Part shown: in pieces, positions 1 to 64,000 of the stretch
How positions within the stretch are numbered: position 1 is the stretch's first letter
Layout: each line of letters begins with the position of its first letter
Assembly: GCF_011299575.1 (NCBI RefSeq)
Contig: NZ_CP049863.1
Span: 1,798,001 to 1,862,000 of the forward strand
Length of the DNA: 64,000 nt
Origin: Leucobacter viscericola
Lineage (GTDB): Bacteria > Actinomycetota > Actinomycetes > Actinomycetales > Microbacteriaceae
Direction of reading: 5' to 3'
Program-made: the position numbers and the translations under genes
The notes under the pieces: generated by a model
Database searches by the model: none
Told to the model about the DNA's origin: nothing
What the model saw: only the letters and a program-made list of their open reading frames with translations

Positions 1-1355
1 GGCGTGCTGGGGCAGATCGCTGCCGAAACCTTACCGCTTCCGGTGAACGGTCCCTGCACGATCGAGAGGTTAGTGAGCGTCTCGTCACCGGTGTTAGTGA
101 CGTCAAACGCGTAGCTTTCCGTTTGCCCCACGGCCGTCGCCACCGGCGGGGTCACCGATTGCTGCAGGGTTAGGGTCGCGATGCGCGAGGTGATCGCAGC
201 GCTGCATCGAATCTCATCGGACGCCTTGACGGTGGTCGTTACCGACCGCCCATCCGGTGCCGTCGTAACGCTCACCGTCTCGCTTGGTTTTGCAGCGTTG
301 TTACAGGCCCAGGCGACTCTGTAGTCACTCCAGGTGGAGGGCGATCCGGCATCCATATCAACTCGGAACGTGATTGAGGATCCGCTGTTGTCAGTGAGCA
401 CGGGCTGTGCCCCCGTCTGAGCGGTGTTGGTGCTGCCGGTAGCTTTCTGGCCGTACGAGATGTTTGCAGAAGAGGCGCTCACTGAGAACGAGTCGGTGGG
501 CGCGTGCCTGCTGGCTACGGTGGCCTGAGCGTCAACCGAAGAGACCATTACCGCGAACGCAACGGCCTGTCGCGAAGTCGTGCTGCTCGTCTTGAAGGTT
601 GAAGAGATTTCACCGGGGCTGTCGGCGTAGACCAGCATCGCACCGGGCCTGTTGGTGGCAGTGCTCGGTGAGTCGCAGGTAATCGTTTTGGTGCCGATCC
701 CCGTCAGATCGCATGCCTGGGACCACCCGGCTGGAATCGCCTCGGCGAGCAGTTTCAGGTTTGAAGAGGAAGCCCAGACGAACCCCTCTCCCTGTTCGGT
801 TGTCTCAGCATCGGCCATCACAAACGAATAGTTGCTCGTAATCGGCACCCCGTTTCGAGTCGCCGAGATGTTCGAGAGACTGACCTTTGTGACTGCGCCC
901 GTTGCGGATCCGAGCGCGGTGTACAACGCCGGTTTGCCCGGCACATTTCGGTAGTATCCGTTGCCGAGCACCGCGGTCGAATAGGTCGGCAGGGCGTCTG
1001 CCGCTATCGGGCGAAGCCCGTCTTCTCCAGCGGACACCTTTACGGTAAAGCTCAGTGCCGTTCCACTGCCAAGATCAATGGTCAAGCGCTGCCCGGCAGC
1101 GGATTCAGCGAGAGTCGGATTGAAACCGCTCATGTCGATCCAGCACAGCACACTGGCGTGCGGCCCACCGGTCCCGTAGCCGCACCCCTGCGGCGCCGCG
1201 GTTGCAAGAGTCGGCGCCTTCACAATGAGGCCAGCCGCAAGTAAGGCAACAGCTCCAGCAGCAAGCGCCACCCGGAGCACCGAGCGAATCCGGCCACGGA
1301 TTCGAGAGGGTTCTTTTCGACCTGAATGATTGAGCGCTTTTCTCATCGGGTACAT
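1..1355 (-). CDS. CshA-like fibrillar surface adhesin, N-terminal part (cut by window start)
   Basis: An open frame of 451 codons runs from an ATG at 1355 off the left edge with no stop. An AAAGGA ribosome site lies about 10 bases upstream; a second Met sits at 1346. Residues 1-55 form a signal peptide: a basic stretch (HSGRKEPSRIRGRIR), a hydrophobic core, and a likely cut near ATAAP. The secreted part starts with a GYGTGGPH...VLCWIDMSGF segment, which resembles the N-terminal non-repetitive domain of CshA/CshB fibrillar adhesins. The last residues visible (ESYAFDVTNTGDETLTNL) look like the start of DUF11-type repeats. A role in cell-surface adhesion is inferred from family resemblance; the anchoring end lies outside the window. 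Confidence 0.75.
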   Translation of the reverse strand, partial: MYPMRKALNHSGRKEPSRIRGRIRSVLRVALAAGAVALLAAGLIVKAPTLATAAPQGCGYGTGGPHASVLCWIDMSGFNPTLAESAAGQRLTIDLGSGTALSFTVKVSAGEDGLRPIAADALPTYSTAVLGNGYYRNVPGKPALYTALGSATGAVTKVSLSNISATRNGVPITSNYSFVMADAETTEQGEGFVWASSSNLKLLAEAIPAGWSQACDLTGIGTKTITCDSPSTATNRPGAMLVYADSPGEISSTFKTSSTTSRQAVAFAVMVSSVDAQATVASRHAPTDSFSVSASSANISYGQKATGSTNTAQTGAQPVLTDNSGSSITFRVDMDAGSPSTWSDYRVAWACNNAAKPSETVSVTTAPDGRSVTTTVKASDEIRCSAAITSRIATLTLQQSVTPPVATAVGQTESYAFDVTNTGDETLTNLSIVQGPFTGSGKVSAAICPST

Positions 1356-1638
1356 GTACAGGCGGTCCTTTCTTGCGACAGCAAAAAGCCCCCATGAAGC
1401 CCAGCTCTCGCCATTGAGCTCAGCTGAGCGCTGAGTGCATCCGATCGATATACGCCTCGCGTACTCGGGTGTTCAATCTCAATTTTGGATCCGAAATCAG
1501 TCCACTATTCGCGCATAGTGCCGAATGTAGTGCTCATTTTTACAAAGTTACGTGTGTAGTGTTTATCCGCCGAGATACGACATTCGTCACACCCGATTTT
1601 TTGCCGTGCCGAAGTTTCCGGAGCCGTAAGCTAGAGAC
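1356..1638. promoter_or_regulatory. Divergent intergenic region, adhesin / threonine aldolase
   Basis: No gene is seen in these 283 bases between divergent genes. They hold a 12-base palindrome (GCTCAGCTGAGC, near 1417-1428) and an inverted repeat CACTAT-N6-ATAGTG at 1503-1520. The trinucleotide-rich motif TAGTG recurs three times between about 1516 and 1561. The area is locally AT-richer than its flanks, as expected for promoters. No particular regulator can be assigned. Confidence 0.35.
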
Positions 1639-2703
1639 GTGAATCAGCCCCGCACCCCCCTCACCCCCGCACCCGTCTCTCGCGCCTTCGGCTCAGATAA
1701 CTGGGCTGGCGTGCACCCCGAGGTTATGGCCGCGCTTGCAGCCGCCAACGTCGACCACGCCCCCGCATACGGTGGCGACGCGTGGACAGCGAGCTTCGAC
1801 GAGCTCGCAAAGCGCCTCTTCGGTGAAGACACCGAGGCGTTCCCCGTCTTCAACGGCACCGGCGCGAATGTGCTCTCACTGCAGGCGGCGCTGCCACGCT
1901 GGGGTGCCGTGATCTGCGCGCAGTCAGCCCACATCTTCTTTGACGAGACGGGAGCCCCCGAAAAGACCGGCGGCCTGAAGCTGTTGCCGGTACAGACACC
2001 GGACGGCAAGCTCACCCCCGAACTCGTGGCGCAGGAAGCGTGGGGTTGGGGCAACCCGCACCGCGCCCAGCCTCTCGCGATCTCGATCGCGCAGGTCACC
2101 GAGACGGGCACCTGCTACACCCCCGATGAGATTCGCGCCCTCGCCGATTACGCACACGAGCGCGGCATGCTGCTGCACGTTGATGGCTCCAGGCTCTGCA
2201 ACGCGGCGGCTCACCTTGGCGTCTCGCTGGCCGACATCACCAGCAACGTCGGTGTCGACCTGCTCAGCCTCGGCGGCACGAAGAACGGCCTCATGGGTGC
2301 GGAGGCCGTCGTGGTGCTTCGCCCGGGATCCACCCCCGGCATGCCGTTCCTGCGCAAGATCAACCTGCAGCTCGCCTCAAAGATGCGCTTTGTGTCGGCA
2401 CAGCTGCTGGCGCTGTACGAGGGTGAGCTGTGGCGCGAGTCGGCGTCCCACGCAAATGCCATGGCTGCGCGGCTCGCGGAGGGCATCGAGGCCCTGGCTG
2501 CGAACGGCAACGATGTGAGGATCGCCTACCCGGTTGAGTCGAACGCGGTCTTTGCGGTGATCCCCCCCGAGATCGCAGAACAGGCCCGCGCGAAATACAC
2601 CTTCGCAGACTGGCCCTCGGGCGAGCACGTGCGCCGCCTCATGTGCGCCTTCGACACGACCCCCGAAGACGTCGACGGTCTGCTCGCAGCACTCGCCGGC
2701 TGA
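1639..2703 (+). CDS. ltaE: Low-specificity L-threonine aldolase
   Basis: A PLP-dependent fold-type I enzyme that cleaves L-threonine/allo-threonine to glycine and acetaldehyde in the cytosol. The 354 residues match the usual length. The family pattern is present: a Ser/Asp-rich start (FGSDNWAGVHPEVM), an HVDGSR motif (Asp182) and a GGTKNG motif with the expected PLP lysine at 215. The start is GTG. The nearest GGAG lies about 15 bases upstream, so a weak site or a leaderless message is possible. The gene stands alone and converges on the cytosine operon. Confidence 0.9.
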   Translation: MNQPRTPLTPAPVSRAFGSDNWAGVHPEVMAALAAANVDHAPAYGGDAWTASFDELAKRLFGEDTEAFPVFNGTGANVLSLQAALPRWGAVICAQSAHIFFDETGAPEKTGGLKLLPVQTPDGKLTPELVAQEAWGWGNPHRAQPLAISIAQVTETGTCYTPDEIRALADYAHERGMLLHVDGSRLCNAAAHLGVSLADITSNVGVDLLSLGGTKNGLMGAEAVVVLRPGSTPGMPFLRKINLQLASKMRFVSAQLLALYEGELWRESASHANAMAARLAEGIEALAANGNDVRIAYPVESNAVFAVIPPEIAEQARAKYTFADWPSGEHVRRLMCAFDTTPEDVDGLLAALAG

Positions 2704-2758
2704 TCCCGATCCTTCCCCGGCATTTGGCACCTGCCCCGGATTGCCCTGCCGCCCGGCA

Positions 2759-2816
2759 TTTTGGGGTCAGTTTCTGGTACCAAACCAGGTTTTAGTACCT
2801 AAAACTGACCCCAAAA
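2759..2816. terminator. Long hairpin at the convergent ltaE/codB junction
   Basis: Two 22-base arms (2759-2780 and 2795-2816) pair with two mismatches around a 14-base loop. The outer 15 pairs are perfect and carry T runs on one side and A runs on the other. The position between convergent stops suits a bidirectional transcription terminator. A hexanucleotide array follows 6 bases later. Confidence 0.7.
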
Positions 2817-2822
2817 CCGCGA

Positions 2823-2880
2823 GCGGCAGCGGCAGCGGCAGCGGCAGCGGCAGCGGCAGCGGCAGCGGCAGCGGCAGCGG
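2823..2880. repeat. Hexanucleotide microsatellite (GCGGCA)n
   Basis: 58 bases of perfect GCGGCA units (about 9.7 copies) lie between the hairpin and the 3' end of the permease gene. A repeat of this purity is a likely length-variable locus. It encodes nothing credible; one antisense frame reads it as poly-alanine. Confidence 0.95.
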
Positions 2881-2892
2881 GGTCCGTCACAG

Positions 2893-4203
2893 CTAAGCCG
2901 CCACCTTGCGGGGTGAGAGGCGTGACAGCACCACAGACAGCACCAGGGCCGTCAAGATGCCGATGACTGGAGGGATGCCGATCCCGAGTTGACCCGCGCC
3001 CCAGGCCAGCGCGCACGCCAGCACGTAGACGCCGAGGTTGATCACGTTGAACTTGGGCAGGATCTCGCCGACGGGCATCTGCGTGCGCCGCCACCTTGCG
3101 AGGTAGTCGCCAATAATCACGCCGCCGAGGGGCGGAATAAACGTGCCGAGCAGGCCGAGATACTGCGGCAGGTGCTCTTGCACGCCGACGAGCGCGAGCA
3201 CGGTGCCGATGACGGATCCGATGATCACAAAGCGAGTCTTGCTGGGTTTTTCGAACAGCTCGGCGCCAGCAACACCAAACGCGTACGCGGTGTCGGCGTT
3301 CGACTTCCAGAGGTTGCCGAAGAGCAGGAACAGTCCCCAGCCGACAAGGCCGAGCTGGTAGAGCACCAGCACAAAGTCGCCCTCGCCGAAGGTGATGGCG
3401 CCGATTGCGCCAAAGAAGATCATGAGTGCGTTGCCGATCAGGAAGCCAATCAGGCACGCCCACACGGCCTGCCGCCCGGTGCGACCGAAGCGCGTCCAGT
3501 TGGGAGCCTGTGTACCCGCCGACACGAAGGTACCAACGACGGTCGTAATCGCGACCGCAAAGGTCATCTGCCCGTCGGGGTGGATCGCCGCGAGCCCCGC
3601 CCAGCCGCCAACCTCGTCGAGCGAGCGGAACATCACCCAGAATGCCAGCACCAGAATGAGCGGCGTCGAAATGAGCGACACCCAGTACATGCCCCTGTAG
3701 CCGTAGCAAGCTGTCGCACACATGAGCGCACTCACGCCAACCATAACGGCGGCCTTTGCCGCGTAGGTCTCCCACCCGAACGCCTGCGCCGTCAGCTCAC
3801 CGATCATGCCGATGACAACGCCGTACCAGCCGATCTGTGTGCCGCCGAGCAGAATCGAGGCCAGCTTCGAGCCCCGCGTGCCAAGTGTGTAGCGCGCCAT
3901 GACCACGGTTGTGAGCCCGGTGCGAGCACCGATCCAGCCGAGAAACGCGACATAGGTGCCGAGCACGAGCGATCCAACCGCGATCACCAGCACCAGGTCG
4001 CTCAGGCCAAACGCCTCACCCAGCGACGATCCCGCCAGCATTGTTGGGGTGAACACGGTGAACCCGAGCAGCACCACCATGAGCGAAAAGACGCCCTTGC
4101 GCGCGTGCTGCGGAACAGGGGTGACCGGATAGTCGCGGTCAACAACCTCTTCGGGGATCTGCGGGGTGGGATCAGCGGCGGTCACCGCGGGCTCCGCGCT
4201 CAC
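2893..4203 (-). CDS. codB: Cytosine/purine permease (NCS1 family)
   Basis: A 436-residue inner-membrane protein with about 12 hydrophobic segments. The first spans GVFSLMVVLLGFTVFTPTM after an N-terminal cytosolic tail. GGTQIGWYG and later SADTAYAFG-type segments are as in cytosine permeases of the NCS1 (purine-cytosine permease) family. It starts with GTG and overlaps the deaminase stop by 4 bases, so translation is coupled. Substrate is inferred as cytosine because the deaminase is in the same operon; another pyrimidine or purine is possible. Confidence 0.85.
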   Translation of the reverse strand: MSAEPAVTAADPTPQIPEEVVDRDYPVTPVPQHARKGVFSLMVVLLGFTVFTPTMLAGSSLGEAFGLSDLVLVIAVGSLVLGTYVAFLGWIGARTGLTTVVMARYTLGTRGSKLASILLGGTQIGWYGVVIGMIGELTAQAFGWETYAAKAAVMVGVSALMCATACYGYRGMYWVSLISTPLILVLAFWVMFRSLDEVGGWAGLAAIHPDGQMTFAVAITTVVGTFVSAGTQAPNWTRFGRTGRQAVWACLIGFLIGNALMIFFGAIGAITFGEGDFVLVLYQLGLVGWGLFLLFGNLWKSNADTAYAFGVAGAELFEKPSKTRFVIIGSVIGTVLALVGVQEHLPQYLGLLGTFIPPLGGVIIGDYLARWRRTQMPVGEILPKFNVINLGVYVLACALAWGAGQLGIGIPPVIGILTALVLSVVLSRLSPRKVAA

Positions 4204-4721
4204 GCGCCGAGCTCGCTCGCCTCAACACTGAGCTCGCTCGCCTCAACACCAATGTCTTCGGCCCACACCTCGGGTCGCTCGCTCATCATGCGGTCCATCA
4301 GCGCGATGCACGCGGCGTCGTCGGCGATGACGAGCTCGGTGCCCTTCGACTCCAGCCACGACTCCGATGCCTCGAAGCTGCGATTCTCGCCGATCACGAT
4401 GCGCGGGATTTCGTAGAGGATCGCCGTGCCCGCACACATGGTGCAGGGGGAAAGTGTTGTGTAGAGCGTGCACTCGCGGTAGACGCTCGCGGGCAGGCGG
4501 CCTGCGCGCTCGAGGCAGTCGGTCTCGCCGTGACGAATAACACTGCCCATCTGTACGCGTCGGTTGCGGCCGACCGCGAGCACTTTGTCGCCGTCGGGGC
4601 CGTGGTGCACAAGAGCGGCGCCAATCGGCACCCCGCCCTCGTCCCAACCGAGTTGTGCCTGCTCAATGGCGAGGTCAAGATACTTACGATCCGCGGTGTT
4701 CAGCGTGGGGCTTAAGGGCAT
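4200..4721 (-). CDS. Cytosine deaminase, fungal (Fcy1) type
   Basis: A 173-residue zinc deaminase converting cytosine to uracil. It carries the CDA-fold signatures H64-G-E66 (zinc ligand and catalytic Glu) and SPC93-TMC96 (two zinc cysteines). The order GGVPIG, HGETD, ERAGRL, LYTTLSPC, GEN, ERPEVWAEDIG tracks yeast cytosine deaminase almost end to end. It is not the large amidohydrolase type (CodA of E. coli). The start is the ATG at 4721, which matches the family N-terminus; longer upstream reading is unsupported. The tail ends in a short repeat (VEASELSVEASEL). It is the first gene of a two-gene operon with the permease: import, then salvage. Confidence 0.88.
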   Translation of the reverse strand: MPLSPTLNTADRKYLDLAIEQAQLGWDEGGVPIGAALVHHGPDGDKVLAVGRNRRVQMGSVIRHGETDCLERAGRLPASVYRECTLYTTLSPCTMCAGTAILYEIPRIVIGENRSFEASESWLESKGTELVIADDAACIALMDRMMSERPEVWAEDIGVEASELSVEASELGA

Positions 4722-4857
4722 GAACTCAATCGTATCGCGGCTCCACCAGCTGTCAGGCTCAACAGAGGCCTCCGGGATCGATCTAGTCTCCTGCCGCTTG
4801 GCACACGTGTCGTGCTCGGGGCACGCGTTTGAGTGATGTAACGGTTTTCGCAGTACC

Positions 4858-5991
4858 TCAGGCGAGCGGGAACAGGACATCGAATCGGCATCCGTCCGCT
4901 TCGTTCTTTGCTTCGATGTTGCCCTCGTGGGCCTCCACGATGCCACGTGCGATCGCGAGCCCGAGCCCGGCACCGCTGGTGTGGGGCGTCATGTCGCCCG
5001 GTGGGCGTGCGGAGGCACCTCGCCACCCCGGTTCGAAGACCCGGTGCAGATCTTCGGGGGCGATACCCGTCCCGGAGTTGTGAACCGTGAGAGTGACTCC
5101 TGCGATGTCCCGCACGGTGCTGATTCGAATCTCTCCGCCCTCGGGGGTGTGTTCGAGCGCATTCGCGAGGAGGTTGGATATAACGCGTGAGAGTTCACGC
5201 GGGTCACCCATGATCGTGTGGTCGGGGCTGGTGCGTTCGAGCAGGTGTACGTTTTTCGCACGGGCGACGGCGATGATCTCCGCGACAGCATCGCTGACCA
5301 GGTCGTGCAATGACAGGTTCTGCAGGTTCAGAGTGAGGGTGCCGGAAGAGATCTTCGAGAGTTCAAAGAGGTTGTCGACGAGGGCCGTGAGCCGGTCGAC
5401 CTGGAGTCGCATCTGACGGTGAAACCTACTCGGGTCTTCAGCCAATCCGTCCTCGAGTGCCTCGGTCATTGCCCGGAGTCCGCTCAGAGGTGATCGAAGG
5501 TCGTGCGAGATCCAGACCACGAGTTCTCGCCTGGACGCGTCGATAGCCTGCACCTCCGCGCGGGCCTGGGCGAGCCGTTGACTCGTCGCCGAGAGTTCAG
5601 CAACCAGCCGATCAAACTCAGAACTGGAGGGGACCTGCGTGTGGGTTGTCACGAGCTCGCCGTCCCCCACGATATGGGTGAGCTTCCGCAGCTCTGCCGC
5701 GGCGCGAGCCCATCGCCCCCCGAGCAGAAGGGCCACCCCGGTCGATACGAACGCGGCGACGATCGTCACCACGACAACAACAACCAGGTCGTGTGGGGAA
5801 ATGTACATGGCCCAGGCCACCGCGAGCACACCGGATGCGAGCGACAATACGGGCGCGAGCACCACAACAACGAGCTGGGCAATCAGCTGGCGTTTGCGAA
5901 GCACACGAAGCGCGAGCAAACCGAGGGCGCCAATCACGAGAGCACAACCGAGCGCCATGCCGATGATTGCCAAGGAATCCGGAAGGGGCAT
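4858..5991 (-). CDS. Sensor histidine kinase
   Basis: A 377-residue membrane kinase. Two groups of hydrophobic segments fill the first 100 residues, with little extracellular loop. A HAMP-like stretch and coiled linker (about 100-165) follow, then the H-box SHDLRSPLSGLR, and an HATPase domain with N-box NLLANALEHT and G-box GAGLGLAIARG. The ATG at 5991 starts 2 bases after the regulator stop, with a GGGAAAG site upstream; a longer frame would overlap the regulator. It phosphorylates the neighbouring response regulator. The signal cannot be read from the sequence. Confidence 0.9.
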   Translation of the reverse strand: MPLPDSLAIIGMALGCALVIGALGLLALRVLRKRQLIAQLVVVVLAPVLSLASGVLAVAWAMYISPHDLVVVVVVTIVAAFVSTGVALLLGGRWARAAAELRKLTHIVGDGELVTTHTQVPSSSEFDRLVAELSATSQRLAQARAEVQAIDASRRELVVWISHDLRSPLSGLRAMTEALEDGLAEDPSRFHRQMRLQVDRLTALVDNLFELSKISSGTLTLNLQNLSLHDLVSDAVAEIIAVARAKNVHLLERTSPDHTIMGDPRELSRVISNLLANALEHTPEGGEIRISTVRDIAGVTLTVHNSGTGIAPEDLHRVFEPGWRGASARPPGDMTPHTSGAGLGLAIARGIVEAHEGNIEAKNEADGCRFDVLFPLA

Positions 5992-5993
5992 AA

Positions 5994-6746
5994 CTACTTT
6001 CCCAGGTCGAGTCGATATCCCACGCCCCACACCGTAACGAGTAGCACGGGATGCGCCGGATCTTGCTCGATCTTCTCGCGAAGTCTGCGCATTGTGACGG
6101 TGACAGTGGAGAGGTCACCGTGCTCCCATCCCCACACCGCACGCAGCAGAGTCGGGCGGTCGAACGTCTGGCGGGGATGTTTAAGAAAGAACGCGAAAAG
6201 ATCGAATTCGCGGATGGAGAGCTCTAGCTCGACACCGTCACGCTGCACGATCCTTGCAGACGAGTCGAGCCAGAAGGGTCCGAGGGCAAAGGGGGCTTCA
6301 GGAGAGAACTGCTCCAGACTGCGCCGCAACACGGATTGCACTCGCAGTACAAGCTCCCTTGGAGAGAAGGGCTTTGAGAGGTAGTCGTCGGCGCCCGCTT
6401 CAAGCCCCTCGATTCGGTTTTCAGATGCGCCGAGAGCGGTGAGCATGATGATCGATGTGCTCGATTCGCTGCGGATCCGCTTACAAACCTCAATGCCGTC
6501 AATCCCCGGAAGCATCCGGTCGAGCACGATGAGGTCTGGTCGAACGGACTGAATCGCTTCAAGTCCGCTGAAACTGTCTGATGCCGTGTCGACCAGGAAG
6601 CCGGCTTTCCGCAGGTAAGTCGCTGCGACCTCTCGTACAGTCGCGTCGTCGTCGATGATGAGTACACGCCGGTCGGCAAACTCAGCCTCTTGCCCACCCG
6701 CATCGGGATCGGTCGCATTGCTTGCATCTGAGACAAAGGCTGTCAT
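5994..6746 (-). CDS. OmpR/PhoB-family response regulator
   Basis: 250 residues. The N-terminal receiver domain has the acidic pair IDDD (31-34), phosphoacceptor Asp76 in VLD and the KPF lysine near 128. The C-terminal winged-helix domain (about 150-248) carries RIVQRDGVELELSIREFDL and TVTVTMRRLREKIE. It is first in an operon with the kinase and diverges from the glycosyltransferase cluster, which it may control. The extra N-terminal 24 residues (with acidic and Ala/Asn residues) are not part of the receiver. Confidence 0.92.
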   Translation of the reverse strand: MTAFVSDASNATDPDAGGQEAEFADRRVLIIDDDATVREVAATYLRKAGFLVDTASDSFSGLEAIQSVRPDLIVLDRMLPGIDGIEVCKRIRSESSTSIIMLTALGASENRIEGLEAGADDYLSKPFSPRELVLRVQSVLRRSLEQFSPEAPFALGPFWLDSSARIVQRDGVELELSIREFDLFAFFLKHPRQTFDRPTLLRAVWGWEHGDLSTVTVTMRRLREKIEQDPAHPVLLVTVWGVGYRLDLGK

Positions 6747-6869
6747 GCCGTTCAGCGTAGTTCATAGCGTGTTGGGCGAAACTGTCACGAGGGCGGATAC
6801 GGCACTTCTTCCTGGGATTGTAAGAACTTGACGCCGTCTGCACCCCGTGATGGTTCGTATGGTTTCGGT

Positions 6870-7532
6870 ATGAGTTCTCCGGTTGACGTTGTCCTCCCCT
6901 GTTTGGATGAAGCGGGCGCGCTTCCCTCGGTGCTGGCCGCGATCGCACCCTCCTACCGGGCGATCGTCGTGGACAATGGCTCCACTGACGGGTCCCCAGA
7001 GATCGCACGTCGGTTTGGCGCAACCGTCGTGTACGCGTCCGAGCGAGGCTACGGATCCGCCGTGCACGCGGGGCTTGAGGCCGCAACTGCACCAATTGTG
7101 GTGTGCTGCGACGCAGACGGTTCGTTTGACATGCACCAACTGGGTCGTGTCGTTGACCCGATCATGCGAGGAGAAGCGGATCTATGTTTCGGGCGCCGCG
7201 TTCCGAGCTCAGCGTCTGCCTGGCCGATACACGCCCGTTTTGCGAACTGGGTGCTGTTACGGTTCGTGCGCTGGAAGATCCGAGTGCCTGTGGAGGATCT
7301 CGGCCCGATGCGGGCGGCTAGGCGCGACGCGCTGCTTGGCCTGGGCCTGCAGGATCGGCGCAGCGGGTACCCGCTTGAGCTGCTTCTGCGCGCTCGCAGA
7401 AACAACTGGCGAATAGCGGAGGTTCCTGTTGACTACCAGGCACGTGTTGGCCAATCCAAGGTGACTGGAACGTTGCGCGGAACAGTGCAGGCCATCACAG
7501 ACATGCTTCGAATGCTGCGGAGGTACTCATGA
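6870..7532 (+). CDS. Family 2 glycosyltransferase (DPM/polyprenyl type)
   Basis: 220 residues of a GT-A fold. DVVLPCLDEAGALP, DNGSTDG and the metal-binding DADGS motifs are as in dolichol/polyprenyl-phosphate sugar transferases. No membrane segment is apparent. The ATG at 6870 begins exactly at the conserved N-terminus; a TTG at 6828 in frame would add 14 residues of no family match. It overlaps the next gene by 4 bases (ATGA) and heads the operon. Donor and acceptor are unknown. Confidence 0.85.
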   Translation: MSSPVDVVLPCLDEAGALPSVLAAIAPSYRAIVVDNGSTDGSPEIARRFGATVVYASERGYGSAVHAGLEAATAPIVVCCDADGSFDMHQLGRVVDPIMRGEADLCFGRRVPSSASAWPIHARFANWVLLRFVRWKIRVPVEDLGPMRAARRDALLGLGLQDRRSGYPLELLLRARRNNWRIAEVPVDYQARVGQSKVTGTLRGTVQAITDMLRMLRRYS

Positions 7533-8230
7533 CCCAGGTCACGGTAATTGTTATGGCGAAGGAATGCGTTCGCGGACACGTGAAAACTCGGATGCACCCT
7601 CCCTTCTCTCTGGAGGAGGCAGCTCGCATCGCGCAGGCATCTCTCGACGATACGATGGCGAGCCTTTTGCAAGTCGATGCTCACCGCGTGCTCTGTGTAC
7701 AAGGTCTGCTCGCCCCGGTTCAGGGTTTCACGCAGATTCCACAGACCACCGGGGGTCTGGATGCGCGTATTGCTGACGTGCTTGACACGGTGCAGGGCCG
7801 GGTGCTGCTCATCGGCATGGACACCCCGCAACTGGATACCCGCCTCCTCCAGGCCCTTGCGAAGGGATGGCCGACCAACATGGACGCCTGCTTCGGGGCA
7901 GCGACCGATGGTGGATTCTGGTTACTCGGGCTCGATGCTCAGGAGCGCCTTGAGCCGCGCCTTGAGGGAGGGCTGACTCGCGGGGATCTGGTGCGTGGAG
8001 TACCGATGTCTCAACCCGACACGGGTGAGCAGCAGCGGTCGCGTCTCTCTGCCGCCGGTTTGCGCATCTTGGATCTTCCCGAGCTCACCGACATCGATGA
8101 CGCCGCTAGCTTGCTGCAGGTGAGTCAGCACCTCGCTCCCGGCTCTCATCTCTTGAGCGTGCTATCCGAGCTGGAAACGTGGACGACACTGACTCGGTAC
8201 CTCACCAGTGCAGCAGAATCGGTGGCCTGA
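7529..8230 (+). CDS. DUF2064 (TIGR04282-like) glycosyltransferase-type protein
   Basis: 233 residues. The family pattern is visible: VIVMAKECVRGHVKTRM at the N-terminus (an activated-sugar-binding loop in related nucleotidyl/glycosyltransferases), then GGLDARI, LIGMDTPQL, DGGFWLLGL and ITDIDDA-like TDIDDAASL. The fold resembles nucleotide-sugar transferases; the reaction is not established for this branch. It is coupled by 4-base overlaps to the genes on both sides. Confidence 0.75.
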   Translation: MTQVTVIVMAKECVRGHVKTRMHPPFSLEEAARIAQASLDDTMASLLQVDAHRVLCVQGLLAPVQGFTQIPQTTGGLDARIADVLDTVQGRVLLIGMDTPQLDTRLLQALAKGWPTNMDACFGAATDGGFWLLGLDAQERLEPRLEGGLTRGDLVRGVPMSQPDTGEQQRSRLSAAGLRILDLPELTDIDDAASLLQVSQHLAPGSHLLSVLSELETWTTLTRYLTSAAESVA

Positions 8231-8904
8231 TGTACACGGACGATAACAGACAGGCATACTTCGGTTTCGGTTGCGACACCCCTTATGAGGCTGCACTTCA
8301 AGCAGGCGGCGGCACGTTGCGTGTCGTCGATGTGAATGCGGCGCGTGGTGGAATCGCGCACCTCGATTTGTCGCGCTTTCTGTCGGCCGCTGACGAAGCC
8401 GACATGTCGACTCTTGCCCGCGTGAACGGCCCGGTACTCGATGTTGGCTGCGGACCCGGCCGTATGGTGCGAGCGGCGATCGCGGGTGGACACCTCAGCC
8501 TCGGCCTCGACGTATCTCCTGCCGCGGTGGAGCACGCGCACGCCAATGGTCTGCCGGTCTTGCTGCGCTCCATTTTTGATGCGATCCCGCGCGAAGGCGA
8601 GTGGAACACGATTATTTTGCTTGACGGCAATATTGGTATCGGTGGAGACCCGTCGCGGCTCCTGGCTCGGTGTGCAGAGGTAATGGGCCCGCAGGGATCC
8701 ATCGTTATTGAGACGCACCCGGATCCGCTTCGAGACCGTGCCTTCCAGGCGACACTGGTCGATGATTTTGGTCGCTCCAGTTCCCCGTTCCCGTGGTGCG
8801 AGCTGGGACTTGCCTCACTGGTTCGAGTTGGCACTGCGCTGGGATTCACCCCGGCAGAAAGCTGGACACACAGTGACCGGTCGTTCCTCAGACTGAGCTG
8901 CTGA
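8230..8904 (+). CDS. Class I SAM-dependent methyltransferase
   Basis: 224 residues. The SAM-binding glycine motif VLDVGCGPGRM (about 77-87), acidic LGLDVSP and post-motif NTIILLDG are clear. The ATG at 8230 overlaps the preceding stop (TGATG), so it is translated with the glycosyltransferases. The substrate is unknown; the context suggests a lipid-linked sugar or glycan. It ends 4 bases before a convergent gene. Confidence 0.85.
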   Translation: MYTDDNRQAYFGFGCDTPYEAALQAGGGTLRVVDVNAARGGIAHLDLSRFLSAADEADMSTLARVNGPVLDVGCGPGRMVRAAIAGGHLSLGLDVSPAAVEHAHANGLPVLLRSIFDAIPREGEWNTIILLDGNIGIGGDPSRLLARCAEVMGPQGSIVIETHPDPLRDRAFQATLVDDFGRSSSPFPWCELGLASLVRVGTALGFTPAESWTHSDRSFLRLSC

Positions 8905-8908
8905 CCGC

Positions 8909-9124
8909 TCAGTCGATTTCGGCTGCCAGTTGCCGCACTCGTTTTTTCCTCCGCGCCAGCTCCAGCAGGGGCACCCACAGAAAGTCGTGTACGGCCACCG
9001 CTCCGACCAGCCAAATCACAGCACTGACAGTTTGTTCTATGCGTTGCGTGGTTGAGAGCAGCCAGAGCCCCCACACGAAACCTCCAACGCCGAGGACACC
9101 GAGCATGATCCTTACCGCGCTCAT
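8909..9124 (-). CDS. Small two-helix membrane protein
   Basis: 71 residues with two hydrophobic stretches (MLGVLGVGGFVWGLWLL and SAVIWLVGAVAVHDFLW) and a basic tail (ARRKKR). The ATG at 9124 overlaps the oxidoreductase stop. No family is recognised. It is third in the minus-strand module with the molybdenum enzyme and the b-type cytochrome, so it may be an accessory subunit. Confidence 0.7.
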   Translation of the reverse strand: MSAVRIMLGVLGVGGFVWGLWLLSTTQRIEQTVSAVIWLVGAVAVHDFLWVPLLELARRKKRVRQLAAEID

Positions 9125-9732
9125 CAGATGGCCTCGATCGATTGGAGCCACTTGGTTTGCAAGACTCCGGGGCGCCCCGGAGCGATGATTCGCGCCGGGT
9201 AACCATGGTCCAAGTCGAGCTGCTCACCGTTGAGTCGAAGCGCCAGCAGCGTTTTCGGGTGACGAGCGTATTGCGGCTCCATGAGCGTGGTGGAGAAGGC
9301 CCCGCGCTGCTGCATACTGCGCAGTCGTACAGTCGCATCGGCCGGGACGTTGACCCGGTCGAGCAGATCTCGAAGCCGCACCCCCTCCCAGCTTGCACTG
9401 ACCGTCCACCCCTCGACGCAAGCAATCGGTAGAACTTCGCGTCGTTGCGGCATGGCGTCCAGGTCGGTGAGCGTTAGCTCTTCGAAGTCCGCATCATTTC
9501 GAACGCGGAGCCGCCACCTCGAGTCGGTGGCCATATCGACGACTCCAGCCTGCCGCGCTGACCGGTTCACAGGAACATCTTGTGGGCTATCGAGCCTGCT
9601 TCGCGGGTGCGCCAGGCTGTATGGCCCCGGCTGCAGGGCACTGTGTGTGAGCGCAGCGACACCGAGAAGGGCAGACCCCACGCCAACACCGGTTAAGAAT
9701 CGACGCCGTGCCAGATGGTCACTGTTTGTCAT
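9124..9732 (-). CDS. Molybdopterin-dependent oxidoreductase (sulfite-oxidase fold), exported
   Basis: 202 residues. A twin-arginine signal (ARRRFLTGVG, residues 8-18) directs export of the folded enzyme. The sulfite-oxidase-type molybdenum domain follows with the ligand Cys105 in IACVEGW and a HGYPARIIAPGRPG segment. It is shorter than sulfite oxidases and lacks the dimer domain, like MsrP-type enzymes. It overlaps the cytochrome gene by 14 bases; that protein probably feeds it electrons. Substrate unknown; methionine sulfoxide repair is one possibility. Confidence 0.85.
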   Translation of the reverse strand: MTNSDHLARRRFLTGVGVGSALLGVAALTHSALQPGPYSLAHPRSRLDSPQDVPVNRSARQAGVVDMATDSRWRLRVRNDADFEELTLTDLDAMPQRREVLPIACVEGWTVSASWEGVRLRDLLDRVNVPADATVRLRSMQQRGAFSTTLMEPQYARHPKTLLALRLNGEQLDLDHGYPARIIAPGRPGVLQTKWLQSIEAI

Positions 9733-10390
9733 TTCGAACCCCCTGAGCCTCGTTGGCCTGCGCTTTGTCCATCTGCGATTTCTCCATCCCCGCTTCGGCC
9801 GTCTCTGCTTCGGCCATTTCAGATACCTGGCGTCGCCAGTGTTTGCAGATCGAGGGGAGATGCACGGAAATATGTAGCACCATGGCGCCGATAAGCACCC
9901 ACGACAGCGCGAAGTGAGTGCGCCGGAACGAAAATTCCCATGGGTACCACTGCAACTCGTTCAGCACCCCTGAAACCGGCACGATGAGCGCACAGGCAAC
10001 CATTGCCGCCACGGAGACTCGCTCCAAGAAGTTCACGGGCCCGGTAACCGGGGGCCACTTGAAAAGCCGGGGATATACCGTCCAGAGCTTCGCTAATACC
10101 AGCGGGATCAGCATGCTGCCGATGACAACGTGACTGCCCTGTGTCCACGCATACAGGTAGCTCGGTTCGGGTGAAGTCACCAACCATCCAACCGGACTCT
10201 GCAGCAGGTGACTGTACAGGCCAGTGGCAAAACAAACGAGTAGTGCGACACCAAGAATCCGGCCCAGCACAACAGTCATGCGTGTGTTGCGCACCGGAGA
10301 GCCGAGCGCTCGTTGCAGCGAGTCCGCTCGCGGCTGCACATACGCTGCGACCCGGTCGGTGAACCGGCTGCGAGTTCCGTGGTCACTCAT
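9719..10390 (-). CDS. b-type cytochrome membrane subunit
   Basis: 223 residues with four hydrophobic segments and histidines placed for haem ligation: GSHVVIGSMLIP, the THFALSWVLIG segment and MVLHISVHLP. The ATG at 10390 is preferred over the frame start 15 bases upstream. The C-terminal 35 residues are low-complexity (Ala, Glu, Met, Gln). By analogy with MsrQ it likely passes quinol electrons to the molybdenum enzyme next door. Confidence 0.75.
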   Translation of the reverse strand: MSDHGTRSRFTDRVAAYVQPRADSLQRALGSPVRNTRMTVVLGRILGVALLVCFATGLYSHLLQSPVGWLVTSPEPSYLYAWTQGSHVVIGSMLIPLVLAKLWTVYPRLFKWPPVTGPVNFLERVSVAAMVACALIVPVSGVLNELQWYPWEFSFRRTHFALSWVLIGAMVLHISVHLPSICKHWRRQVSEMAEAETAEAGMEKSQMDKAQANEAQGVRNDKQ

Positions 10391-10506
10391 GTACCCAGTA
10401 TGCAAACCGCTCGGCCGTCACACGCTGCGATGACATTACAGAGTCATGACGGATCACTTGCGTCACCGGGTCGTAACAATTTCCGCCTCCTGCGGCAGGT
10501 CCGTCC

Positions 10507-11616
10507 GTGGAAACTGAAAGGGTGAGTAGAGATTCAGCCCCCAAACTATTGGTCACTGGCGGCTTGGGGTTCATTGGAACGGTTACGGTGCGGCAAGCGC
10601 TCAGCGCTGGCTGGTCGGTTCGTGTGCTGGACTCGTTACGCACGGATGTGCACGCCTGCGAGCCGGATACGGTCTCAGAGTTCGAACGCAGCGGTGTCGA
10701 AGTTCTGATCGGGGATGTGCGAGATTCGGAAGCTGTTGCAGCGAGTCTCGATGGTGTGGATGCCGTCTGCCACCTGGCCGCCAAGGTCGGTCTTGGCGTC
10801 GACATCGGTGACGCACCAGACTATGTTGCCTCAAACTCCCTGGGTACTGCCGTGCTTCTTTCGGCGATGCGAGACCGCGCGATTACTCGCCTCTGCCTCG
10901 CATCTTCGATGGTTGTCTATGGCGAAGGTCTCTATGACGACGGGGGTAGCCTCGTGCAGCCTCCGCAGCGTCGAGCCGACGACCTAGAAGCGGGCCAGTT
11001 TGAGCCGCGTTCGGAACGCACCGGAATCCCGCTGCCTCCGGTACTCATCACCGAGGACCAGCCGTGCGACCCGCGCAACACATACGCCGCTACGAAGCTT
11101 GAGCAGGAATTGCTCGCGCGTGAATGGGCCCGCAGCACAGGGGGTCACGCGGCGCTCCTGAGGTATCACAACGTGTACGGTCCCGGAATGCCGCAGGGCA
11201 CTCCCTACGCGGGAGTCGCATCACTGTTTCGCTCGGCACTGGAGCGAGGAGAGGCCCCGCGAGTCTTCGAAGACGGGAAGCAGCGCCGCGACTTCATCCA
11301 CGTAGCAGACATTGCCTCCGCCAACTTGGCCGCACTGAACTGGTGTCGTACGAGTATCCCGGGGACGGTGCGAGCCTTCAATATCGGCAGCGGAACGGTG
11401 CGCTCGATTGGAGAGTTCGCGACCGCACTTGCCGCGGCAATGTCGGGCCCCGCTCCCCGCATTACGGGCGAGTATCGGCTCGGCGACGTTCGGCACATCA
11501 CCGCCGCTTCTGACCGTGCTCGGAATGAGCTCGGCTGGATGCCGCGCATTCCATTTCAAGGCGGCGTTGCCCAGTTCGCGCGAGAAACAATGCGCAAGCG
11601 AGTGAGCGATCGATGA
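10507..11616 (+). CDS. NAD-dependent epimerase/dehydratase (extended SDR)
   Basis: 369 residues. The Rossmann motif TGGLGFIG is at 17-24, and catalytic Tyr193/Lys197 in YAATK follow the Ser-rich LASSMVVYG. The pattern is that of UDP-sugar 4-epimerases; the exact sugar is not readable. GTG at 10507 is used here; a GTG at 10522 directly after AAAGG is an alternative. It overlaps the following membrane protein gene by 4 bases. Confidence 0.87.
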   Translation: METERVSRDSAPKLLVTGGLGFIGTVTVRQALSAGWSVRVLDSLRTDVHACEPDTVSEFERSGVEVLIGDVRDSEAVAASLDGVDAVCHLAAKVGLGVDIGDAPDYVASNSLGTAVLLSAMRDRAITRLCLASSMVVYGEGLYDDGGSLVQPPQRRADDLEAGQFEPRSERTGIPLPPVLITEDQPCDPRNTYAATKLEQELLAREWARSTGGHAALLRYHNVYGPGMPQGTPYAGVASLFRSALERGEAPRVFEDGKQRRDFIHVADIASANLAALNWCRTSIPGTVRAFNIGSGTVRSIGEFATALAAAMSGPAPRITGEYRLGDVRHITAASDRARNELGWMPRIPFQGGVAQFARETMRKRVSDR

Positions 11617-13055
11617 CGCCTCAACACACTCGCAGAACATGGACTCCGTCGGGAACCTGGGCAGTAGGTGGTGTGCTGGGAGCGTTTGCGCTGATAGCCG
11701 CGGCCATCGCGATCCCCGCACTCACCGGTTGGAATGTGCACGTTCGGTCGTTTCCTCCCCTGCACGCTGAGTGGACGCCTCGAGTCGGGCTCGGATTGCC
11801 CGCGGCGGTGCTGCTGGGAGCGCTCGTCATCTGGCGCGGGCAACGCGTTGCGAAGCAGCTGACCTGGCGGCGTCTGCAGATCGTGGTGTTTGTGGTTGCG
11901 CTTGGGTGGCTCCTGTCACTCGCGCTCGTCGACGGCTGGAACGGGATCGGGACGATCCTCAACCACCGCTACGAATACCTCGGAACGGCGCGTGAAGTCA
12001 CGGACTTTGGGGCAACACTGAATGAGTACGTCGCGCGCATCCCCTTCCAGCACGAGAACAACTGGCCCGTGCATATCGCTGGCCACCCGCCGGGCGCATT
12101 GCTGTTTTTCTATGTTCTGGTGCGGCTCGGGTTGGGAAGTGGTCTTGCCGCCGGTCTTGTGGTGACCGTACTCGGGGCGACGATCCCCGTCGCCGTGCTC
12201 GGGACCGTGCGGCTACTGGGAGCGGAGGATTTCGCACGCAAGGCGGCCCCGCTCCTCGTGTTCTCGCCTGCTGCAATCTGGATCGCGGTCTCGGGGGACG
12301 GAATGTTTAGCGCGTTTGCCGCCTGGGGAGCCTACGCGCTGGCCCGATCAGCAACTGCGCGTTCTCGCCAGACCAAGGTTGGCATTCGTCGCCCCTGGGT
12401 CCGCATGGTGGTTTGGGCGGCGGTTGCAGGGCTGCTGTTTGGCTATTGCGTCATGCTCTCGTATGGACTGTTGCTTCTCGGAGTATTGGCGGTCACGGTA
12501 CTTGTTGTTGCTCGTAGCTGGTGGCCGCTCCCTGTAGCGGCGGTTTTTGGGTTGGGAGTCGTCGGCGTCTTCGCCGCGAATGGATTCGCTTGGTGGGAGG
12601 CGTTTCCGGTGGTGCACCAGCGCTACTGGGACGGCATCGCCTCGAGGCGGCCTCCTGAGTACTGGATGTGGGGAAACCTGGCCGCATTCGCGATGAGTGC
12701 CGGCCCGGCAATAGGCGCCTCATTGATGGGCGTGGTGAGTGGAGGAATTGCAACCTTCCGCAAGCGGCCTCGGTTTGCTCCGCTCAGTGCCACGCTTCAG
12801 GGTGAAGCTGGACGAAAAAGTGCTGGCACTTCGATGCGGGTCGTGCTGCTGCTCGCAGCCGCCGGCTGGATGATGATCGCTCTCGCCGACGTTTCGAACA
12901 TGAGCCGCGCGGAAGTTGAGCGCATTTGGTTACCTTTTGCCCCCTGGGTGTTGCTCGGCGCGACTGTGTTCAGCGAGCGCACGCTTCGGTGGTTGCTTGT
13001 TGTGCAGGTTGTCTTTGCGATTCTTTTACAGAGCCTGCTGCAGACTGGCTGGTAG
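11613..13055 (+). CDS. Polytopic membrane glycosyltransferase-like protein
   Basis: 480 residues with about 10-12 hydrophobic segments. An extracytoplasmic loop holds NWPVHIAGHPPGALLFFY; an HPPG-type motif in this place is typical of polyprenyl-phosphate-sugar-dependent (GT-C) mannosyl/arabinosyl transferases. It is translationally coupled to the epimerase. It would transfer a sugar outside the membrane in the pathway built by the upstream glycosyltransferases. Family level only; the substrate is unknown. Confidence 0.65.
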   Translation: MTPQHTRRTWTPSGTWAVGGVLGAFALIAAAIAIPALTGWNVHVRSFPPLHAEWTPRVGLGLPAAVLLGALVIWRGQRVAKQLTWRRLQIVVFVVALGWLLSLALVDGWNGIGTILNHRYEYLGTAREVTDFGATLNEYVARIPFQHENNWPVHIAGHPPGALLFFYVLVRLGLGSGLAAGLVVTVLGATIPVAVLGTVRLLGAEDFARKAAPLLVFSPAAIWIAVSGDGMFSAFAAWGAYALARSATARSRQTKVGIRRPWVRMVVWAAVAGLLFGYCVMLSYGLLLLGVLAVTVLVVARSWWPLPVAAVFGLGVVGVFAANGFAWWEAFPVVHQRYWDGIASRRPPEYWMWGNLAAFAMSAGPAIGASLMGVVSGGIATFRKRPRFAPLSATLQGEAGRKSAGTSMRVVLLLAAAGWMMIALADVSNMSRAEVERIWLPFAPWVLLGATVFSERTLRWLLVVQVVFAILLQSLLQTGW

Positions 13056-13153
13056 AGAAATTGGCCGTTGATGGGTTTCGTGGTTCTTGCAACGCGTAGC
13101 TCGACTCAGGGGACGCAGCGATGGCACTCGCGCTTGCACTCACACCACCTTCT

Positions 13154-13172
13154 AACTTAGGCTAGCCTTACT
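13154..13172. promoter_or_regulatory. DtxR/IdeR-type iron box
   Basis: The near-palindrome TTAGGCTAGCCTTA (core 13157-13170) resembles the DtxR/IdeR operator consensus, whose core is TTAGGTTAGGCTAACC. It lies about 70 bases before the siderophore-binding protein gene. Repression under iron-replete conditions is expected. Confidence 0.8.
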
Positions 13173-13240
13173 AACGTGTGATGAGGTGTTCAAGCGAGAA
13201 CACCCTGGCATGCCTGCCCGCCTAACCCAAAGGAACTCGC

Positions 13241-14269
13241 TTGCGCTCCTCCCGCATCTTCGGCGCTGCCGTCGCCGCCATTCTCGCCGCGTCCCTCATT
13301 GCATGCGCACCCAACACTGGCGGAGACAAACCCGACACCACGAGCTCGGACGCCGGGTTCCCCGTCACCATCAAACACGCCTACGGCGAGACCGTCATTC
13401 AGAAGAAGCCGGAACGCGTCGCGACCGTCGCCTGGGCGAACCACGAGGTGCCGCTCGCGCTCGGCATCGTGCCGGTCGGCATGGCGAAGGCAACCTGGGG
13501 CGACGACAACGACAACGGCGTTCTGCCCTGGGTCGAAGACAAGCTCAAAGACCTTGGAGCCAAGACCCCCGTGCTCTTCGACGAGACCGACGGCATCGAC
13601 TTTGAGGCCGTCGCCGAGACGCAACCCGATGTGATCCTCGCCGGCTACTCAGGACTCACCAAAGAGGAGTACACCACTCTCTCGAAGATCGCTCCGGTTG
13701 TGGCCTACCCAGGCACCCCCTGGGGCACCTCACTCGACGACATGATCACCATCAACGCGAAGGCACTGGGCAAAGACGCGGAAGCTAAGAAGCTCATTGA
13801 AGAGCTTCACGGCGAGATCGATACCGCCCTCAACGCGCACGCAGGCCTCAAAGACAAGAAGATACTGTTCACCTTCCTCGATCCTTCCGACTTCTCGAAG
13901 ATCGGGTTCTACACGGTGCACGACACCCGCCCTGGCTTCCTCGCGAGCCTTGGCCTGCCACAGCCAAAGGCGGTCGAAGAGGCGTCAGCAAAAACCGACG
14001 AGTTCTATACAGAGGTCAGTGCAGAATCGGCCGACCGCTTTGACGACGTCGACATTCTCGTAACCTACGGCGATCCCGACGGCGATCTGATCAAACAGGC
14101 CCAGGCAGACCCGCTGCTCTCGCAGATCCCCGCGGTCAAAAAGGGACAGATCGCGATCCTGCCAGACGCAACCCCGCTCGCTGCCTCCGCGAACCCGTCG
14201 CCGCTCTCCATCGGCTGGGGCATCGACGACTACTTCGCGGTGCTCGCGAGCGCCATTCCCGCGGCGTGA
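13241..14269 (+). CDS. Iron-siderophore ABC transporter, substrate-binding lipoprotein
   Basis: 342 residues. A signal peptide ends in the lipobox ASLIAC, with lipidation expected on Cys22. The FepB/FhuD-like body includes PERVATVAW, ETQPDVILAGYSG and a long backbone helix. The TTG start has a good AAAGGA site (13230-13235). It is first in a five-gene operon with permeases, ATPase and a reductase, downstream of the iron box. The siderophore type is not predictable. Confidence 0.92.
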   Translation: MRSSRIFGAAVAAILAASLIACAPNTGGDKPDTTSSDAGFPVTIKHAYGETVIQKKPERVATVAWANHEVPLALGIVPVGMAKATWGDDNDNGVLPWVEDKLKDLGAKTPVLFDETDGIDFEAVAETQPDVILAGYSGLTKEEYTTLSKIAPVVAYPGTPWGTSLDDMITINAKALGKDAEAKKLIEELHGEIDTALNAHAGLKDKKILFTFLDPSDFSKIGFYTVHDTRPGFLASLGLPQPKAVEEASAKTDEFYTEVSAESADRFDDVDILVTYGDPDGDLIKQAQADPLLSQIPAVKKGQIAILPDATPLAASANPSPLSIGWGIDDYFAVLASAIPAA

Positions 14270-15312
14270 CCCTACTGAGCCCACCGAGCGCATCGCCCCA
14301 CATTGACCGGCTGCGCCGCTCCGCGCTACGCAAAAGCGTGTGGATCGGCTGCGGTGTCGCGGTCGTTGTGGTGTTGATCGTCGCTTCGGTGGTGCTCGGT
14401 GCGCGCGAGGTGTCGTTTTCGGACGTTGTTTCTGCGCTGCAGGGATCTCACGATTCAATCGGCGAGGCGGCGGTTGCGAAGCGGATCCCGCGCACCGTTC
14501 TCGCCCTGCTCGTGGGCGCTGCGCTCGCGATGTCGGGCACGGTAATGCAGGGCGTCACGCGCAATCCTCTCGCAGACCCCGGCTTGCTGGGAGTATCGAG
14601 CGGGGCATCCCTGGCGGTCGTTATTGGCATCTGCTTCTTCGGGCTGGCTCAGCCCATGAGCTTCATGGCGGTGGCAATCGTGGGAGCCGCCCTCGCAGCC
14701 GTCTTTGTCTACGCCATCGGCTCGATCGGCAGGAGCGGCGCGACCCCCCTGCGACTCGCACTCGCGGGTGCCGCCACCTCCGCCGCGTTTATTTCGCTCA
14801 CCAGCGCGATCATGCTGCCCCGGGTTGACCTGCTGCGCACCTTCCAGTTTTGGATCATCGGCGGCGTGGGCGGCGCAGACTGGGAGAGCATCGGCGCCGT
14901 GTTGCCGCTGCTCGGAATCGGGGCCCTCGTGTGCATCCTCTGCGCACGAAGCCTCAACTCGCTCGCACTGGGTGACAGCCTCGCGGTCGGACTCGGCGTG
15001 CGGGTCGGTCGCGCGCGCCTCGTGTCGTCGCTCGGCGCCGTGATCTTGTGCGGCGCCGCAACGGCGGTTGCCGGACCGATCGGGTTCGTTGGACTCGTGA
15101 TCCCCCACCTGTGCCGTTTGCTTGTGGGTCCGGATCACCGCTGGCTGCTCCCCTTCTCGGCGATCGTTGGCGCAGCGCTGCTGCTGGCGTCCGATGTTCT
15201 CGGGCGCATCGTTGCTCGCCCGGAAGAGATTGAGGTGGGCATCGTCGTGGCGCTGCTCGGTGCACCGTTCTTCATCTGGATCGTGCGGCGACAGAAGGTG
15301 CGTGAGCTGTGA
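14266..15312 (+). CDS. FecCD-family siderophore permease, subunit 1
   Basis: 348 residues with about nine hydrophobic segments. Typical FecCD motifs are RIPRTVLALLVGAALAMSGTVMQGVTRNPLADPGLLGVSSGASL and GFVGLVIPHLCR, the latter contacting the ATPase. GTG overlaps the preceding stop by 4 bases. It pairs with the next gene to form the channel. Confidence 0.93.
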   Translation: MTLLSPPSASPHIDRLRRSALRKSVWIGCGVAVVVVLIVASVVLGAREVSFSDVVSALQGSHDSIGEAAVAKRIPRTVLALLVGAALAMSGTVMQGVTRNPLADPGLLGVSSGASLAVVIGICFFGLAQPMSFMAVAIVGAALAAVFVYAIGSIGRSGATPLRLALAGAATSAAFISLTSAIMLPRVDLLRTFQFWIIGGVGGADWESIGAVLPLLGIGALVCILCARSLNSLALGDSLAVGLGVRVGRARLVSSLGAVILCGAATAVAGPIGFVGLVIPHLCRLLVGPDHRWLLPFSAIVGAALLLASDVLGRIVARPEEIEVGIVVALLGAPFFIWIVRRQKVREL

Positions 15313-16400
15313 GCACGATTGAGCGCGGCACCGCAAAGCGCGGCCCCAAGACCCCAAGCCCCGCGGCACCAACCGCCGCGGCCTCCCACATCCTCCGGGG
15401 CCGCCGCCAGCGTCAGCGCCGCCGCACGCTCATTATGCTCGCACTTGTGGTCATCACGCTCGCGGCGTGCATGGCCACCCTCATGCTGGGCCGCACGATT
15501 TACAGCCCAGCGGACGTGTTCTCGGTCATCATGGGCGACACCGTACCCGGCGCATCCTTTACCATCGGAGAACTTCGACTCCCCCGCATGGTGCTCGGTG
15601 TGCTGGCTGGGTTCGCGTTTGGCGCCGCCGGCTCGACGTTCCAGACCATGCTGCGCAACCCGCTCGCCTCCCCCGACGTCATCGGCATCTCAGCCGGCGC
15701 GAGCGCCGCGGCTGTCGTCGGTGTGGTCACCCTCTCACTCAACGAGACCGCGGTTTCGTTCTTGGCCCTGCTCGGCGCACTCGTGACGGCCGGAGCGATC
15801 GCGCTGCTGTCGCACCGCGGCGGCTTCTCGGGCATCCGCTTCATTCTGATCGGCATCGGGATCGGCGCGATGCTGCACAGCGTGACCTCGTACGTGCTGT
15901 CTCGCGCGTCTGACTGGAACATTCAATCGGCCATGCAGTGGCTCTCGGGCAGCCTCAACGGGGCGAGCTGGGAGCGAGTGCTGCCGCTCCTGCTCGCGTG
16001 CGCCGTGTGTGTGCCACTTCTCCTGCTCGGCAGCTCCAGCCTCGGCACGCTTCGCCTGGGCGACGACACTGCGCGCGGGCTAGGTGTGCCTGTGCAGCTA
16101 GCGCGCATTGCCCTGATCCTCGCCGCCGTTGTGTTGCTCGCGTTTGCGACCGCAGCCACCGGCCCCATAGCGTTTGTGGCGTTTATGGCGGGCCCGATCG
16201 CGGCACGCCTGGTGGGCTCGAGCGGTTCGCTATTGTTTCCAGCGGGGTGCGTGGGAGCGCTGCTCGTTATCGTCTCTGACTTTGCGGGGCAGTTTCTTGT
16301 TGACACAAGATACCCTGTTGGCGTGATCACGGGTGTGCTGGGCGCCCCCTACCTACTCCTCCTCCTTATTCGCATGAACCGCACCGGAAGCAAACGATGA
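15309..16400 (+). CDS. FecCD-family siderophore permease, subunit 2
   Basis: 363 residues, including an Arg/Pro/Ala-rich cytosolic N-terminus of about 40 residues not found in subunit 1. RLPRMVLGVLAGFAFGAAG and PLASPDVIGISAGAS are family signatures. GTG start in a 4-base overlap. Forms the heterodimeric channel with subunit 1. Confidence 0.93.
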   Translation: MSTIERGTAKRGPKTPSPAAPTAAASHILRGRRQRQRRRTLIMLALVVITLAACMATLMLGRTIYSPADVFSVIMGDTVPGASFTIGELRLPRMVLGVLAGFAFGAAGSTFQTMLRNPLASPDVIGISAGASAAAVVGVVTLSLNETAVSFLALLGALVTAGAIALLSHRGGFSGIRFILIGIGIGAMLHSVTSYVLSRASDWNIQSAMQWLSGSLNGASWERVLPLLLACAVCVPLLLLGSSSLGTLRLGDDTARGLGVPVQLARIALILAAVVLLAFATAATGPIAFVAFMAGPIAARLVGSSGSLLFPAGCVGALLVIVSDFAGQFLVDTRYPVGVITGVLGAPYLLLLLIRMNRTGSKR

Positions 16401-17197
16401 CTCTCACTCACCAACTGGCGGCGGAGTCTGTCACGCTCAGCTACGGCGATCGCACGATCGTTGAGGACTTCTCCCTCAACATCGCGCCTGGCGCCATCAC
16501 CGCGATCGTGGGTGCCAACGGCTGCGGCAAATCAACCCTGCTGCGAGCGCTCGCGCGCCTACTCAAGCCGCGGGCCGGTCGCGTCACCCTCGACGGCGTC
16601 GCCCTGCAAGATACCTCGTCGAAGAAGGTCGCCCGCGTGCTGGGCCTGCTGCCGCAGAGCCCAATTGCGCCAGAAGGCATCGCCGTCGCCGATCTGGTGG
16701 GCCGCGGTCGTCACCCCCACCAGGGACTGCTGAGCTCTTGGAGCCCCCGCGACTACGAGGTTGTCGCCTCGGCGCTTGAGGCAACCGGCATGAGCGAGTT
16801 TGCGGATCGCCCCGTCGATGAACTCTCGGGCGGGCAGCGGCAGCGGGTGTGGATCGCCATGGCGCTCGCACAGGAGACGAGTGTGCTGCTGCTCGACGAG
16901 CCGACAACGTTCTTGGACGTCGCCCACCAGATCGAGGTGCTCGACCTACTCACCGATCTCAACCGCGACCGCGGCACGACGATCGTCATGGTGCTGCACG
17001 ACCTCAATCTCGCGGCAAGGTACGCCGATGTGCTTGTTGCGCTGCGCGACGGAGCGGTGCAAGCGGTGGGATCGCCCGGAGCGATTCTCACCCCGGAGCT
17101 GGTGCGCGACGTGTTTGGTCTAGAGAGTCGGGTGATTCCGGATCCCGTGTCTGGCACCCCGCTCGTCATTCCGGTCGGGAGGCACCATGCTGAGTAA
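16397..17197 (+). CDS. Siderophore ABC transporter ATP-binding protein
   Basis: 266 residues. Walker A GANGCGKST is at 39-47, the signature LSGGQRQR near 143, Walker B VLLLDEPTTFLD and the H-loop VLHDLN follow. It energises the two FecCD permeases. ATGA overlap upstream; 11-base overlap with the reductase downstream. Confidence 0.95.
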   Translation: MTLTHQLAAESVTLSYGDRTIVEDFSLNIAPGAITAIVGANGCGKSTLLRALARLLKPRAGRVTLDGVALQDTSSKKVARVLGLLPQSPIAPEGIAVADLVGRGRHPHQGLLSSWSPRDYEVVASALEATGMSEFADRPVDELSGGQRQRVWIAMALAQETSVLLLDEPTTFLDVAHQIEVLDLLTDLNRDRGTTIVMVLHDLNLAARYADVLVALRDGAVQAVGSPGAILTPELVRDVFGLESRVIPDPVSGTPLVIPVGRHHAE

Positions 17198-18167
17198 GTC
17201 GCAGGAGACCGCAATCAAGGGTGCAGATTCCTCGGACACCGCATTAGAGGCGCCGTTTACCGTGGTCACCGCACGGGTGGATCTTGTTGAGAGACCCTGC
17301 CCCAACTTCGTGCGGGTGCACTTCGTCGGCCCCGGCATTAACGGGGTCGGCACCCCCGGCAAAACCCTCGACCAGCGGGTCAAGCTCATCTTTCCAAGCG
17401 ACCACGGCACCCTTCCCGACATCGTCGGGGCAGACGGCGACTGGTACCAGGCCTGGCTCGCCGTGCCGTCGACCCGGCGCGGCGCGATGCGCACGTATTC
17501 GATCCGCGAGCTGCAGGTGATCGGCGGCCACACGCGGCTCATTATCGACTTTGTGCTCCACCTCGCGCCCGGAAAGACGGGACCGGCCTCGCTCTGGGCG
17601 AGCCAAGCGAAGGTCGGAGACGAGCTGCTGCTGGTGGGGCCTCGCCGCGGGCGGTTTGATGGCGGTGGCATTGAGTTCGATCCGGGATCGGCGAAGACGA
17701 TTCTGCTCGCTGGTGACGAGACGGCGGCACCGGCGATCGCGCGGATCCTTGAGGATGTTGACCCTTCAACCAGAGGGGTTGCATTCATCGAGGTACCTGA
17801 CCCGTCTGACGTGCTCGATATCCGGGTGCCTCCGGGCGTTGAGGTGCACTGGCTACCCCGCTCGGCCAGCACTCATGGCGCCGAGCTGATCCCACGGGTG
17901 CTCGGCCACCTGGGTGCGCAGTCGCACGTGCACATTGCCGATGACGGCACGGAGAACCTGGTGTGGGAGACCCCTGGGTTCTCGGGATCGGGCGAGGAAA
18001 TTGTTGCGGACGACGAAGGTCACTCCGCCGACTGCTACTACTGGATCGCAGGCGAGAGTCGTGTGGTCACCACACTGCGCAGGCACCTCGTCAAAGACCT
18101 CGGCATCGCCCGCGCGCAGGTGGCCTTTATGGGCTATTGGCGGCAGGGTGTCGCGATGAAAGGTTGA
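17187..18167 (+). CDS. Siderophore-interacting protein (FAD ferric-siderophore reductase)
   Basis: 326 residues of the ViuB/YqjH-like SIP family. An FAD-binding barrel with RTYSIRE (the R-x-Y-S motif) and a C-terminal NAD(P)H domain with LLAGDETAAPAI and YYWIAGESRVV are present. It is expected to release iron in the cytosol by reducing the imported ferric siderophore. As last gene of the operon it is likely controlled by the same iron box. Confidence 0.92.
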   Translation: MLSKSQETAIKGADSSDTALEAPFTVVTARVDLVERPCPNFVRVHFVGPGINGVGTPGKTLDQRVKLIFPSDHGTLPDIVGADGDWYQAWLAVPSTRRGAMRTYSIRELQVIGGHTRLIIDFVLHLAPGKTGPASLWASQAKVGDELLLVGPRRGRFDGGGIEFDPGSAKTILLAGDETAAPAIARILEDVDPSTRGVAFIEVPDPSDVLDIRVPPGVEVHWLPRSASTHGAELIPRVLGHLGAQSHVHIADDGTENLVWETPGFSGSGEEIVADDEGHSADCYYWIAGESRVVTTLRRHLVKDLGIARAQVAFMGYWRQGVAMKG

Positions 18168-18244
18168 GCGGCCCTTTGGAGCTGATCCCAAAAGTAGGCT
18201 GGCGCAGCATTGTCTTCCCTCGCGTGTCGGCCGGTGCCTAGAAC

Positions 18245-18300
18245 TCAGCCGGTGAAACCGGCAGATTTTTCACCGGTTGACGTGCCAGTACCGGCTGACA
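18245..18300. repeat. Nested inverted repeat, REP-like copy 1 (convergent junction)
   Basis: Outer arms TCAGCCGGT (18245-18253) and ACCGGCTGA (18290-18298) enclose inner 9-base arms CCGGTGAAA (18250-18258) and TTTCACCGG (18268-18276). The right end TGCCAGTACCGGCTGACA (18283-18300) differs by one base from 30776-30793. It sits between convergent stops and may end transcription. Confidence 0.6.
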
Positions 18301-18310
18301 GCCGGCGCAA

Positions 18311-18925
18311 CTAGACCCCCACTCCCCCAAACACCAGCCGCGCAGCGATCACCAGCATCACCGCGGCGACCACCCCGTCGAGAATCTGCCAGGAGCGCGG
18401 TGTCGCGAAGAACCGCGTGAGCATCCGCGCTCCGTAGCCCAGCACGAAGAACCACACGATACTCGCGAGCGCGCCTCCCGCCACAAACCACCAGCGACCC
18501 GGGTCGCCCTGCGCGTTGCCGATGGAACCCATCAGCACCATCGTGTCGAGGTAGACGTGCGGGTTCAGGTACGTGATGGCGAGGCAGGCGAGGATCGTGC
18601 GCTTCAGTGAACCACCCGACCCGTCTCCGGCAACCAGCACCTCCGGCTTCATCGCCCGCCGCGCGGCCGACCACGCGTACCAGAGCAAGAAGGCAACACC
18701 ACCCCAGCGCACGATCTCGAGCACCACGGGGGCCTTCTGCACGACGAAGCCGATCCCGGCCACCCCGAGCAACTCCAGCACCGCGTCCGTGAGCCCACAG
18801 ATCAGCGCCACCCAGAACACGTGCTCGCGCCGGATCCCCTGTCGCAGCACAAACGCGTTCTGCGCGCCGATCGCAACGATGAGCGAGAGGCCGCTGCCAA
18901 TGCCAACAAGAAAGGGGAGGATCAT
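18311..18925 (-). CDS. lysE: LysE/ArgO-type basic amino acid exporter
   Basis: 204 residues with about six hydrophobic segments, beginning MILPFLVGIGSGLSLIVAIGAQNAFVLRQG, a LysE-family signature. The ATG at 18925 has GGAGAA close upstream; this gives the standard family start. It exports L-lysine/L-arginine. It diverges from the LysG-type regulator, the usual arrangement in actinobacteria. Confidence 0.9.
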   Translation of the reverse strand: MILPFLVGIGSGLSLIVAIGAQNAFVLRQGIRREHVFWVALICGLTDAVLELLGVAGIGFVVQKAPVVLEIVRWGGVAFLLWYAWSAARRAMKPEVLVAGDGSGGSLKRTILACLAITYLNPHVYLDTMVLMGSIGNAQGDPGRWWFVAGGALASIVWFFVLGYGARMLTRFFATPRSWQILDGVVAAVMLVIAARLVFGGVGV

Positions 18926-19016
18926 TTCTCCGACATTACGGCCAGCGGGCACACAATTGCGAGTTCAGAGGGGCTAATTATTCTTCAGCTTCATTAGTAG
19001 TGCTTAACTTATAAAC
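18926..19016. promoter_or_regulatory. lysE-lysG divergent control region
   Basis: 91 bases that are AT-rich near the regulator start (TTCATTAGTAGTGCTTAACT followed by TATAAAC). They must contain both promoters and the LysG-type binding site. A TATAA box lies about 10 bases before the regulator ATG. Confidence 0.5.
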
Positions 19017-19901
19017 ATGGACCTTCCTGTCGAGCACCTGCAGACCTTCGCGGCCATCATCGAAGAGGGCAGCTTCGAGGGCGCCGCGCGCCGTCTCCAC
19101 ATCACGCCGTCGGCCGTCAGCCAGCGCGTGCGCGCGATGGAGGAACGCGCAGGATCCGTGCTGCTGCGCCGAAGTCGCCCGGTTACAACCACCAGCGCTG
19201 GCGCGAATGTGCTGCGCGCCGCACGGCAGGTGCAGCGAGTGGTTGGGGATCTCGCCACCGAGCTTGAGCAGGGTCCGTCTGGTGGCGCACTGATCCCGAT
19301 CGTGGTGAACGCTGATTCCCTGGCGACCTGGTTTGTGCCCGCGCTCGCCCGCGCTAGTCGCGAGACCGGCGCGCGCTTTGAGGTGCTGCGCGCCGACGAG
19401 TCCGTCTCGACCGAGCGACTGCGCAGCGGCGAATCGATGGCGGCACTCACCGCAACCGCCGAGGCGGTGCCCGGCTGCACCTCGACGCGCATCGGCGTGG
19501 ATCGTTACCAGGCTGTCGCGAGCCCCGAGTTTGTGGAGCGTTACTTTGCCAAAGGACTCTCGGCCGAGACCCTCGCCCAAGCGCCCGTCGTCGAGTTCGA
19601 CCGCCACGACGATTTTCAGGCGCGCTTCATTCGCAGAGTTACCCGGGCAAGGATCGACCCGCCCCGCCACTTCATCCCGTCATCAGCGGAGTTTGTGCGC
19701 GCGATCGAGCTCGGCATGGGCTGGGGCATGGTTCCGCGGCTACAGGGAGCGCCGTGCCTCGAGGCCGGTACCCTCGTCGCGCTCGGATCCGGCGCCCCGA
19801 TCGAGCTGCCGCTCTACTGGCAGCGCTGGAACCTGCGCTCCCCCGTGCTCGACCAACTCTCCGCAATCATCGCGGAGGAAGCGGCCGCCGCGCTCGGTTA
19901 G
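19017..19901 (+). CDS. lysG: LysR-family regulator of lysine/arginine export (LysG/ArgP)
   Basis: 294 residues. N-terminal helix-turn-helix (residues 5-60: FAAIIEEGSFEGAARRLHITPSAVSQRV), then an effector-binding domain. The close match to ArgP/LysG and the divergent exporter argue that it activates lysE when lysine or arginine accumulates. Good family start. Confidence 0.9.
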   Translation: MDLPVEHLQTFAAIIEEGSFEGAARRLHITPSAVSQRVRAMEERAGSVLLRRSRPVTTTSAGANVLRAARQVQRVVGDLATELEQGPSGGALIPIVVNADSLATWFVPALARASRETGARFEVLRADESVSTERLRSGESMAALTATAEAVPGCTSTRIGVDRYQAVASPEFVERYFAKGLSAETLAQAPVVEFDRHDDFQARFIRRVTRARIDPPRHFIPSSAEFVRAIELGMGWGMVPRLQGAPCLEAGTLVALGSGAPIELPLYWQRWNLRSPVLDQLSAIIAEEAAAALG

Positions 19902-19932
19902 CGCGACGGCGGCGAGCGCCAGACCCTGAGCG

Positions 19933-21309
19933 CTAGCTCGCCATCGCGAACCCGGCGATCAGGTACGCGATAAACGACAGCACACCGGCGGTCGCCGCGT
20001 AGGGCAGGATCGACAGCATGAGGTTGAGCGGCTTCACGCCGACCGACTTCGAGGCCAGAATGATGCCGTCACCGTAGAGGCAGGTCGTTGAACCGAGTGC
20101 GGCGCCAGAGAACACCGCAGTGCCGGCGAGCACCGGATCCACCCCGACCGCAATCGCGAGCGGCAGCACAACGGGCGTGATGACTGCGGCGAGGTCCCAG
20201 AACGCACCGGTCGCGTAGGCGTAGACGCCACACACCAGGAAGACGATCGCGGGCAGCAGCGCGCCGTGCATGACCGGCTCGGTGGCACCGATGACCCACT
20301 CGGCGAGCTTCAGGTCCGTGTTGATCTGCTGCACCATAAAAGCCAGCACAAACAGGATGATGACGTAGCCCATGCTCATGATGCCCTCGAAGGCCTGCTC
20401 GAACACGTCACGGATGCGCATGCGTTTTTGCGCCAGGTACAGGATGATGGCCACGACAACCGCTGCAGCGGAGCCCTTCACGATGTCGACCTCGGTCAGG
20501 ATCGTGACGGTCACGAGCGTGATGATCGGGATCAAGAAGTTGTAGGGCAGCGGTCGCCGACCCTCGGTGTCTGAATCGGCGAGCTCAAACGCGCGCTCCT
20601 CGGGGGTGAGCCCCTCGGGCAGTGTGTCTTCCGTGCGATCCACGCGCAGCTGCTCGCGGCGCAGCGGCCCCACCAGCGGCAGCACACCGAGCGCGAGTAG
20701 CAGGCCGATAATCAGCGCGAACCAGCCAAAGAACACAAACGGCAGGCCCTGTACGTAGGCCCCGAAGCCAGAACCGTTGACAGTCACGCCGTCTTGCTCG
20801 AGCAGTGCGGCGAAGAAGACCGCCCAGGTCGAGAACGGGATGATGACGGCGATCGGCGCAGAAGTCAGCTTCACGATCGAGCCGAGCAGCGTGCGCGGCA
20901 CACCGTAGCGATCGGTAACGCGCTTCATCGAGGTACCGACGGTGAGCGCGTTGAGGTAGTCATCGATAAACAGCGCAACCGTGAGCAGCCAGGTCAGCAC
21001 CAGCGACTTGCGCCGCGAGTTCACGAAGCGCTCGGTCCACTTCGCGAAGTCGCTCACCGCTCCCGAGACGTTGAAGTACGCGATGAGGATCCCAAACAGC
21101 ACCACCACAAGCGCCAGCCAGTGCACGGTCTCGTTCGACAGCGATGCACCAAACGTCGAGACGAGGGTGTCGAAGAACCCCCAGCCGCCCAGCAGAATCG
21201 CACCGACGATGGTGCCCGCAAAGAGGCCAAGCAGAGCGCGCTTCGTGAAAACAGATACAAGCAGAACGGTGAGAACCGGCAGCAGTGCCAGCGCGGTGTT
21301 TTCTATCAT
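19933..21309 (-). CDS. nhaC: NhaC-family Na+/H+ antiporter
   Basis: 458 residues with about 11-12 hydrophobic segments. Motifs such as DDYLNALTVGTSMKRVTDRY, SAPIAVIIPFSTWAVF and a C-terminal GTAVFSGAALGSTTCLYGDG segment are as in NhaC-like transporters. Start ATG 21309 has a GAAGGAA site; the longer frame (to 21447) is low in family match. A hydrophilic loop with Arg and Glu lies mid-protein. An amino-acid antiporter role is possible for this family. Confidence 0.82.
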   Translation of the reverse strand: MIENTALALLPVLTVLLVSVFTKRALLGLFAGTIVGAILLGGWGFFDTLVSTFGASLSNETVHWLALVVVLFGILIAYFNVSGAVSDFAKWTERFVNSRRKSLVLTWLLTVALFIDDYLNALTVGTSMKRVTDRYGVPRTLLGSIVKLTSAPIAVIIPFSTWAVFFAALLEQDGVTVNGSGFGAYVQGLPFVFFGWFALIIGLLLALGVLPLVGPLRREQLRVDRTEDTLPEGLTPEERAFELADSDTEGRRPLPYNFLIPIITLVTVTILTEVDIVKGSAAAVVVAIILYLAQKRMRIRDVFEQAFEGIMSMGYVIILFVLAFMVQQINTDLKLAEWVIGATEPVMHGALLPAIVFLVCGVYAYATGAFWDLAAVITPVVLPLAIAVGVDPVLAGTAVFSGAALGSTTCLYGDGIILASKSVGVKPLNLMLSILPYAATAGVLSFIAYLIAGFAMAS

Positions 21310-21376
21310 TGGTTTCCTTCGGGCGGGGTGCTGCGTCAGCGCGGCACCGGGTCGTGAGGGTCGGATTGAGGTGAAG

Positions 21377-23008
21377 CTAGGCGGCGTGATCCTCGCGGAT
21401 GCCGCCGAGGTATGTTGCGAGCACGGGCAGGTCAAGCAGCTCGTCACCAGAAGCGGTAGCAGGGTCTGCTGCCCAGACCGCCAGGTCGGCGCGCGATCCC
21501 TCGCGAATCACTCCCTGGTCGGTGTCACCCTGGGCGAGCGCAGCGCCGCGGGTGTAGCCGTGGAGCGCTTCCGCGGCGGTGAGCCGTTCGTGTGGTTCGT
21601 AGACAAAGCCGTTTGGATCGCGGGGGTTTCGCCGCAGCACCGACCACGCAAGCCCGAGGCGCGCGTCGAGGTCGGCAATCGGCCAGTCAGAGCCGAGAGC
21701 GAGCGACGCTCCCGCCCGCAGCACCGAACCGGCGTTCCAACCGCGTGCCGCGCGCTCGGGGCCAAGCCGTCGCGCCCACTCGTCACTGCCATCGGCAATG
21801 CGCCACTGCATGTGCGGCAGCTGCATCGACGCCGTGATGCCGTTCGCAAACAGCCTCACGATGTCACTCGGGTCGAGGCACTCGAGATGTTCGATGCGGT
21901 GGGTCGGAAGACCGGTTGCCCTACATCCCGCGGTCTCATACGCCGTGATCGTCTCGCCGACGGCACGGTCACCGATGGCGTGCGTCGCGATCTGAAACCC
22001 GGCCTGGGTGAATTCGCGCACCGCCTCTACAAACGCCGCCTGCTCACCCCAGAACCCGGTGGTGCCGTCGCCGTCAGCATCGGGCTCGTACAGCCAACCG
22101 GCTCCGGTGTCGATCACACCGTCGGCGTAGAGCTTGATCACGCCACCCCGCCAGCGCGCGCCCGCGCGATCACGCTGGGCACGAATCGCGGCCCGCTCCT
22201 CGGGGGTGTACGAGGGCTTCACGTCCATGGCACTGACGATGCGCACAGGCAGGCCCGATCCCGAGCTATCGAGTTCTTCGAGCAGATCAAGCGTGCCCGA
22301 GTTGCCGTCCATAATCATGCCGCCGGTGAGGCCGGATCGCCGCATGCGCGCAAGCGTGCGGCGTGCCGAGTCGAGAGTCTCGCGGCGGCTCAGCTCGGGC
22401 ATCGTCGCGAGTAGCGGCTGGTACGCGCTGTCTTCGCGCAGCTCCCCGGTTGGGCGCCCCAGATCGTCCACCACAATCTCAGAGGTGTCTTCAAAGCCGC
22501 GGGCGCCGGTGACGCCGCCCCTGCGCAGGCCCTCGGAACTCGCGAGCGCCGTGTGAAAGTCGAAGAAGAACAGCAGGGCTGGCAGCCCGTCGACCGCGTC
22601 GTCAATGAGCTCGGCGCGAAGGCGTTCGCCGTCAAACGCGGCGTAGTCGAGATTCCAAGCGCGCACCCAACCGTCGGTGGTTTCGCGGCGCACTCGTCCC
22701 GCTTCTTGCCGGAGCAGATTCAGCAGTTCGCGCAGATCCAGAACGCCGCCAAGGTCAACACCCTGCGTGAGCTCCACCCCCTGAATGGGGTGGAGGTGCG
22801 CGTCAATCAGCCCGGGCGTCATCGTGGCACCGCTGACATCATCGACACGGGTGTGCGGCCCGGCAAAGGCCTGGGCGACTTCTGCCCGGTCACCCAGCCC
22901 GACGACCCGGCCACCAGCGATCGCAATGGAGCGCACTTCGAGGCAATCGTCGCCCGGAACGAGACTCCGAACCCGGGCCCCCTCTAAAATGATGTCGGCT
23001 GACGTCAT
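21377..23008 (-). CDS. YtcJ-like metal-dependent amidohydrolase
   Basis: 543 residues. The N-terminal composite beta part is followed by DAHLHP (metal-binding H-x-H), a long TIM barrel with THAIGD and HRIEH, and a C-terminal ALGSDWP. This is the YtcJ/LAF3 branch of the amidohydrolase superfamily. Substrate unknown. ATG 23008 has a GGGGAG site 8 bases upstream. It follows nothing in operon but diverges from a TetR regulator that may control it. Confidence 0.85.
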   Translation of the reverse strand: MTSADIILEGARVRSLVPGDDCLEVRSIAIAGGRVVGLGDRAEVAQAFAGPHTRVDDVSGATMTPGLIDAHLHPIQGVELTQGVDLGGVLDLRELLNLLRQEAGRVRRETTDGWVRAWNLDYAAFDGERLRAELIDDAVDGLPALLFFFDFHTALASSEGLRRGGVTGARGFEDTSEIVVDDLGRPTGELREDSAYQPLLATMPELSRRETLDSARRTLARMRRSGLTGGMIMDGNSGTLDLLEELDSSGSGLPVRIVSAMDVKPSYTPEERAAIRAQRDRAGARWRGGVIKLYADGVIDTGAGWLYEPDADGDGTTGFWGEQAAFVEAVREFTQAGFQIATHAIGDRAVGETITAYETAGCRATGLPTHRIEHLECLDPSDIVRLFANGITASMQLPHMQWRIADGSDEWARRLGPERAARGWNAGSVLRAGASLALGSDWPIADLDARLGLAWSVLRRNPRDPNGFVYEPHERLTAAEALHGYTRGAALAQGDTDQGVIREGSRADLAVWAADPATASGDELLDLPVLATYLGGIREDHAA

Positions 23009-23100
23009 TGGCGCGCTCCCCTCATACCGCGACGATCCCCACGGACCAGCTGTTAATTTACGCTCATTCAATTATTATTGCAAAACGCCCAGGAAGGCCC

Positions 23101-23796
23101 ATGTCCTCAGCAATCGAGACGCCTCAGCCCACAGGACGTTCTGCGGGCCGCCCCCGATCCGCCGTTCTGTCTCGCGAGCGCATCCTCGAAGCCGCGTTTG
23201 CGCTCTCAGATGAGCGAGGATCCGACTTCACACTTGCCGCGCTCGCGCGTTCCCTCGGCGTGCGAGCCTCGGCACTGCACCACTACTTTTCGAGCCGCGA
23301 AGACCTCATCGCGGGCATGCGCGGGCAGCTCACCCTGCGGGTTGGCGAGCACGGCTTCAACTCGCTGAGCTGGCACGAGGCAATGATTCCCTGGGCCCGG
23401 GCGTATCGCGAAACCCTCGGTCAACACCCCGGCATCATCGCAGCGCTCGCAACGCTCCCCGTCGACGGCGAGCCCGAGTCCATAGCCGACTACAACCGCA
23501 TCGCGGCAGCCTTTCGTCGAGACAACTATCCAGAGCACCGCATCGTGCCCGCCATCATCGCGCTCGAATCCTTCATCATCGGGTCGGCTCTTGACGCCCT
23601 CGCGCCACAGGATAACCTGCGCCCCTCACGGGAACCCGCGGAGGCAGAGACCCTGGCCGCGGCCGAGAGCGCCGCTCGCGACCACGCTGCGGCGCGGGGT
23701 GAAACCGTCGCCGAGAGCTCATTTGAATTTGGGCTTCACGCTCTCATTGCCGGCCTCCGTGCGGCGGCCGCCGTCTCCGACTCGGGCGAACACTGA
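23101..23796 (+). CDS. TetR-family regulator
   Basis: 231 residues. HTH region SRERILEAAFALSDERGSDFTLAALARSLGVRASALHHYF (about 22-62) and a TetR C-terminal ligand domain. ATG 23101 has an AGGAAGG site; the frame is open upstream but starts at a better signal here. Overlaps the transporter gene by one base (TGATG). Confidence 0.88.
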   Translation: MSSAIETPQPTGRSAGRPRSAVLSRERILEAAFALSDERGSDFTLAALARSLGVRASALHHYFSSREDLIAGMRGQLTLRVGEHGFNSLSWHEAMIPWARAYRETLGQHPGIIAALATLPVDGEPESIADYNRIAAAFRRDNYPEHRIVPAIIALESFIIGSALDALAPQDNLRPSREPAEAETLAAAESAARDHAAARGETVAESSFEFGLHALIAGLRAAAAVSDSGEH

Positions 23797-24749
23797 TGTG
23801 GGGCGTGCTGCAGGGCTTCACCCTGATCCTCGGAATCATCGGGGCGGGATACCTTGCCGCGCGGTTTGGCATTGTCGAGGGGGATCAGCGCCGCGTACTG
23901 AACAACATGGCGTTTTACGTCGCAACCCCCGCGCTGCTGTTCTCAGTGCTTCACACGAGTGACCCGAGTGTGCTGCTGTCACCGGTGATCCTCGTGACCA
24001 GCACGGCGGCCCTGCTCGCCGCCGCTGTGTTTATTATTGCCTCGCGACTCTGGTTCAAACGCGACCTCGCGAGCACCACCCTCGGCGCGACCACCTCGGG
24101 CTACGTCAACTCCAATAATCTAGGCCTGCCGGTCGCCGTCTACATTCTCGGCGACGCCGCGTACGTCGCTCCCCTGCTGCTCGTGCAGCTCGTTGTCTTT
24201 GCGCCGGCGATCCTCGCCATTCTTGAAACCACGCGGGGTGACGCAAAGCCGAACCGTGCCGATCGAGGCGGCGTCGCGCGTGGCGGCCTGGTTGCCCTCG
24301 GTCGCGCGGCCCGCAACCCCATCATCGTGGCTTCGGTCTTGGGGTTTTTGGTCGCGCTCGTGCAGCTGCCGATTCCGAGTATTGTCATGGGCCCGATCGA
24401 CATGCTGGGCCAGGCTGCGATTCCGATGGTGCTCATGAGTTTCGGTATCTCGCTTCGCGGGCAGCGCGCACTGCAGCCCGGGTCGGGTCGCGGGGCGGTG
24501 TTCACGGCGTCGGGCATCAAGGTGCTGCTAATGCCGCTCCTGGCGTGGAGCATCGGCACCGCGTTTGGGCTCGGCCCGCACGAGGTTTTCGTGGCGACCA
24601 CCATCGCAGCTCTGCCGACGGCCCAGAACGTTTACAACTACGCCGCGACCTACCGCCGTGCCGAAACGATGGTGCGCGACACGGTGTTTTTGACGACATT
24701 TGCCTCGATCCCGGTTATTGCCGGTGTTGCCTGGTTGCTCGGCGGGTAG
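23796..24749 (+). CDS. AEC-family (auxin efflux carrier-like) transporter
   Basis: 317 residues with about ten hydrophobic segments and the NSNNLGLPVAVYILG motif plus C-terminal TIAALPTAQNVYNYAA, both family hallmarks. Coupled to the TetR gene. Together with the divergent amidohydrolase this suggests a locally regulated uptake/efflux and hydrolysis unit; the compound is unknown. Confidence 0.85.
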   Translation: MWGVLQGFTLILGIIGAGYLAARFGIVEGDQRRVLNNMAFYVATPALLFSVLHTSDPSVLLSPVILVTSTAALLAAAVFIIASRLWFKRDLASTTLGATTSGYVNSNNLGLPVAVYILGDAAYVAPLLLVQLVVFAPAILAILETTRGDAKPNRADRGGVARGGLVALGRAARNPIIVASVLGFLVALVQLPIPSIVMGPIDMLGQAAIPMVLMSFGISLRGQRALQPGSGRGAVFTASGIKVLLMPLLAWSIGTAFGLGPHEVFVATTIAALPTAQNVYNYAATYRRAETMVRDTVFLTTFASIPVIAGVAWLLGG

Positions 24750-24834
24750 ATGCGCGGGAATATTTGTTCCGTTCACGCCGTTTTACCCCTGCGGACAGCA
24801 CGTCCCGCACAACATTAAAGTAGGAGACCACCCC

Positions 24835-25410
24835 GTGAATCCGCGCATTGCCCAGACCAGCGCCCCGCTCATCGACACGCTCGCAGAACGCTGGAGCCCG
24901 CGATCCTTCGACACCGAGCACTCGCTCCCCGAGGGCGCGCTCCGTGGCATTTTTGAAGCGGCGCGTTGGGCGCCGAGCGCGAACAACTCACAGCCCTGGC
25001 GCTTCATCATTGCCCGTCGCGGCAGCGAGAGCTTCGCAAAGATCGAGTCCTCCCTGCTCGGTTTCAACCAGACCTGGGCGGGCAACGCTGCGGCCCTCGT
25101 GGTGAACATCGCCGAGACCGAGGATGCAGAGGGCAAGGCTCGCCCCTGGGCCGAGTACGACCTCGGCCAGGCAGTCGCGCACCTCAGCGTTCAGGCGCAG
25201 AGTGAGGGTCTCCACCTGCACCAGATGGGCGGCTTCGACCGCGAGGCGATCCGCACGGCCTTCGAGCTCGAAGCTCGCTTCTTGCCGGTTTCGGTCACCG
25301 CCATCGGCGCCATTGGCTCGCTCGAGCAGCTTCCCGAGGCACTGCGCGAACGCGAGGCGGCCCCTCGCGTTCGGATGCCGCTCGAAGACCTCGTGCTACT
25401 GCGCGACTAG
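24835..25410 (+). CDS. Nitroreductase-family FMN oxidoreductase
   Basis: 191 residues. RWSPRSFDTEHSLPEGAL and EAARWAPSANNSQPWRF are the FMN-binding signatures of the nitroreductase family. GTG at 24835 with TAGGAGA seven bases upstream is the clear start; the longer frame lacks a ribosome site. Natural substrate unknown. Confidence 0.88.
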   Translation: MNPRIAQTSAPLIDTLAERWSPRSFDTEHSLPEGALRGIFEAARWAPSANNSQPWRFIIARRGSESFAKIESSLLGFNQTWAGNAAALVVNIAETEDAEGKARPWAEYDLGQAVAHLSVQAQSEGLHLHQMGGFDREAIRTAFELEARFLPVSVTAIGAIGSLEQLPEALREREAAPRVRMPLEDLVLLRD

Positions 25411-25474
25411 TTCGCCTCGCGCGCGTCGGGCTCGGGGATACTGCCCCGCCCCCGGCGAGTGCCCACCTCATTGA

Positions 25475-25516
25475 CGAATGCCCACCTTCGCTGCATGCGC
25501 GGAAGGTGGGCATTCG
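25475..25516. terminator. Perfect 15-base hairpin at convergent junction
   Basis: Arms 25475-25489 and 25502-25516 pair without mismatch around 12 bases. Outer GCCCAC (25461-25466) and GTGGGC (25525-25530) can extend the structure. Likely bidirectional terminator for the nitroreductase and the minus-strand gene. A heptamer array follows. Confidence 0.7.
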
Positions 25517-25551
25517 GTGTTTACGTGGGCGCTAGCGGGCCAGGAGTCGAT

Positions 25552-25599
25552 CGGCGACCGGCGACCGGCGACCGGCGACCGGCGACCGGCGACCGGCGA
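25552..25599. repeat. Heptanucleotide microsatellite (CGGCGAC)n
   Basis: Six perfect CGGCGAC units followed by a partial seventh, in the 198-base convergent junction. Likely length-variable. No coding role is seen. Confidence 0.93.
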
Positions 25600-25608
25600 G
25601 GTTACCGA

Positions 25609-26037
25609 CTAGGAGGCGGTGTCCACCGTAACGACGTCTTCTTGGGGGCCATCGAGACGCAGGGCCCGAACGAGCTCGGCCGCGTGTACGGTAGAAATGA
25701 TCACGCGTGAGTAGTGCTCGAACTCGCCCACCCAGCCACGATCCTCAGCTGCGTGTTCCTGCGTCTCAAAGTCGAGCACAACCGCATCGCGGCCAGCCCG
25801 TGCAAGCACAAAGTCTCTGCCGCCCAGGCTGCGCCAGGTGCCCAGGGCAAGCTTGCCCGGCACGTGGGTGCCGGGAGAGCGTACTCCTCGGATCCACACC
25901 CAGGGATCATCAGTGATGATGGCCGACGTGATCGCATCCCTGCTCAGGGTGAGGTCGCGGCGATGCATCGCAGCAAGTTTTTCCGCGGGTGTGAGCCGGA
26001 TGACGATCCGCTCACCGTGAATCTCGACTCTAGCCAT
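25609..26037 (-). CDS. Conserved hypothetical protein, PH-like
   Basis: 142 residues, mixed beta with a final helix (STVHAAELVRALRL). WVWIRGVRSPGTHVPGKLALGTWRSLGGRDFVLAR resembles bacterial PH-like proteins of actinobacteria. ATG 26037 is preferred over the upstream frame start. It lies 4 bases after hemD and may be co-transcribed. Function unknown. Confidence 0.7.
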   Translation of the reverse strand: MARVEIHGERIVIRLTPAEKLAAMHRRDLTLSRDAITSAIITDDPWVWIRGVRSPGTHVPGKLALGTWRSLGGRDFVLARAGRDAVVLDFETQEHAAEDRGWVGEFEHYSRVIISTVHAAELVRALRLDGPQEDVVTVDTAS

Positions 26038-26041
26038 GGTC

Positions 26042-26815
26042 TTAGTCCAGCATGTCACTCTGATCGATGACTGATTCGACCGTGTCAATCAACGCCTGCG
26101 TAAGCGGTGAATCTTGGTCGTCACGCAGCCCGACATCGGCGGCAGCCTTTCGAGCGTTGGCACCGACGCAGGCAACGAGAGTCGAATCAGGCAGGTTCGA
26201 GAACTGCGAGGCGACCTCTTCTGCGATCTTCGTCGACGCCACCAGAATCGCGTTGATACGACCCGACTCGATGTCTTCACGAATGTGCACTGAGGCGGGA
26301 ACCCCGACGGTTCGGAACGCGAGCACCTGGGTCACGTTGTGCCCGCGGCCAATCAGCCCCTCGGTGAGCACCGGCACGGCCACATCCGAGCGAAGGGTAA
26401 GCACCTTCAGCACCTCGGGGGTGTCAGTCTCGGTCCACTCTTCGAGCAGCGCGTGTGTGCTGTTCTCCTGGCTCGGCGTGCGAGTCACCGGATACCCGGC
26501 GTTACGGAAGGCAACAGCGGTTGCCTCGCCCACGAGGGCAACCTGTGTTCGTTCATTGATCACTGCATTGTGATGCGTCAGGACGTCAGCGACGGTTGAG
26601 CTTGTCGCCGTCATCCAGTCAAAGCGTCCAGCCTCAAGATCTTTGAGCGCCTCAACAAGCTTGTCTTCTTCGCTCGTGTGAGCAAAGTCAACAAGTGGCG
26701 CGATCACAGTGTGCGCGCCCTGCTCGCGTAGAGCCTGTGCAACCAAGTCACCCCAGGTGCCTCCCCTAGGGATGAGCACGCGCAGGCCACTGAGCGGTTT
26801 CGACTCAGCCGACAT
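26042..26815 (-). CDS. hemD: Uroporphyrinogen-III synthase
   Basis: 257 residues. N-terminal VLIPRGGTWGDLVAQALREQGA, ATSSTVADVL and C-terminal VASTKIAEEVASQF with VACVGANARKAAADVGL match the two Rossmann-like HemD domains. It closes hydroxymethylbilane to the asymmetric tetrapyrrole. The ATG at 26815 is chosen; GTG 26824 is possible. It is separate from other early haem genes, but a PPOX-like gene lies 1.4 kb upstream. An inverted repeat CAACAC-N4-GTGTTG (26855-26870) lies in its 5' region. Confidence 0.85.
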   Translation of the reverse strand: MSAESKPLSGLRVLIPRGGTWGDLVAQALREQGAHTVIAPLVDFAHTSEEDKLVEALKDLEAGRFDWMTATSSTVADVLTHHNAVINERTQVALVGEATAVAFRNAGYPVTRTPSQENSTHALLEEWTETDTPEVLKVLTLRSDVAVPVLTEGLIGRGHNVTQVLAFRTVGVPASVHIREDIESGRINAILVASTKIAEEVASQFSNLPDSTLVACVGANARKAAADVGLRDDQDSPLTQALIDTVESVIDQSDMLD

Positions 26816-26989
26816 ATACCCCACTCACTCGACAACACAAAAGGCCAGCCCTCTCAACACTCACGTGTTGCACTGTCTGGCTCCTGACGGTAAACCCGGT
26901 TCCCCTATTCTTACCCTGCTGGCCCTCGTACGCAAAACGAGAGGGGCGCAGCGTCAGAACGAAACCGAAATGTGATGTACAAAAAACGA

Positions 26990-27037
26990 CGTTTTGCCGC
27001 CGCGGACGGATCAACGAAGCCGTTTTGCCGCCGCGGA
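26990..27037. repeat. 17-base direct repeat across the DUF3618 gene end
   Basis: CGTTTTGCCGCCGCGGA occurs at 26990-27006 and 27021-27037. The downstream copy encodes the C-terminal AAAKR of the DUF3618 gene; the other lies just past its stop. This looks like a small local duplication of the gene end. Confidence 0.8.
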
Positions 27038-27271
27038 AGCGATACCCCAGACGATAGCACCAGCAACAGCAGCGGCACCCACAACCCCGGCCACGAAGGC
27101 AACGGGGTTCTGCCGCTTCTGCTCAGCGATCTTATGCCGCGCGTCGTCTACGGCATCGTCAATGCGCTGCGCGTAGTTCAGGCGGTCCTTGAGCTGCGAC
27201 AGCGTGCCGTAGAGCTCTGCGCGGGCCTTCGCGGCGTCTGCGACCCCCTGCTGTTTCTCATTGAGGGTCAT
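27011..27271 (-). CDS. DUF3618-containing membrane protein
   Basis: 86 residues: a charged coiled-helical N-part (YGTLSQLKDRLNYAQRIDDAVDDARHKI) then one membrane helix (AFVAGVVGAAAVAGAIVWGIA) and a basic end. DUF3618 proteins are small actinobacterial membrane proteins of unknown role. It overlaps the next upstream gene by 4 bases; three such genes form an operon. Confidence 0.8.
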   Translation of the reverse strand: MTLNEKQQGVADAAKARAELYGTLSQLKDRLNYAQRIDDAVDDARHKIAEQKRQNPVAFVAGVVGAAAVAGAIVWGIASAAAKRLR

Positions 27272-27726
27272 CGCCAGTTCCCTTCTTCTCCGGCCTGCGG
27301 CATCTGCGTGCCACCCGGGCGGGGTGTCTCCGCGTTCACTCGAACCTCGCTCATAGCCGCGATGTCACCACCGACGCGCTCAAGCGTCTCCTCGGGAACG
27401 GGGTTTCCGCGCTTAATCAACCTGATTCCCGCAAAGATTGCGCCCGCCGCAAGCAGCAACAGCGCCGCCGCGACCACCAGAGCAGCCAGCCACCATGGCC
27501 AGACGAGCGCGAGGGCGGCTATTGCAGCAATGACCAGGGCCTCAAGCATGAAGAAGAGGAAAAAGAGCGCGATGAGAATCGCACCAGCGCCGATCCCCGC
27601 CTTCTTTGCCTTTGAGACGATCTCACGCTTCGCGTTGTCGTACTCAAGCTTCGCGAGGGTGACGATCTGCTGAGGCAGTCGAGTCAGTAGCTCAAACGTG
27701 CCGGCCTGATCCCGCTTTTTGCTCAT
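27268..27726 (-). CDS. Phage-holin-like (DUF1469) membrane protein
   Basis: 152 residues. Amphipathic start, two adjacent membrane helices (about 48-105: AILIALFFLFFMLEALVIAAI and WPWWLAALVVAAALLLLAAG), hydrophilic Pro/Gly-rich tail. DUF1469 is called phage holin superfamily by fold, but here it is a housekeeping envelope gene with DUF3618 and YtxH neighbours, unrelated to the tail cluster. Confidence 0.82.
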   Translation of the reverse strand: MSKKRDQAGTFELLTRLPQQIVTLAKLEYDNAKREIVSKAKKAGIGAGAILIALFFLFFMLEALVIAAIAALALVWPWWLAALVVAAALLLLAAGAIFAGIRLIKRGNPVPEETLERVGGDIAAMSEVRVNAETPRPGGTQMPQAGEEGNWR

Positions 27727-28061
27727 GACGCAGTGTCCGGTTTCTCAACGACCTCGTCGGGCCCCTGACCCGCCAGCGTGACACTTCCCGTTTCGGTGCT
27801 GGGTGTCGGCTGCGTCCGCGTCTCTGGCGCGCGAGTGAAAGCCGTGTACGCTTCCTTGCCCGCTCGCAAGACCGACTCCTTCAGATCGTCAACACGACCC
27901 TGCGCCGCGCCGCGAACAGCCTCAACACCGCGCTGCACGGGCTCGGTGTTCCACACCTTCTGGGCTCCGCTCTTGATCTGCTCGTAGCGTTCCCGACCGG
28001 CCCGCGTGCCCAGCACGTAGCCAACCGCGGCACCAAGCACGAATGCGATCTTGCCCTTCAT
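27723..28061 (-). CDS. YtxH-like membrane-anchored protein
   Basis: 112 residues with an N-terminal membrane segment KIAFVLGAAVGYVLGTRAGRERYEQI, typical of YtxH/GlsB-like envelope proteins, then a charged helical region and a disordered C-part. ATG 28061 has a GGAGG site. First gene of the three-gene operon; role in stress or envelope is inferred. Confidence 0.78.
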   Translation of the reverse strand: MKGKIAFVLGAAVGYVLGTRAGRERYEQIKSGAQKVWNTEPVQRGVEAVRGAAQGRVDDLKESVLRAGKEAYTAFTRAPETRTQPTPSTETGSVTLAGQGPDEVVEKPDTAS

Positions 28062-28170
28062 CTTGCCTCCAGCCAATGGCGTTCTCTTGATCCTCGCTAA
28101 GCCTACTCCGCTCAGCCTCGCCTACATACCCCTTCAGTTATATATCTCCCAGATTGCCCCGGTAGAGCGA

Positions 28171-29514
28171 CTACTCCGCGATACCGGTAAGCCTGCGCCG
28201 CAGCGCGATCGCGGCATCACGGGCGTCAGCGACCGCAGAAGAGAGTTCACCACCGTGAAAGGAGACGCCAACGGGCAAAAGCGTGTGATCCCTGTCCCGC
28301 TGCTCAATAAGACGATCAGACTCGGCGTCTCGGCGCGCAGTAGAGATGTAGGGGGCAACAGCCACCGTCACCTCGCACTCCGAGGTCGCACGCAGGCCAG
28401 CCACTTCGAGCACCTGACCGGCAATCCGAGCGGCTTCCGCGAGGTCGGCGCCGCGATCCTGAGCCCACCCCTCAGCGACAAAACGCGGCCCTCGGAGCAG
28501 GGCGAACCACTGGGAGTTCGCGTCGCGGTCGAGCCGCAAGCTCCAAGGATCCTGCCCCGCAACCTCCACTGTTCGCAAGGCTGGGTGGTCTTCGTCGAGT
28601 GCTTCGGGGCTTTCAACCCGCACACGAGCCTGGGCCCGCCAAACTTCGGGAGCAAGCGGCAAAAGATCCGCTTCGAACGCAGCGGGAAGATGGGTCGCCG
28701 GATCCAGCACCACTGCTCGTGTAGCGAATTGCTCGTCGCCGAACTCGCTGACGAGCCAGGTGTCTTGCTGCGTCTCGTCGGCACGAACCTCCTGCACCGG
28801 CAGCTCACTGAACTCCACTCCGTAGAGTTTCAGCCGCTCGACGAGTATCGCTTGCAGCTCGGGCCACCCGCCTGCCGGGGCAACCCGGGTTTCACGTGCA
28901 ACGTACCGCTCGCTGTAGGCGAGCGCCGCCCCGGAGAGCGAACCGGCTCGTGTGAGCGCCTCGTTCAGCCCCGGCGCAACCAGCGCAACGTCGACCGCAT
29001 CCGGCGCAACCCCGTAGCGCTCGCGCACGAGAGGATCGACAAGCAGCGTCTCGACGCCCTTACCCATCCGGTTGCGCACCAGCGCACCAAGCTCGTGGGT
29101 CTTGCCAATCGTGAGCACGGGCTTCACCCGGTCGAGAGAGGCGCGTGTTGCAGCACCCCCGCCGAGAATGGCGAGCGACTGCGCTGCCATGGGAACCGAT
29201 GGAATGCCCCACACAGACGGGGTCGGCTGCAGTGTCCAGTCCCCCTTTGTGCCGCGCAATTGAACGGGGCGCGGGTCACGCCGCACCGGCTCGGCGCCGG
29301 GGTTGCCCGTGCCATGCTCGCCGATCGGCTGCGCGAGGTGCTCGAGAAACTCCGCGAGAGTGCTCTCAGGATCGAGCTCACCACCCCGATCCAGCTCGGT
29401 GAGAGCGGGGGCAGGCACGTCAACTGACACACGAACGCTAAGCCCTACTTCCGCCAGCTCGAGAGCCGCCGCGAGGGCGGGGAGAGTGGTTCCTATGACA
29501 TACGCGTCGATCAC
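28171..29514 (-). CDS. PPOX/HemY-like protein with degenerate FAD-binding motif
   Basis: 447 residues, the length of protoporphyrinogen/coproporphyrinogen oxidases. LGALVRNRMGKGVETLLVDPLVRERYGVAPDAVDV and ARETRVAPAGGWPELQ follow the HemY/CgoX pattern. However the N-terminal dinucleotide motif reads YVIGTTLPALAAALELA, where GxGxxG is expected: two glycines are missing. C-terminal GVSFHGGELSSAVADARDAA fits the final FAD contact segment. It may be a divergent oxidase or an inactive paralogue. A haem link is supported by nearby hemD. Confidence 0.65.
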   Translation of the reverse strand: MIDAYVIGTTLPALAAALELAEVGLSVRVSVDVPAPALTELDRGGELDPESTLAEFLEHLAQPIGEHGTGNPGAEPVRRDPRPVQLRGTKGDWTLQPTPSVWGIPSVPMAAQSLAILGGGAATRASLDRVKPVLTIGKTHELGALVRNRMGKGVETLLVDPLVRERYGVAPDAVDVALVAPGLNEALTRAGSLSGAALAYSERYVARETRVAPAGGWPELQAILVERLKLYGVEFSELPVQEVRADETQQDTWLVSEFGDEQFATRAVVLDPATHLPAAFEADLLPLAPEVWRAQARVRVESPEALDEDHPALRTVEVAGQDPWSLRLDRDANSQWFALLRGPRFVAEGWAQDRGADLAEAARIAGQVLEVAGLRATSECEVTVAVAPYISTARRDAESDRLIEQRDRDHTLLPVGVSFHGGELSSAVADARDAAIALRRRLTGIAE

Positions 29515-29535
29515 GTGAGGTTCCTGTTGTTCGGT

Positions 29536-30696
29536 CTACTGAAGTGGTTGCGCCTGTAGCGGGGCAACCGGCACACGCAACAGATCGATGCGCGTGCGGC
29601 CGTAGCCGCGCTTCTTGAAGGAGCGCACCACCAGCCAGGTGAAGAGGGAAAGGCCGATGACCTCACCGATTAGGGATCCGGGGCCGCCAGCAGACTCCGT
29701 TTGTGCCGTGGAGCCGCCGATCCCCGAGGCCATCACGCCGAAGGCTGCGATGTTATTGATGACGTGAATTGCGATCGCGGCTTCAAGGCCACCCGTGCGC
29801 CAAGTCAGCCAGGCAGCGGTGAGGCCCATAAAGCCAACCGCCGCGAGCCCCCACATGTCGTAGATGTGTGCCCCGGCAAACGCCACCGTCGGAATCAGGA
29901 TCGCGAACCAAGGGTTTTTCAACCACGAACCGAGCACCTGCATGAAGAGCCCGCGGAACACGACCTCTTCAGCGGTTGCCTGAATCGGCACGAGGATCAA
30001 CACAAAGACAAACGAGAGCAGCGCTGCATTGCCATCGAAATCCTTCGACACAGCGGGCGCGACAGCTTCTACAGGCACAGCGAGGCTGAACAGCATCTCA
30101 AGCAGAGTGCCGGTCACGTTCATCACAACAACCCCGAGCACCGCAATCCCGGTAAACCGTCCGAGCGCACCCCAGCGAATCCGCGTCGCAACCGACCACA
30201 CTCGACCAACCGGCCGCATGCCCATGACAAGCATCGCGAGGATCACCGAGGGAATCATCAGCGCGATGGTGAGCAGATTCATGAACACCGAGAGGGGGTT
30301 CTGGGTGTCGAGCGCGAGCTGATCAACCAGGGTTTGACTCATGGCGGTCGCATCGCTGCTCGTGAAGAGGTCGGGGTTGCCCACGGCCATGATCGCGAAC
30401 CAGATCACACTGATAATGATCGACAGCACAATGTAGATGCCAGCGGCGATGAGCACTACCAACAGCGGTTTCCACCACTTGTACCCCTGCGCTCCGCGGA
30501 GCAGCCGGTGGTACTCAAGCGGTTCGGTCTCGACCGTTTGTGTGGGCTGCGGTTGTGACGCCCATGCCCAGGCGGGTGGGGCCGCAGGCATTGGTGGCTG
30601 AGCCTGCGGAGCAATCTGCGGATCCTGAGCCGCCGGCACCTGCGCAGGCTGCTCAGTCGCGTGGCCCTCGGGCTGTTCGGGAGTGTTGCTCGTCAA
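29536..30696 (-). CDS. CPBP-family intramembrane metalloprotease
   Basis: 386 residues. Pro/Gln/Ala-rich cytosolic N-terminus (about 75 residues), then about eight hydrophobic segments. The CAAX/Abi protease motifs EEVVFRGLF, FAGAHIYD and HVINN supply Glu-Glu-x-x-x-Arg and two histidines for the metal. Natural targets unknown; such proteins process prenylated or secreted peptides or protect from bacteriocins. Confidence 0.85.
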   Translation of the reverse strand: MTSNTPEQPEGHATEQPAQVPAAQDPQIAPQAQPPMPAAPPAWAWASQPQPTQTVETEPLEYHRLLRGAQGYKWWKPLLVVLIAAGIYIVLSIIISVIWFAIMAVGNPDLFTSSDATAMSQTLVDQLALDTQNPLSVFMNLLTIALMIPSVILAMLVMGMRPVGRVWSVATRIRWGALGRFTGIAVLGVVVMNVTGTLLEMLFSLAVPVEAVAPAVSKDFDGNAALLSFVFVLILVPIQATAEEVVFRGLFMQVLGSWLKNPWFAILIPTVAFAGAHIYDMWGLAAVGFMGLTAAWLTWRTGGLEAAIAIHVINNIAAFGVMASGIGGSTAQTESAGGPGSLIGEVIGLSLFTWLVVRSFKKRGYGRTRIDLLRVPVAPLQAQPLQ

Positions 30697-30719
30697 CTTG
30701 AGGTCCTTCCAAAATCACA

Positions 30720-30793
30720 TCAGCCGGTGCTGGCAGCTTAGCCGGACGCTTTGTGGGCATCTGAACCGGCTGGCTTGCCAGAACCGGCTGACA
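30720..30793. repeat. Inverted repeat, REP-like copy 2
   Basis: Arms TCAGCCGGTGCTGGCA (30720-30735) and TGCCAGAACCGGCTGA (30776-30791) pair with one mismatch. The right arm matches 18283-18300 in 17 of 18 bases. It lies between glyS and the CPBP gene, both on the minus strand. Confidence 0.65.
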
Positions 30794-30818
30794 TGTTGGG
30801 TGGCTGGGTAGTGGGCGG

Positions 30819-32204
30819 TTAGGATCCGCGCAGTCGCTCAGCGAGGTAGGCGTGCAGCTCAGCGCGGGGTACGCGCTCCTGCTGCATCGTGTCGCGCTCA
30901 CGCACGGTCACGGCGTTGTCGTCGAGTGAGTCGAAGTCAACGGTCACGCAGAACGGGGTGCCGATCTCGTCTTGGCGACGGTAGCGACGGCCGATGGCCC
31001 CCGAGTCGTCGAAGTCGACGTTCCAATCGTCGCGAAGATCCTGAGCAATCTCGCGAGCGAGCGGAGACAGCGCCTCGTTACGCGACAGCGGCAGCACCGC
31101 GGCCTTGATTGGGGCGAGGCGCGGGTCAAGTGCGAGCAGCGTGCGCTTGTCGGTGCCACCCTTGGCGTTCGGCACCTCTTCTTCGCGGTAGGCATCAACG
31201 AGGAACGCCATCAGCGAGCGAGTCAGGCCAGCGGCCGGCTCGATGACATAGGGCGTGTAGCGCTCGTTCTTCGTCTGGTCGAAGAAGCTCAGGTCTTTGC
31301 CCGACTTCTCGGAGTGCGTCGACAGGTCGAAGTTCGTGCGGTTCGCGATGCCCTCAAGCTCGCCCCACTCGCTGCCGGTGAAGCCGAAGCGGTACTCGAT
31401 GTCGGCGGTGCGCTTCGAGTAGTGCGACAGCTTCTCTTGCGGGTGTTCGAAGAAGCGCAGGTTCTCGGGGTCAATGCCGAGGTCGGTGTACCAGCGCATG
31501 CGCTCGGCCATCCAGTACTCTTGCCACTCCTCGTCAGTGCCGGGCTCGACGAAGAACTCCATCTCCATCTGCTCGAACTCGCGGGTGCGGAAAATGAAGT
31601 TGCCGGGGGTGATCTCGTTGCGGAAGCTCTTGCCGATCTGGCCGATGCCAAACGGCGGCTTCATCCGAGCTGCCTGCAGCACGTTCGCGAAGTTCACGAA
31701 GATGCCCTGCGCGGTCTCGGGGCGCAGGTAGTGCATGCCGGCCTCGTCGTCGACCGGGCCGAGGAAGGTCTTCAGCAGGCCCGAGAACGCGCGCGGCTCG
31801 GTCCACTGGCCGCGGGTGCCGCAGTTGGCGCAGACGATCTCGGCGAGGCCGTCCTTGGGCGCACGGCCCTTCTTCTCTTCGAAGGCCTCGATCAGGTGGT
31901 CTTCGCGGTAGCGCTTGTGGCACTGCGTGCACTCAACGAGCGGATCGCTGAAGACCTCAACGTGGCCGGAGGCCTCCCAGACCTGCTTCGGCAGGATGAC
32001 GCTGGAGTCGATGCCCACAACGTCGTCGCGCTTCTGCACCATGGTCTTCCACCACTGGCGCTTGATGTTCTCTTTCAGCGCGGTGCCGAGGGGGCCGTAA
32101 TCCCACGCGGATCGCGATCCGCCATAAATCTCACCCGCTTGAAACACGAAGCCGCGGTGGCGGGCGAGGGCGATGACTTTGTCGAGTCGGGATTGTTCAG
32201 CCAT
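30819..32204 (-). CDS. glyQS: Glycyl-tRNA synthetase (class II, alpha2 type)
   Basis: 461 residues. The start [29 protein letters not shown] and motif [26 protein letters not shown] are diagnostic of bacterial/archaeal-type single-chain GlyRS. A zinc-like Cys pattern ([14 protein letters not shown]) lies in the insertion. ATG 32204 matches the family start; the ORF is open upstream but without a match. Essential for translation. Confidence 0.96.
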
Positions 32205-32378
32205 GTTTGCATTCACTCCAAGGTGCAAGCGGGGATCTTGGGCATTGGGATCACTGCCGTTTGGCACGATCCACAAGGCTCCAGTCTAGTGAGTGTGGAC
32301 TGGGAGCAAAGAGATTCGGGTTATTCTCTAGGGGAAGGTTCTCCCCGCTCCTTCGCAACAGACGGAAGAGGTTCTCCC

Positions 32379-33140
32379 GTGCAGATCCACATCTCCCCAG
32401 ATGCCGAGGTGCTCGGTGACGCTCTTGCCCAGCGAATCGTCGCTGCGATACAGGCAAAACCTGAGGCCGTCATTGGTCTCGCCACCGGCTCTTCCCCCCT
32501 TGTTGCCTACGAGGCCTGGGGGCGCCGCGCGGCCCAGCTTGGACTGGATCAGAGCCGCGTGCGCGGGTTCGCGCTTGACGAATACATTGGGCTGAGCCCG
32601 GAGGATCCCCGCAGCTACCACAGCGTCATCCGACACGATGCGGTTGACGTCGTTGGGCTTGATCCTCGTCTTGTGCGCGTTCCAAACGGCGGCGGCGCTG
32701 CTTCAGCCGCCGATGAATACGACGTTGCGATCCGCGAGGCCGGCGGCATTGACGTGCAGATCCTCGGCCTCGGCCGCAATGGCCACATCGGGTTCAACGA
32801 GCCGGGAACGGCTGCCGACTCGCGCACGCACGTGATCGATCTCACGGCCGAGACGATTGCCGACAACGCGCGGTTCTTCTCGAGTTCTGCAGAGGTTCCC
32901 ACGACGGCGATTACCCAGGGCCTCGGCACGATCCTTGAGGCACGCGAGCTTGTGGTGATCGCTACAGGATCGGCCAAGGCCGCGGCCGTTGCCGCCGCGC
33001 TTGAGGGCCCAGTCACCGAAGATTTGCCGGCCAGCCTGCTGCAGGGTCACCCCAACGTGCACTGGTTTATTGATGATGCGGCTGCCACTTTGCTGACTGG
33101 CGAGTACGCGGGACGGGATCTCGAGGCGCTCGCGTACTGA
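32379..33140 (+). CDS. nagB: Glucosamine-6-phosphate deaminase
   Basis: 253 residues. Catalytic pattern GLATGSSPL, LDEYIGL (general acid Asp), GLGRNGHIGFNEPG and the later TTAITQGLGTILEA are complete. GTG 32379 follows GGAAGAGG by 7 bases. It converts GlcN6P to fructose-6-phosphate and ammonia. The frame happens to be open antisense to glyS for 1.4 kb, which is not an N-terminal extension. Confidence 0.95.
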   Translation: MQIHISPDAEVLGDALAQRIVAAIQAKPEAVIGLATGSSPLVAYEAWGRRAAQLGLDQSRVRGFALDEYIGLSPEDPRSYHSVIRHDAVDVVGLDPRLVRVPNGGGAASAADEYDVAIREAGGIDVQILGLGRNGHIGFNEPGTAADSRTHVIDLTAETIADNARFFSSSAEVPTTAITQGLGTILEARELVVIATGSAKAAAVAAALEGPVTEDLPASLLQGHPNVHWFIDDAAATLLTGEYAGRDLEALAY

Positions 33141-33218
33141 TTTTCGGGTCGTCCACTTCACAGTGGAAGGAATTCCACTTACTACCATTTGGCCAACGCT
33201 TACTTTAAGCAACCCAGG

Positions 33219-33236
33219 TACGTACATCGGTACGTA
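33219..33236. promoter_or_regulatory. Candidate operator upstream of the LAVTG surface protein
   Basis: TACGTAC-ATCG-GTACGTA is a perfect 7-base inverted repeat, about 130 bases before the start of the large surface protein. It could bind a dimeric regulator. Just upstream (33160-33180) a weak GTGGAA-N4-TTCCAC hairpin may end nagB transcription. Inference only. Confidence 0.4.
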
Positions 33237-33363
33237 TGCTCTCCCAATCACATCATCAGATGAAAAACTCGGGTCAACTGTTCGCGGCTGAGGGGTGCCG
33301 TGACACACCGCTCTCCCGCAATGAGATGACAACGACTGGACATCTGCCTTGGGAGGCAATTAA

Positions 33364-36300
33364 GTGCGATTCACGAAACCTCAACATAACAAAGGACGGA
33401 TCAAACCGTTCTTAGCGGGGGTGCTCACCATATTTGTGGCGCTGGTTGGCTTCTTAGCCACACCGCTAGCCGCGCAGGCTGCCACCGGCGACTTCAAGCT
33501 CTCGCTGTCAGCACCGGCCACAATTGGGCTCGGCCAGACCTACAACTACTCAGCAACACTCGAGTTTGAAGGGGTCGACAGTTCCCAACCAGCCAGTGGC
33601 GTGCAGCTCACAACGGTGCTTCCCGCGGGCATCAGCTTCGACTCGGTACCAACCGGGCCAAGCTCGCCCGTAAGCACCTACACCTACGACGCAGCTACCC
33701 GCACGCTGACTCTCACGCTGAAAGACACAACGCAGGCGCTTCTCACGATCGTGTATTCGGTCAAGCAGGTGAGCAACGAATCAAAGTACGAGGGCATGCC
33801 CCTCACGACCAACATCGTTGGGACCGGCGCACCAAGCGGAACTGTCACGTCTGCCGACGTGACCACCGTCGTAGAGGGCGACAACGACTACGTCGCCAAC
33901 AAGTCTTATGAGGTCATCACCGGTAGCGATAACCGCCTGGTGACCTATCGATTCAACGTCTCACCTGAACGCATGGGTTCTTCCACCACGTTTACGACTG
34001 CGGGCCAGCAGCTCACGGACATGCTTCCTGCGGGCGCTGAACTTGTGGCCGCATCGCCAGCATTTTCTGGGGGCAGCTGGGACACCTCGGCGTGGCCAAA
34101 GGCCGTCTGGACGCGGACCGGTGCACTGGGTTCAGGTTTCTACTCAGTGGACCCCACCGGAACCCAAATCTGGCTCACCGTGCGCTATCCCGCAAGCGTC
34201 CCGGGCTGGGAGACAGGTCAGCGACCACCCGCAAACACCGTGACTCTTGAAACTAAAGACGCAAATGCGGTAACACATCCCGGTGCCCCCGCGACGACGC
34301 AGAGTCCCGTCTTCGGTGCTCCAGGCGATCCGGCTGTTTCGGTTCTCAAGTGGGATTCTGGTGCCGTTACTCCCGGCTATCTCATGCACTACACCTCCGT
34401 TGCCGCTTCGTATGTTGGAGATACGAGCACCCCCAACATTGACGAGCTCGTCGTCACCGACTCCGGCGCAACAGGTGGGCCTAACGCTTCCTGGTTTAAC
34501 CACGCCGATATCACGCAGCTCTACGCCACCTTCTCAACGGGTCTGACGGCGATGAATCTCCCGTACAAACTGGAGTACCAGATCAACGGAGAGTCCACCT
34601 GGAACGAGTTCACCAACTACACGGCCGCAACCGGGCGCACTGGCAGGTACATTATCGTTGCCGTGCAAAACACGGGCTCAAGGGGCTGGCAGAGCTCCAC
34701 GGAACAAGACGTGCTGAATCTTCCGGTGGGCTCAACTCTGACGGGCTGGAGACTCACCATCGCTCCGGGAGCCGAGACGGTTCCTGCGGGAGTTCAAGCC
34801 AACATGAGAATGGGTTTTCAGCCCGTCTTCCGTGAGGTAACCGCAGGGGTTCAACCGACCTCTGCCCCGGCTGCTGTATCTCCCGGCCCACTGACGAACA
34901 CGGCCACCGTAACGGGCGGCGCCCTGAATGAGAGCGCTTCGCATAGCTACACGCCGCAGGATGGGATCTATGTCACAACCCGCGTAGACGCTCCAAGCTC
35001 GATCTCGGTTGGATCAACGGGAACGGTTCACGCTGGGATTGTCAATCAAAACCCCTCCGAGACCTACTCTGATTCGGCCCTTTCGGTGGTGTTGCCCTGC
35101 GGTATCTTCTACGATACTTCGCAGCCAATTACGCCAATGCCAACGGATGCCGGTCTGCCCACAGCGCCTGCACTAGGTGCGGGTGCCACCGTCGACGCGT
35201 CACTTCGAGTGACCGACGCAAACGGGTGTGAACAGCAGGTGCTGAAATTCTCCTTCGATAGCCTGCCTCCAATGCGAGCACCTGCAACGGCAAACTACCG
35301 TTGGGCGGAATGGAACGGTTGGAACTATGAGATTCCGGTAATGGCTCTCGCGCAATCATTCGACCCGAACACAACCTCGGTTGCAACCAAGTCTTACGCC
35401 ACGGTTTCCGACCCCCGCTTCCTCTCCACTGCGGATGGTGGCACCGCGTCTGACACCATTCAGATGACCGGCAACCCCGTCTTCTTTGGCGACGACGATC
35501 ACGATTTTGATCCGGCCCGCACAACAGTTGCTGTGGCGCAGGCGCAAACGAGCGTGAACACAGCGGGCGGTCTCTTGATCTCGAAGCTCTCGAGCGCCTC
35601 AGCCACCGGCCCCTGGGCACTTTCCTCGCAGGTTGACACAGACGCGTTCTGGCAGATCTATGTCAGCGATATTCTGCCGAACCCCGTGAGCGGCATCACC
35701 TTCTTCGACAAGCTCCCGAGCATTGCCGATGGTGATGGCTTTGACACGCACCTCACCGGTGCGGTGACCGGTTTGCCCGCTGGCGCAACCGCGGAGTACT
35801 CAAGCAATGCCACAAGCGCGACGAGCGGAGACTGGTCGGCTGATCCTGCCGGCGCAACCGCGTTCCGTGTAGTCTCGCCGAGCATGAGCGTTGGCCAGAA
35901 CTTCACGCTTATCGTGCCCACCGCCTCCTCGGGCAACACACGCTTTGGCACTACCGATGTGAACCAGGTCTCCGCAACCGCGACCTACGAGGGAAATGCG
36001 GTGAGCTTCCAGTCGAACGAGGCGAGCATCACTCCCCTCGCTGCCCCGGCGTTCACGCTCGTTAAGAAGACCAACGGTGTTGAATACGCTGCGGCCCCCG
36101 GCGCAACCGTCGCCGTCGGCTCTCCCGTGACCTGGACCTACGACGTCACGAACACCGGAAACACTGCACTGGATTCGGTTCAGGTCAGTGACGCGTTTGT
36201 TGATGGCGCTGGCACCTCTGGTTCCCTCACCCCCTCGTCGAGCACTTCGGGCCCACTGGAGCCAGGGGAAACCCGCACCTTCACTGCGACCGGAACCGCA

Positions 36301-37236
36301 GTCGCGGGTCAATACGCAAACACCGCAACCGCAACCGCAACCGCGGTCGACGACTCGGGAACGGCCCTGCCAACCCAGCCAGCGTCTGCAACTGACGACT
36401 CGTGGTACTTCGCGGGAGACAGCGGCCTCACCGTTGTGAAAACGACGAATAATGAGGACGTCGATAGCGCTCCCGGACTGCCCCTCACCCCTGGTGCAGA
36501 CGTCTCCTGGCAGTACAAGGTCACCAACACCGGCACGCTCGCGTTGACCGATGTGCTCGTGACCGACGTGGATTCCAGCGGAAACACCGTGTACAGTCAC
36601 ACGATTCCGTCGCTTGCACCCGGTGAGTCCGTGGAGCTTTCGGCAACGGGAACCGCAATCACCGGCCAGTACCACAACACCGTCACCGCAACTGCGGCAG
36701 ATCCTGCCGGCGCCTCGCAAGCGTTGACCGCCGCTGACGACTCCTGGTACTTCGGTGAGGTTCCTGGCCTCTCGGTTGACAAGAAGGTGAGCGCGTCGAA
36801 GAACGGGCCCTGGAAGGAAACCACTCAGGTCGCTGACGGTAGTGCCTCCTACTGGCAGATCACCGTCACGAACACCGGCAATGCGCCGCTGACCGGAGTG
36901 AAGCTGAAGGATCCGAAGATCAACCAGTCAGTCGACATCGACAACCTCGCCGCGGGCGCGAGCAAGACCTTCGTCTTCACGCAGAAGGCGACCACCGAAG
37001 CCTTCACGAACGTGGCAACAGTGACGGGAACCTCGCTGAGCGGGAAAGAACTCAAGGCCTCGGACGACGCCACGGTCACGCTGCAGTCAAAAGCCGCAGT
37101 GATCGAGATTGGCGGGGTCAAGGTACCCGCGCTCGCGGTGACAGGCTCGGCCATCACCGGTGCTCTTCTCCTCGCGGGGCTGATGATTGCGGGCAGCATT
37201 GTGTTCCTGCGTCGGAGGCGCGCAGCGGCTGAATAA
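33364..37236 (+). CDS. Large sortase-anchored DUF11-type surface protein (LAVTG)
   Basis: 1290 residues. A signal peptide (1-39, ending near AAQAATG) starts the mature protein. The N-terminal 850 residues form repeated beta domains (DUF11-like: TNIVGTGAP, LTDMLPAGAE, NTATVTGG). Three clear repeats follow in the C-terminal third, each with a VTNTGN motif (YDVTNTGNTALDSV, YKVTNTGTLALTDV, ITVTNTGNAPLTGV). The end is a sorting signal: LAVTG at 1257-1261, a membrane helix, then RRRR. LAXTG is the motif of actinobacterial class E sortases. GTG start with GGGAGG. No sortase gene is in the window. Likely a cell-wall-bound adhesin or stalk. Confidence 0.88.
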   Translation: MRFTKPQHNKGRIKPFLAGVLTIFVALVGFLATPLAAQAATGDFKLSLSAPATIGLGQTYNYSATLEFEGVDSSQPASGVQLTTVLPAGISFDSVPTGPSSPVSTYTYDAATRTLTLTLKDTTQALLTIVYSVKQVSNESKYEGMPLTTNIVGTGAPSGTVTSADVTTVVEGDNDYVANKSYEVITGSDNRLVTYRFNVSPERMGSSTTFTTAGQQLTDMLPAGAELVAASPAFSGGSWDTSAWPKAVWTRTGALGSGFYSVDPTGTQIWLTVRYPASVPGWETGQRPPANTVTLETKDANAVTHPGAPATTQSPVFGAPGDPAVSVLKWDSGAVTPGYLMHYTSVAASYVGDTSTPNIDELVVTDSGATGGPNASWFNHADITQLYATFSTGLTAMNLPYKLEYQINGESTWNEFTNYTAATGRTGRYIIVAVQNTGSRGWQSSTEQDVLNLPVGSTLTGWRLTIAPGAETVPAGVQANMRMGFQPVFREVTAGVQPTSAPAAVSPGPLTNTATVTGGALNESASHSYTPQDGIYVTTRVDAPSSISVGSTGTVHAGIVNQNPSETYSDSALSVVLPCGIFYDTSQPITPMPTDAGLPTAPALGAGATVDASLRVTDANGCEQQVLKFSFDSLPPMRAPATANYRWAEWNGWNYEIPVMALAQSFDPNTTSVATKSYATVSDPRFLSTADGGTASDTIQMTGNPVFFGDDDHDFDPARTTVAVAQAQTSVNTAGGLLISKLSSASATGPWALSSQVDTDAFWQIYVSDILPNPVSGITFFDKLPSIADGDGFDTHLTGAVTGLPAGATAEYSSNATSATSGDWSADPAGATAFRVVSPSMSVGQNFTLIVPTASSGNTRFGTTDVNQVSATATYEGNAVSFQSNEASITPLAAPAFTLVKKTNGVEYAAAPGATVAVGSPVTWTYDVTNTGNTALDSVQVSDAFVDGAGTSGSLTPSSSTSGPLEPGETRTFTATGTAVAGQYANTATATATAVDDSGTALPTQPASATDDSWYFAGDSGLTVVKTTNNEDVDSAPGLPLTPGADVSWQYKVTNTGTLALTDVLVTDVDSSGNTVYSHTIPSLAPGESVELSATGTAITGQYHNTVTATAADPAGASQALTAADDSWYFGEVPGLSVDKKVSASKNGPWKETTQVADGSASYWQITVTNTGNAPLTGVKLKDPKINQSVDIDNLAAGASKTFVFTQKATTEAFTNVATVTGTSLSGKELKASDDATVTLQSKAAVIEIGGVKVPALAVTGSAITGALLLAGLMIAGSIVFLRRRRAAAE

Positions 37237-37251
37237 CCAGCGCGCATGACA

Positions 37252-37296
37252 AAAGCGGCGGGTGGATCCATGAGATTTGGATCCACCCGCCGCTTT
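37252..37296. terminator. Strong hairpin between surface-protein gene and tail cluster
   Basis: Arms 37252-37270 and 37278-37296 form a perfect 19-base stem around seven bases, with A run before and T-rich bases after. It separates convergent transcripts of the surface protein and the tail/lysis cluster. Confidence 0.9.
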
Positions 37297-37309
37297 CATT
37301 TTCTAGCCG

Positions 37310-37549
37310 TCACACACTGTCTTCAGCGCTCAGCACCAGAAGTGAGGCGGTGCCGCGATCACCGACAGAGTCTGATCCCACAGAGGTGAGGATCGACACG
37401 AGCGCCGCAAGCCCAGCGACCGAGAGCAATTGCGGCCAGTCGATCCCGAGCAACCCGGTGGCTCCCGCTGTGAGCAGCGCAACCGCGGCTTGCGCGAAGG
37501 TCTTCACGGCCCGCTCCCCGGCGTCCTTCCAGAACAGTTTCGTAAACAC
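37310..37549 (-). CDS. Holin, r1t family
   Basis: 79 residues: LFWKDAGERAVKTFAQAAVALLTAGATGLLGIDWPQLLSVAGLAALVSILTSV is the r1t-type two-helix holin pattern common in actinophages. The GTG start has GGAGG 6 bases upstream. It is the last gene of the minus-strand cluster. It would permeabilise the membrane so the endolysin escapes. Confidence 0.85.
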   Translation of the reverse strand: MFTKLFWKDAGERAVKTFAQAAVALLTAGATGLLGIDWPQLLSVAGLAALVSILTSVGSDSVGDRGTASLLVLSAEDSV

Positions 37550-37551
37550 TG

Positions 37552-37902
37552 TCAGCCTCCGTTAATGAGTCGTCCAACGAGGGTTGCACCGCCAGCGCCA
37601 ATGACGCCGACGATGATGGGCGGCAACCAGGTCAACCGCGAGACCTGGTTGCCGAGTGCACCCTGCTGCGTCTCGAGCGCCGTCACGCGAGCATCGAGCG
37701 AGCGAATGTCAGCAGCGTCGCCCTCCTGCCGAATCGTTGCCCCCTCGATGTTGCGCAACCTGCTGGAGTGCGAGTCAAGCCGTTCGTCGACCTTAGCGAG
37801 ACGTTCCACGATCACTTCAAGCTTCGCAAGCCGCTCCTGGGTGTTCTGGCCTTGCTTCCAGAGATCAGCCATGCCGACGTCTCCGGGCGGGGCCGCAATC
37901 AT
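37552..37902 (-). CDS. Coiled-coil single-helix membrane protein (XhlA-like lysis accessory)
   Basis: 116 residues. A long heptad-rich stretch (about 12-92: LAKLEVIVERLAKVDERLDSHSSRL, then ALETQQGALGNQV) precedes one C-terminal membrane helix (WLPPIIVGVIGAGGATLVGRL). This layout fits haemolysin XhlA/holin-accessory proteins. Its ATG overlaps the endolysin stop (ATGA), supporting that start over ATG 37872. Confidence 0.65.
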   Translation of the reverse strand: MIAAPPGDVGMADLWKQGQNTQERLAKLEVIVERLAKVDERLDSHSSRLRNIEGATIRQEGDAADIRSLDARVTALETQQGALGNQVSRLTWLPPIIVGVIGAGGATLVGRLINGG

Positions 37903-38567
37903 TTCGAGACTCGTTTGAATTTCGCCCAGCCTCCTCCGTCAGTGACGAACGGGGTGACGCCCAGCTGTTTTGCAAACGCATCGGCCGCCCGCTGCGTCGT
38001 GAGCTCCATCTGGAACTTGGGGCCAAAGATGAGCCAGCGGCCCTGACCTTTGCCCGCTGCATGCTCGTAAAATGCCATCAACAAGTTGTGCTCCTTTCTG
38101 TTTTGCGCCGCGGGTTTTGCGGGTGCGGCGTGTTTGGGGACGGGTTGGATGATCCTGACCCCGTTAATGTCTTCAGACCAGAACCGATAGCTCGCGGCAA
38201 ATGCGCGTTCTATGTCTGCGATGGTGCGGAACCACTCCCCCACTCCATAGCCGCTGCGCCGTGATGAGAAGAGCCCACCCGCCCCGCCGAACGCGGTGGG
38301 CTCCCAGATGACGACGTGCCCCCAGTCCTCATACTTGTGTTGCCCGTCACGGTAATCGGTGTAGGTGCCCCAGTGAGACAGCCACACCACGGCGGGTGCG
38401 TCGCCGGGAAGCGCCCGGTCGTGGTGCTGGTGCCTGGTCGCGTTGGCGGCGGCGGTAGCGCTGTGCGGGCCTCCAGGGGCACCCACGGCCTTTTGTGCCA
38501 TCGGGAGGCAGTTACCCGCGTACTCGTGGTGGGCGTAGCTCGGGATTACCAGCGTTTTGTAGGGCAT
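37899..38567 (-). CDS. Endolysin, cysteine-peptidase-like
   Basis: 222 residues. The N-terminal part has a conserved-looking NCLPMAQKAVGAPGG (Cys19) and later EDWGHVVIWEP (His near 84), the layout of CHAP-like or NlpC-type cysteine amidases. After about 145 an Ala/Pro linker leads to a C-terminal segment likely to bind cell wall (GRWLIFGPKFQMELTTQRAADAFAKQLG). AAGGAGG site. Adjacent to the holin genes, as expected for lysis. Confidence 0.7.
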   Translation of the reverse strand: MPYKTLVIPSYAHHEYAGNCLPMAQKAVGAPGGPHSATAAANATRHQHHDRALPGDAPAVVWLSHWGTYTDYRDGQHKYEDWGHVVIWEPTAFGGAGGLFSSRRSGYGVGEWFRTIADIERAFAASYRFWSEDINGVRIIQPVPKHAAPAKPAAQNRKEHNLLMAFYEHAAGKGQGRWLIFGPKFQMELTTQRAADAFAKQLGVTPFVTDGGGWAKFKRVSK

Positions 38568-38632
38568 GGGCCTCCTTAAGCGCGAAAGCTCCGCCGGTTG
38601 GGGCGAGGCTTAAGAAAAAGTTGGGAACTACC

Positions 38633-39046
38633 CTATTCAGTGACGATGACCTGATTCATCGCCTCAGTAAGTAGCTGCACTTGAGTTCGTGTCTCGTGCA
38701 ATTGAGTCCGAAGTTTCAGAGTTTCAGACGCCTCCTGTGTGGCTTCGGTCTCGGTTTTGGCGGCGTTTTCCGCAAGTACAGCAGTCACTCCATGGAGAAT
38801 CATCCGATCGGTGATAACTGCCGGATCCGCGCCTGCCGAGCCTGCCCATGCTGCGGGATCAGTGACTGTTTCTCCGTCGAGCACTTTCCCGTAGGAGTCG
38901 CTCCAACCCGGCTGCGCCGAAAGCGCCCACATGTGGCCCACCGCCCATAACCTTGCATCGTGGACCCCAAGACCGGCAGCGCACGCTCCCACTCGGTCAA
39001 TCAGAAAACTGTCCTCGGTGAGACGTGCCTGTGCAAGATAACTCAT
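38633..39046 (-). CDS. Small phage protein of unknown function between fibre and lysis genes
   Basis: 137 residues. N-terminal half is helical with Trp-rich HMWALSAQPGWSDSYG; the C-terminal third is a predicted coiled coil (TEATQEASETLKLRTQLHETRTQVQLLTEAMNQ). ATG 39046 has GGAAGGAAAAG upstream. Position suggests a fibre-associated or tail-assembly protein. No family is recognised. Confidence 0.65.
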   Translation of the reverse strand: MSYLAQARLTEDSFLIDRVGACAAGLGVHDARLWAVGHMWALSAQPGWSDSYGKVLDGETVTDPAAWAGSAGADPAVITDRMILHGVTAVLAENAAKTETEATQEASETLKLRTQLHETRTQVQLLTEAMNQVIVTE

Positions 39047-39060
39047 TCTACTTTTCCTTC

Positions 39061-40785
39061 CTAGATCCCGTAGACCGCACGAAGCACCTGGGTGTTTGCG
39101 GGTGCGACAGTATTGTCCGCGTGCCCAGTGATCCTGTTGTTGCTGATATATACGTATTTCCAAACCGGTGATTTCCAGCCGTAGATCGTTTGCAGCACAC
39201 CAGAACCAGCTGCGTCCACAACATGCGACTTTGGCACGAATACATAGTTCCATGATGAATTTGCTGCCACACCGTCCGCATATGCAGACCAAGCGAGCAC
39301 GACGCCGGTGAGTTGAGCGTTTATGTTCTCCAAAAGATTTACCGCTTGCGTCCCGCTCATGTACGACGCACCGGTCCAGAGACTCTTCAAACCGCGAGTT
39401 GACGAGATTCCAGTCGAGTCGAGCACGATTGCTTCCGAGTCCAGCTTGATTCGATTTGATGCTCCCCGAGGCGTCGCAATGTCGAAAGTGATGTTACTGT
39501 TCGCAGCACCTAGCCCAACAAACCGAACTATTCCGCTTGAGTTGTATTGCGTTTCTACAGTCTTCTTATTGATCGTTTCATTGACCGAAATTAGACCGCT
39601 GTCTAAAGTGGTCGTGTTCTTGCCATTCGTGCTAGAAAGAGCGCCCGTAAGCGCCAAGCCTCCCTCTTCAGAGGAGAGTGCCGCGGTCACAATATCCTTT
39701 GCCTTAAACACTCTTAGTCCAGTGACGTCAAGCTGGAGACGCTGTCCAGATTCGGCAGTTCGAATTGTTGCTCCGGTGATGACCTTGCCATCAATAGCTG
39801 ATGAAGCAAGAGCTTCAGCAGTCACCATTCCGTCAGCAATTTGAACGGTGCCTCCTTCACCAGCGACTAGAACTTGATCTGCAAGTATCTGATCGCGTAC
39901 CCACGACATTCCATTCCAGCGATCTACCTGAAATGGGCGCCCTCCCTCGTCCACTCGAACAAGCTGCGCTCCGAGACGAAACCCTCCTTCTGGCATCGGA
40001 GGTGCGTAAACTGCATCCGGACCCATCCGATAACGCGCATTACGCAGTGCATCCTCACGAGCCTGAGTCGCTTTCGAATCTGCCTGCGCTGCGGCCAGGG
40101 CCGCCGCATCCGCCGCGGCCAGAGCTTCAGCAGCTTTAGTCTTTGCCGCCAACTCTGCCGTATCGGCTTTCGCTTTCGCGTCAGCGGCCGCAGCGGCCTT
40201 CGCCTCAGCTACAGCTCGTGCGGTCTCATCATTTGCATCTGACCTTGCTTGCTCTGCTTGAGCCTCGGCAAATTCTTTAGCCGCCCTCTCAGCTTCGGCG
40301 GCCCGATCAATGGCGGATTGTGTCGCTTCAGCAGCTTCTCGCTGCGCCAAGCTCGCCGCGTTCCTGGCAGCCTCAGCCTCAACCCGTATAGCCTCGGCAG
40401 TCGCGCTCACCCCCTCGGCAAATTCGGACACTACAGCCGCATCAGCAATGGCCTTCTCAGCCGCTTCCAGAGCCTCTTCGACCGCCACAGAATTCTCAAT
40501 GCCAATCATGCTTGCATCGTGTGTCGCGTCCTCTAGCGATTGAGTCTGGTCCGTCAGGTCATAAATCGGATCAAGCACAGCGAGATCTTCGGAGTGACTT
40601 AGAACCACATCTGCCACTTCTGGAACGCTAGCCACCGCCTCTCCAACGTTGACTGTCTCGTCACCAACTTCAACAGATGAACGCTCAATCTGCCCGGTTC
40701 GCGCCAGGCTACCAACCGACAACTTCAGCGCCATGGCTCGTGCCGCCTGCTCTCGCAAGAGTTCTTTTCGAGCTAACGAAATCAT
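39061..40785 (-). CDS. Tail fibre/receptor-binding protein with long Ala-rich coiled coil
   Basis: 574 residues. Residues about 60-250 are an Ala/Glu-rich heptad region (AEATQSAIDRAAEAERAAKEF and similar), predicted as a trimeric rod. Residues about 260-420 hold beta-rich segments (MVTAEALASSAIDGKVITGATIRTAES), common in fibre shafts. The last 120 residues form a tip domain (VFVPKSHVVDAAG, WKYVYISNN). It overlaps the tip gene by 4 bases. It would determine host range; the target is unknown. Confidence 0.75.
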   Translation of the reverse strand: MISLARKELLREQAARAMALKLSVGSLARTGQIERSSVEVGDETVNVGEAVASVPEVADVVLSHSEDLAVLDPIYDLTDQTQSLEDATHDASMIGIENSVAVEEALEAAEKAIADAAVVSEFAEGVSATAEAIRVEAEAARNAASLAQREAAEATQSAIDRAAEAERAAKEFAEAQAEQARSDANDETARAVAEAKAAAAADAKAKADTAELAAKTKAAEALAAADAAALAAAQADSKATQAREDALRNARYRMGPDAVYAPPMPEGGFRLGAQLVRVDEGGRPFQVDRWNGMSWVRDQILADQVLVAGEGGTVQIADGMVTAEALASSAIDGKVITGATIRTAESGQRLQLDVTGLRVFKAKDIVTAALSSEEGGLALTGALSSTNGKNTTTLDSGLISVNETINKKTVETQYNSSGIVRFVGLGAANSNITFDIATPRGASNRIKLDSEAIVLDSTGISSTRGLKSLWTGASYMSGTQAVNLLENINAQLTGVVLAWSAYADGVAANSSWNYVFVPKSHVVDAAGSGVLQTIYGWKSPVWKYVYISNNRITGHADNTVAPANTQVLRAVYGI

Positions 40786-42233
40786 GCTGCTACCTCCAAC
40801 ACTAAATCAGCCACTGCAAGGTTGTTCCACTCGATTTCCGAGATTCTTGCCCAGAGCCGTTGTCGCCCAAGCCACCCTGCGTCAATGTCAACGAGGATCG
40901 TGTCGCCCACTCCAAAGGTGCCACGAGGCGCGTTCGGGTGCCGCGCATCTATTCGAATGGCAGATATCTTTAGGCTCGCCGAACGAGCCGCTAATTCACT
41001 GCGTGCGAGCGCCTCCACTAAAGATTGTTTGGTGAGGTGCTTCGCGGCAACAACGACTGGGGTACGACGACGACCATCCGCGAGGCCAACCTCAGCGCGT
41101 AAAGCGCTCTTGCCTTCACCCGCACCAAGCACCGTCACCGAATTGGCGTACTTACTCACGTCATCCGTGACCGAAACCTGCTCAGTGATGTTCGCGCCTT
41201 CAATGAATGCTAGATCGGTGCGTTTCTCACCAATTCTGGGAAGGCAGCGAATCTCTTTTAGCACCCTCGTGCGATCGCTGTTCCAGCCAGACCACTCCAC
41301 CCATTCATACCCGGCTTCGGTAATGGCATCAACCATCGCGTCGAGGCAATAAGGTGTGTCCCACCATAGAATCTTCCAGGCCCCCTTGTCAGTGTCGGCC
41401 TTTTGTCTCGCAGCATCATAGTCAGCCTTTGCGGCCTCATAGGACTCTTCGAGCGGCGCCTCCGTCGACTTAAGGCCTGCAATTTTTTCTTGATCAGACT
41501 TGATGAGCGCTTCTTTCGCCTCACGCTTCGTCTTGATCTCGGTCGACTTCGTATCAACAAGTTTTTTCTTCGCAGCGATGGTCGCAGCAGGTGCCTTCGC
41601 GGCGATGGCAGCGGCATACGCATCCTTTAGAACACGGCGATCTCGGTTCAAAACAAGGATCGCAGCATCGAAAGGTTTAGAAGCGGTTGCTACCTTCGCC
41701 TCAAGTGCCTTGCGAGGCTTCGCGTACTCGTCCCAGGAGGCCTTTTTTGCGTCCATGATTTTCTTGGCCGCGTCAGCTTTCAGATCCGAATCAGTCCCAC
41801 GACGAACACTCGAAGCACCCGTAACTTTCACACCAATGTTTGCCCCCGTTTTCGCCTGCGCATACTCAACAACATGCCGTGCTACAGCAATCGGGTCCAC
41901 CTTCACACCGTGGTACTCCCCTTCGTACGGGTACCCGCTGAAGTAAGACGAAAAGCCTTGGCCCTCAATCTTCCAGCGTGCCCCCTCAAAAGAAGATCGC
42001 GTGACGAGCCATGTGTTGCGAATAATCCCATCCGCCTCCTCATGGATGTAGGTCGCGCGAGGATCAATCAAAGTTTTACTTCCTGCATGCCGATACGCTT
42101 CCGCGATCGGAAGCACCTCTCCAGAAAACGCGCCGGCTCCGCAAAGCTTCTTTCCCGCGGTTGTGACGACGATGGGCAGTTCTAGTTCGAGAAACGCACC
42201 ATCACTGATCCGCTCCACAATGTACCGAAGCAC
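40782..42233 (-). CDS. Tail tip protein, siphovirus ReqiPepy6 Gp37-like, with coiled-coil insertion
   Basis: 483 residues. N- and C-terminal parts (LRYIVERISDGAFLELELPI...; RTDLAFIEGANITEQVSVTDD...; RQRLWARISEIEWNNL) follow actinophage Gp37-like tip proteins. An insertion of about 130 residues (about 155-290) is Lys/Ala/Glu-rich and coiled-coil-like. GTG at 42233 has AGGAG 6 bases upstream; GTG 42239 sits too close to that site. Forms the tail tip below Dit. Confidence 0.72.
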   Translation of the reverse strand: MLRYIVERISDGAFLELELPIVVTTAGKKLCGAGAFSGEVLPIAEAYRHAGSKTLIDPRATYIHEEADGIIRNTWLVTRSSFEGARWKIEGQGFSSYFSGYPYEGEYHGVKVDPIAVARHVVEYAQAKTGANIGVKVTGASSVRRGTDSDLKADAAKKIMDAKKASWDEYAKPRKALEAKVATASKPFDAAILVLNRDRRVLKDAYAAAIAAKAPAATIAAKKKLVDTKSTEIKTKREAKEALIKSDQEKIAGLKSTEAPLEESYEAAKADYDAARQKADTDKGAWKILWWDTPYCLDAMVDAITEAGYEWVEWSGWNSDRTRVLKEIRCLPRIGEKRTDLAFIEGANITEQVSVTDDVSKYANSVTVLGAGEGKSALRAEVGLADGRRRTPVVVAAKHLTKQSLVEALARSELAARSASLKISAIRIDARHPNAPRGTFGVGDTILVDIDAGWLGRQRLWARISEIEWNNLAVADLVLEVAA

Positions 42234-42242
42234 GGGCACCTC

Positions 42243-43313
42243 CTAAACAATGCGCTGCTCAAAATCAACCGTCAGTTTGAGCTGCGACGACCAGACAATT
42301 GCGGGTGTGCACTCAAGCACACCGCTCATTCGTACTGCCCTCGGAAAGAATCTCTTGCTGGTGCCGATCAGCTTTTCCGGGATGCGCCCCTCTTGAGATA
42401 CAGCAATATCTATAAAGGTCGTCACGTTCTCGAGCGTGTCCCACCCCCGCACCCGCGAACGCCACACGTCAGGATCGACGGTCTGTCCACACTGGATCCA
42501 AAAGTATCCCCAGCCGTTACCCTTGCCTCCGTAGTTACCGAGCCCCATCCACTCCATCTGCACATTCCAATGAGTTGCCCACTCAGGAATATCGAGAAGA
42601 AACCCCTGGTAAAGATTGCCCTGCGTCGGGAACGTGCCACCGGCTGGGTAGGCAGTCGTAGAGGTGATGTGCTGACGCCCTTCAAGTCCACCGATTTCCT
42701 GTAGCGACATCGTGCGGGCAATACTTTCTCGACGCGGGTTCTGAAGCGCCCTGAGATCTGTAATCATGTCCGCGGTGATGGTGGCTGTCGACTTTGGCCA
42801 GTCAATCGCAGCGAGAGTGATCCCCGTCACGTTTGCGTACGCCCCTGATTTGATCTGGTTCAGGGACGTAACCGGTCGCTGTTCCTGTGGCACGAGCGCA
42901 TCTACGTTGGGAATCACAGTGATGCGGCAAAAACTATCGCCGTCCTGCCAAGACTCAGGGGTCACAGGTTCCAAATAGGTGACCGATTCCATTTCGGGAT
43001 CCGTGATCTCTAGGATGATCAGGTCTCGGCGGGTAGTTTGCGAGCCCGTGCCCGGCACATCCGTGACCGTGAGCTCCCCATCAAGGATCGGCCCGTACGA
43101 TTCTCGTCTGGAGCCGTCGGTGTCTCGCGACTGAGCGATGCCACCGCCGGGCATCACTCGAAACCCGGTGCCGGGCTGGTTCAGCGGCAAGACCTTCAAG
43201 TCGCCTGGCTGATCAACTCCAGATCCCGGACCATTTTCTTTCTGAAGTGTGCGTCGGAACAGCCTCGCACTATGCTTCGACCCGTTAATGACGTGTGGAA
43301 CGTAAAACCCCAT
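42243..43313 (-). CDS. Minor tail protein
   Basis: 356 residues. MGFYVPHVINGSKHSARLFRRTLQ and LTVTDVPGTGSQTTRRDLIILEITDP are as in minor tail proteins of actinobacterial siphophages. A Trp-rich C-terminal half may be a carbohydrate-binding or spike domain. Good GAGGAGATC site. Part of the tail tip. Confidence 0.72.
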   Translation of the reverse strand: MGFYVPHVINGSKHSARLFRRTLQKENGPGSGVDQPGDLKVLPLNQPGTGFRVMPGGGIAQSRDTDGSRRESYGPILDGELTVTDVPGTGSQTTRRDLIILEITDPEMESVTYLEPVTPESWQDGDSFCRITVIPNVDALVPQEQRPVTSLNQIKSGAYANVTGITLAAIDWPKSTATITADMITDLRALQNPRRESIARTMSLQEIGGLEGRQHITSTTAYPAGGTFPTQGNLYQGFLLDIPEWATHWNVQMEWMGLGNYGGKGNGWGYFWIQCGQTVDPDVWRSRVRGWDTLENVTTFIDIAVSQEGRIPEKLIGTSKRFFPRAVRMSGVLECTPAIVWSSQLKLTVDFEQRIV

Positions 43314-43324
43314 AATGATCTCCT

Positions 43325-44209
43325 CTAAAAACTCGTGTATGCCGGCTCAACTGAGACGTCAAGCCACGCTGTGCCCGTGGTGTCGTAACCCCTGAGAATG
43401 ACGGTGTGGGCGCCCACGGGGAGCGCCATTTCAGACATCCGCGATCCAGCCGGCGATAACATGCCCGGCGCACCGTTGCCGTCCTTGAGTACCCAACGCG
43501 CCCAAGGACGCGTGTCGAGCACTACCACTTGGTCTGATGCGAGAATGCCGTTGAGAATCAGCTTTCCAACACCGGGCACATCAATGATTGGGTTCGTGAT
43601 CGGGCCGTGCACCGCGAATACGGGCCACGCAGCGGCTTCCCCAGTCACACGAATCGACTTACTGCGCACCATCGGACCAGAATCAAACGTGAAGGGAGCT
43701 TCTGCAGGAAACTCCAACCCGCCCGACACCGGCGGCACCATATTGATTCGGGTTACGGTGGGGTCCCCGTACCACCGCTTGTCCACCGTCTGAAAAGTTA
43801 GTGAGGGCTCTGCCGATCCGTCCCAAAGGGTCGAATCATCCGGGGTGAACTCTCGCATGTGCCCAAAAGCACGCACCTCACCGATCCGCAGCTCGGCTAT
43901 ATCTTCAATATCACCGCATTCGGTGTCACCGTCCCAGAACGACTCAAGTTCTCGGAGACGACTACGAACACTGGCTTCCTTCTCCGACTGCGAGGTGCCG
44001 CCACCAAGAACCGCGATCTTCAACTGATGCAGCGGCCCGTCACGAAACGCACGCCCGAGAATTGTGCCATTCCTGTTTGGAGCTGGGACATCGGTCGCCC
44101 TCAAACCGGGTACCCCGCGCACGAAACTGGTCAACACGTAGGGTGCGTCCCCACCAAAGTGTAGGGACGCACCGCGATGCGTGATTGACCCACTGTTGAG
44201 GTCAGTCAT
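43325..44209 (-). CDS. Distal tail protein (Dit-like, siphovirus tail component)
   Basis: 294 residues. ITHRGASLHFGGDAPYVLTSFVRGVPGLRATDVPAPNRNGTILGRAFRDG fits Dit/SPP1 gp19.1-type N-terminal domains; the C-terminal half is a beta-sandwich (AAWPVFAVHGPITNPII). GGAGCAG site upstream. Sits directly after the tape measure, the normal Dit position. Confidence 0.78.
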   Translation of the reverse strand: MTDLNSGSITHRGASLHFGGDAPYVLTSFVRGVPGLRATDVPAPNRNGTILGRAFRDGPLHQLKIAVLGGGTSQSEKEASVRSRLRELESFWDGDTECGDIEDIAELRIGEVRAFGHMREFTPDDSTLWDGSAEPSLTFQTVDKRWYGDPTVTRINMVPPVSGGLEFPAEAPFTFDSGPMVRSKSIRVTGEAAAWPVFAVHGPITNPIIDVPGVGKLILNGILASDQVVVLDTRPWARWVLKDGNGAPGMLSPAGSRMSEMALPVGAHTVILRGYDTTGTAWLDVSVEPAYTSF

Positions 44210-44221
44210 TTACTGCTCCAT

Positions 44222-47209
44222 TCATACATACTGACGCTGCATGACGGCAGCATCTTCAAGGCCACGATCGACCGCGTCATCGGCGATAACACGAGCTCGG
44301 GTCAGGATCGATCCGTCTGCATCGAGCAGCGTGACCTGGTCAGGGAATTCGCCACTTCCACTCTTCATTGCGTCCCACTGCGCACCGGTAAGGATCGGCT
44401 CCGGCCGACCCGTGCGGTTCTCCACCAGAGAGACGCCCGGCTGCAACCAGCCGCCCGTGTCGTAGAGGGTCGCCGAGGTTGATCCGTCACCGCCGATCCG
44501 GGGAGTGAACAGCTTTACAGCGCGCTCCGCGGTGTCTTTCACGAGCCCGGCAGCGGCGTCGATCCACATTCCACCCTCCGGGAACGCCTCCTTCACCTTG
44601 CCCGCGACCCAGTCGATTAGACCGGCAAGCGGGTTCCAAGCCTCGCCAAGCATCTTCGCGCTGCCGTCGAGGTAGGGGGCAGGATCGGTCATGTTGTTCC
44701 AGCCTCCCGGAGGAGTGTGAACCATATAGTGCAGGTGAGGTCCGGTCGACATGCCCGTTGAACCGACGTAGCCGATCACGTTGCCCTGCTGCACAGATTG
44801 CCCTTCGTGCACCGCGAATCGCGACAGGTGGGAGTACCGGGTCGCAAACCCTGACGGGTGTTGCAGCCTAATTTCCTTGCCGCCCATGTTGACAACACCC
44901 ACGTTGGTCGCGACGCCCTCGGCGGCCGCCATGATGGGCGTTCCCTCCGCCGCAGCCAGGTCGATGCCGTTGTGCCCGCCGTGGAACGGCTGGCTTACGT
45001 TGTAGCTTCCCTTCTTGAGCGGGTTCACAAGGCCACCAGAGGCGTAACCGGGAATCTCGCCAAAGCGGTTCATGTGGTCGAGCGCCCCGGGGTGGGAACG
45101 TTCGATCTGCCTACGCGAAGCAGCGCGGATCACGTGCTCGTTGCCGTGCACGACTCCCGCGACGGCGGAATGTGGCAGATTGCCCGTGTAGCCGCCCTCC
45201 GAGAATCCCTTAGGTAGTTTGATCGGCGCCAGATTCACACCGGGAATCACATTGATCATGTCGATCAGCCCGTTGAGCACGGTGTTCACTACAAAGCGCA
45301 CAGGCTTCTTGGCGAGCTCCTGGATCCCTTCCCAGGCCTTGCCAATCCCATCACGAGCTGCCTCGAAGGCCTTCTTCGGATCCGATTGGATCACACTCGA
45401 CATTGTGTCGATGACCGGCTTGATGTGGTCCTCCCACACGGATCGAATCAGACCAGATATCCCATCCCAAGCCGGCTGGATGTACTCCTGCCACAACCCC
45501 GTAAAGACTTGGCCAAGAATCTGGATCGCGACGCTGATATTGTCAACAATCGGCTGAATAATCTCCAACCAAATCCAATTAAAGAGCAGCCCCAACCCAT
45601 CAAACACCGGCTGAACATGCTCCTGCCACAACCCCATAAAAACTTGGCCAAGAATCTGGATCGCGACGCTGATATTGTCAACAATCGGCTGAATAATCTC
45701 CAACCAAATCCAATTAAAGAGCAGCCCCAACCCATCAAACACCGGCTGAACATGCTCCTGCCACAACCCCATAAAAACTTGGCCAAGAATCTGGATCGCG
45801 ACGCTGATATTGTCAACAATCGGCTGAATAATCTCCAACCAGATCCAAGTGAAGATCGCACCAAGCCCCTCAAGTACCGGCTTCAGCATGGTCTCCCAGA
45901 CCATGACAAAAAGCCCACTGACGTTTTCCCAAGCTTCACTGAGGAACCCGGTGAATTGTTCCCAGATTTGCTTACCGAGCTCAGTCTGCGTGAAAAACCA
46001 AACAAGACCAGCGACGAGCGCGGCAATCGCCATAACGATGAGCATGATTGGGTTTGCTGCAAGCGCAGCGTTGTAAAGCAATTGCACCGCAGCCGCAGCC
46101 TCTGTCGCGAGCGTCCAGGCCCCAAACGCCAACGCAGCCCCACCAATCGCCGCAGCGATGGGCGCGACCCAGGTGTAGTTGTCCTGTAACCATTTGCTTA
46201 CGTTTTGCATGGCTGTTGCAGCGCTTTCAAGAGCCCCCTTCAACCACGTCCCAAACGCCTCGGCCAGAGGCTTCACATTTACCGCCGCTTCATCGAGCCA
46301 TTTTGAAATCTCTTGGAACACCGGCGCAATCTGGGGGAAGACATCCTCCATGATCGTCATGGCGAGCCGCTCTAGCGATCCCATCATGATGTCGAACGAA
46401 CCAGTGGCGGTGCCACCCATCTCGTTCGAGATGGCACCCGCGGCGGTCGAAGCCGCCTGTTCAAACGCCCCAAAACTGATCTGCCCATTCGCAGCCATCT
46501 TGAAGACCTCGTCGGTGGTCACCCCAAGCTGATCAGCAAGTGCTTTGTAAACCGGGATCCCACGACCCTCAAGGTCATTGAGCACATCGTTCTGAACGCC
46601 ACCCATCTGCGAGGCAGCTCCTGCGAAGATGGAGCCCATTGTGCCAAAGTCAGTGCCCGCGGCGGCGGCGCTGCTCCCGACTGTCTTCAGTACACTTTCG
46701 AGCTGTTGACCAGGGGCAATGTTCGCCGCCATCAGCTGACCGGCGACACCAGCGGCATCACCTACTCCAAACGCTGTCCCCTGAACAGCAGCAAACGCAT
46801 TGTCTGTTGCCTTTGCGACCGCCGCGCTATCATTCCCGAGGCCGCGCATTTTTGCTTGCGCGACATCTATCGCGTTCAGTTGGTCAACTCCCGAAGAGAA
46901 CGCATTACCCAGGGTTGACATGACAGCGTTCCCAACAGTTGCCAGCCCCTTTTGAAATCCGGCACCGAGGGTCTTCGCAATGCGGGATCCCGGACCCTCA
47001 CCATCGGCCTTATCAAGTTCTTTCTTGACGTCTTCGGCAACCTCAGGAACTTTTACATTTACTGGAACATCAGGGAGATTGAAATCCTTGAAGCTATTCG
47101 GAAGTTTGACGTTTACAGGAAGATCAGGAAGCTTAATATCCTTAGAAAAGTCCGGGAGCTTCAGCGAATATGAAACCTGCCCGCTCGTGGTTGTTGAACT
47201 GCTTGCCAT
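44222..47209 (-). CDS. Tape measure protein with M23 peptidase domain
   Basis: 995 residues. ATG 47209 is preceded by a perfect AAGGAGG. N-terminal LPD-type repeats (KLPDLPVNVKLPN, NLPDVPVNVKVP), then the helical TMP body (GNAFSSGVDQLNAIDVAQAKM), membrane-spanning hydrophobic region (about 370-420: AAIGGAALAFGAWTLA, IMLIVMAIAALVAGLVWFF), then three tandem copies of a 45-residue unit. The C-terminal third carries an M23 (LytM) endopeptidase: HNGIDLAAAEG, then YSHLSRF and GPHLHYMVH, with all metal ligands present. It sets tail length and probably cuts peptidoglycan during penetration. Confidence 0.9.
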   Translation of the reverse strand: MASSSTTTSGQVSYSLKLPDFSKDIKLPDLPVNVKLPNSFKDFNLPDVPVNVKVPEVAEDVKKELDKADGEGPGSRIAKTLGAGFQKGLATVGNAVMSTLGNAFSSGVDQLNAIDVAQAKMRGLGNDSAAVAKATDNAFAAVQGTAFGVGDAAGVAGQLMAANIAPGQQLESVLKTVGSSAAAAGTDFGTMGSIFAGAASQMGGVQNDVLNDLEGRGIPVYKALADQLGVTTDEVFKMAANGQISFGAFEQAASTAAGAISNEMGGTATGSFDIMMGSLERLAMTIMEDVFPQIAPVFQEISKWLDEAAVNVKPLAEAFGTWLKGALESAATAMQNVSKWLQDNYTWVAPIAAAIGGAALAFGAWTLATEAAAAVQLLYNAALAANPIMLIVMAIAALVAGLVWFFTQTELGKQIWEQFTGFLSEAWENVSGLFVMVWETMLKPVLEGLGAIFTWIWLEIIQPIVDNISVAIQILGQVFMGLWQEHVQPVFDGLGLLFNWIWLEIIQPIVDNISVAIQILGQVFMGLWQEHVQPVFDGLGLLFNWIWLEIIQPIVDNISVAIQILGQVFTGLWQEYIQPAWDGISGLIRSVWEDHIKPVIDTMSSVIQSDPKKAFEAARDGIGKAWEGIQELAKKPVRFVVNTVLNGLIDMINVIPGVNLAPIKLPKGFSEGGYTGNLPHSAVAGVVHGNEHVIRAASRRQIERSHPGALDHMNRFGEIPGYASGGLVNPLKKGSYNVSQPFHGGHNGIDLAAAEGTPIMAAAEGVATNVGVVNMGGKEIRLQHPSGFATRYSHLSRFAVHEGQSVQQGNVIGYVGSTGMSTGPHLHYMVHTPPGGWNNMTDPAPYLDGSAKMLGEAWNPLAGLIDWVAGKVKEAFPEGGMWIDAAAGLVKDTAERAVKLFTPRIGGDGSTSATLYDTGGWLQPGVSLVENRTGRPEPILTGAQWDAMKSGSGEFPDQVTLLDADGSILTRARVIADDAVDRGLEDAAVMQRQYV
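45481..45885 (-). repeat. Tandem 135-base repeat inside the tape measure gene
   Basis: The 135-base unit (45 codons: IWLEIIQPIVDNISVAIQIL and the following 25 residues) is repeated near-perfectly; the phase marker GGCCAAGAAT recurs at 45511, 45646 and 45781. Two copies are identical or nearly so; the flanking third diverges. A recent duplication that keeps the reading frame. Confidence 0.92.
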
Positions 47210-47291
47210 GTGGCCTCCTTGGGGTAGGGCACCGAACCCCAAGGGATCCGGGCGAAAAGAAACTTGTATTCGCCCGGATCAGTGGTCAGGG

Positions 47292-48025
47292 CTACGGATG
47301 CTGGATCCTCCGTTGTTTGAAGCGGCTCGCTCCAGATCTCAGGCGTTCCAACCGCCGCTCGCGTTCGTGCTCACCCTCGGGATAGGGGCGTGGTTTGACT
47401 CGCTTGGGCTTCGACGATTGTGATGCCCAGACGGCATGCTCGATCCACCTGAGCATGTCTTCTTCGCCGGTGAGCGCAGACTGACCACCAAGCCAAACGC
47501 CGATCGCACCGCCGCGTGGCATGTGCCTGACGTACAAGGCAACGTCTTCAGGATCCTCGGTGCCCGCCCACATGTCCGAGAGTCGGACCGAGTAGAACCG
47601 CCGCAGATCGGCAGCCACTCGGTCCGGACACTCTCGAAGAAGGTAGGCGAGCGTTAGGAGTTTTTTGCGCCGACCTTCTCGTAGATCACGTTGACGAGTT
47701 CGGTCAGTTTCTCAAAGTCCGAGAAGCCGTCTTCGTCCTCAAGCGCCTTGATCACACGGGCGAGTGAGTCTTCACCGATCAGGTTGCTCAGAACCGTCTC
47801 GATGTCGTTGTTGCGCAGCGCGAACATGGTTGGTGTGTGCTTCGGAGCACGCGAATCAACCTCGAAGTGTTCACCCGCAAAGTCGACGCGGATCACGTCG
47901 TGAGGTCCGCGCTGGTGATCCCTCGGCTTTGCCCGCGACTGCTCCCGAGTGCGAACAGTGTCGCCAGACTCACGTGCGGTGTAGTCGCTGTCGCTCGGGT
48001 GGGTGTTGGAATACGTGTTGGTCAT
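47292..48025 (-). CDS. Tail assembly chaperone, long form by -1 frameshift
   Basis: This entry joins the short-form frame to the -1 frame after A AAA AAC at 47666-47660. The shifted reading continues LLTLAYLLRECPDRVAADLRRFYSV and ends at 47292 (total 244 residues). The -1 frame is open across the junction, and the length is 3n-1, as a -1 shift needs. The second half alone could start at GTG 47618, but no good ribosome site is seen. This is the gpG/gpGT arrangement of siphophages: both forms chaperone the tape measure during tail assembly. Confidence 0.85.
47654..48025 (-). CDS. Tail assembly chaperone, short form
   Basis: 123 residues with a disordered N-terminus and DVIRVDFAGEHFEVD then helical ETVLSNLIGEDSLARVIKALEDEDGFSDFEKL. 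GGAG lies 7 bases before the ATG. It sits between tail tube and tape measure, the standard position. The last codons are GCA AAA AAC TCC TAA, which include the slippery heptamer. Confidence 0.85.
   Translation of the reverse strand: MTNTYSNTHPSDSDYTARESGDTVRTREQSRAKPRDHQRGPHDVIRVDFAGEHFEVDSRAPKHTPTMFALRNNDIETVLSNLIGEDSLARVIKALEDEDGFSDFEKLTELVNVIYEKVGAKNS
47660..47666 (-). other. Programmed -1 frameshift site (A AAA AAC)
   Basis: The heptamer A AAA AAC is placed in zero frame exactly as X XXY YYZ (codons GCA AAA AAC). The zero-frame stop follows two codons later. The -1 frame then reads through to 47292. A AAA AAC is among the most efficient -1 slip heptamers known in bacteria. Confidence 0.9.
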
Positions 48026-48070
48026 GTGGTGACTCCATTTCTTGAAATAGGGGTGTGACTCTGGAGAGAA

Positions 48071-48103
48071 GAACGGGGCGCGGAGTCACCACGCGCCCCG
48101 TTC
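48071..48103 (-). terminator. Hairpin after the tail tube gene
   Basis: Arms GAACGGGGCGCG (48071-48082) and CGCGCCCCGTTC (48092-48103) form a perfect 12-base stem, read on the minus strand just past the tail tube stop and followed by TTCTCT. Partial termination would give more tube than tape measure protein. Confidence 0.75.
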
Positions 48104-48110
48104 GGTTTTG

Positions 48111-48677
48111 TTAAGCCGCGGCTTCGAGGAAGGCGGGCTCGTCAGACAGCCAGTAGCTTCCGCTTGTCTCGGTCATCGTGAACTCGTACACGGAATCGTC
48201 CTCGACGTTTGTCACGTAAGCACCGCGCTCAGACACCGCAGCCAGCTCGATGCACTTCAGACGCGTGTAGCCTGCGTTATCGACAAACTTGACGATCACG
48301 GTCTTCTCAATCGTTGGAATCGACTTCGGCATGTCGACACGCGCGATCTTGTTCTCGCCGGTACCCACAAGGCTCGGCTTGCCGTGGCCGTAGTAGAGCC
48401 CTGTGACCTCGGGGTCATCTTCAAGTGCCGCAAACTTGTGCGACTTCTTGGTCGAGGTGTTGCGAAGCTTCACAATGGCGCCGCCCTGCCAAGCCTTCGT
48501 TTCCTTCGCCTCGACCTCGACGCTCTCTTCGATACCACCCTCAGAAATCCAGCCAACCTCAATGAATTCGGTCGGAATGGTGAGATCGGTTGTGGGCAGC
48601 GTGGAGCCCTTGGGAGCGATCCAAACGCCTGATTCTTCGGCGTTCCATTCCCGCATGTTGTCCTGGTTCTTAGCCAT
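48111..48677 (-). CDS. Major tail tube protein
   Basis: 188 residues. GVWIAPKGSTLPTTDLTIP, EVGWISEGGIEESVEVEAKETKAWQGG and the acidic C-terminal SGSYWLSDEP follow actinophage/Lambda-like major tail proteins. It overlaps the preceding small gene by one base. It polymerises into the non-contractile tube. Confidence 0.85.
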   Translation of the reverse strand: MAKNQDNMREWNAEESGVWIAPKGSTLPTTDLTIPTEFIEVGWISEGGIEESVEVEAKETKAWQGGAIVKLRNTSTKKSHKFAALEDDPEVTGLYYGHGKPSLVGTGENKIARVDMPKSIPTIEKTVIVKFVDNAGYTRLKCIELAAVSERGAYVTNVEDDSVYEFTMTETSGSYWLSDEPAFLEAAA

Positions 48678-48853
48678 TACTTGCTCTCCTTCTTTGCCTG
48701 AACGGCGCTCTTCTGGTCTGTGGCCACCGCGCGTGCCTTACCGCGGCTGATGAGGTCGCGGGCGGTACCCGGCTCAACCTCTACGGGGTGTCCCCCTTCG
48801 TGGGTTCGACCCTCTGCATCGACCCAGTCATTTGCAATCACAACTTTCGTCAC
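48677..48853 (-). CDS. Small protein between tail terminator and tail tube
   Basis: 58 residues (TKVVIANDWVDAEGRTHEGGHPVEVEPGTARDLISRGKARAV), a short beta motif seen in small phage head-tail or tail genes. GTG 48853 has GGAG 5 bases upstream; GTG 48859 abuts the site. Possibly a head-to-tail adaptor remnant. Function not assigned. Confidence 0.6.
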   Translation of the reverse strand: MTKVVIANDWVDAEGRTHEGGHPVEVEPGTARDLISRGKARAVATDQKSAVQAKKESK

Positions 48854-48886
48854 GATCACTCCTTTCTTTGTGCGTGCCCCTAAGAA

Positions 48887-49267
48887 TTAGGGGGTTGGGA
48901 ACCTGCCCCGGATCTCCATCTGGACAGTGAACTGGTAGTGCTCCGAGCCGCCATTCTTAGTGGGTCGGCGCGGTCCTTTGAGCACGCGGTTGCGCCTCAC
49001 AGGTCTATCGGCCACGACGCGTGCGTTTAGCACGTGTCGCATGGTCTCCGAGGCGAGGATCGCGGTCGCCTCTCGAGTTTCCGCCCAGCAGTGGAAGGTG
49101 ACTTTCACCACGTCGTGCGCCAACTTTGGCGCTCCGCCCGTGCGTTCCACGCGGATGAACCGGTCTGGCCGTTCGGGGGGAACATCAACACCAACCTCGG
49201 TGGCCTGCGTTGATCGCAGATAGGCCACGAGCGCGTCCTCTGCTGGTTCAAATAGGTACTGATTCAC
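48887..49267 (-). CDS. Tail terminator / tail completion protein
   Basis: 126 residues. DALVAYLRSTQATEVGVDVPPERPDRFIRVERTGGAPK plus VKVTFHCWAETREATAILASETMRHVL fit siphophage tail terminators (gpU/DUF3168-like). GTG 49267 has GGAGG 4 bases upstream; the longer frame lacks such a site. First gene of the tail module; normally it follows the head genes. Confidence 0.7.
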   Translation of the reverse strand: MNQYLFEPAEDALVAYLRSTQATEVGVDVPPERPDRFIRVERTGGAPKLAHDVVKVTFHCWAETREATAILASETMRHVLNARVVADRPVRRNRVLKGPRRPTKNGGSEHYQFTVQMEIRGRFPTP

Positions 49268-49421
49268 GAGTCCTCCAAAACTGTGCGGTCTTAACTTCTT
49301 CTGACAAATACGCCGATAGGCCTTCGTTGATCTCGAAGTTCCTGTCGCAGCAGAGAAGCGCGGCTTTGACGCTGGGATAGCGCGAGCCGCAGACATCACA
49401 CTCTTGCTGGCCGTCGGACAT
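49248..49421 (-). CDS. 57-residue Cys-rich small protein
   Basis: A short frame with AAAGGAGG 6 bases before its ATG. It begins MSDGQQECDVCGSRYPSVKA and continues with LLCC; the CxxC and CC pairs suggest a small zinc site. It ends 20 bases inside the next gene, so translation is probably coupled. No family recognised; it marks the edge where head genes would be expected. Confidence 0.6.
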   Translation of the reverse strand: MSDGQQECDVCGSRYPSVKAALLCCDRNFEINEGLSAYLSEEVKTAQFWRTRESVPI

Positions 49422-49820
49422 CAGCGGCCTCCTTTCGAACCTCGATTTTTGGCACGCCGAATGAGATCGGTGGGTGCGTTAGCCGCGTTACTCGTCGCGG
49501 CAGAACAGCAGAACAGCAGATAACGCTCTTGCAGCGTTCCTGCGCACAACCTCAGACCCGTGAGCTCTACAGACTCAACGTGCGGGCATTGGCAAGGATC
49601 CTCGCCGATCGCGAGGAAGAACAGCCGTCAAGAACCTGGCCTTTGGCCAACAACCTTGCCGCAGGTGAGGAGGTGGGATGACACCCGGCTTCACTTACCA
49701 TTTGCGGCCGATAACCGCGCAATGCCCCCAGAAACGAAAAAAGCTCCTGATCTTTCGATCGGAGCTTTTCGAGGGAGTAAGCACACTTCTCCCTGACCAC
49801 TTAGTAGCCTAACACAAAAA
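49422..49820. other. Gene-free gap where phage head genes would lie
   Basis: About 400 bases hold no credible gene; a 77-codon minus frame (49567-49800) crosses a strong terminator and lacks a good start. In siphophages terminase, portal, protease, capsid and adaptors sit between DUF7341-like genes and the tail terminator. Here only a terminator (49737-49769) and a short CAGAACAGCAGAACAGCAGA tract near 49502 are seen. Confidence 0.6.
49737..49769 (-). terminator. Rho-independent terminator after the DUF7341-like gene
   Basis: On the minus strand, arms of AAAAGCTCC/GATC type (49739-49752 and 49757-49769, one bulge) pair around four bases and are followed by six T. It ends the short early transcript before the tail genes, so the tail genes need read-through or their own promoter. 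Confidence 0.85.
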
Positions 49821-50519
49821 TCAACTCATCGCATCTTGGCCCCGCGAAAGCCCCGACCGATCAACACGAATACCACAACTCTCAAGCACAGCGGTATCCA
49901 CAGAGGCCTGCACAGAAAAACCGAGCTTCGTAATTTCACTCCACCCAACCCAGAGCGCCTCGCACTCCTCAGCCCGACACTCCGCAATCGGAGCGCGCCC
50001 CTCTGCATACTCGATGACCACCGCCGCTCGCCGCTCGCCGCCGTCAAGCACCCAGCGGGCCTCGCAACGCGGGCACGGAACCGTGAGCTCCATCTGGCGA
50101 GGTCGCACATTCTGTTCGGCTTCGATCCTTACCACCCACGACTCAACCTCCTCACACACCTGCAGCCACTGCCCGTCGGCCAACTCACCCTGCGACCTCG
50201 AACGCCGCGCAACAGTCCACGCCTCAGCGACATCAGCCAAGAGAGCGTTGCTCCCACTCTGTTTTGCCAGGTACAAACCCTCTCGAATTCGCCCATTCGC
50301 GCGTCGAATATCGTTCAGAACACGTAGCGCACCAAAGTTGATCGGGATCCCCAGGCCATTCGAGCCCGCACCGCCACGTTTGACAACCTCGGTTATCGAC
50401 CGGTCTAACCAATCGAGCAGAGGCGGCCAATCAACCGCGCCGGCCTCTGTCATTTCGGTGTGCGGCTGGGTCAATCGCACAATCGCGCGCTCCGCTGCGG
50501 TCACAGAAACCACCATCAT
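49821..50519 (-). CDS. DUF7341-like phage protein with zinc ribbon
   Basis: 232 residues. PPLLDWLDRSITEVVKRGGAGSNGLGIPINFGALRVL and a C-terminal CPRCEARW...CRAEECEALW zinc-ribbon resemble a family common near terminase genes in actinobacteriophages. ATG overlaps the previous stop by 4 bases. Role unknown. Confidence 0.65.
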   Translation of the reverse strand: MMVVSVTAAERAIVRLTQPHTEMTEAGAVDWPPLLDWLDRSITEVVKRGGAGSNGLGIPINFGALRVLNDIRRANGRIREGLYLAKQSGSNALLADVAEAWTVARRSRSQGELADGQWLQVCEEVESWVVRIEAEQNVRPRQMELTVPCPRCEARWVLDGGERRAAVVIEYAEGRAPIAECRAEECEALWVGWSEITKLGFSVQASVDTAVLESCGIRVDRSGLSRGQDAMS

Positions 50520-50830
50520 TCACCCTCCTCTTCAGTCACGTCTTGCAACCCATCCGGGTCGCCATCGTCCCCAAACTGCCCATCATCAGTCAGGAGCCAC
50601 AGGGCGTATTGCTCTCGCTTCACTTGCCTCGCAAGACGAGGGCATTCTGGATTCCCCGCCCGCAAAAAGGGATTCATGCACCGCCCACAGCGGTGCGGTC
50701 TTTCGCCGCGCTCCACATCGGCGAGCGACAGCCCGCGGCGGTACTCTTTGACCCCCGCGGCTTTGCTCACGCGCTCAGCCTTCTCCGCCAAGCGAATATT
50801 CGGTTCGCCCATCAACATGCTCTCCTGCAT
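50516..50830 (-). CDS. Small Cys-rich phage protein
   Basis: 104 residues with HRCGRCMNPFLRAGNPECPRL, a CxxC...C motif that could bind zinc, and an acidic tail. AAGGAG 6 bases before ATG 50830. First gene of the minus-strand cluster, directly under the divergent promoter. Possibly a transcription factor or early regulator; not assigned. Confidence 0.6.
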   Translation of the reverse strand: MQESMLMGEPNIRLAEKAERVSKAAGVKEYRRGLSLADVERGERPHRCGRCMNPFLRAGNPECPRLARQVKREQYALWLLTDDGQFGDDGDPDGLQDVTEEEGE

Positions 50831-50867
50831 TTCCGTCTCCTTCTCAACTCACGCCCCGATGCGTTAC

Positions 50868-50994
50868 GTCAAGCAGAATTACACACTACTTGACATAATG
50901 CAAGCTAGTTGAGCTAAATAACTGGACTTATGTCGCTTTAAATTGAGCGGTGCATGATTCTTCTTGACGTGTTACAGTGAGCGCATGTCAAGAA
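50868..50994. promoter_or_regulatory. Divergent promoter with two inverted-repeat operator candidates
   Basis: GTCAAG (50868-50873) and CTTGAC (50889-50894) form one pair; TTCTTGAC (50961-50968) and GTCAAGAA (50987-50994) form a perfect 8-base pair that overlaps the XRE start. The shared half-site GTCAAG on both flanks suits an XRE-type repressor controlling both directions. A minus-strand TGTAAT lies beside the first pair. Confidence 0.6.
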
Positions 50995-51437
50995 ACGACT
51001 CCGCCATGGTTCCGTTTGAAGAGCGCAAGCATCTGGCCTCACAGGTCAAAGGCCTTCGCCAAAGCGCTGGCCTGAAACAGCAGGATCTTGCCGACCTTGT
51101 TGGCATCTCGCGTCAGGCGCTCTCAAACATCGAGCGCGGGGCAACTCCGCAGATTGAGAACCTACGTAAGATCTACGAGGCTCTCGGCGCAGATCTGCAA
51201 ACAAGCAACCGGAGCGCAGACACCACGGTCTGGCTTGGAATCATCGGGGGCATGCTCGACACACTCGATCGACACCGTCAGGGCAAAGCCGGACAGGCCG
51301 CTGTTAACGCCATTGCCGCGGTTATCGCAGAGCCGAGTGTCAGTGGCCTGCCGGAGAATAACGATCCTCGACAAAGAAGCGACTATGCGCTTGCGGCCCA
51401 CGAAGAAATCGATGAAACGGGCGAAGACACCTACTAG
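50985..51437 (+). CDS. XRE-family helix-turn-helix regulator (phage-type repressor)
   Basis: 150 residues. LRQSAGLKQQDLADLVGISRQALSNIERGATPQ (about 23-55) is a classic XRE helix-turn-helix. The rest is helical and hydrophilic. ATG 50985 follows a weak site. It precedes an ImmA/IrrE protease gene by 18 bases; this pair resembles ImmR/ImmA, where the protease removes the repressor after DNA damage. Likely silences the tail cluster. Confidence 0.82.
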   Translation: MSRNDSAMVPFEERKHLASQVKGLRQSAGLKQQDLADLVGISRQALSNIERGATPQIENLRKIYEALGADLQTSNRSADTTVWLGIIGGMLDTLDRHRQGKAGQAAVNAIAAVIAEPSVSGLPENNDPRQRSDYALAAHEEIDETGEDTY

Positions 51438-51455
51438 ACGAGAGGGGATGATGCC

Positions 51456-51905
51456 GTGGAACTTCTCTATGACTATGCCGCGAGCATCGACGTGACGATT
51501 GAGTATGCAGACCTGAGCCACCTCCATCGAGTTGGCGATTACTGCCTGCAAACCCGTGAGGTGCGCATCCAAGATGGCATGCTCTACCGCAAAACTCGCT
51601 CTATCCTTGCCCACGAACTCGGGCACGCTACGAACAGCGACGAGCCCACGGTCTTCGAACACCTCAATCGGCGCATGGAACTTCGTGCCGACGAGTGGGC
51701 CGCACACTTTCTCATTAACGAAACGGCCTACAGAGACGCCACCCTCAAGTTCGGGCGCCATCTACCCTCCGTCGCGCAGGAGCTCTGCGTGCTTGAGAAA
51801 CTCGTCGTTGCCTACGAACGCACGCTCGAACGAGTCGGCGACACCGTGTACGTGAACCCCCGCATGGGTGCAGGTCAGTGGTCCCAGCGCTTAACCGCGA
51901 CATAA
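51456..51905 (+). CDS. ImmA/IrrE-family metallopeptidase
   Basis: 149 residues with the zinc motif HELGH in ILAHELGHATNS and a downstream RADEWAAHF (third ligand). GTG start follows GAGGGGATG. Such proteins cleave their cognate XRE repressor on damage signals. The order repressor-protease argues for inducible control of the tail cluster. Confidence 0.85.
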   Translation: MELLYDYAASIDVTIEYADLSHLHRVGDYCLQTREVRIQDGMLYRKTRSILAHELGHATNSDEPTVFEHLNRRMELRADEWAAHFLINETAYRDATLKFGRHLPSVAQELCVLEKLVVAYERTLERVGDTVYVNPRMGAGQWSQRLTAT

Positions 51906-52050
51906 CGCTCCCCGTCTCAGCCGAGAACCCGTTGCTAAGGGGCCGTTCAGACCTCTGCTCCGTGATGGCGAAGGACACGCCACACTTGCACATCGCCGAG
52001 GGGTGGCTCACCTCAGCACTCAGCTTGGGTGTGCTCTGTATACTGCCGCA

Positions 52051-52563
52051 ATGGGATTGTTTGGCAAGAAACGGACCGCTTCCAAAGCAGCAGACGACAA
52101 GGAAAAGCGTGTCGATCGCTCGTCGATCGCGGCGGTTCTTCAACATCTCGAGGCGGAACGAGACTCAATTAATGCCCGCGCGGCAGACCAGTTTGGCCTT
52201 GACCACATCGAAGAATGGGCTGTAGATCTGAACGCTGGGACCATCACGTTTGCAACACCCTCTGGGCGCTGGGTAGGTGTAGTCGACGTTCTGGGAAGCT
52301 TGAACGCGGGAGCCGAAAGTTGGATGTGGGGTTGGGCAAATCCGAATATTTCGGATGACCTGACTGTAGCGTCGTTTGGAGTCATGCAGTTCGGAAAGTC
52401 AAAATCGATTCCATCGCTTACGACAATGACACTTTGGGCCGATGAGCGGGAGGCAGACTCACTCGCCGCTCTGGCATTCGGGTATGCCGAATCTCAGTTC
52501 CTTTTCAAAACCCCCAGCGATCCCACTTTCTATTTCGCAGTGCGAGAGATTCACGCCGCTTAG
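52051..52563 (+). CDS. DUF6882-like protein
   Basis: 170 residues. HIEEWAVDLNAGTITFATPSGRWVG, VLGSLNAGAESWMWGWANPNIS and ALAFGYAESQFLF agree with DUF6882 proteins of unknown role. The ATG at 52051 follows a TATACT box by 6 bases, so the message is probably leaderless. Separate from the phage block. Confidence 0.6.
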   Translation: MGLFGKKRTASKAADDKEKRVDRSSIAAVLQHLEAERDSINARAADQFGLDHIEEWAVDLNAGTITFATPSGRWVGVVDVLGSLNAGAESWMWGWANPNISDDLTVASFGVMQFGKSKSIPSLTTMTLWADEREADSLAALAFGYAESQFLFKTPSDPTFYFAVREIHAA

Positions 52564-52660
52564 GCGCCCGGGCATTGAAGCTGCCGCAGTGATTGATGAA
52601 CTCTTCGAGCAAAGCGGCCACTAAGCGGCCACCAACTCACGCTTCCTCCGTAGAAACAAC

Positions 52661-52698
52661 AAAACCCCCGACCAGATTCGCATCTGATCGGGGGTTTT
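52661..52698. terminator. Bidirectional terminator before tRNA-Tyr
   Basis: Arms 52661-52677 and 52682-52698 pair with one G-T/A-C irregularity around four bases, with AAAA on one side and a T run on the other. It ends the DUF6882-like gene on the plus strand and the tRNA on the minus strand. Confidence 0.9.
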
Positions 52699-52702
52699 TC
52701 TG

Positions 52703-52784
52703 TGGCGGATGAGGGATTCGAACCCCCGTAGGCATAGCCAGCTGATTTACAGTCAGCCCCCTTTGGCCGCTCGGGTAATCCGCC
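52703..52784 (-). tRNA. tRNA-Tyr (GTA)
   Basis: 82 bases on the minus strand. The 7-base acceptor stem GGCGGAT/ATCCGCC, anticodon stem-loop GCTGA-CTGTAAA-TCAGC with anticodon GTA, and the T loop TTCGAAT are in place. A long variable arm is as expected for a type II tRNA. CCA is not encoded. No phage integrase or duplicate 3' end is next to it. Confidence 0.95.
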
Positions 52785-52885
52785 AAAGGCCGCGTGAAAC
52801 GCAACCAGGGATCAACTTTACAGCCTCACCCCTCCAGAACGGAAATCGCGCGCACAACAGGCCCTCCCCGTGGCAAAATCGAGAG

Positions 52886-53349
52886 ATGAACGCGCTCCCC
52901 GCCGAGACCACTATCCACCGTGCCGACAACTTCGACGACGTCCCCCGCGCACGTTTTACAGGATCGCAAAACTGCGCCAGGAGGTGTTTGTGCTTGAGCA
53001 AGACTGCGTCTACCTCGACCTCGACGGGCGCGACCTCGAGCAAACCACCATTCAGGTGTGGGCGGAGACAAACCAGGGCGAGATCGCGAGTTCCGTCCGG
53101 ATCCTGAACGAGGACGCTCTCGAACCGGGCCTACGCAGCATCGGTCGAGTCGTCACCGCACCTCAGCACAGGGGGCTCGGGATCGCGGCAGCCGTGCTCA
53201 ACACGGCAATTGAAATCTGCGAGGATCACCCGATCCAGATTCACGCCCAGTCGTATCTCACTGAGTGGTACGCCCGCTTTGGGTTCCGGGCCAATGGCGA
53301 AGAGTTCCTCGAAGACGGCATACCGCACACGCCGATGCGGATCGGCTAG
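52886..53349 (+). pseudogene. ElaA-type GNAT acetyltransferase, frameshifted in a C run
   Basis: The ATG at 52886 starts a good N-terminus (MNALPAETTIHRADNFDDV), but the conserved remainder (TFYRIAKLRQEVFVLEQD, GRVVTAPQHRGLGIA) is in a different frame. One base is missing in the C run at 52942-52946: with six C the two parts join as DDVPPRTFYRIAKLRQEV. Either a recent frameshift mutation, a slippage-variable site or a sequencing error. The remaining domain is intact, with the acetyl-CoA motif QHRGLG. Confidence 0.75.
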
Positions 53350-53362
53350 CGGTTTCGCCTGG

Positions 53363-56300
53363 TCACTCCCCCAGCAGCTCGTCCAACCCTGGAACCGCCA
53401 CCGCCAAACCGTGCCTGTGCGCCCGCGCAGACACCGACTGCTCGCGCAGCAGCGTCAGCAGCTCGACCGGACCGGCCATCGTGACCGGTTCTGCCCAGAG
53501 CGCGGCCCGATCCAGTCCGCCCATCCACTCGGCGACCCGCACCCGATCGCCGCCGATCAGCCGCACTCGCGACGCCGCAACGCCGTCGGCACCAATGGGC
53601 CCGGCTATGGCGAGTCGCTCAATCCAGTCGTCGTCGCGCTCCAGCGACACTTCGATGCCCTGGGACGCCAAGAACGACGAGATCGCAGACGGCAGCACCT
53701 CACCGGTCGACACCGCGACGGGAGCCCGCACAAGCAACGCCGCAGCGAGCACCCGCAGCAGCGAAGCGACGGACGCCCGCTCGGCAAGGCGAATCTGCGT
53801 CACAACGGGCCAGTAGCGCAGCGTGTTGCGCTCGATCCCCAATCCGATCGAGTCTCGCACCACCCCAAACGAGGTTCGCCACGCGAGGGCGTCCGCGAGG
53901 GCCGCCCGGCGCACCGCATCAAACTCTTCGTAGCTGAGTTCGTCTTGAGCTGCCTCAATCAGGAGCTGTATTTCAGGATCGAGCCCTCGCAAGTGCAGGG
54001 TGTCGCTTCTGGTGCCCTCGCGAGGCTGCCAGGAACCCAGGGCGAGCAACCAGTTGGGCCCTCCCGCCAGCGCCGGCAGACCCATGACGGCTTCGTTCCA
54101 GCCCCCACCGGGCTGTCGCTCGATGCGGGCCGCGGTGGTCGGTTTGTTGACCGACAGTGAGGCCGCCTGCGACTCTTCGAGCCAGCTCAGAATCTCGTCG
54201 CCGTCGTTTGCCTGCAGCCCGGCGGCCGCACCGCCGCCGACGAGGCCCTGTTTTGCAGTTCCCTCGGAAAGCGTGTGGCTGTGCACTACACCGATGACGG
54301 GCACACCGATCGCGTCGCTCCAAAAAGTTGAAGACTCCGAGACTCCGAGTCGCACGCCAGGGCTCCACAACAAGCCTTCATCGTCCAGCTGCTCCGGCCT
54401 CACGAGCCACTCTTCCCCGCGCCCAAGCTCGGTGAGCGCACGCAGTCCCGCCTCGGAGGGGGCCGCAGGAAGGGGACCCAGATCGAAACCGAGAGGATCA
54501 CGATCCCCCGGGTTTGAGGTATCCCCCACACGCAGCGCCCGCACGGCATCGGCGAGCGCCTCGCGGAACCGCGCTGAACGCGCAACACTTCCGACCAGAA
54601 TCGCGGCAGTCACGGCTCGCGGATCCGATCCCGCACCGCGGAATGCCGAGGCCACAAGATCTGAAACCGCCTGGCTCAGATCGGCCGACGGTGCGATGAG
54701 CATGGAGCCACGCACGCGGATGTGCCCCTCGACGCGCAGGTCCGGCCGGCGACGCACCAACTCCCTCGCTTCGGCGCGATCGCCAAACACTACGGCCCGG
54801 TCGGTTCCCGGGTACGCGGCGAGCGCACCCAGCGTCCAACCGGCATACACCGCCTCAATGCGCACGACCCCCGGGGTGATGCCACCGACTTCCCACTCCT
54901 CAACAAGCGCCGAAGCCGACCGGAGCAGCCGCGAGGGCACCACCCAGAGCACACCGGTTCCCGCCGCGAGGGTCGCGAGTACCGCCTCGGCCTGGGCAGA
55001 AAGCGGAGTCTGGTTGTCGGCCGCGACCAGCGCCAGGCGCTCGGGCACAAACGTCGCACCGCGCACGGCTTCGAGGCCCTCGGCGAGCTGCCCGCAGTAG
55101 CGGCCAGCGTCGACGATGCGGTTAATTTCGGCGTCGAGCTCAACCACCGGGGCCCCAGTGTCGAGAGCTAGCGTCTGCAAGAGCCGATCCCGAGCCGCCA
55201 CAACCGCAAGCGCCCCGCGCCGCAACCGCACAGCACGAATACGATGCGGCTCCGCAGCCCAGCGCTCACCGGCCTCACGCACAGCCTCGGCGACGGCCGC
55301 GGCATCGAGGTCGGCGGGCGAGAGCGCCACGGTGTCGTTTGCGGAAACGGCTTCCGAGGCCTCGGCCTGCTGGCGCGCGCGGCTCAGCCGCTCACGAGCC
55401 CAATCTCGATTCTCGGCAACACTCGCGTCGGTGTCGGGCTCGTTTGCGAAGCCAGAGTCTGACCTGACTGGAATCTCGCGCGTCGGCGCGAACTCACCCA
55501 GCTGCCACTCACCCGTCTCGCCGCGGGTTAACCCCAGCACGGCCGCGGTCAGGCCGCCGGTCTCGAAGCGAGCTGGCTCGTCGGGAGCGCGGTAGAAGAG
55601 TGCGCTGTCGCGCTCGGTCGGATCCCACTCGCGCGCCCGACGCTGCGTTCGGTGCGAGGTGGGGGCGTCTTCGTCTGCGGCGAGCGCAGCTTCATGAAAG
55701 GCATTGAGTTCGGGATCGGCGGTGCCGTCGGCGTCTTCCGTGCCCTCCGAGGCCGTGAGCAACGCCTCAAGTCGCGACAGAGCCGATTCGGGATCCGCCG
55801 CCTCCGCGGCAAACCCCACAAGAAGATCGACGGCACCCACGAAGTCTTGTGGCGCAATAACGGGGAGCACGATCCTGACCTCACCCGCATCTGCGAGGAG
55901 CGTCTGCGCGAGACCCTGCACAACTCCGCTGCGCAGTTGCAGCGAAACCAGGTCTTGCAGTTCGCGCTTTGCGGCGAGCTCGGCAACCGCCGCGAGCACA
56001 CTCAGGTCTTCCGACGCAATGACCGGCCGCAGCACGGCCGCCCTGCCCGGGTGCAGTGCAAGCTCGGCCAGCCGCAGCAGTTGAGCGGTGAGCGCGGTTC
56101 GATCCTCGATCACAGGCACCGCGAGCCCACTCTGAATCGATGCGATGCGCTCGGATCCGGCGACACCGGCGACACCAATGACGATCTCCGCCGGCGCACC
56201 GCCCTCAGCGACCCTGCGCAGTGCCCAGCGGCTCACACGATCGTAGATCTCTCGCGACTCGGGAAGTTCGGCGAAGATTTTGGTGCTGACGCGTGCTCGA

Positions 56301-57067
56301 TCGAGCTCAGGATCTGCAAGCGCTCGAGACAAGACCTCCGGGATCAGCCGAAGCCAACGCACGCTCGTGGGCTCAATACTGATCACGGTGTTGTGTTCTG
56401 CGGCGGAGTCGAGAATGGGCCGCAGCGAGGCGACGGCAAGGGCCACGTCGTCGGTGGCGGACCAGTCTGTGCCGCCGGGTGCGATTCGTGCGGGATCCAC
56501 CACGAGGTGTTTCACAGCCGGGTGAGCCGCGAGAGCCGCGAGCCTGGCGATCTCGGCTTTGGCTCCGACGGGGCCAAACACGCGTTCGCCGAGGGGCTGC
56601 ACAACGGGCATAAATCCGGCCTCAGAGTGGCGGCGCAGGGCCTCGGTGAGCCCAGCGAGCTTTCCGGGCGGGCTACTCGCGGGCAGCTTCGTCGCGAGCA
56701 CCAGGTGCGCAACGCGGTCCCGCAGCCAGCGCCGCGCAACCGGCATCACAGCCCAGGGCAGGCCGAGCGAGGCGACACCGCCAGCCTTGACCGCGAGTCG
56801 ATCGCGCGCGGGCATCGATTCCGGCATATCTTGCGCGACCTCGCGCAGACCGAGCGCCGAGGTAAAGGCGTCTTCGGTGCCGGCGACAAACTCGATCAAG
56901 CGGCGGGTGAACTCGAAGCTTTCAGGATCCTTACTGACACCACCGAGCAGCTCGGGTGAGGCGGTGGTGTTTGCGCGCGTCGCGGCAATCCAACTCTCCG
57001 CCCGCTTGGCGTTCGCGGCGGTGAGCCCGCCCCAAATAGTGTCTGGGGAGAAACGCTCTTCAGCCAT
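53363..57067 (-). CDS. PutA-like fusion protein with degenerate catalytic residues
   Basis: 1234 residues. Architecture follows actinobacterial proline dehydrogenase/P5C dehydrogenase fusions. The ALDH half is recognisable: SAFRGAG (807-813), WLVRPEQLDDEGLLWSPGVRLG, RQPGGGWNE (984-992), LAGGPNWLLALGSW. But the expected catalytic Cys in AG-Q-x-C is absent (AGSDPRA; Pro at 816), the E-T-S-G-K-N motif reads RVRGSM, and the substrate-binding Glu region reads SDAIGVPVIG. In the proline dehydrogenase half, the lysine and KGA-type motifs are not found either. Probably non-catalytic; a structural or regulatory role is possible. Confidence 0.7.
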   Translation of the reverse strand: MAEERFSPDTIWGGLTAANAKRAESWIAATRANTTASPELLGGVSKDPESFEFTRRLIEFVAGTEDAFTSALGLREVAQDMPESMPARDRLAVKAGGVASLGLPWAVMPVARRWLRDRVAHLVLATKLPASSPPGKLAGLTEALRRHSEAGFMPVVQPLGERVFGPVGAKAEIARLAALAAHPAVKHLVVDPARIAPGGTDWSATDDVALAVASLRPILDSAAEHNTVISIEPTSVRWLRLIPEVLSRALADPELDRARVSTKIFAELPESREIYDRVSRWALRRVAEGGAPAEIVIGVAGVAGSERIASIQSGLAVPVIEDRTALTAQLLRLAELALHPGRAAVLRPVIASEDLSVLAAVAELAAKRELQDLVSLQLRSGVVQGLAQTLLADAGEVRIVLPVIAPQDFVGAVDLLVGFAAEAADPESALSRLEALLTASEGTEDADGTADPELNAFHEAALAADEDAPTSHRTQRRAREWDPTERDSALFYRAPDEPARFETGGLTAAVLGLTRGETGEWQLGEFAPTREIPVRSDSGFANEPDTDASVAENRDWARERLSRARQQAEASEAVSANDTVALSPADLDAAAVAEAVREAGERWAAEPHRIRAVRLRRGALAVVAARDRLLQTLALDTGAPVVELDAEINRIVDAGRYCGQLAEGLEAVRGATFVPERLALVAADNQTPLSAQAEAVLATLAAGTGVLWVVPSRLLRSASALVEEWEVGGITPGVVRIEAVYAGWTLGALAAYPGTDRAVVFGDRAEARELVRRRPDLRVEGHIRVRGSMLIAPSADLSQAVSDLVASAFRGAGSDPRAVTAAILVGSVARSARFREALADAVRALRVGDTSNPGDRDPLGFDLGPLPAAPSEAGLRALTELGRGEEWLVRPEQLDDEGLLWSPGVRLGVSESSTFWSDAIGVPVIGVVHSHTLSEGTAKQGLVGGGAAAGLQANDGDEILSWLEESQAASLSVNKPTTAARIERQPGGGWNEAVMGLPALAGGPNWLLALGSWQPREGTRSDTLHLRGLDPEIQLLIEAAQDELSYEEFDAVRRAALADALAWRTSFGVVRDSIGLGIERNTLRYWPVVTQIRLAERASVASLLRVLAAALLVRAPVAVSTGEVLPSAISSFLASQGIEVSLERDDDWIERLAIAGPIGADGVAASRVRLIGGDRVRVAEWMGGLDRAALWAEPVTMAGPVELLTLLREQSVSARAHRHGLAVAVPGLDELLGE

Positions 57068-57136
57068 ACGCCCACTGTAGAACCGAGGTCATGCCTCCGC
57101 CGCGAGGCGCGCAGGGGTCGACCTACGCCGGATCAA

Positions 57137-57694
57137 CTACGCCGCGCCACCAAACTCACCGGTGGCGACGAGAACCGCACGTGCCAGCACAGACGGGCGC
57201 ATCATGCCGCCCATGGCGGCGGGTGTTGCCTGCGGATCGATGTCGATGCGCTCCACATCGAGAGCGTGCACGACAAACCAGTAGTGGTGCACGCCGGTAC
57301 CCTCGGGCGGTGCCGCTCCCATGAACCACGGCTCGCGCTTTTCATTGGGCAGTGTGAGGCTGCCTGCGGGAAGCCCCTCGCCCGCCTGCGCGCCCACGCC
57401 CGCTGGCAGCTCAGTGACCTCAAGCGGGATATTCGCGACCGCCCAGTGCCAAAACCCGGACCCTGTCGGCGCATCGGGATCAAAGCAGGTGACGGCAAAG
57501 CTACGGGTCTCCTTCGGAAAACCCGACCAGCTCAGCTGCGGCGACCGGTTTTGCCCGCCGGCGTATTCCGCATAGAGCTCAGCCGGAAGCGGTTCACCTT
57601 CCTGAATGTCATTGCTGATCAGCGTAAAACTGGGCAACTGCCGCATTCCCGCGTACGGATTGATGTCACCTTGGCTCGTGTGAAGCTGGGTCAT
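57137..57694 (-). CDS. YbhB/YbcL-type PEBP-like protein
   Basis: 185 residues. DPDAPTGSGFWHWAVANIP, PPEGTGVHHYWFVVHALD are PEBP family motifs. ATG 57694 has GGGAG close upstream. Function in bacteria unclear; often called Raf kinase inhibitor-like. Confidence 0.87.
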   Translation of the reverse strand: MTQLHTSQGDINPYAGMRQLPSFTLISNDIQEGEPLPAELYAEYAGGQNRSPQLSWSGFPKETRSFAVTCFDPDAPTGSGFWHWAVANIPLEVTELPAGVGAQAGEGLPAGSLTLPNEKREPWFMGAAPPEGTGVHHYWFVVHALDVERIDIDPQATPAAMGGMMRPSVLARAVLVATGEFGGAA

Positions 57695-57857
57695 GTCACT
57701 CCCTCGTTCTCGGCGCGACCCGTGGTTTTGGGCGAGCACTCTGGTCCTTCAGCTTAGGACGGCAGCGGCGGGTTATCCATGAGATTTTGCGGAGCGGCTA
57801 CAGATATACTGGAGGCTTACGAACGGCGTGCGCAAAGGGCGCTCAATCGGAGGAACC

Positions 57858-58646
57858 ATGGCATCGACGACAGGCTCTGATCGAGCCCGAGCGACCCTCG
57901 CCTTCCTGCGGCGAAAGATCACGACCGGCGAGTGGCCGGTTGGCAGCAGGATCCCGATCGAGCCCGAGCTCGCTGAGCAGACCGGCGTCGGGCGTTCCAC
58001 CGTGCGCGAAGCCGTTCGTTCGCTCGCGAGCATCGGCATGCTCGAGACCCTGCCCGGTCGCGGCACCTTTGTTCGTTCGTCAGCTCCCACCAGCACTCTG
58101 CTCAATGAGTTTCTCGCTGACTTCACGCTTGAAGAGATCCTGAGCTACCGTCGTGCGCTTGAAATCGAGGCCGCCCAGCAGGCCTCGATTCACCGCTCCG
58201 AAGAAGACCTGATCGCGCTTGAGCAGGCCGCTATTGACGAGGTCGGCTGCACACGCTGCCCCGTTCTAGGTTTCGCAAACGACGACGACACGTCTGCGTT
58301 TGACAGCAAATTTCACCGCCTGGTGTTCGACGCGGCCAAGAACCGCCTGCTCGCTTCGCTGTACGCCGGCATCAACGATCGCCTGCGCACCCCCGAGCAC
58401 CGCGGCAAGCTCGCGATGGTGGCGACCGGTGCCGAGATGGAGCGGGATCACGCCAGGGTGCTTGACGCGATCCGCCGCCAGGATTTCATCGACGCCGTGC
58501 ACGCGATGGTCAACCACGTCGATAACGACGTGGTCATCGTCAACGAGCAACACGAGGTGGTGCCGCCGCTCACTCGCACACCCGAGCAGCAGCAGCGCAT
58601 CGACCTTGCGGTTGAGGCCGACGATCAGCGGATTGCGGCGCGCTAG
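57858..58646 (+). CDS. FadR-subfamily GntR regulator
   Basis: 262 residues. Winged HTH at about 8-75 (GRSTVREAVRSLASIGMLETLPGRGTFV), then an FCD-type helical effector domain with conserved Asp/His (FDSKFHRLVFDAA, MERDHARVLDAI) that bind metal and ligand. AGGAGGAACC precedes ATG 57858. A TATACT box lies at about 57807. No obvious target is next door; it overlaps the convergent TipA-like gene by 4 bases. Confidence 0.88.
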   Translation: MASTTGSDRARATLAFLRRKITTGEWPVGSRIPIEPELAEQTGVGRSTVREAVRSLASIGMLETLPGRGTFVRSSAPTSTLLNEFLADFTLEEILSYRRALEIEAAQQASIHRSEEDLIALEQAAIDEVGCTRCPVLGFANDDDTSAFDSKFHRLVFDAAKNRLLASLYAGINDRLRTPEHRGKLAMVATGAEMERDHARVLDAIRRQDFIDAVHAMVNHVDNDVVIVNEQHEVVPPLTRTPEQQQRIDLAVEADDQRIAAR

Positions 58647-59524
58647 CTGAGCTCGCGGCTCACGTAGGCAGCGAGTGCGTCACGCACGAACGTCGCGCCA
58701 TCTACCCCGCCGTAGTTCGCTGCGAAGCGCTCGTCAGCGACGTACATCTCGCCTAGGCCGAGTAGGTAGCCCGCGAGGTCTCCACCGGGGGCGCTTGCAG
58801 GGGTGCCCGGTGTCGCAGTGAGCCATTCGACGTGACGCTTTGCGAGATCTTGCGCTTCGGCCGACTCGGGATCATCGCCGCGCGCGACTGCCGCGACCCA
58901 GTCGGCGTTCAACGCAGCAAGCTTGGCCTGCCATTCGGCCTGGCCTTCCTTTCCTAGGGAGCGCCACCACTTGTCGCTGTTCGCGTACGCGTCGGCGCCC
59001 CAGCGCTGCTCGACCTCTTCGCGGTACTGCGTGTGGTCGAATCCTTCAAACATGTTCTGAGACATGAGGTCTTCCTTTTCTGTGTTGTCTTGGGAGTTTT
59101 GTGCCGCATTGTGGCGGAGCGCAGCGATGGTGCGCTCAACGGCACCGATCTGCGTGTCTACGCGTTCGCGCTCCTGCCGCAGCAGCTCCAGGTGATTGGC
59201 CAGGATGCTGGCCTCTGCTTGTTCCGGCGCCGCGCTTGCGGGGTCTGTGCGATCCTGAGCCGCGTTTCGGGTTTGCACAGCACCGCGATCCTGAACAGCA
59301 CCGCGATCCTGCGCAACCAGCACCTGCCCGATGGCGTCGAGCCCTAGCCCCAGATTGCGCAGCAGCAATACCCGCTGCAGCCGCACCAGTGCACGATCGT
59401 CGTAGTAGCGATAGCCGTTGCTGCCGATGCGAATCGGTTCGACCAGCCCGATGCGGTCGTAGTGCCGCAGGGTGCGCGACGTGGTTCCGGCGGCCTTTGC
59501 GACCTCCTGAATCGAGCGTTCCAT
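58643..59524 (-). CDS. MerR-family regulator with TipAS domain
   Basis: 293 residues. N-terminal MerR HTH (MERSIQEVAKAAGTTSRTLRHYDRIGLV), coiled-coil, and C-terminal TipAS antibiotic-recognition domain (FDHTQYREEVEQRWGADAYANSDKW). A short linker repeat AVQDRG occurs twice (18-base DNA repeat near 59278-59314). TipA-like proteins sense thiopeptides or other drugs; target gene not obvious here. Confidence 0.9.
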   Translation of the reverse strand: MERSIQEVAKAAGTTSRTLRHYDRIGLVEPIRIGSNGYRYYDDRALVRLQRVLLLRNLGLGLDAIGQVLVAQDRGAVQDRGAVQTRNAAQDRTDPASAAPEQAEASILANHLELLRQERERVDTQIGAVERTIAALRHNAAQNSQDNTEKEDLMSQNMFEGFDHTQYREEVEQRWGADAYANSDKWWRSLGKEGQAEWQAKLAALNADWVAAVARGDDPESAEAQDLAKRHVEWLTATPGTPASAPGGDLAGYLLGLGEMYVADERFAANYGGVDGATFVRDALAAYVSRELS

Positions 59525-59633
59525 GCGGATCCTCCCGTTCTTCGGCCGGGACTCTCCCGGCGCACACTCAACGGTAAACCTTGACGCAACGTCAATGTCA
59601 AGTGGGCGCAGATTTGAAGCGTACGATTGAAGT

Positions 59634-60572
59634 GTGTCTGAGCCAAAGATCCTGCTGTACTACGCATTCGCCCCCGTCGCCGACCCCGAGGCCGTGCGCC
59701 TCTGGCAAAAGGAACTGTGCGAGTCACTCGGCTTGCGCGGGCGCATCATCATTTCGAAGCACGGGATCAACGGCACCGTCGGTGGCGAGCTCGACGCGTG
59801 CAAGCAGTACCTCAAGCGCAGCCGCGAGTACGGGCCGTTCGCTGGCCTCGACGTGAAGTGGAGTGACGGCACCGGCTTCGAACCCGAACAGCCCGAGATG
59901 TTGCACGGCACGGATCGGCGTGCGCCCTGGCGACGCATCACCGATTTTCCGAAGCTCAGCGTGAAGGCGCGCGACGAGCTGGTGGCGTTTGGGATCCCCG
60001 ACGAGACCATCGTCGACGCCGCCGGTGTGGTCGGCGGCGGTGAACACCTCAGCCCACAGGCGGTCAACGATCTCGTTGCTGCTCGTGGCGACGAAGTTGT
60101 GTTCTTCGACGGCCGCAACGCCTGGGAAGCTGAGGTCGGCAAGTTTAAGGGCGCCATCGTGCCCGACGTGACCACCACCCACGACTTCATCGCGCAGATC
60201 GAGAGTGGCGCCTACGACGACCTCAAGGATCGCCCGGTCATCAGCTACTGCACGGGCGGAATCCGCTGCGAGATTCTCTCCGTCGCCATGAAGAACCGCG
60301 GGTTTAACGAGGTCTACCAGATCGACGGCGGCATTGTGCGCTACGGCGAGGCATTCGGCAATGACGGACTGTGGGAGGGATCCCTAGCGGTGTTCGACAG
60401 TCGCGAGACGATGGACTTCGCTCCCGGTGCCGCGGTTCTCGGATCCTGCGCCGCCTGCGGCACCCCCACGAACCTCTTGAGCAACTGCGCCGACCAGACG
60501 TGCCGCGCCCGCTTCGTGGCGTGCGCCGAGCACCAGAACGGCCCCTGCGCCGAGCACCTGGTGGCTGCGTAG
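59634..60572 (+). CDS. trhO: tRNA uridine(34) hydroxylase, TrhO family (UPF0176)
   Basis: 312 residues. N-terminal UPF0176 domain ([16 protein letters not shown]), a rhodanese domain with active Cys206 in [12 protein letters not shown], and a C-terminal Cys-rich segment ([19 protein letters not shown]). Installs 5-hydroxyuridine at the tRNA wobble base. GTG start. Followed by a large GC-rich repeat region. Confidence 0.92.
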
Positions 60573-60622
60573 TCTTCGGCCCGGTCGCCCCTGCGACTCT
60601 GCCGACCTGGCGGCTCTGTCAC

Positions 60623-60806
60623 CTCGGCGACTCGGCGACTCGGCGGCCCGGCGGCCCGGCGGCCCGGCGGCCCGGCGGCCCGGCGGCCCGGCGGCCCGGC
60701 GGCCCGGCGGCCCGGCGGCCCGGCGGCCCGGCGGCCCGGCGGCCCGGCGGCCCGGCGGCCCGGCGGCCCGGCGGCCCGGCGGCCCGGCGGCCCGGCGGCC
60801 CGGCGG
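60623..60806. repeat. Octanucleotide microsatellite (CCCGGCGG)n
   Basis: Twenty perfect CCCGGCGG units fill 60647-60806, preceded by three degenerate units (CTCGGCGA twice, CTCGGCGG) at 60623-60646. All six frames through it read repetitive Pro/Ala/Arg/Gly and are not genes. It is the main content of the 363-base convergent gap after trhO. Very likely length-variable. Confidence 0.95.
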
Positions 60807-60819
60807 CCGTTCTCGAGAA

Positions 60820-60875
60820 GCCATGGTTTCGTCGAGAGGCCATCGTGCTTGATGGCTTCTCGACGAAATCATGGC
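60820..60875. terminator. 25-base hairpin next to the octamer array
   Basis: Arms 60820-60844 and 60851-60875 pair over 25 bases with only two mismatches (both G-T-type wobbles) around the loop GTGCTT. It sits between the convergent stops of trhO and the TetR gene. No T run follows, so a structural or recombination role is as possible as termination. Confidence 0.75.
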
Positions 60876-60904
60876 CTGTCGACGGGGCCGTAGGCCAGGA
60901 GGGC

Positions 60905-60936
60905 GTGAGACCGTGAGACCGTGAGGCCGTGAGACC
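60905..60936. repeat. Second octamer array (GTGAGACC)x4
   Basis: Four copies of an 8-base unit (GTGAGACC, with one GTGAGGCC) end at the stop codon of the TetR gene. Together with the larger array they flank the 25-base hairpin on both sides. Confidence 0.9.
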
Positions 60937-61517
60937 TAAGTGTTCGCGAGCGCTCGCGCAATCATTGCATCAGCGGCCGCAAGTGCCTCTTTAAGAGTGA
61001 AGTGTCCCATCGCGCTGAGTGTGCCGAGGCCGTGCACGAGTCCCCAGAGAGCCTGCACGTCGGCAACGGTGTTGAGACCCGCGCTCATTGCGACCGTGGC
61101 CAGAGCGCTTTCTAGCTCCTGAATGAGCGGAGCCATCTGCTCGCTGGGCGATCCCGGAATACACACCGTCGGGTCGTACATGACCTGGAAGGCGTAGGGC
61201 CGGTTCACCGCGAAGCTGATGTAGGCGGCGCTTCCGGCGTGCAGTTTTTCGCGTGTGGTCTCGGCCGCTGCCACGTCGTTTTTTACCTGCGCGACCAGGT
61301 CGGCCATGCTGTGCTCTGCGAGCACCTTGAACAGACCCCGGCGATCGGCGAAGTGATGGTATGGCGCGTTATGGCTCACGTTTGCCGCGCGCGCCACCTC
61401 GCGCAGGCTAATTTCTGACGCTGGCATGCGTTCCAGCAGCTGCATCGCAGCCTCTTCTAGGGCGCTGGCCAGGCTGCCGTGGTGGTAAGCACCGATTGAA
61501 CTTGACACAAGCAACAT
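60936..61517 (-). CDS. TetR-family repressor
   Basis: 193 residues with HTH SEISLREVARAANVSHNAPYHHF (about 35-58) and a helical ligand domain. ATG 61517 has AGGGA close upstream; GTG 61508 is an alternative. It diverges from the quinone reductase-type gene with a perfect palindrome between them, so it most likely represses that gene and itself. Confidence 0.88.
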   Translation of the reverse strand: MLLVSSSIGAYHHGSLASALEEAAMQLLERMPASEISLREVARAANVSHNAPYHHFADRRGLFKVLAEHSMADLVAQVKNDVAAAETTREKLHAGSAAYISFAVNRPYAFQVMYDPTVCIPGSPSEQMAPLIQELESALATVAMSAGLNTVADVQALWGLVHGLGTLSAMGHFTLKEALAAADAMIARALANT

Positions 61518-61525
61518 TCTTCCCT

Positions 61526-61563
61526 ATCTTGACAGTGTCTAGTTAAGTTGCCACTGTCAAGAT
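61526..61563. promoter_or_regulatory. TetR operator palindrome
   Basis: ATCTTGACAGTG (61526-61537) and CACTGTCAAGAT (61552-61563) form a perfect 12-base inverted repeat with a 14-base spacer, lying between the divergent TetR and oxidoreductase starts. TTGACA in each arm can act as a -35 box in either direction, so binding would block both promoters. Confidence 0.85.
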
Positions 61564-61572
61564 TGAGGTCGT

Positions 61573-62166
61573 ATGCCCCGTGTGCTCGTGATCGATGGTC
61601 ACCCAAATCCCGAGTCGCTCACCGCGGCCATGGCGCAGAGCTATGCCGCCGGCAACGGCACCGCGCGGCTGCTCGCGCTGCGCGACCTCGATTTCGACGT
61701 GCACATGCGCTTCGGGTATCGCTCGCGCATGGCAATCGAGCCTGATCTGACCGAGGCGCGGCAGGCACTGCACGATGCACAGCACATCGTCATCGCTGCG
61801 CCGATGTGGTGGGGATCGGTGCCAGCCCTGCTCAAGGGGTTCTTCGACCGGGCTCTGCTGCCTCACGAGGAGTACGAGATGACCCCCCTCGGGTTGCCAC
61901 GTGGATTGCTCCGCGGGCGGAGCGGTCGGCTTTTGCTCACGACTGATACCCCCGCCATTGCGCTGCCGTTTTCGGGTACGCCAGCTGCGGCTCAGGTTGC
62001 GCGTCGAACCATGAGGTTTTGTGGGGTGCGCCCTTTTCGCGTGCACCGCTTTATGGGGGTCAACAAGGCGAGCGAGGCGAGGATCGCCGGCTGGATCTCG
62101 GCGGCGTCGCATCTCGGGGCCACTGACGCGCGCCGGATCCCGAGCCCTGAGCTTGTGGCAGCTTGA
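61573..62166 (+). CDS. Flavodoxin-fold NAD(P)H-dependent oxidoreductase
   Basis: 197 residues. VLVIDGHPNPESLTAAMAQ (FMN phosphate loop), IVIAAPMWWGSVPALLKGFFDR, both typical of the MdaB/KefF/NQO1-like family. It reduces quinones or related electrophiles. Controlled by the neighbouring TetR repressor through the palindrome. Confidence 0.87.
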   Translation: MPRVLVIDGHPNPESLTAAMAQSYAAGNGTARLLALRDLDFDVHMRFGYRSRMAIEPDLTEARQALHDAQHIVIAAPMWWGSVPALLKGFFDRALLPHEEYEMTPLGLPRGLLRGRSGRLLLTTDTPAIALPFSGTPAAAQVARRTMRFCGVRPFRVHRFMGVNKASEARIAGWISAASHLGATDARRIPSPELVAA

Positions 62167-62197
62167 TCGCACCGCCAGCGCCGTCGCGTGACAACCC

Positions 62198-62237
62198 AAC
62201 CGTCGGTGCCGCCTGTTAAGGAACGGCACCGACGGTT
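62198..62237. terminator. Convergent hairpin, oxidoreductase / M13 peptidase
   Basis: Arms AACCGTCGGTGCCG (62198-62211) and CGGCACCGACGGTT (62224-62237) make a perfect 14-base stem around 12 bases, between two stop codons facing each other. Likely a bidirectional terminator. Confidence 0.85.
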
Positions 62238-62253
62238 CGCTGGCAGCGTTCAG

Positions 62254-64000
62254 CTACCAGATGCTGACGCGCTGCTCAGGATCAAGCCAGAGCTTGTCAC
62301 CCGGCTTTGTGTTGTAGGCCTCGTGGAACGCGTCGAGGTTCGCCACGATCTGGTTACAGCGGAACTCGTTGGGCGAGTGTGGGTCGATGGTGAGAAGTCG
62401 CACTGTCTCTTCTGGCCGCGACTTCTGCTGCCACGCCTGTGACCACGACAGGAAGAAACGCTCTGCACCGGTTAGGCCGTCGATGACCGGAGACTCTGCC
62501 CCGGCGAGCGAGCGCAGGTAGGCCTTCCACGCGATTGCGAGACCGCCGAGGTCACCGATGTTCTCGCCGATGGTCAACTCGCCGTTGACGGGTTGGCCGT
62601 CGGCACCCTCGGGCGAGAGCGCGTTGTACTGGCCGATGAGTGCGCCCGTGCGCTGCTCGAACGCGGCCCGGTCTTCTTCGCTCCACCAGTCGGTGAGTTT
62701 GCCGTCGCCGTCGTAGCGTGAACCCTGGTCGTCAAAGCCGTGACCGATCTCGTGACCAATGACCGCGCCAATCGCGCCAAAGTTAGCGGCAGCGTCAGTG
62801 TTCTTGTCGAAGAACGGCGGCTGCAAGATGGCGGCCGGGAACACGATCTCGTTAAAACCGGGGTTGTAGTAGGCGTTGACGGTCTGTGGCGTCATGAACC
62901 ACTCGTCACGGTCAATCGGCTTGCCGACCTTGCCGAGCTCACGATTGAACTCGTACTCAGCGACCTGACGCGAGTTGCCGAGCAGGTCACCTGAGTCAGC
63001 AGCGATCGCACTGTAGTCGCGCCACTTCACGGGGTAGCCGATCTTGGGCGTGAACTTATCGAGCTTTTCGAGCGCGCGCACCTTGGTGTCAGGGCTCATC
63101 CAGTCGAGCTGCTGGATCGAATCGCGGTATGCCTCGATCAGGTGCTCGACAAGTCCGTCCATTGCGGCCTTCGCGTCTTCATCGAAGTGCTTCTCAACGT
63201 AGATGCGCCCGACGGCCTCGCCCATTGCGCCCTCCACGAAGGACACCCCGCGGCGCCAGCGCTCGCGCTGCTCAGTCGCTCCGGTGAGCGCGGTGCCATA
63301 AAACTCGAAGTTCGCTCGTGAGATCTCCTGCGACAGAAGCGCAGCGGATCCTCGCACGATCGACCAGATCAGCCAAGCGCGCCAAGCACCAAGTTCGTCT
63401 TCAACCAAGAGCCCTGCGAGACCCGCAATCGCCTCGGGTTGGCCAACAACGACCTCCGCGAATGCTTCCTCGGGCGCTCCCATCGCGCCCAGGTAGGCTC
63501 GCCAATCAAGCTGCGGAGTAATCTCTTGCAGACCCTCGAACGTGCGCAGGTTGTAGAGCTTCTGGATGTCGCGGCTCGCTACTTTGTCCCAGTGCGAGGC
63601 CGCGATGCGACGCTCAAGGTCGTACGCGAGCTCGGCGAGACGCGCGGCGTCGGCCACTCCCGCGAGCGTCAGCATGCGCTCGATGTGAGCGCGGTACTGA
63701 TCCCGAACCTCCGCGAACTGGTCTTCACGGTAGTAGGACTCGTCGGGCAACCCAATGCCGCCCTGCATCACGAAGATGATGTAACGCGAGGGATCACCCG
63801 GGTCGTTGTCAACAAACATGCCAGCAAAACCGCCGAGGCCCTGGCGCTCGAGCTCACCCACGAGTGCGATGAGTTCGGAGACGGAGCTGACCGCGAGTAC
63901 CCGGTCGATGTCGCCAGCAATCGGCGCCGCTCCCAGGGCGTCTGCCCGATCCACGTCCATGAAGCTGGCGTAAAGCGCAGCGACCTTGTCGGCCTCTGGC
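62254..64000 (-). CDS. M13-family zinc metallopeptidase (PepO-like), 5' end cut by window
   Basis: At least 582 residues; reading is open through 64000 (EADKVAALYASFMDVDRAD...), so the N-terminus lies outside. Zinc motif VIGHEIGHGFDD and the second Glu in GENIGDLGGLAIAW, plus NAYYNPGFNEIVFPAAIL and the final PGDKLWLDPEQRVSIW (CxxW-like end), define M13. Peptide degradation in cytosol or at the surface. Confidence 0.93.
   Translation of the reverse strand, partial: PEADKVAALYASFMDVDRADALGAAPIAGDIDRVLAVSSVSELIALVGELERQGLGGFAGMFVDNDPGDPSRYIIFVMQGGIGLPDESYYREDQFAEVRDQYRAHIERMLTLAGVADAARLAELAYDLERRIAASHWDKVASRDIQKLYNLRTFEGLQEITPQLDWRAYLGAMGAPEEAFAEVVVGQPEAIAGLAGLLVEDELGAWRAWLIWSIVRGSAALLSQEISRANFEFYGTALTGATEQRERWRRGVSFVEGAMGEAVGRIYVEKHFDEDAKAAMDGLVEHLIEAYRDSIQQLDWMSPDTKVRALEKLDKFTPKIGYPVKWRDYSAIAADSGDLLGNSRQVAEYEFNRELGKVGKPIDRDEWFMTPQTVNAYYNPGFNEIVFPAAILQPPFFDKNTDAAANFGAIGAVIGHEIGHGFDDQGSRYDGDGKLTDWWSEEDRAAFEQRTGALIGQYNALSPEGADGQPVNGELTIGENIGDLGGLAIAWKAYLRSLAGAESPVIDGLTGAERFFLSWSQAWQQKSRPEETVRLLTIDPHSPNEFRCNQIVANLDAFHEAYNTKPGDKLWLDPEQRVSIW

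Follow-up and report, generated by a model that had tools for sequence, protein, structure and literature searches.

An intact siphovirus tail and lysis gene cluster without head genes in Leucobacter viscericola: a candidate F-type tailocin in an actinobacterium

The F-pyocin of Pseudomonas aeruginosa is a headless, non-contractile tail, as is the particle suggested by the gene content of the locus described here, although the F-pyocin tail is related to that of lambda and its regulators are different. Listeria monocin is an F-type tailocin for which SOS production and killing have been reported (PMC6872733). In the outline given there, a CI-like repressor and an ImmA-like (DUF955) protease, MpaR, are divergent from two small early genes, and a capsid-free tail module is accompanied by holin and endolysin genes with no excision or replication module. 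Rhizoviticin of Allorhizobium vitis, another F-type tailocin, is outlined as coming from a chimeric prophage, one part of which gave the regulators; the same source describes F-type tailocins as rare, the others that it names being F-pyocin and monocin (PMC10811719). Literature searches covering Leucobacter, Microbacterium and actinomycetota/actinobacteria, judged by title or abstract opening, found no actinobacterial F-type tailocin.

The block considered here lies at 37310-51905 of the window, the whole 64,000-nucleotide stretch of the Leucobacter viscericola chromosome that was analysed. Matches to PHROG and Pfam profiles identify genes for lysis, an XRE/ImmA switch and a siphovirus tail operon that is intact, and 97% of 37310-49279 is coding by our own gene list. 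The arrangement is that outlined for monocin, with a CI-like repressor and ImmA-like protease divergent from two small early genes, a capsid-free tail module, holin and endolysin genes and no excision or replication module, although the likeness is one of layout and the hosts belong to different phyla (PMC6872733). Antagonism was demonstrated for the alphaproteobacterial rhizoviticin (PMC10811719) and killing was reported for monocin; for the block, killing is a prediction from gene content. On gene content, the best reading of the block is an F-type tailocin. Its features, and the neighboring tRNA gene, are as follows.

37310..37549, minus: holin, r1t type (PF16945 2.3e-29; phrog_443 2.8e-26)
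37552..37902, minus: XhlA-like holin partner (PF10779 4.4e-4, weak; 94% identical in prophage A)
37899..38567, minus: predicted endolysin, CHAP-like by eye (phrog_12298 7.6e-7; 83% in L. coleopterorum, same site)
38633..39046, minus: small protein adjoining the fibre (tblastn matches in 7/10 relatives, also beside their tails; start by eye)
39061..40785, minus: tail fibre (phrog_7389 1.2e-16)
40782..42239, minus: tail tip or minor tail protein (phrog_1885 7.2e-44)
42243..43313, minus: minor tail protein (phrog_25212 2.9e-33)
43325..44209, minus: minor tail protein in the Dit position (phrog_5577 5.5e-12)
44222..47209, minus: tape measure protein of 995 aa carrying an M23 peptidase and a tandem repeat (PF01551 1.4e-27; TMP_3/PF20155 5.4e-14)
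47292..47660, minus: tail assembly chaperone, -1 frameshift extension (reading frame; phrog_5813 2.1e-9)
47654..48025, minus: tail assembly chaperone, first part (phrog_1526 5.7e-4)
48111..48677, minus: tail tube protein (PF25681 1e-10; phrog_117 3e-23)
48677..48853, minus: small protein upstream of the tube (phrog_8441 5e-5)
48887..49267, minus: tail terminator (phrog_123 2.5e-18; start by eye)
49268..49736, no strand: junction that holds 9.0-11.4 kb with head genes in relatives (phrog_1467 homolog and terminator both matched in 7)
49737..49808, minus: proposed late-control element, a -10-like box and terminator-like hairpin (aligned in L. coleopterorum)
49821..50519, minus: phrog_1467/DUF7341 protein with zinc-ribbon-like cysteines, proposed late-gene regulator (phrog_1467 6.9e-8; DUF7341 just below cut-off)
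50516..50830, minus: small cysteine-containing early protein (61% over 68 residues in L. coleopterorum)
50860..50971, no strand: operator-like inverted repeats between divergent promoters (conserved in L. coleopterorum)
50985..51437, plus: XRE/CI-like repressor (HTH_3 7.9e-14; start by eye)
51456..51905, plus: ImmA-type metalloprotease, proposed anti-repressor (PF06114 1.6e-9; phrog_87 1.6e-14)
52702..52784, minus: tRNA-Tyr, attachment site of a complete prophage in genome G001

A preliminary description had proposed a tail terminator, tube, tape measure with M23 peptidase, tip proteins and fibre in uninterrupted frames with lysis genes, and the profile matches and open frames of the block agree with it. 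The frameshifting chaperone also stands, with the phrog_5813 match joined by a -1 slip site, A_AAA_AAC at 47666-47660, that is identical in three complete relatives (A, B and C). The tape measure starts at the ATG at 47209, which gives the 995 residues, and does contain a tandem repeat (2.9 copies of 135 bp). The protein described as Dit matches a distal or minor tail family, and its Dit label is positional. Among the two holin-like proteins the r1t holin is firm, while the match of the XhlA-like partner falls below the cut-off. The endolysin has a weak phrog_12298 match, and its CHAP label was given by eye, the Pfam search finding no match. The block thus has siphovirus-type tail genes (tube, chaperones, tape measure, tip and fibre) with no sheath family at E 1e-3, and its holin and endolysin genes, the latter named by eye and from its weak match, predict release by lysis. 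The terminase, portal, capsid and integrase genes of an intact prophage were not found in it.

Fifteen profile HMMs for terminase, portal, protease and capsid gave no match in 103.8 kb (the window extended by 19.9 kb at either end), as the preliminary description had anticipated in calling the block headless; measured from the block, the span in which no head gene was found covers about 57 kb on its left and 32 kb on its right. The model labelled J_terL in this set is a portal protein by PHROG. The control set comprised all 80 viral loci, and the same models matched 39/39 viral-contig loci whose sequence upstream of the tube exceeds 7 kb and 29 of the 41 with less. The 12 viral loci without a head match have 0.5-5.0 kb upstream, and the window's own element is among them. 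The reported lack of integration and replication genes was upheld as well: the block did not match two integrase queries (one named by eye), and no such family appeared among the matches of its ORFs. A comparison of the tRNA-Tyr with the window's left part found no 13-base repeat between them. A complete 40.5-kb prophage at the same tRNA in G001 has both an integrase and a tRNA-Tyr end repeat.

Head genes are present in all 10 of the other Leucobacter tube loci examined (the genus has 13; G003 and the G001 locus at 2.20 Mb were left out of the comparison), and in 7 of these they lie between the phrog_1467 homolog and the tail terminator. For these reasons the block, read from gene order, is a prophage derivative. 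With a probable start of the tail terminator at 49267, the junction of the lost head is placed at 49268-49820; the preliminary description had the right location with narrower bounds, 49422-49820. The loss of a prophage's head genes at this point, which that description gave as the alternative, is the literal history of the block, and use of the product is a separate question. A neck gene (phrog_387, assigned in two relatives) found between the chaperone and tape measure in 9/10 relatives is also gone. In complete Leucobacter siphovirus prophages and Arthrobacter phage ArV2, homologs of the tail genes follow the same order, but these, unlike the block, also encode terminase, portal, protease and capsid proteins. 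A tail-tube search of genome contigs gave 8 loci, one weak MAG match being left out. At the DNA level no phage record reached 80% coverage of the block; for the tape measure, two records of one phage reach that coverage, at 36%.

The same genome contains a complete prophage, A, with head genes and a very similar tube (89% identical), chaperone and XhlA. The block might therefore supply tails with another fibre to the heads of prophage A and so give it a second host range. The fibre parts (30-44%) and the 42243-43313 protein (37%) differ much between the two, and the block retains a tail terminator, as such a donor would. That terminator, which would meet the neck of prophage A, is only 42% identical to A's own, and we regard this explanation as improbable.

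We searched 398 sampled genomes of the family and found 28 tube loci, of which three, in three genera, are headless: the block and those in G076 and G259. Together with the monocin-type layout, the two loci from other genera support the tailocin candidacy advanced in the preliminary description, as do the lack of a head gene and the open frames. Our reading, which we hold to be probable, is that the block is a tail-only derivative, kept by the host, of a temperate siphovirus formerly in the tRNA-Tyr gene, and that it is an F-type tailocin. The main rival, considerably less probable but to be taken seriously, is a recently crippled prophage, in which deletions took the head, replication and integration genes, intact tail frames reflect short time and nothing useful is made. 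The tail in this arrangement is known from a single genome, with no second strain or genome of the species found. Its GC content (0.577) is like that of prophage A (0.597) and unlike the host flank (0.656), and so gives no sign of long residence. The block has evolved faster than prophage A, with 28 changes against 13 in the tail terminator and 68 against 28 in Dit, but shows no significant acceleration in the tube, chaperone, tape measure or tip, and the head-tail adaptors retained in G259 are what a recent deletion would leave. Set against crippling are the three headless loci in three genera and more than one loss (the head block and a separately placed neck gene, with an integrase not found), while the regulator and late element are whole, as are the genes for tail and lysis.

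At the same tRNA-Tyr site, L. coleopterorum keeps the XRE, ImmA and phrog_1467 genes, the late element, and the lysin, XhlA-like and holin genes, a set we call the chassis. Where the block has its tail, this species has an interrupted cargo encoding a peptidoglycan-binding, glycoside-hydrolase-like protein. The comparison with sister genomes suggested in the preliminary description thus found the position of switch and lysis genes conserved, and the tail not. Four measured chassis genes have dN/dS of 0.05-0.09 (flanks 0.03-0.10, one ORF 0.47), values that indicate purifying selection relative to L. coleopterorum and weigh against a crippled prophage; the interrupted cargo, and the lack of a chassis match (E 1e-8) in 11/12 sister loci beside PutA, weigh in its favor. 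In the chassis, dS (1.02-2.12) equals or exceeds that of the flanks (0.28-1.26), so the two species may have received separate insertions at this site. The L. coleopterorum assembly has XhlA in two frames and PutA in three pieces and may therefore hold base errors, and we do not claim decay from it. Since the part common to both species is the switch and lysis genes, the block could be kept mainly for XRE immunity to phages of the same group, or for the lysis cassette, with the tail as a passenger. This we also consider improbable, as it leaves unexplained why an 11-kb tail operon has open frames and why headless tails occur elsewhere.

If the block is an F-type tailocin, its regulation, assembly, release and killing can be proposed from the genes. 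XRE would repress the divergent early promoter; the described XRE/ImmA pair is supported by HTH_3 and PF06114 matches, and its operators correspond to operator-like repeats at 50860-50902 and 50960-50971. Upon DNA damage, ImmA would inactivate XRE, by analogy with ImmR/ImmA and monocin MpaR, and allow expression of the two early genes, one of which (50516..50830) was without a match in the family search. The phrog_1467 protein would then open a late promoter that immediately follows the phrog_1467 gene, perhaps as a Q-like regulator that carries RNA polymerase past the following hairpin. Late expression would give the tail proteins, with the chaperone made through the -1 frameshift and the tape measure setting tube length, which would be about 150 nm if each tape-measure residue spans 0.15 nm. 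Holin, XhlA-like protein and endolysin would lyse the cell and release non-contractile tails; these would bind related cells through the fibre and harm them.

The phrog_1467/DUF7341 gene at 49821-50519 is an addition to the gene set of the preliminary description. Its protein has 75 relatives besides itself and occurs in two deposited phage records, both of one phage. The hairpin behind the gene is below all 15 shuffles in 11/21 loci, and a -10-like box is present in 8/21, a count made without shuffle control. The predicted model (pLDDT 88) had no confident or informative match among solved structures, where a Q fold was sought, and its significant structural matches are solely to phage models, several actinophages among them. 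If the block is active, this protein is a testable late-regulator candidate with structural matches in several actinophages, and the block itself would be a precise, non-replicating killer for actinobacteria.

Lysin islands in three Leucobacter genomes (G012, G021 and G043) resemble the block in having ImmA, phrog_1467 and lysis-type genes, but cell-wall hydrolase-like genes replace the tail. We tentatively propose, as a possibility short of an even chance, that the tRNA-Tyr site holds a domesticated chassis with exchangeable antibacterial cargo, a tail in L. viscericola and an enzyme in L. coleopterorum, so that both kinds of weapon share one lysis-coupled release, and that headless versions have arisen several times within the family from local prophages. 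An active block would then offer a natural comparison of tail and enzyme within one chassis. ImmA-like matches also occur at tRNA-Tyr in G030 and G031, and related islands with M23 or CHAP-like hydrolases lie behind nrdEF in two species besides L. viscericola and L. coleopterorum.

The block at window positions 37310-51905, in a 3.70-Mb single-contig genome of which the window covers 1798001-1862000, is real, and profile searches recovered the tail, lysis and switch parts named in the preliminary description. The endolysin and its holin partner held up only in part: the endolysin is CHAP-like by eye only, and the XhlA-like protein comes from a weak match. The tail and lysis genes are encoded by the minus strand and run opposite to XRE and ImmA, which are plus-strand genes, and the operator-like repeats reported between the divergent promoters are present and conserved in the sister species Leucobacter coleopterorum. 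The frameshift slip site of the chaperone, A_AAA_AAC, is intact, as first described, and identical in three relatives. By our own gene list, 97% of 37310-49279 is coding.

33364-37236: putative surface protein, 1290 aa, between host genes and the holin
37341-38611, minus strand: lysis region
48111-48677, minus strand: tube
48887-49267, minus strand: tail terminator
49248-49421: 57-aa ORF with cysteine pairs at the junction, overlapping the tail terminator start
49720-51890: switch region
49821-50519, minus strand: phrog_1467 gene, proposed late-gene regulator
52003-52563: DUF6882 gene, between ImmA and tRNA-Tyr

No terminase, portal or capsid gene had been seen at first, and 15 profile HMMs likewise found no head genes in the window and 19.9 kb on each side. 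As a positive control, all 80 viral-contig loci were screened with the same HMMs, giving a head match in 39 of 39 loci where the flank upstream of the tube exceeds 7 kb and in 29 of the 41 where it is 7 kb or less. One of the 80 is the window's own element (L122, IMGVR_UViG_2873614151_000003; 14.6 kb, 3.2 kb upstream of the tube), which IMG/VR lists as an uncultivated virus despite no head match with the 15 HMMs.

Across the genus, a tube search of 54 genomes located 13 places in 10 of them, and 11 of these places were examined, the window and ten others. Head or packaging genes were present in all ten others and absent from the window; comparing them with phages ArV2 and R1 identified nine as head-bearing (including G031, which ends at a contig end with only a capsid and an adaptor visible), and G040 was identified through matches to portal, protease and capsid. 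In the seven relatives with both genes matched, a stretch of 9.0-11.4 kb containing head genes separates the tail terminator from the phrog_1467 homolog upstream of it, compared with 0.55 kb in the window. Additionally, nine of the ten relatives have a small gene between the chaperone and the tape measure, a neck protein by PHROG (phrog_387) in both relatives tested, which was not found in the window. Thus both the head block and the neck gene, which lies apart from it, have been lost.

One of the seven, prophage A at about 0.69 Mb in the same genome, is closest among all sequences compared to the window's XhlA (94%) and tube (89%), so the window element likely exchanged genes with it. The GC content of the tail is still similar to that of prophage A. 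Relative-rate counts with prophage A and an outgroup (window-only/A-only changes) gave no significant acceleration in the window for the tube (8/5), chaperone (5/4 and 9/8), tape measure (134/156) or tip (42/44). Faster in the window were the tail terminator (28/13) and Dit (68/28). Change in the terminator might be expected once it is free of neck contact; recombination could give the same pattern.

A tube profile matched at 28 places, spread over 26 of 398 sampled family genomes, and all 28 were examined: head or packaging genes were present in 25 and absent from the window, G259 and G076. The G259 locus comes from a genome flagged as 9% contaminated. Flanked by ArsB and, at the opposite end, by TetR and thiolase genes, it has XRE, ImmA, a phrog_1467 match (E 4e-4) and two connector proteins, as well as terminator, tube, chaperones, tape measure, one tail protein and one lysin-like protein. 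As the window tube has prophage A, the G259 tube has a head-bearing close relative in its genus, being 80% identical to that of G210, whose copy has one stop. The G076 locus, where no ImmA was found, combines a phrog_1467 protein (4e-17), an amidase and an XhlA-like protein with a tube, a tape measure, and Dit-like and tip proteins. It is not a clean headless case, because it retains a replication-initiation-like protein and, among the tail-tip genes, phrog_3398, a "virion structural protein" of the PHROG head and packaging class. With these headless loci besides the window, and tubes near head-bearing relatives, head loss appears to have occurred more than once.

Tailocins likely arose independently many times (PMC12090994), and F-type tailocins are described as rare, with F-pyocin and monocin named (PMC10811719). 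Listeria monocin, made under SOS conditions, has a CI-like repressor and DUF955 metalloprotease on one strand and two early genes on the other, followed by a capsid-less tail module and a holin-endolysin pair (PMC6872733). The gene order is the same in the window block. Gene content and this monocin-type layout bear out the earlier proposal, and we consider it fairly probable that the block is an F-type tailocin in an actinobacterium. Among the literature matches listed (titles and abstract beginnings, subscription journals being mostly outside the scope), we noticed no actinobacterial F-type tailocin.

The newest point of the analysis is a possible common chassis (switch, phrog_1467 gene, late element and lysis genes) with swapped cargo. 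Leucobacter is a genus of Microbacteriaceae, and L. coleopterorum is the closest species found, with collinear host genes at 78-86% DNA identity. The proposed sister-genome comparison gave a divided answer: switch (75%) and lysis region (78%) are at the same place, but the window's 11 kb of tail genes is replaced by a different 4.6 kb. This stretch encodes a small membrane protein and a protein that joins a peptidoglycan-binding domain to a weak match with Rv2525c-like glycoside hydrolases; an apparent IS3-type element (by eye) interrupts the latter protein. Between the two species, dN/dS is 0.05 for ImmA, 0.09 for XRE, 0.08 for phrog_1467 and 0.07 for the lysin; in the flanks it is 0.03 for glyS and w26042, 0.10 for w29536, 0.08 for GNAT, 0.09 for PutA (part) and 0.47 for w26972, possibly a spurious gene. 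At synonymous sites the chassis has diverged as much as the flanks or more (1.02-2.12 against 0.28-1.26), which fits common descent and would also fit two insertions. Only L. coleopterorum among 12 PutA-side loci matched the window's switch or lysis genes at E 1e-8, which counts against a general chassis. The DUF6882 gene and the 1290-aa putative surface protein are missing from the same sites in L. coleopterorum; the surface protein has a paralog (60%) at 3.20 Mb in the window's genome.

In phage lambda, the Q gene is followed by the pR' promoter and then the tR' terminator. The phrog_1467 gene, a promoter-like box and a terminator-like hairpin stand in the same order, and the protein may act in a Q-like manner on the late genes. 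Within 160 bases behind the gene, a hairpin and then a T-rich stretch outdid every one of 15 shuffles at 11 of 21 loci; the window and L. coleopterorum are among the 11, both by small margins. A -10-like box was present in 8 of 21, counted without shuffle control. The predicted structure (pLDDT 88) has helices, a sheet and zinc-ribbon-like cysteines, with no informative relative among solved structures.

The element adjoins tRNA-Tyr, as do ImmA genes in G028, G016 and G033. In G001, a complete prophage uses the same tRNA-Tyr: 40 bp of the tRNA 3' half is repeated 40.5 kb away with head genes between, and a 72% relative of the putative G028 integrase gene lies between tRNA and ImmA. Neither a recurrence of the 3' half nor a relative of the integrase was found in the window. 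In G016 (L080:5471-8941) and G033 (L081:5726-8400), M23-type sequences accompany the ImmA gene beside tRNA-Tyr, with no phrog_1467 match. In G021 (L077:7963-15000) and G043 (L078:5559-12126), compact islands that follow genes resembling nrdEF (by eye) carry ImmA, a phrog_1467 gene and hydrolases of M23 or CHAP-like type; only G021 has a holin match, and apart from M23 domains neither island has a tail or head marker match. Two more prophage-like regions of the window's genome with similar matches, at about 2.76-2.80 and 3.15-3.19 Mb (G000:C1), each combine a phrog_1467 gene and a tRNA-Tyr with distant matches to tail and capsid.
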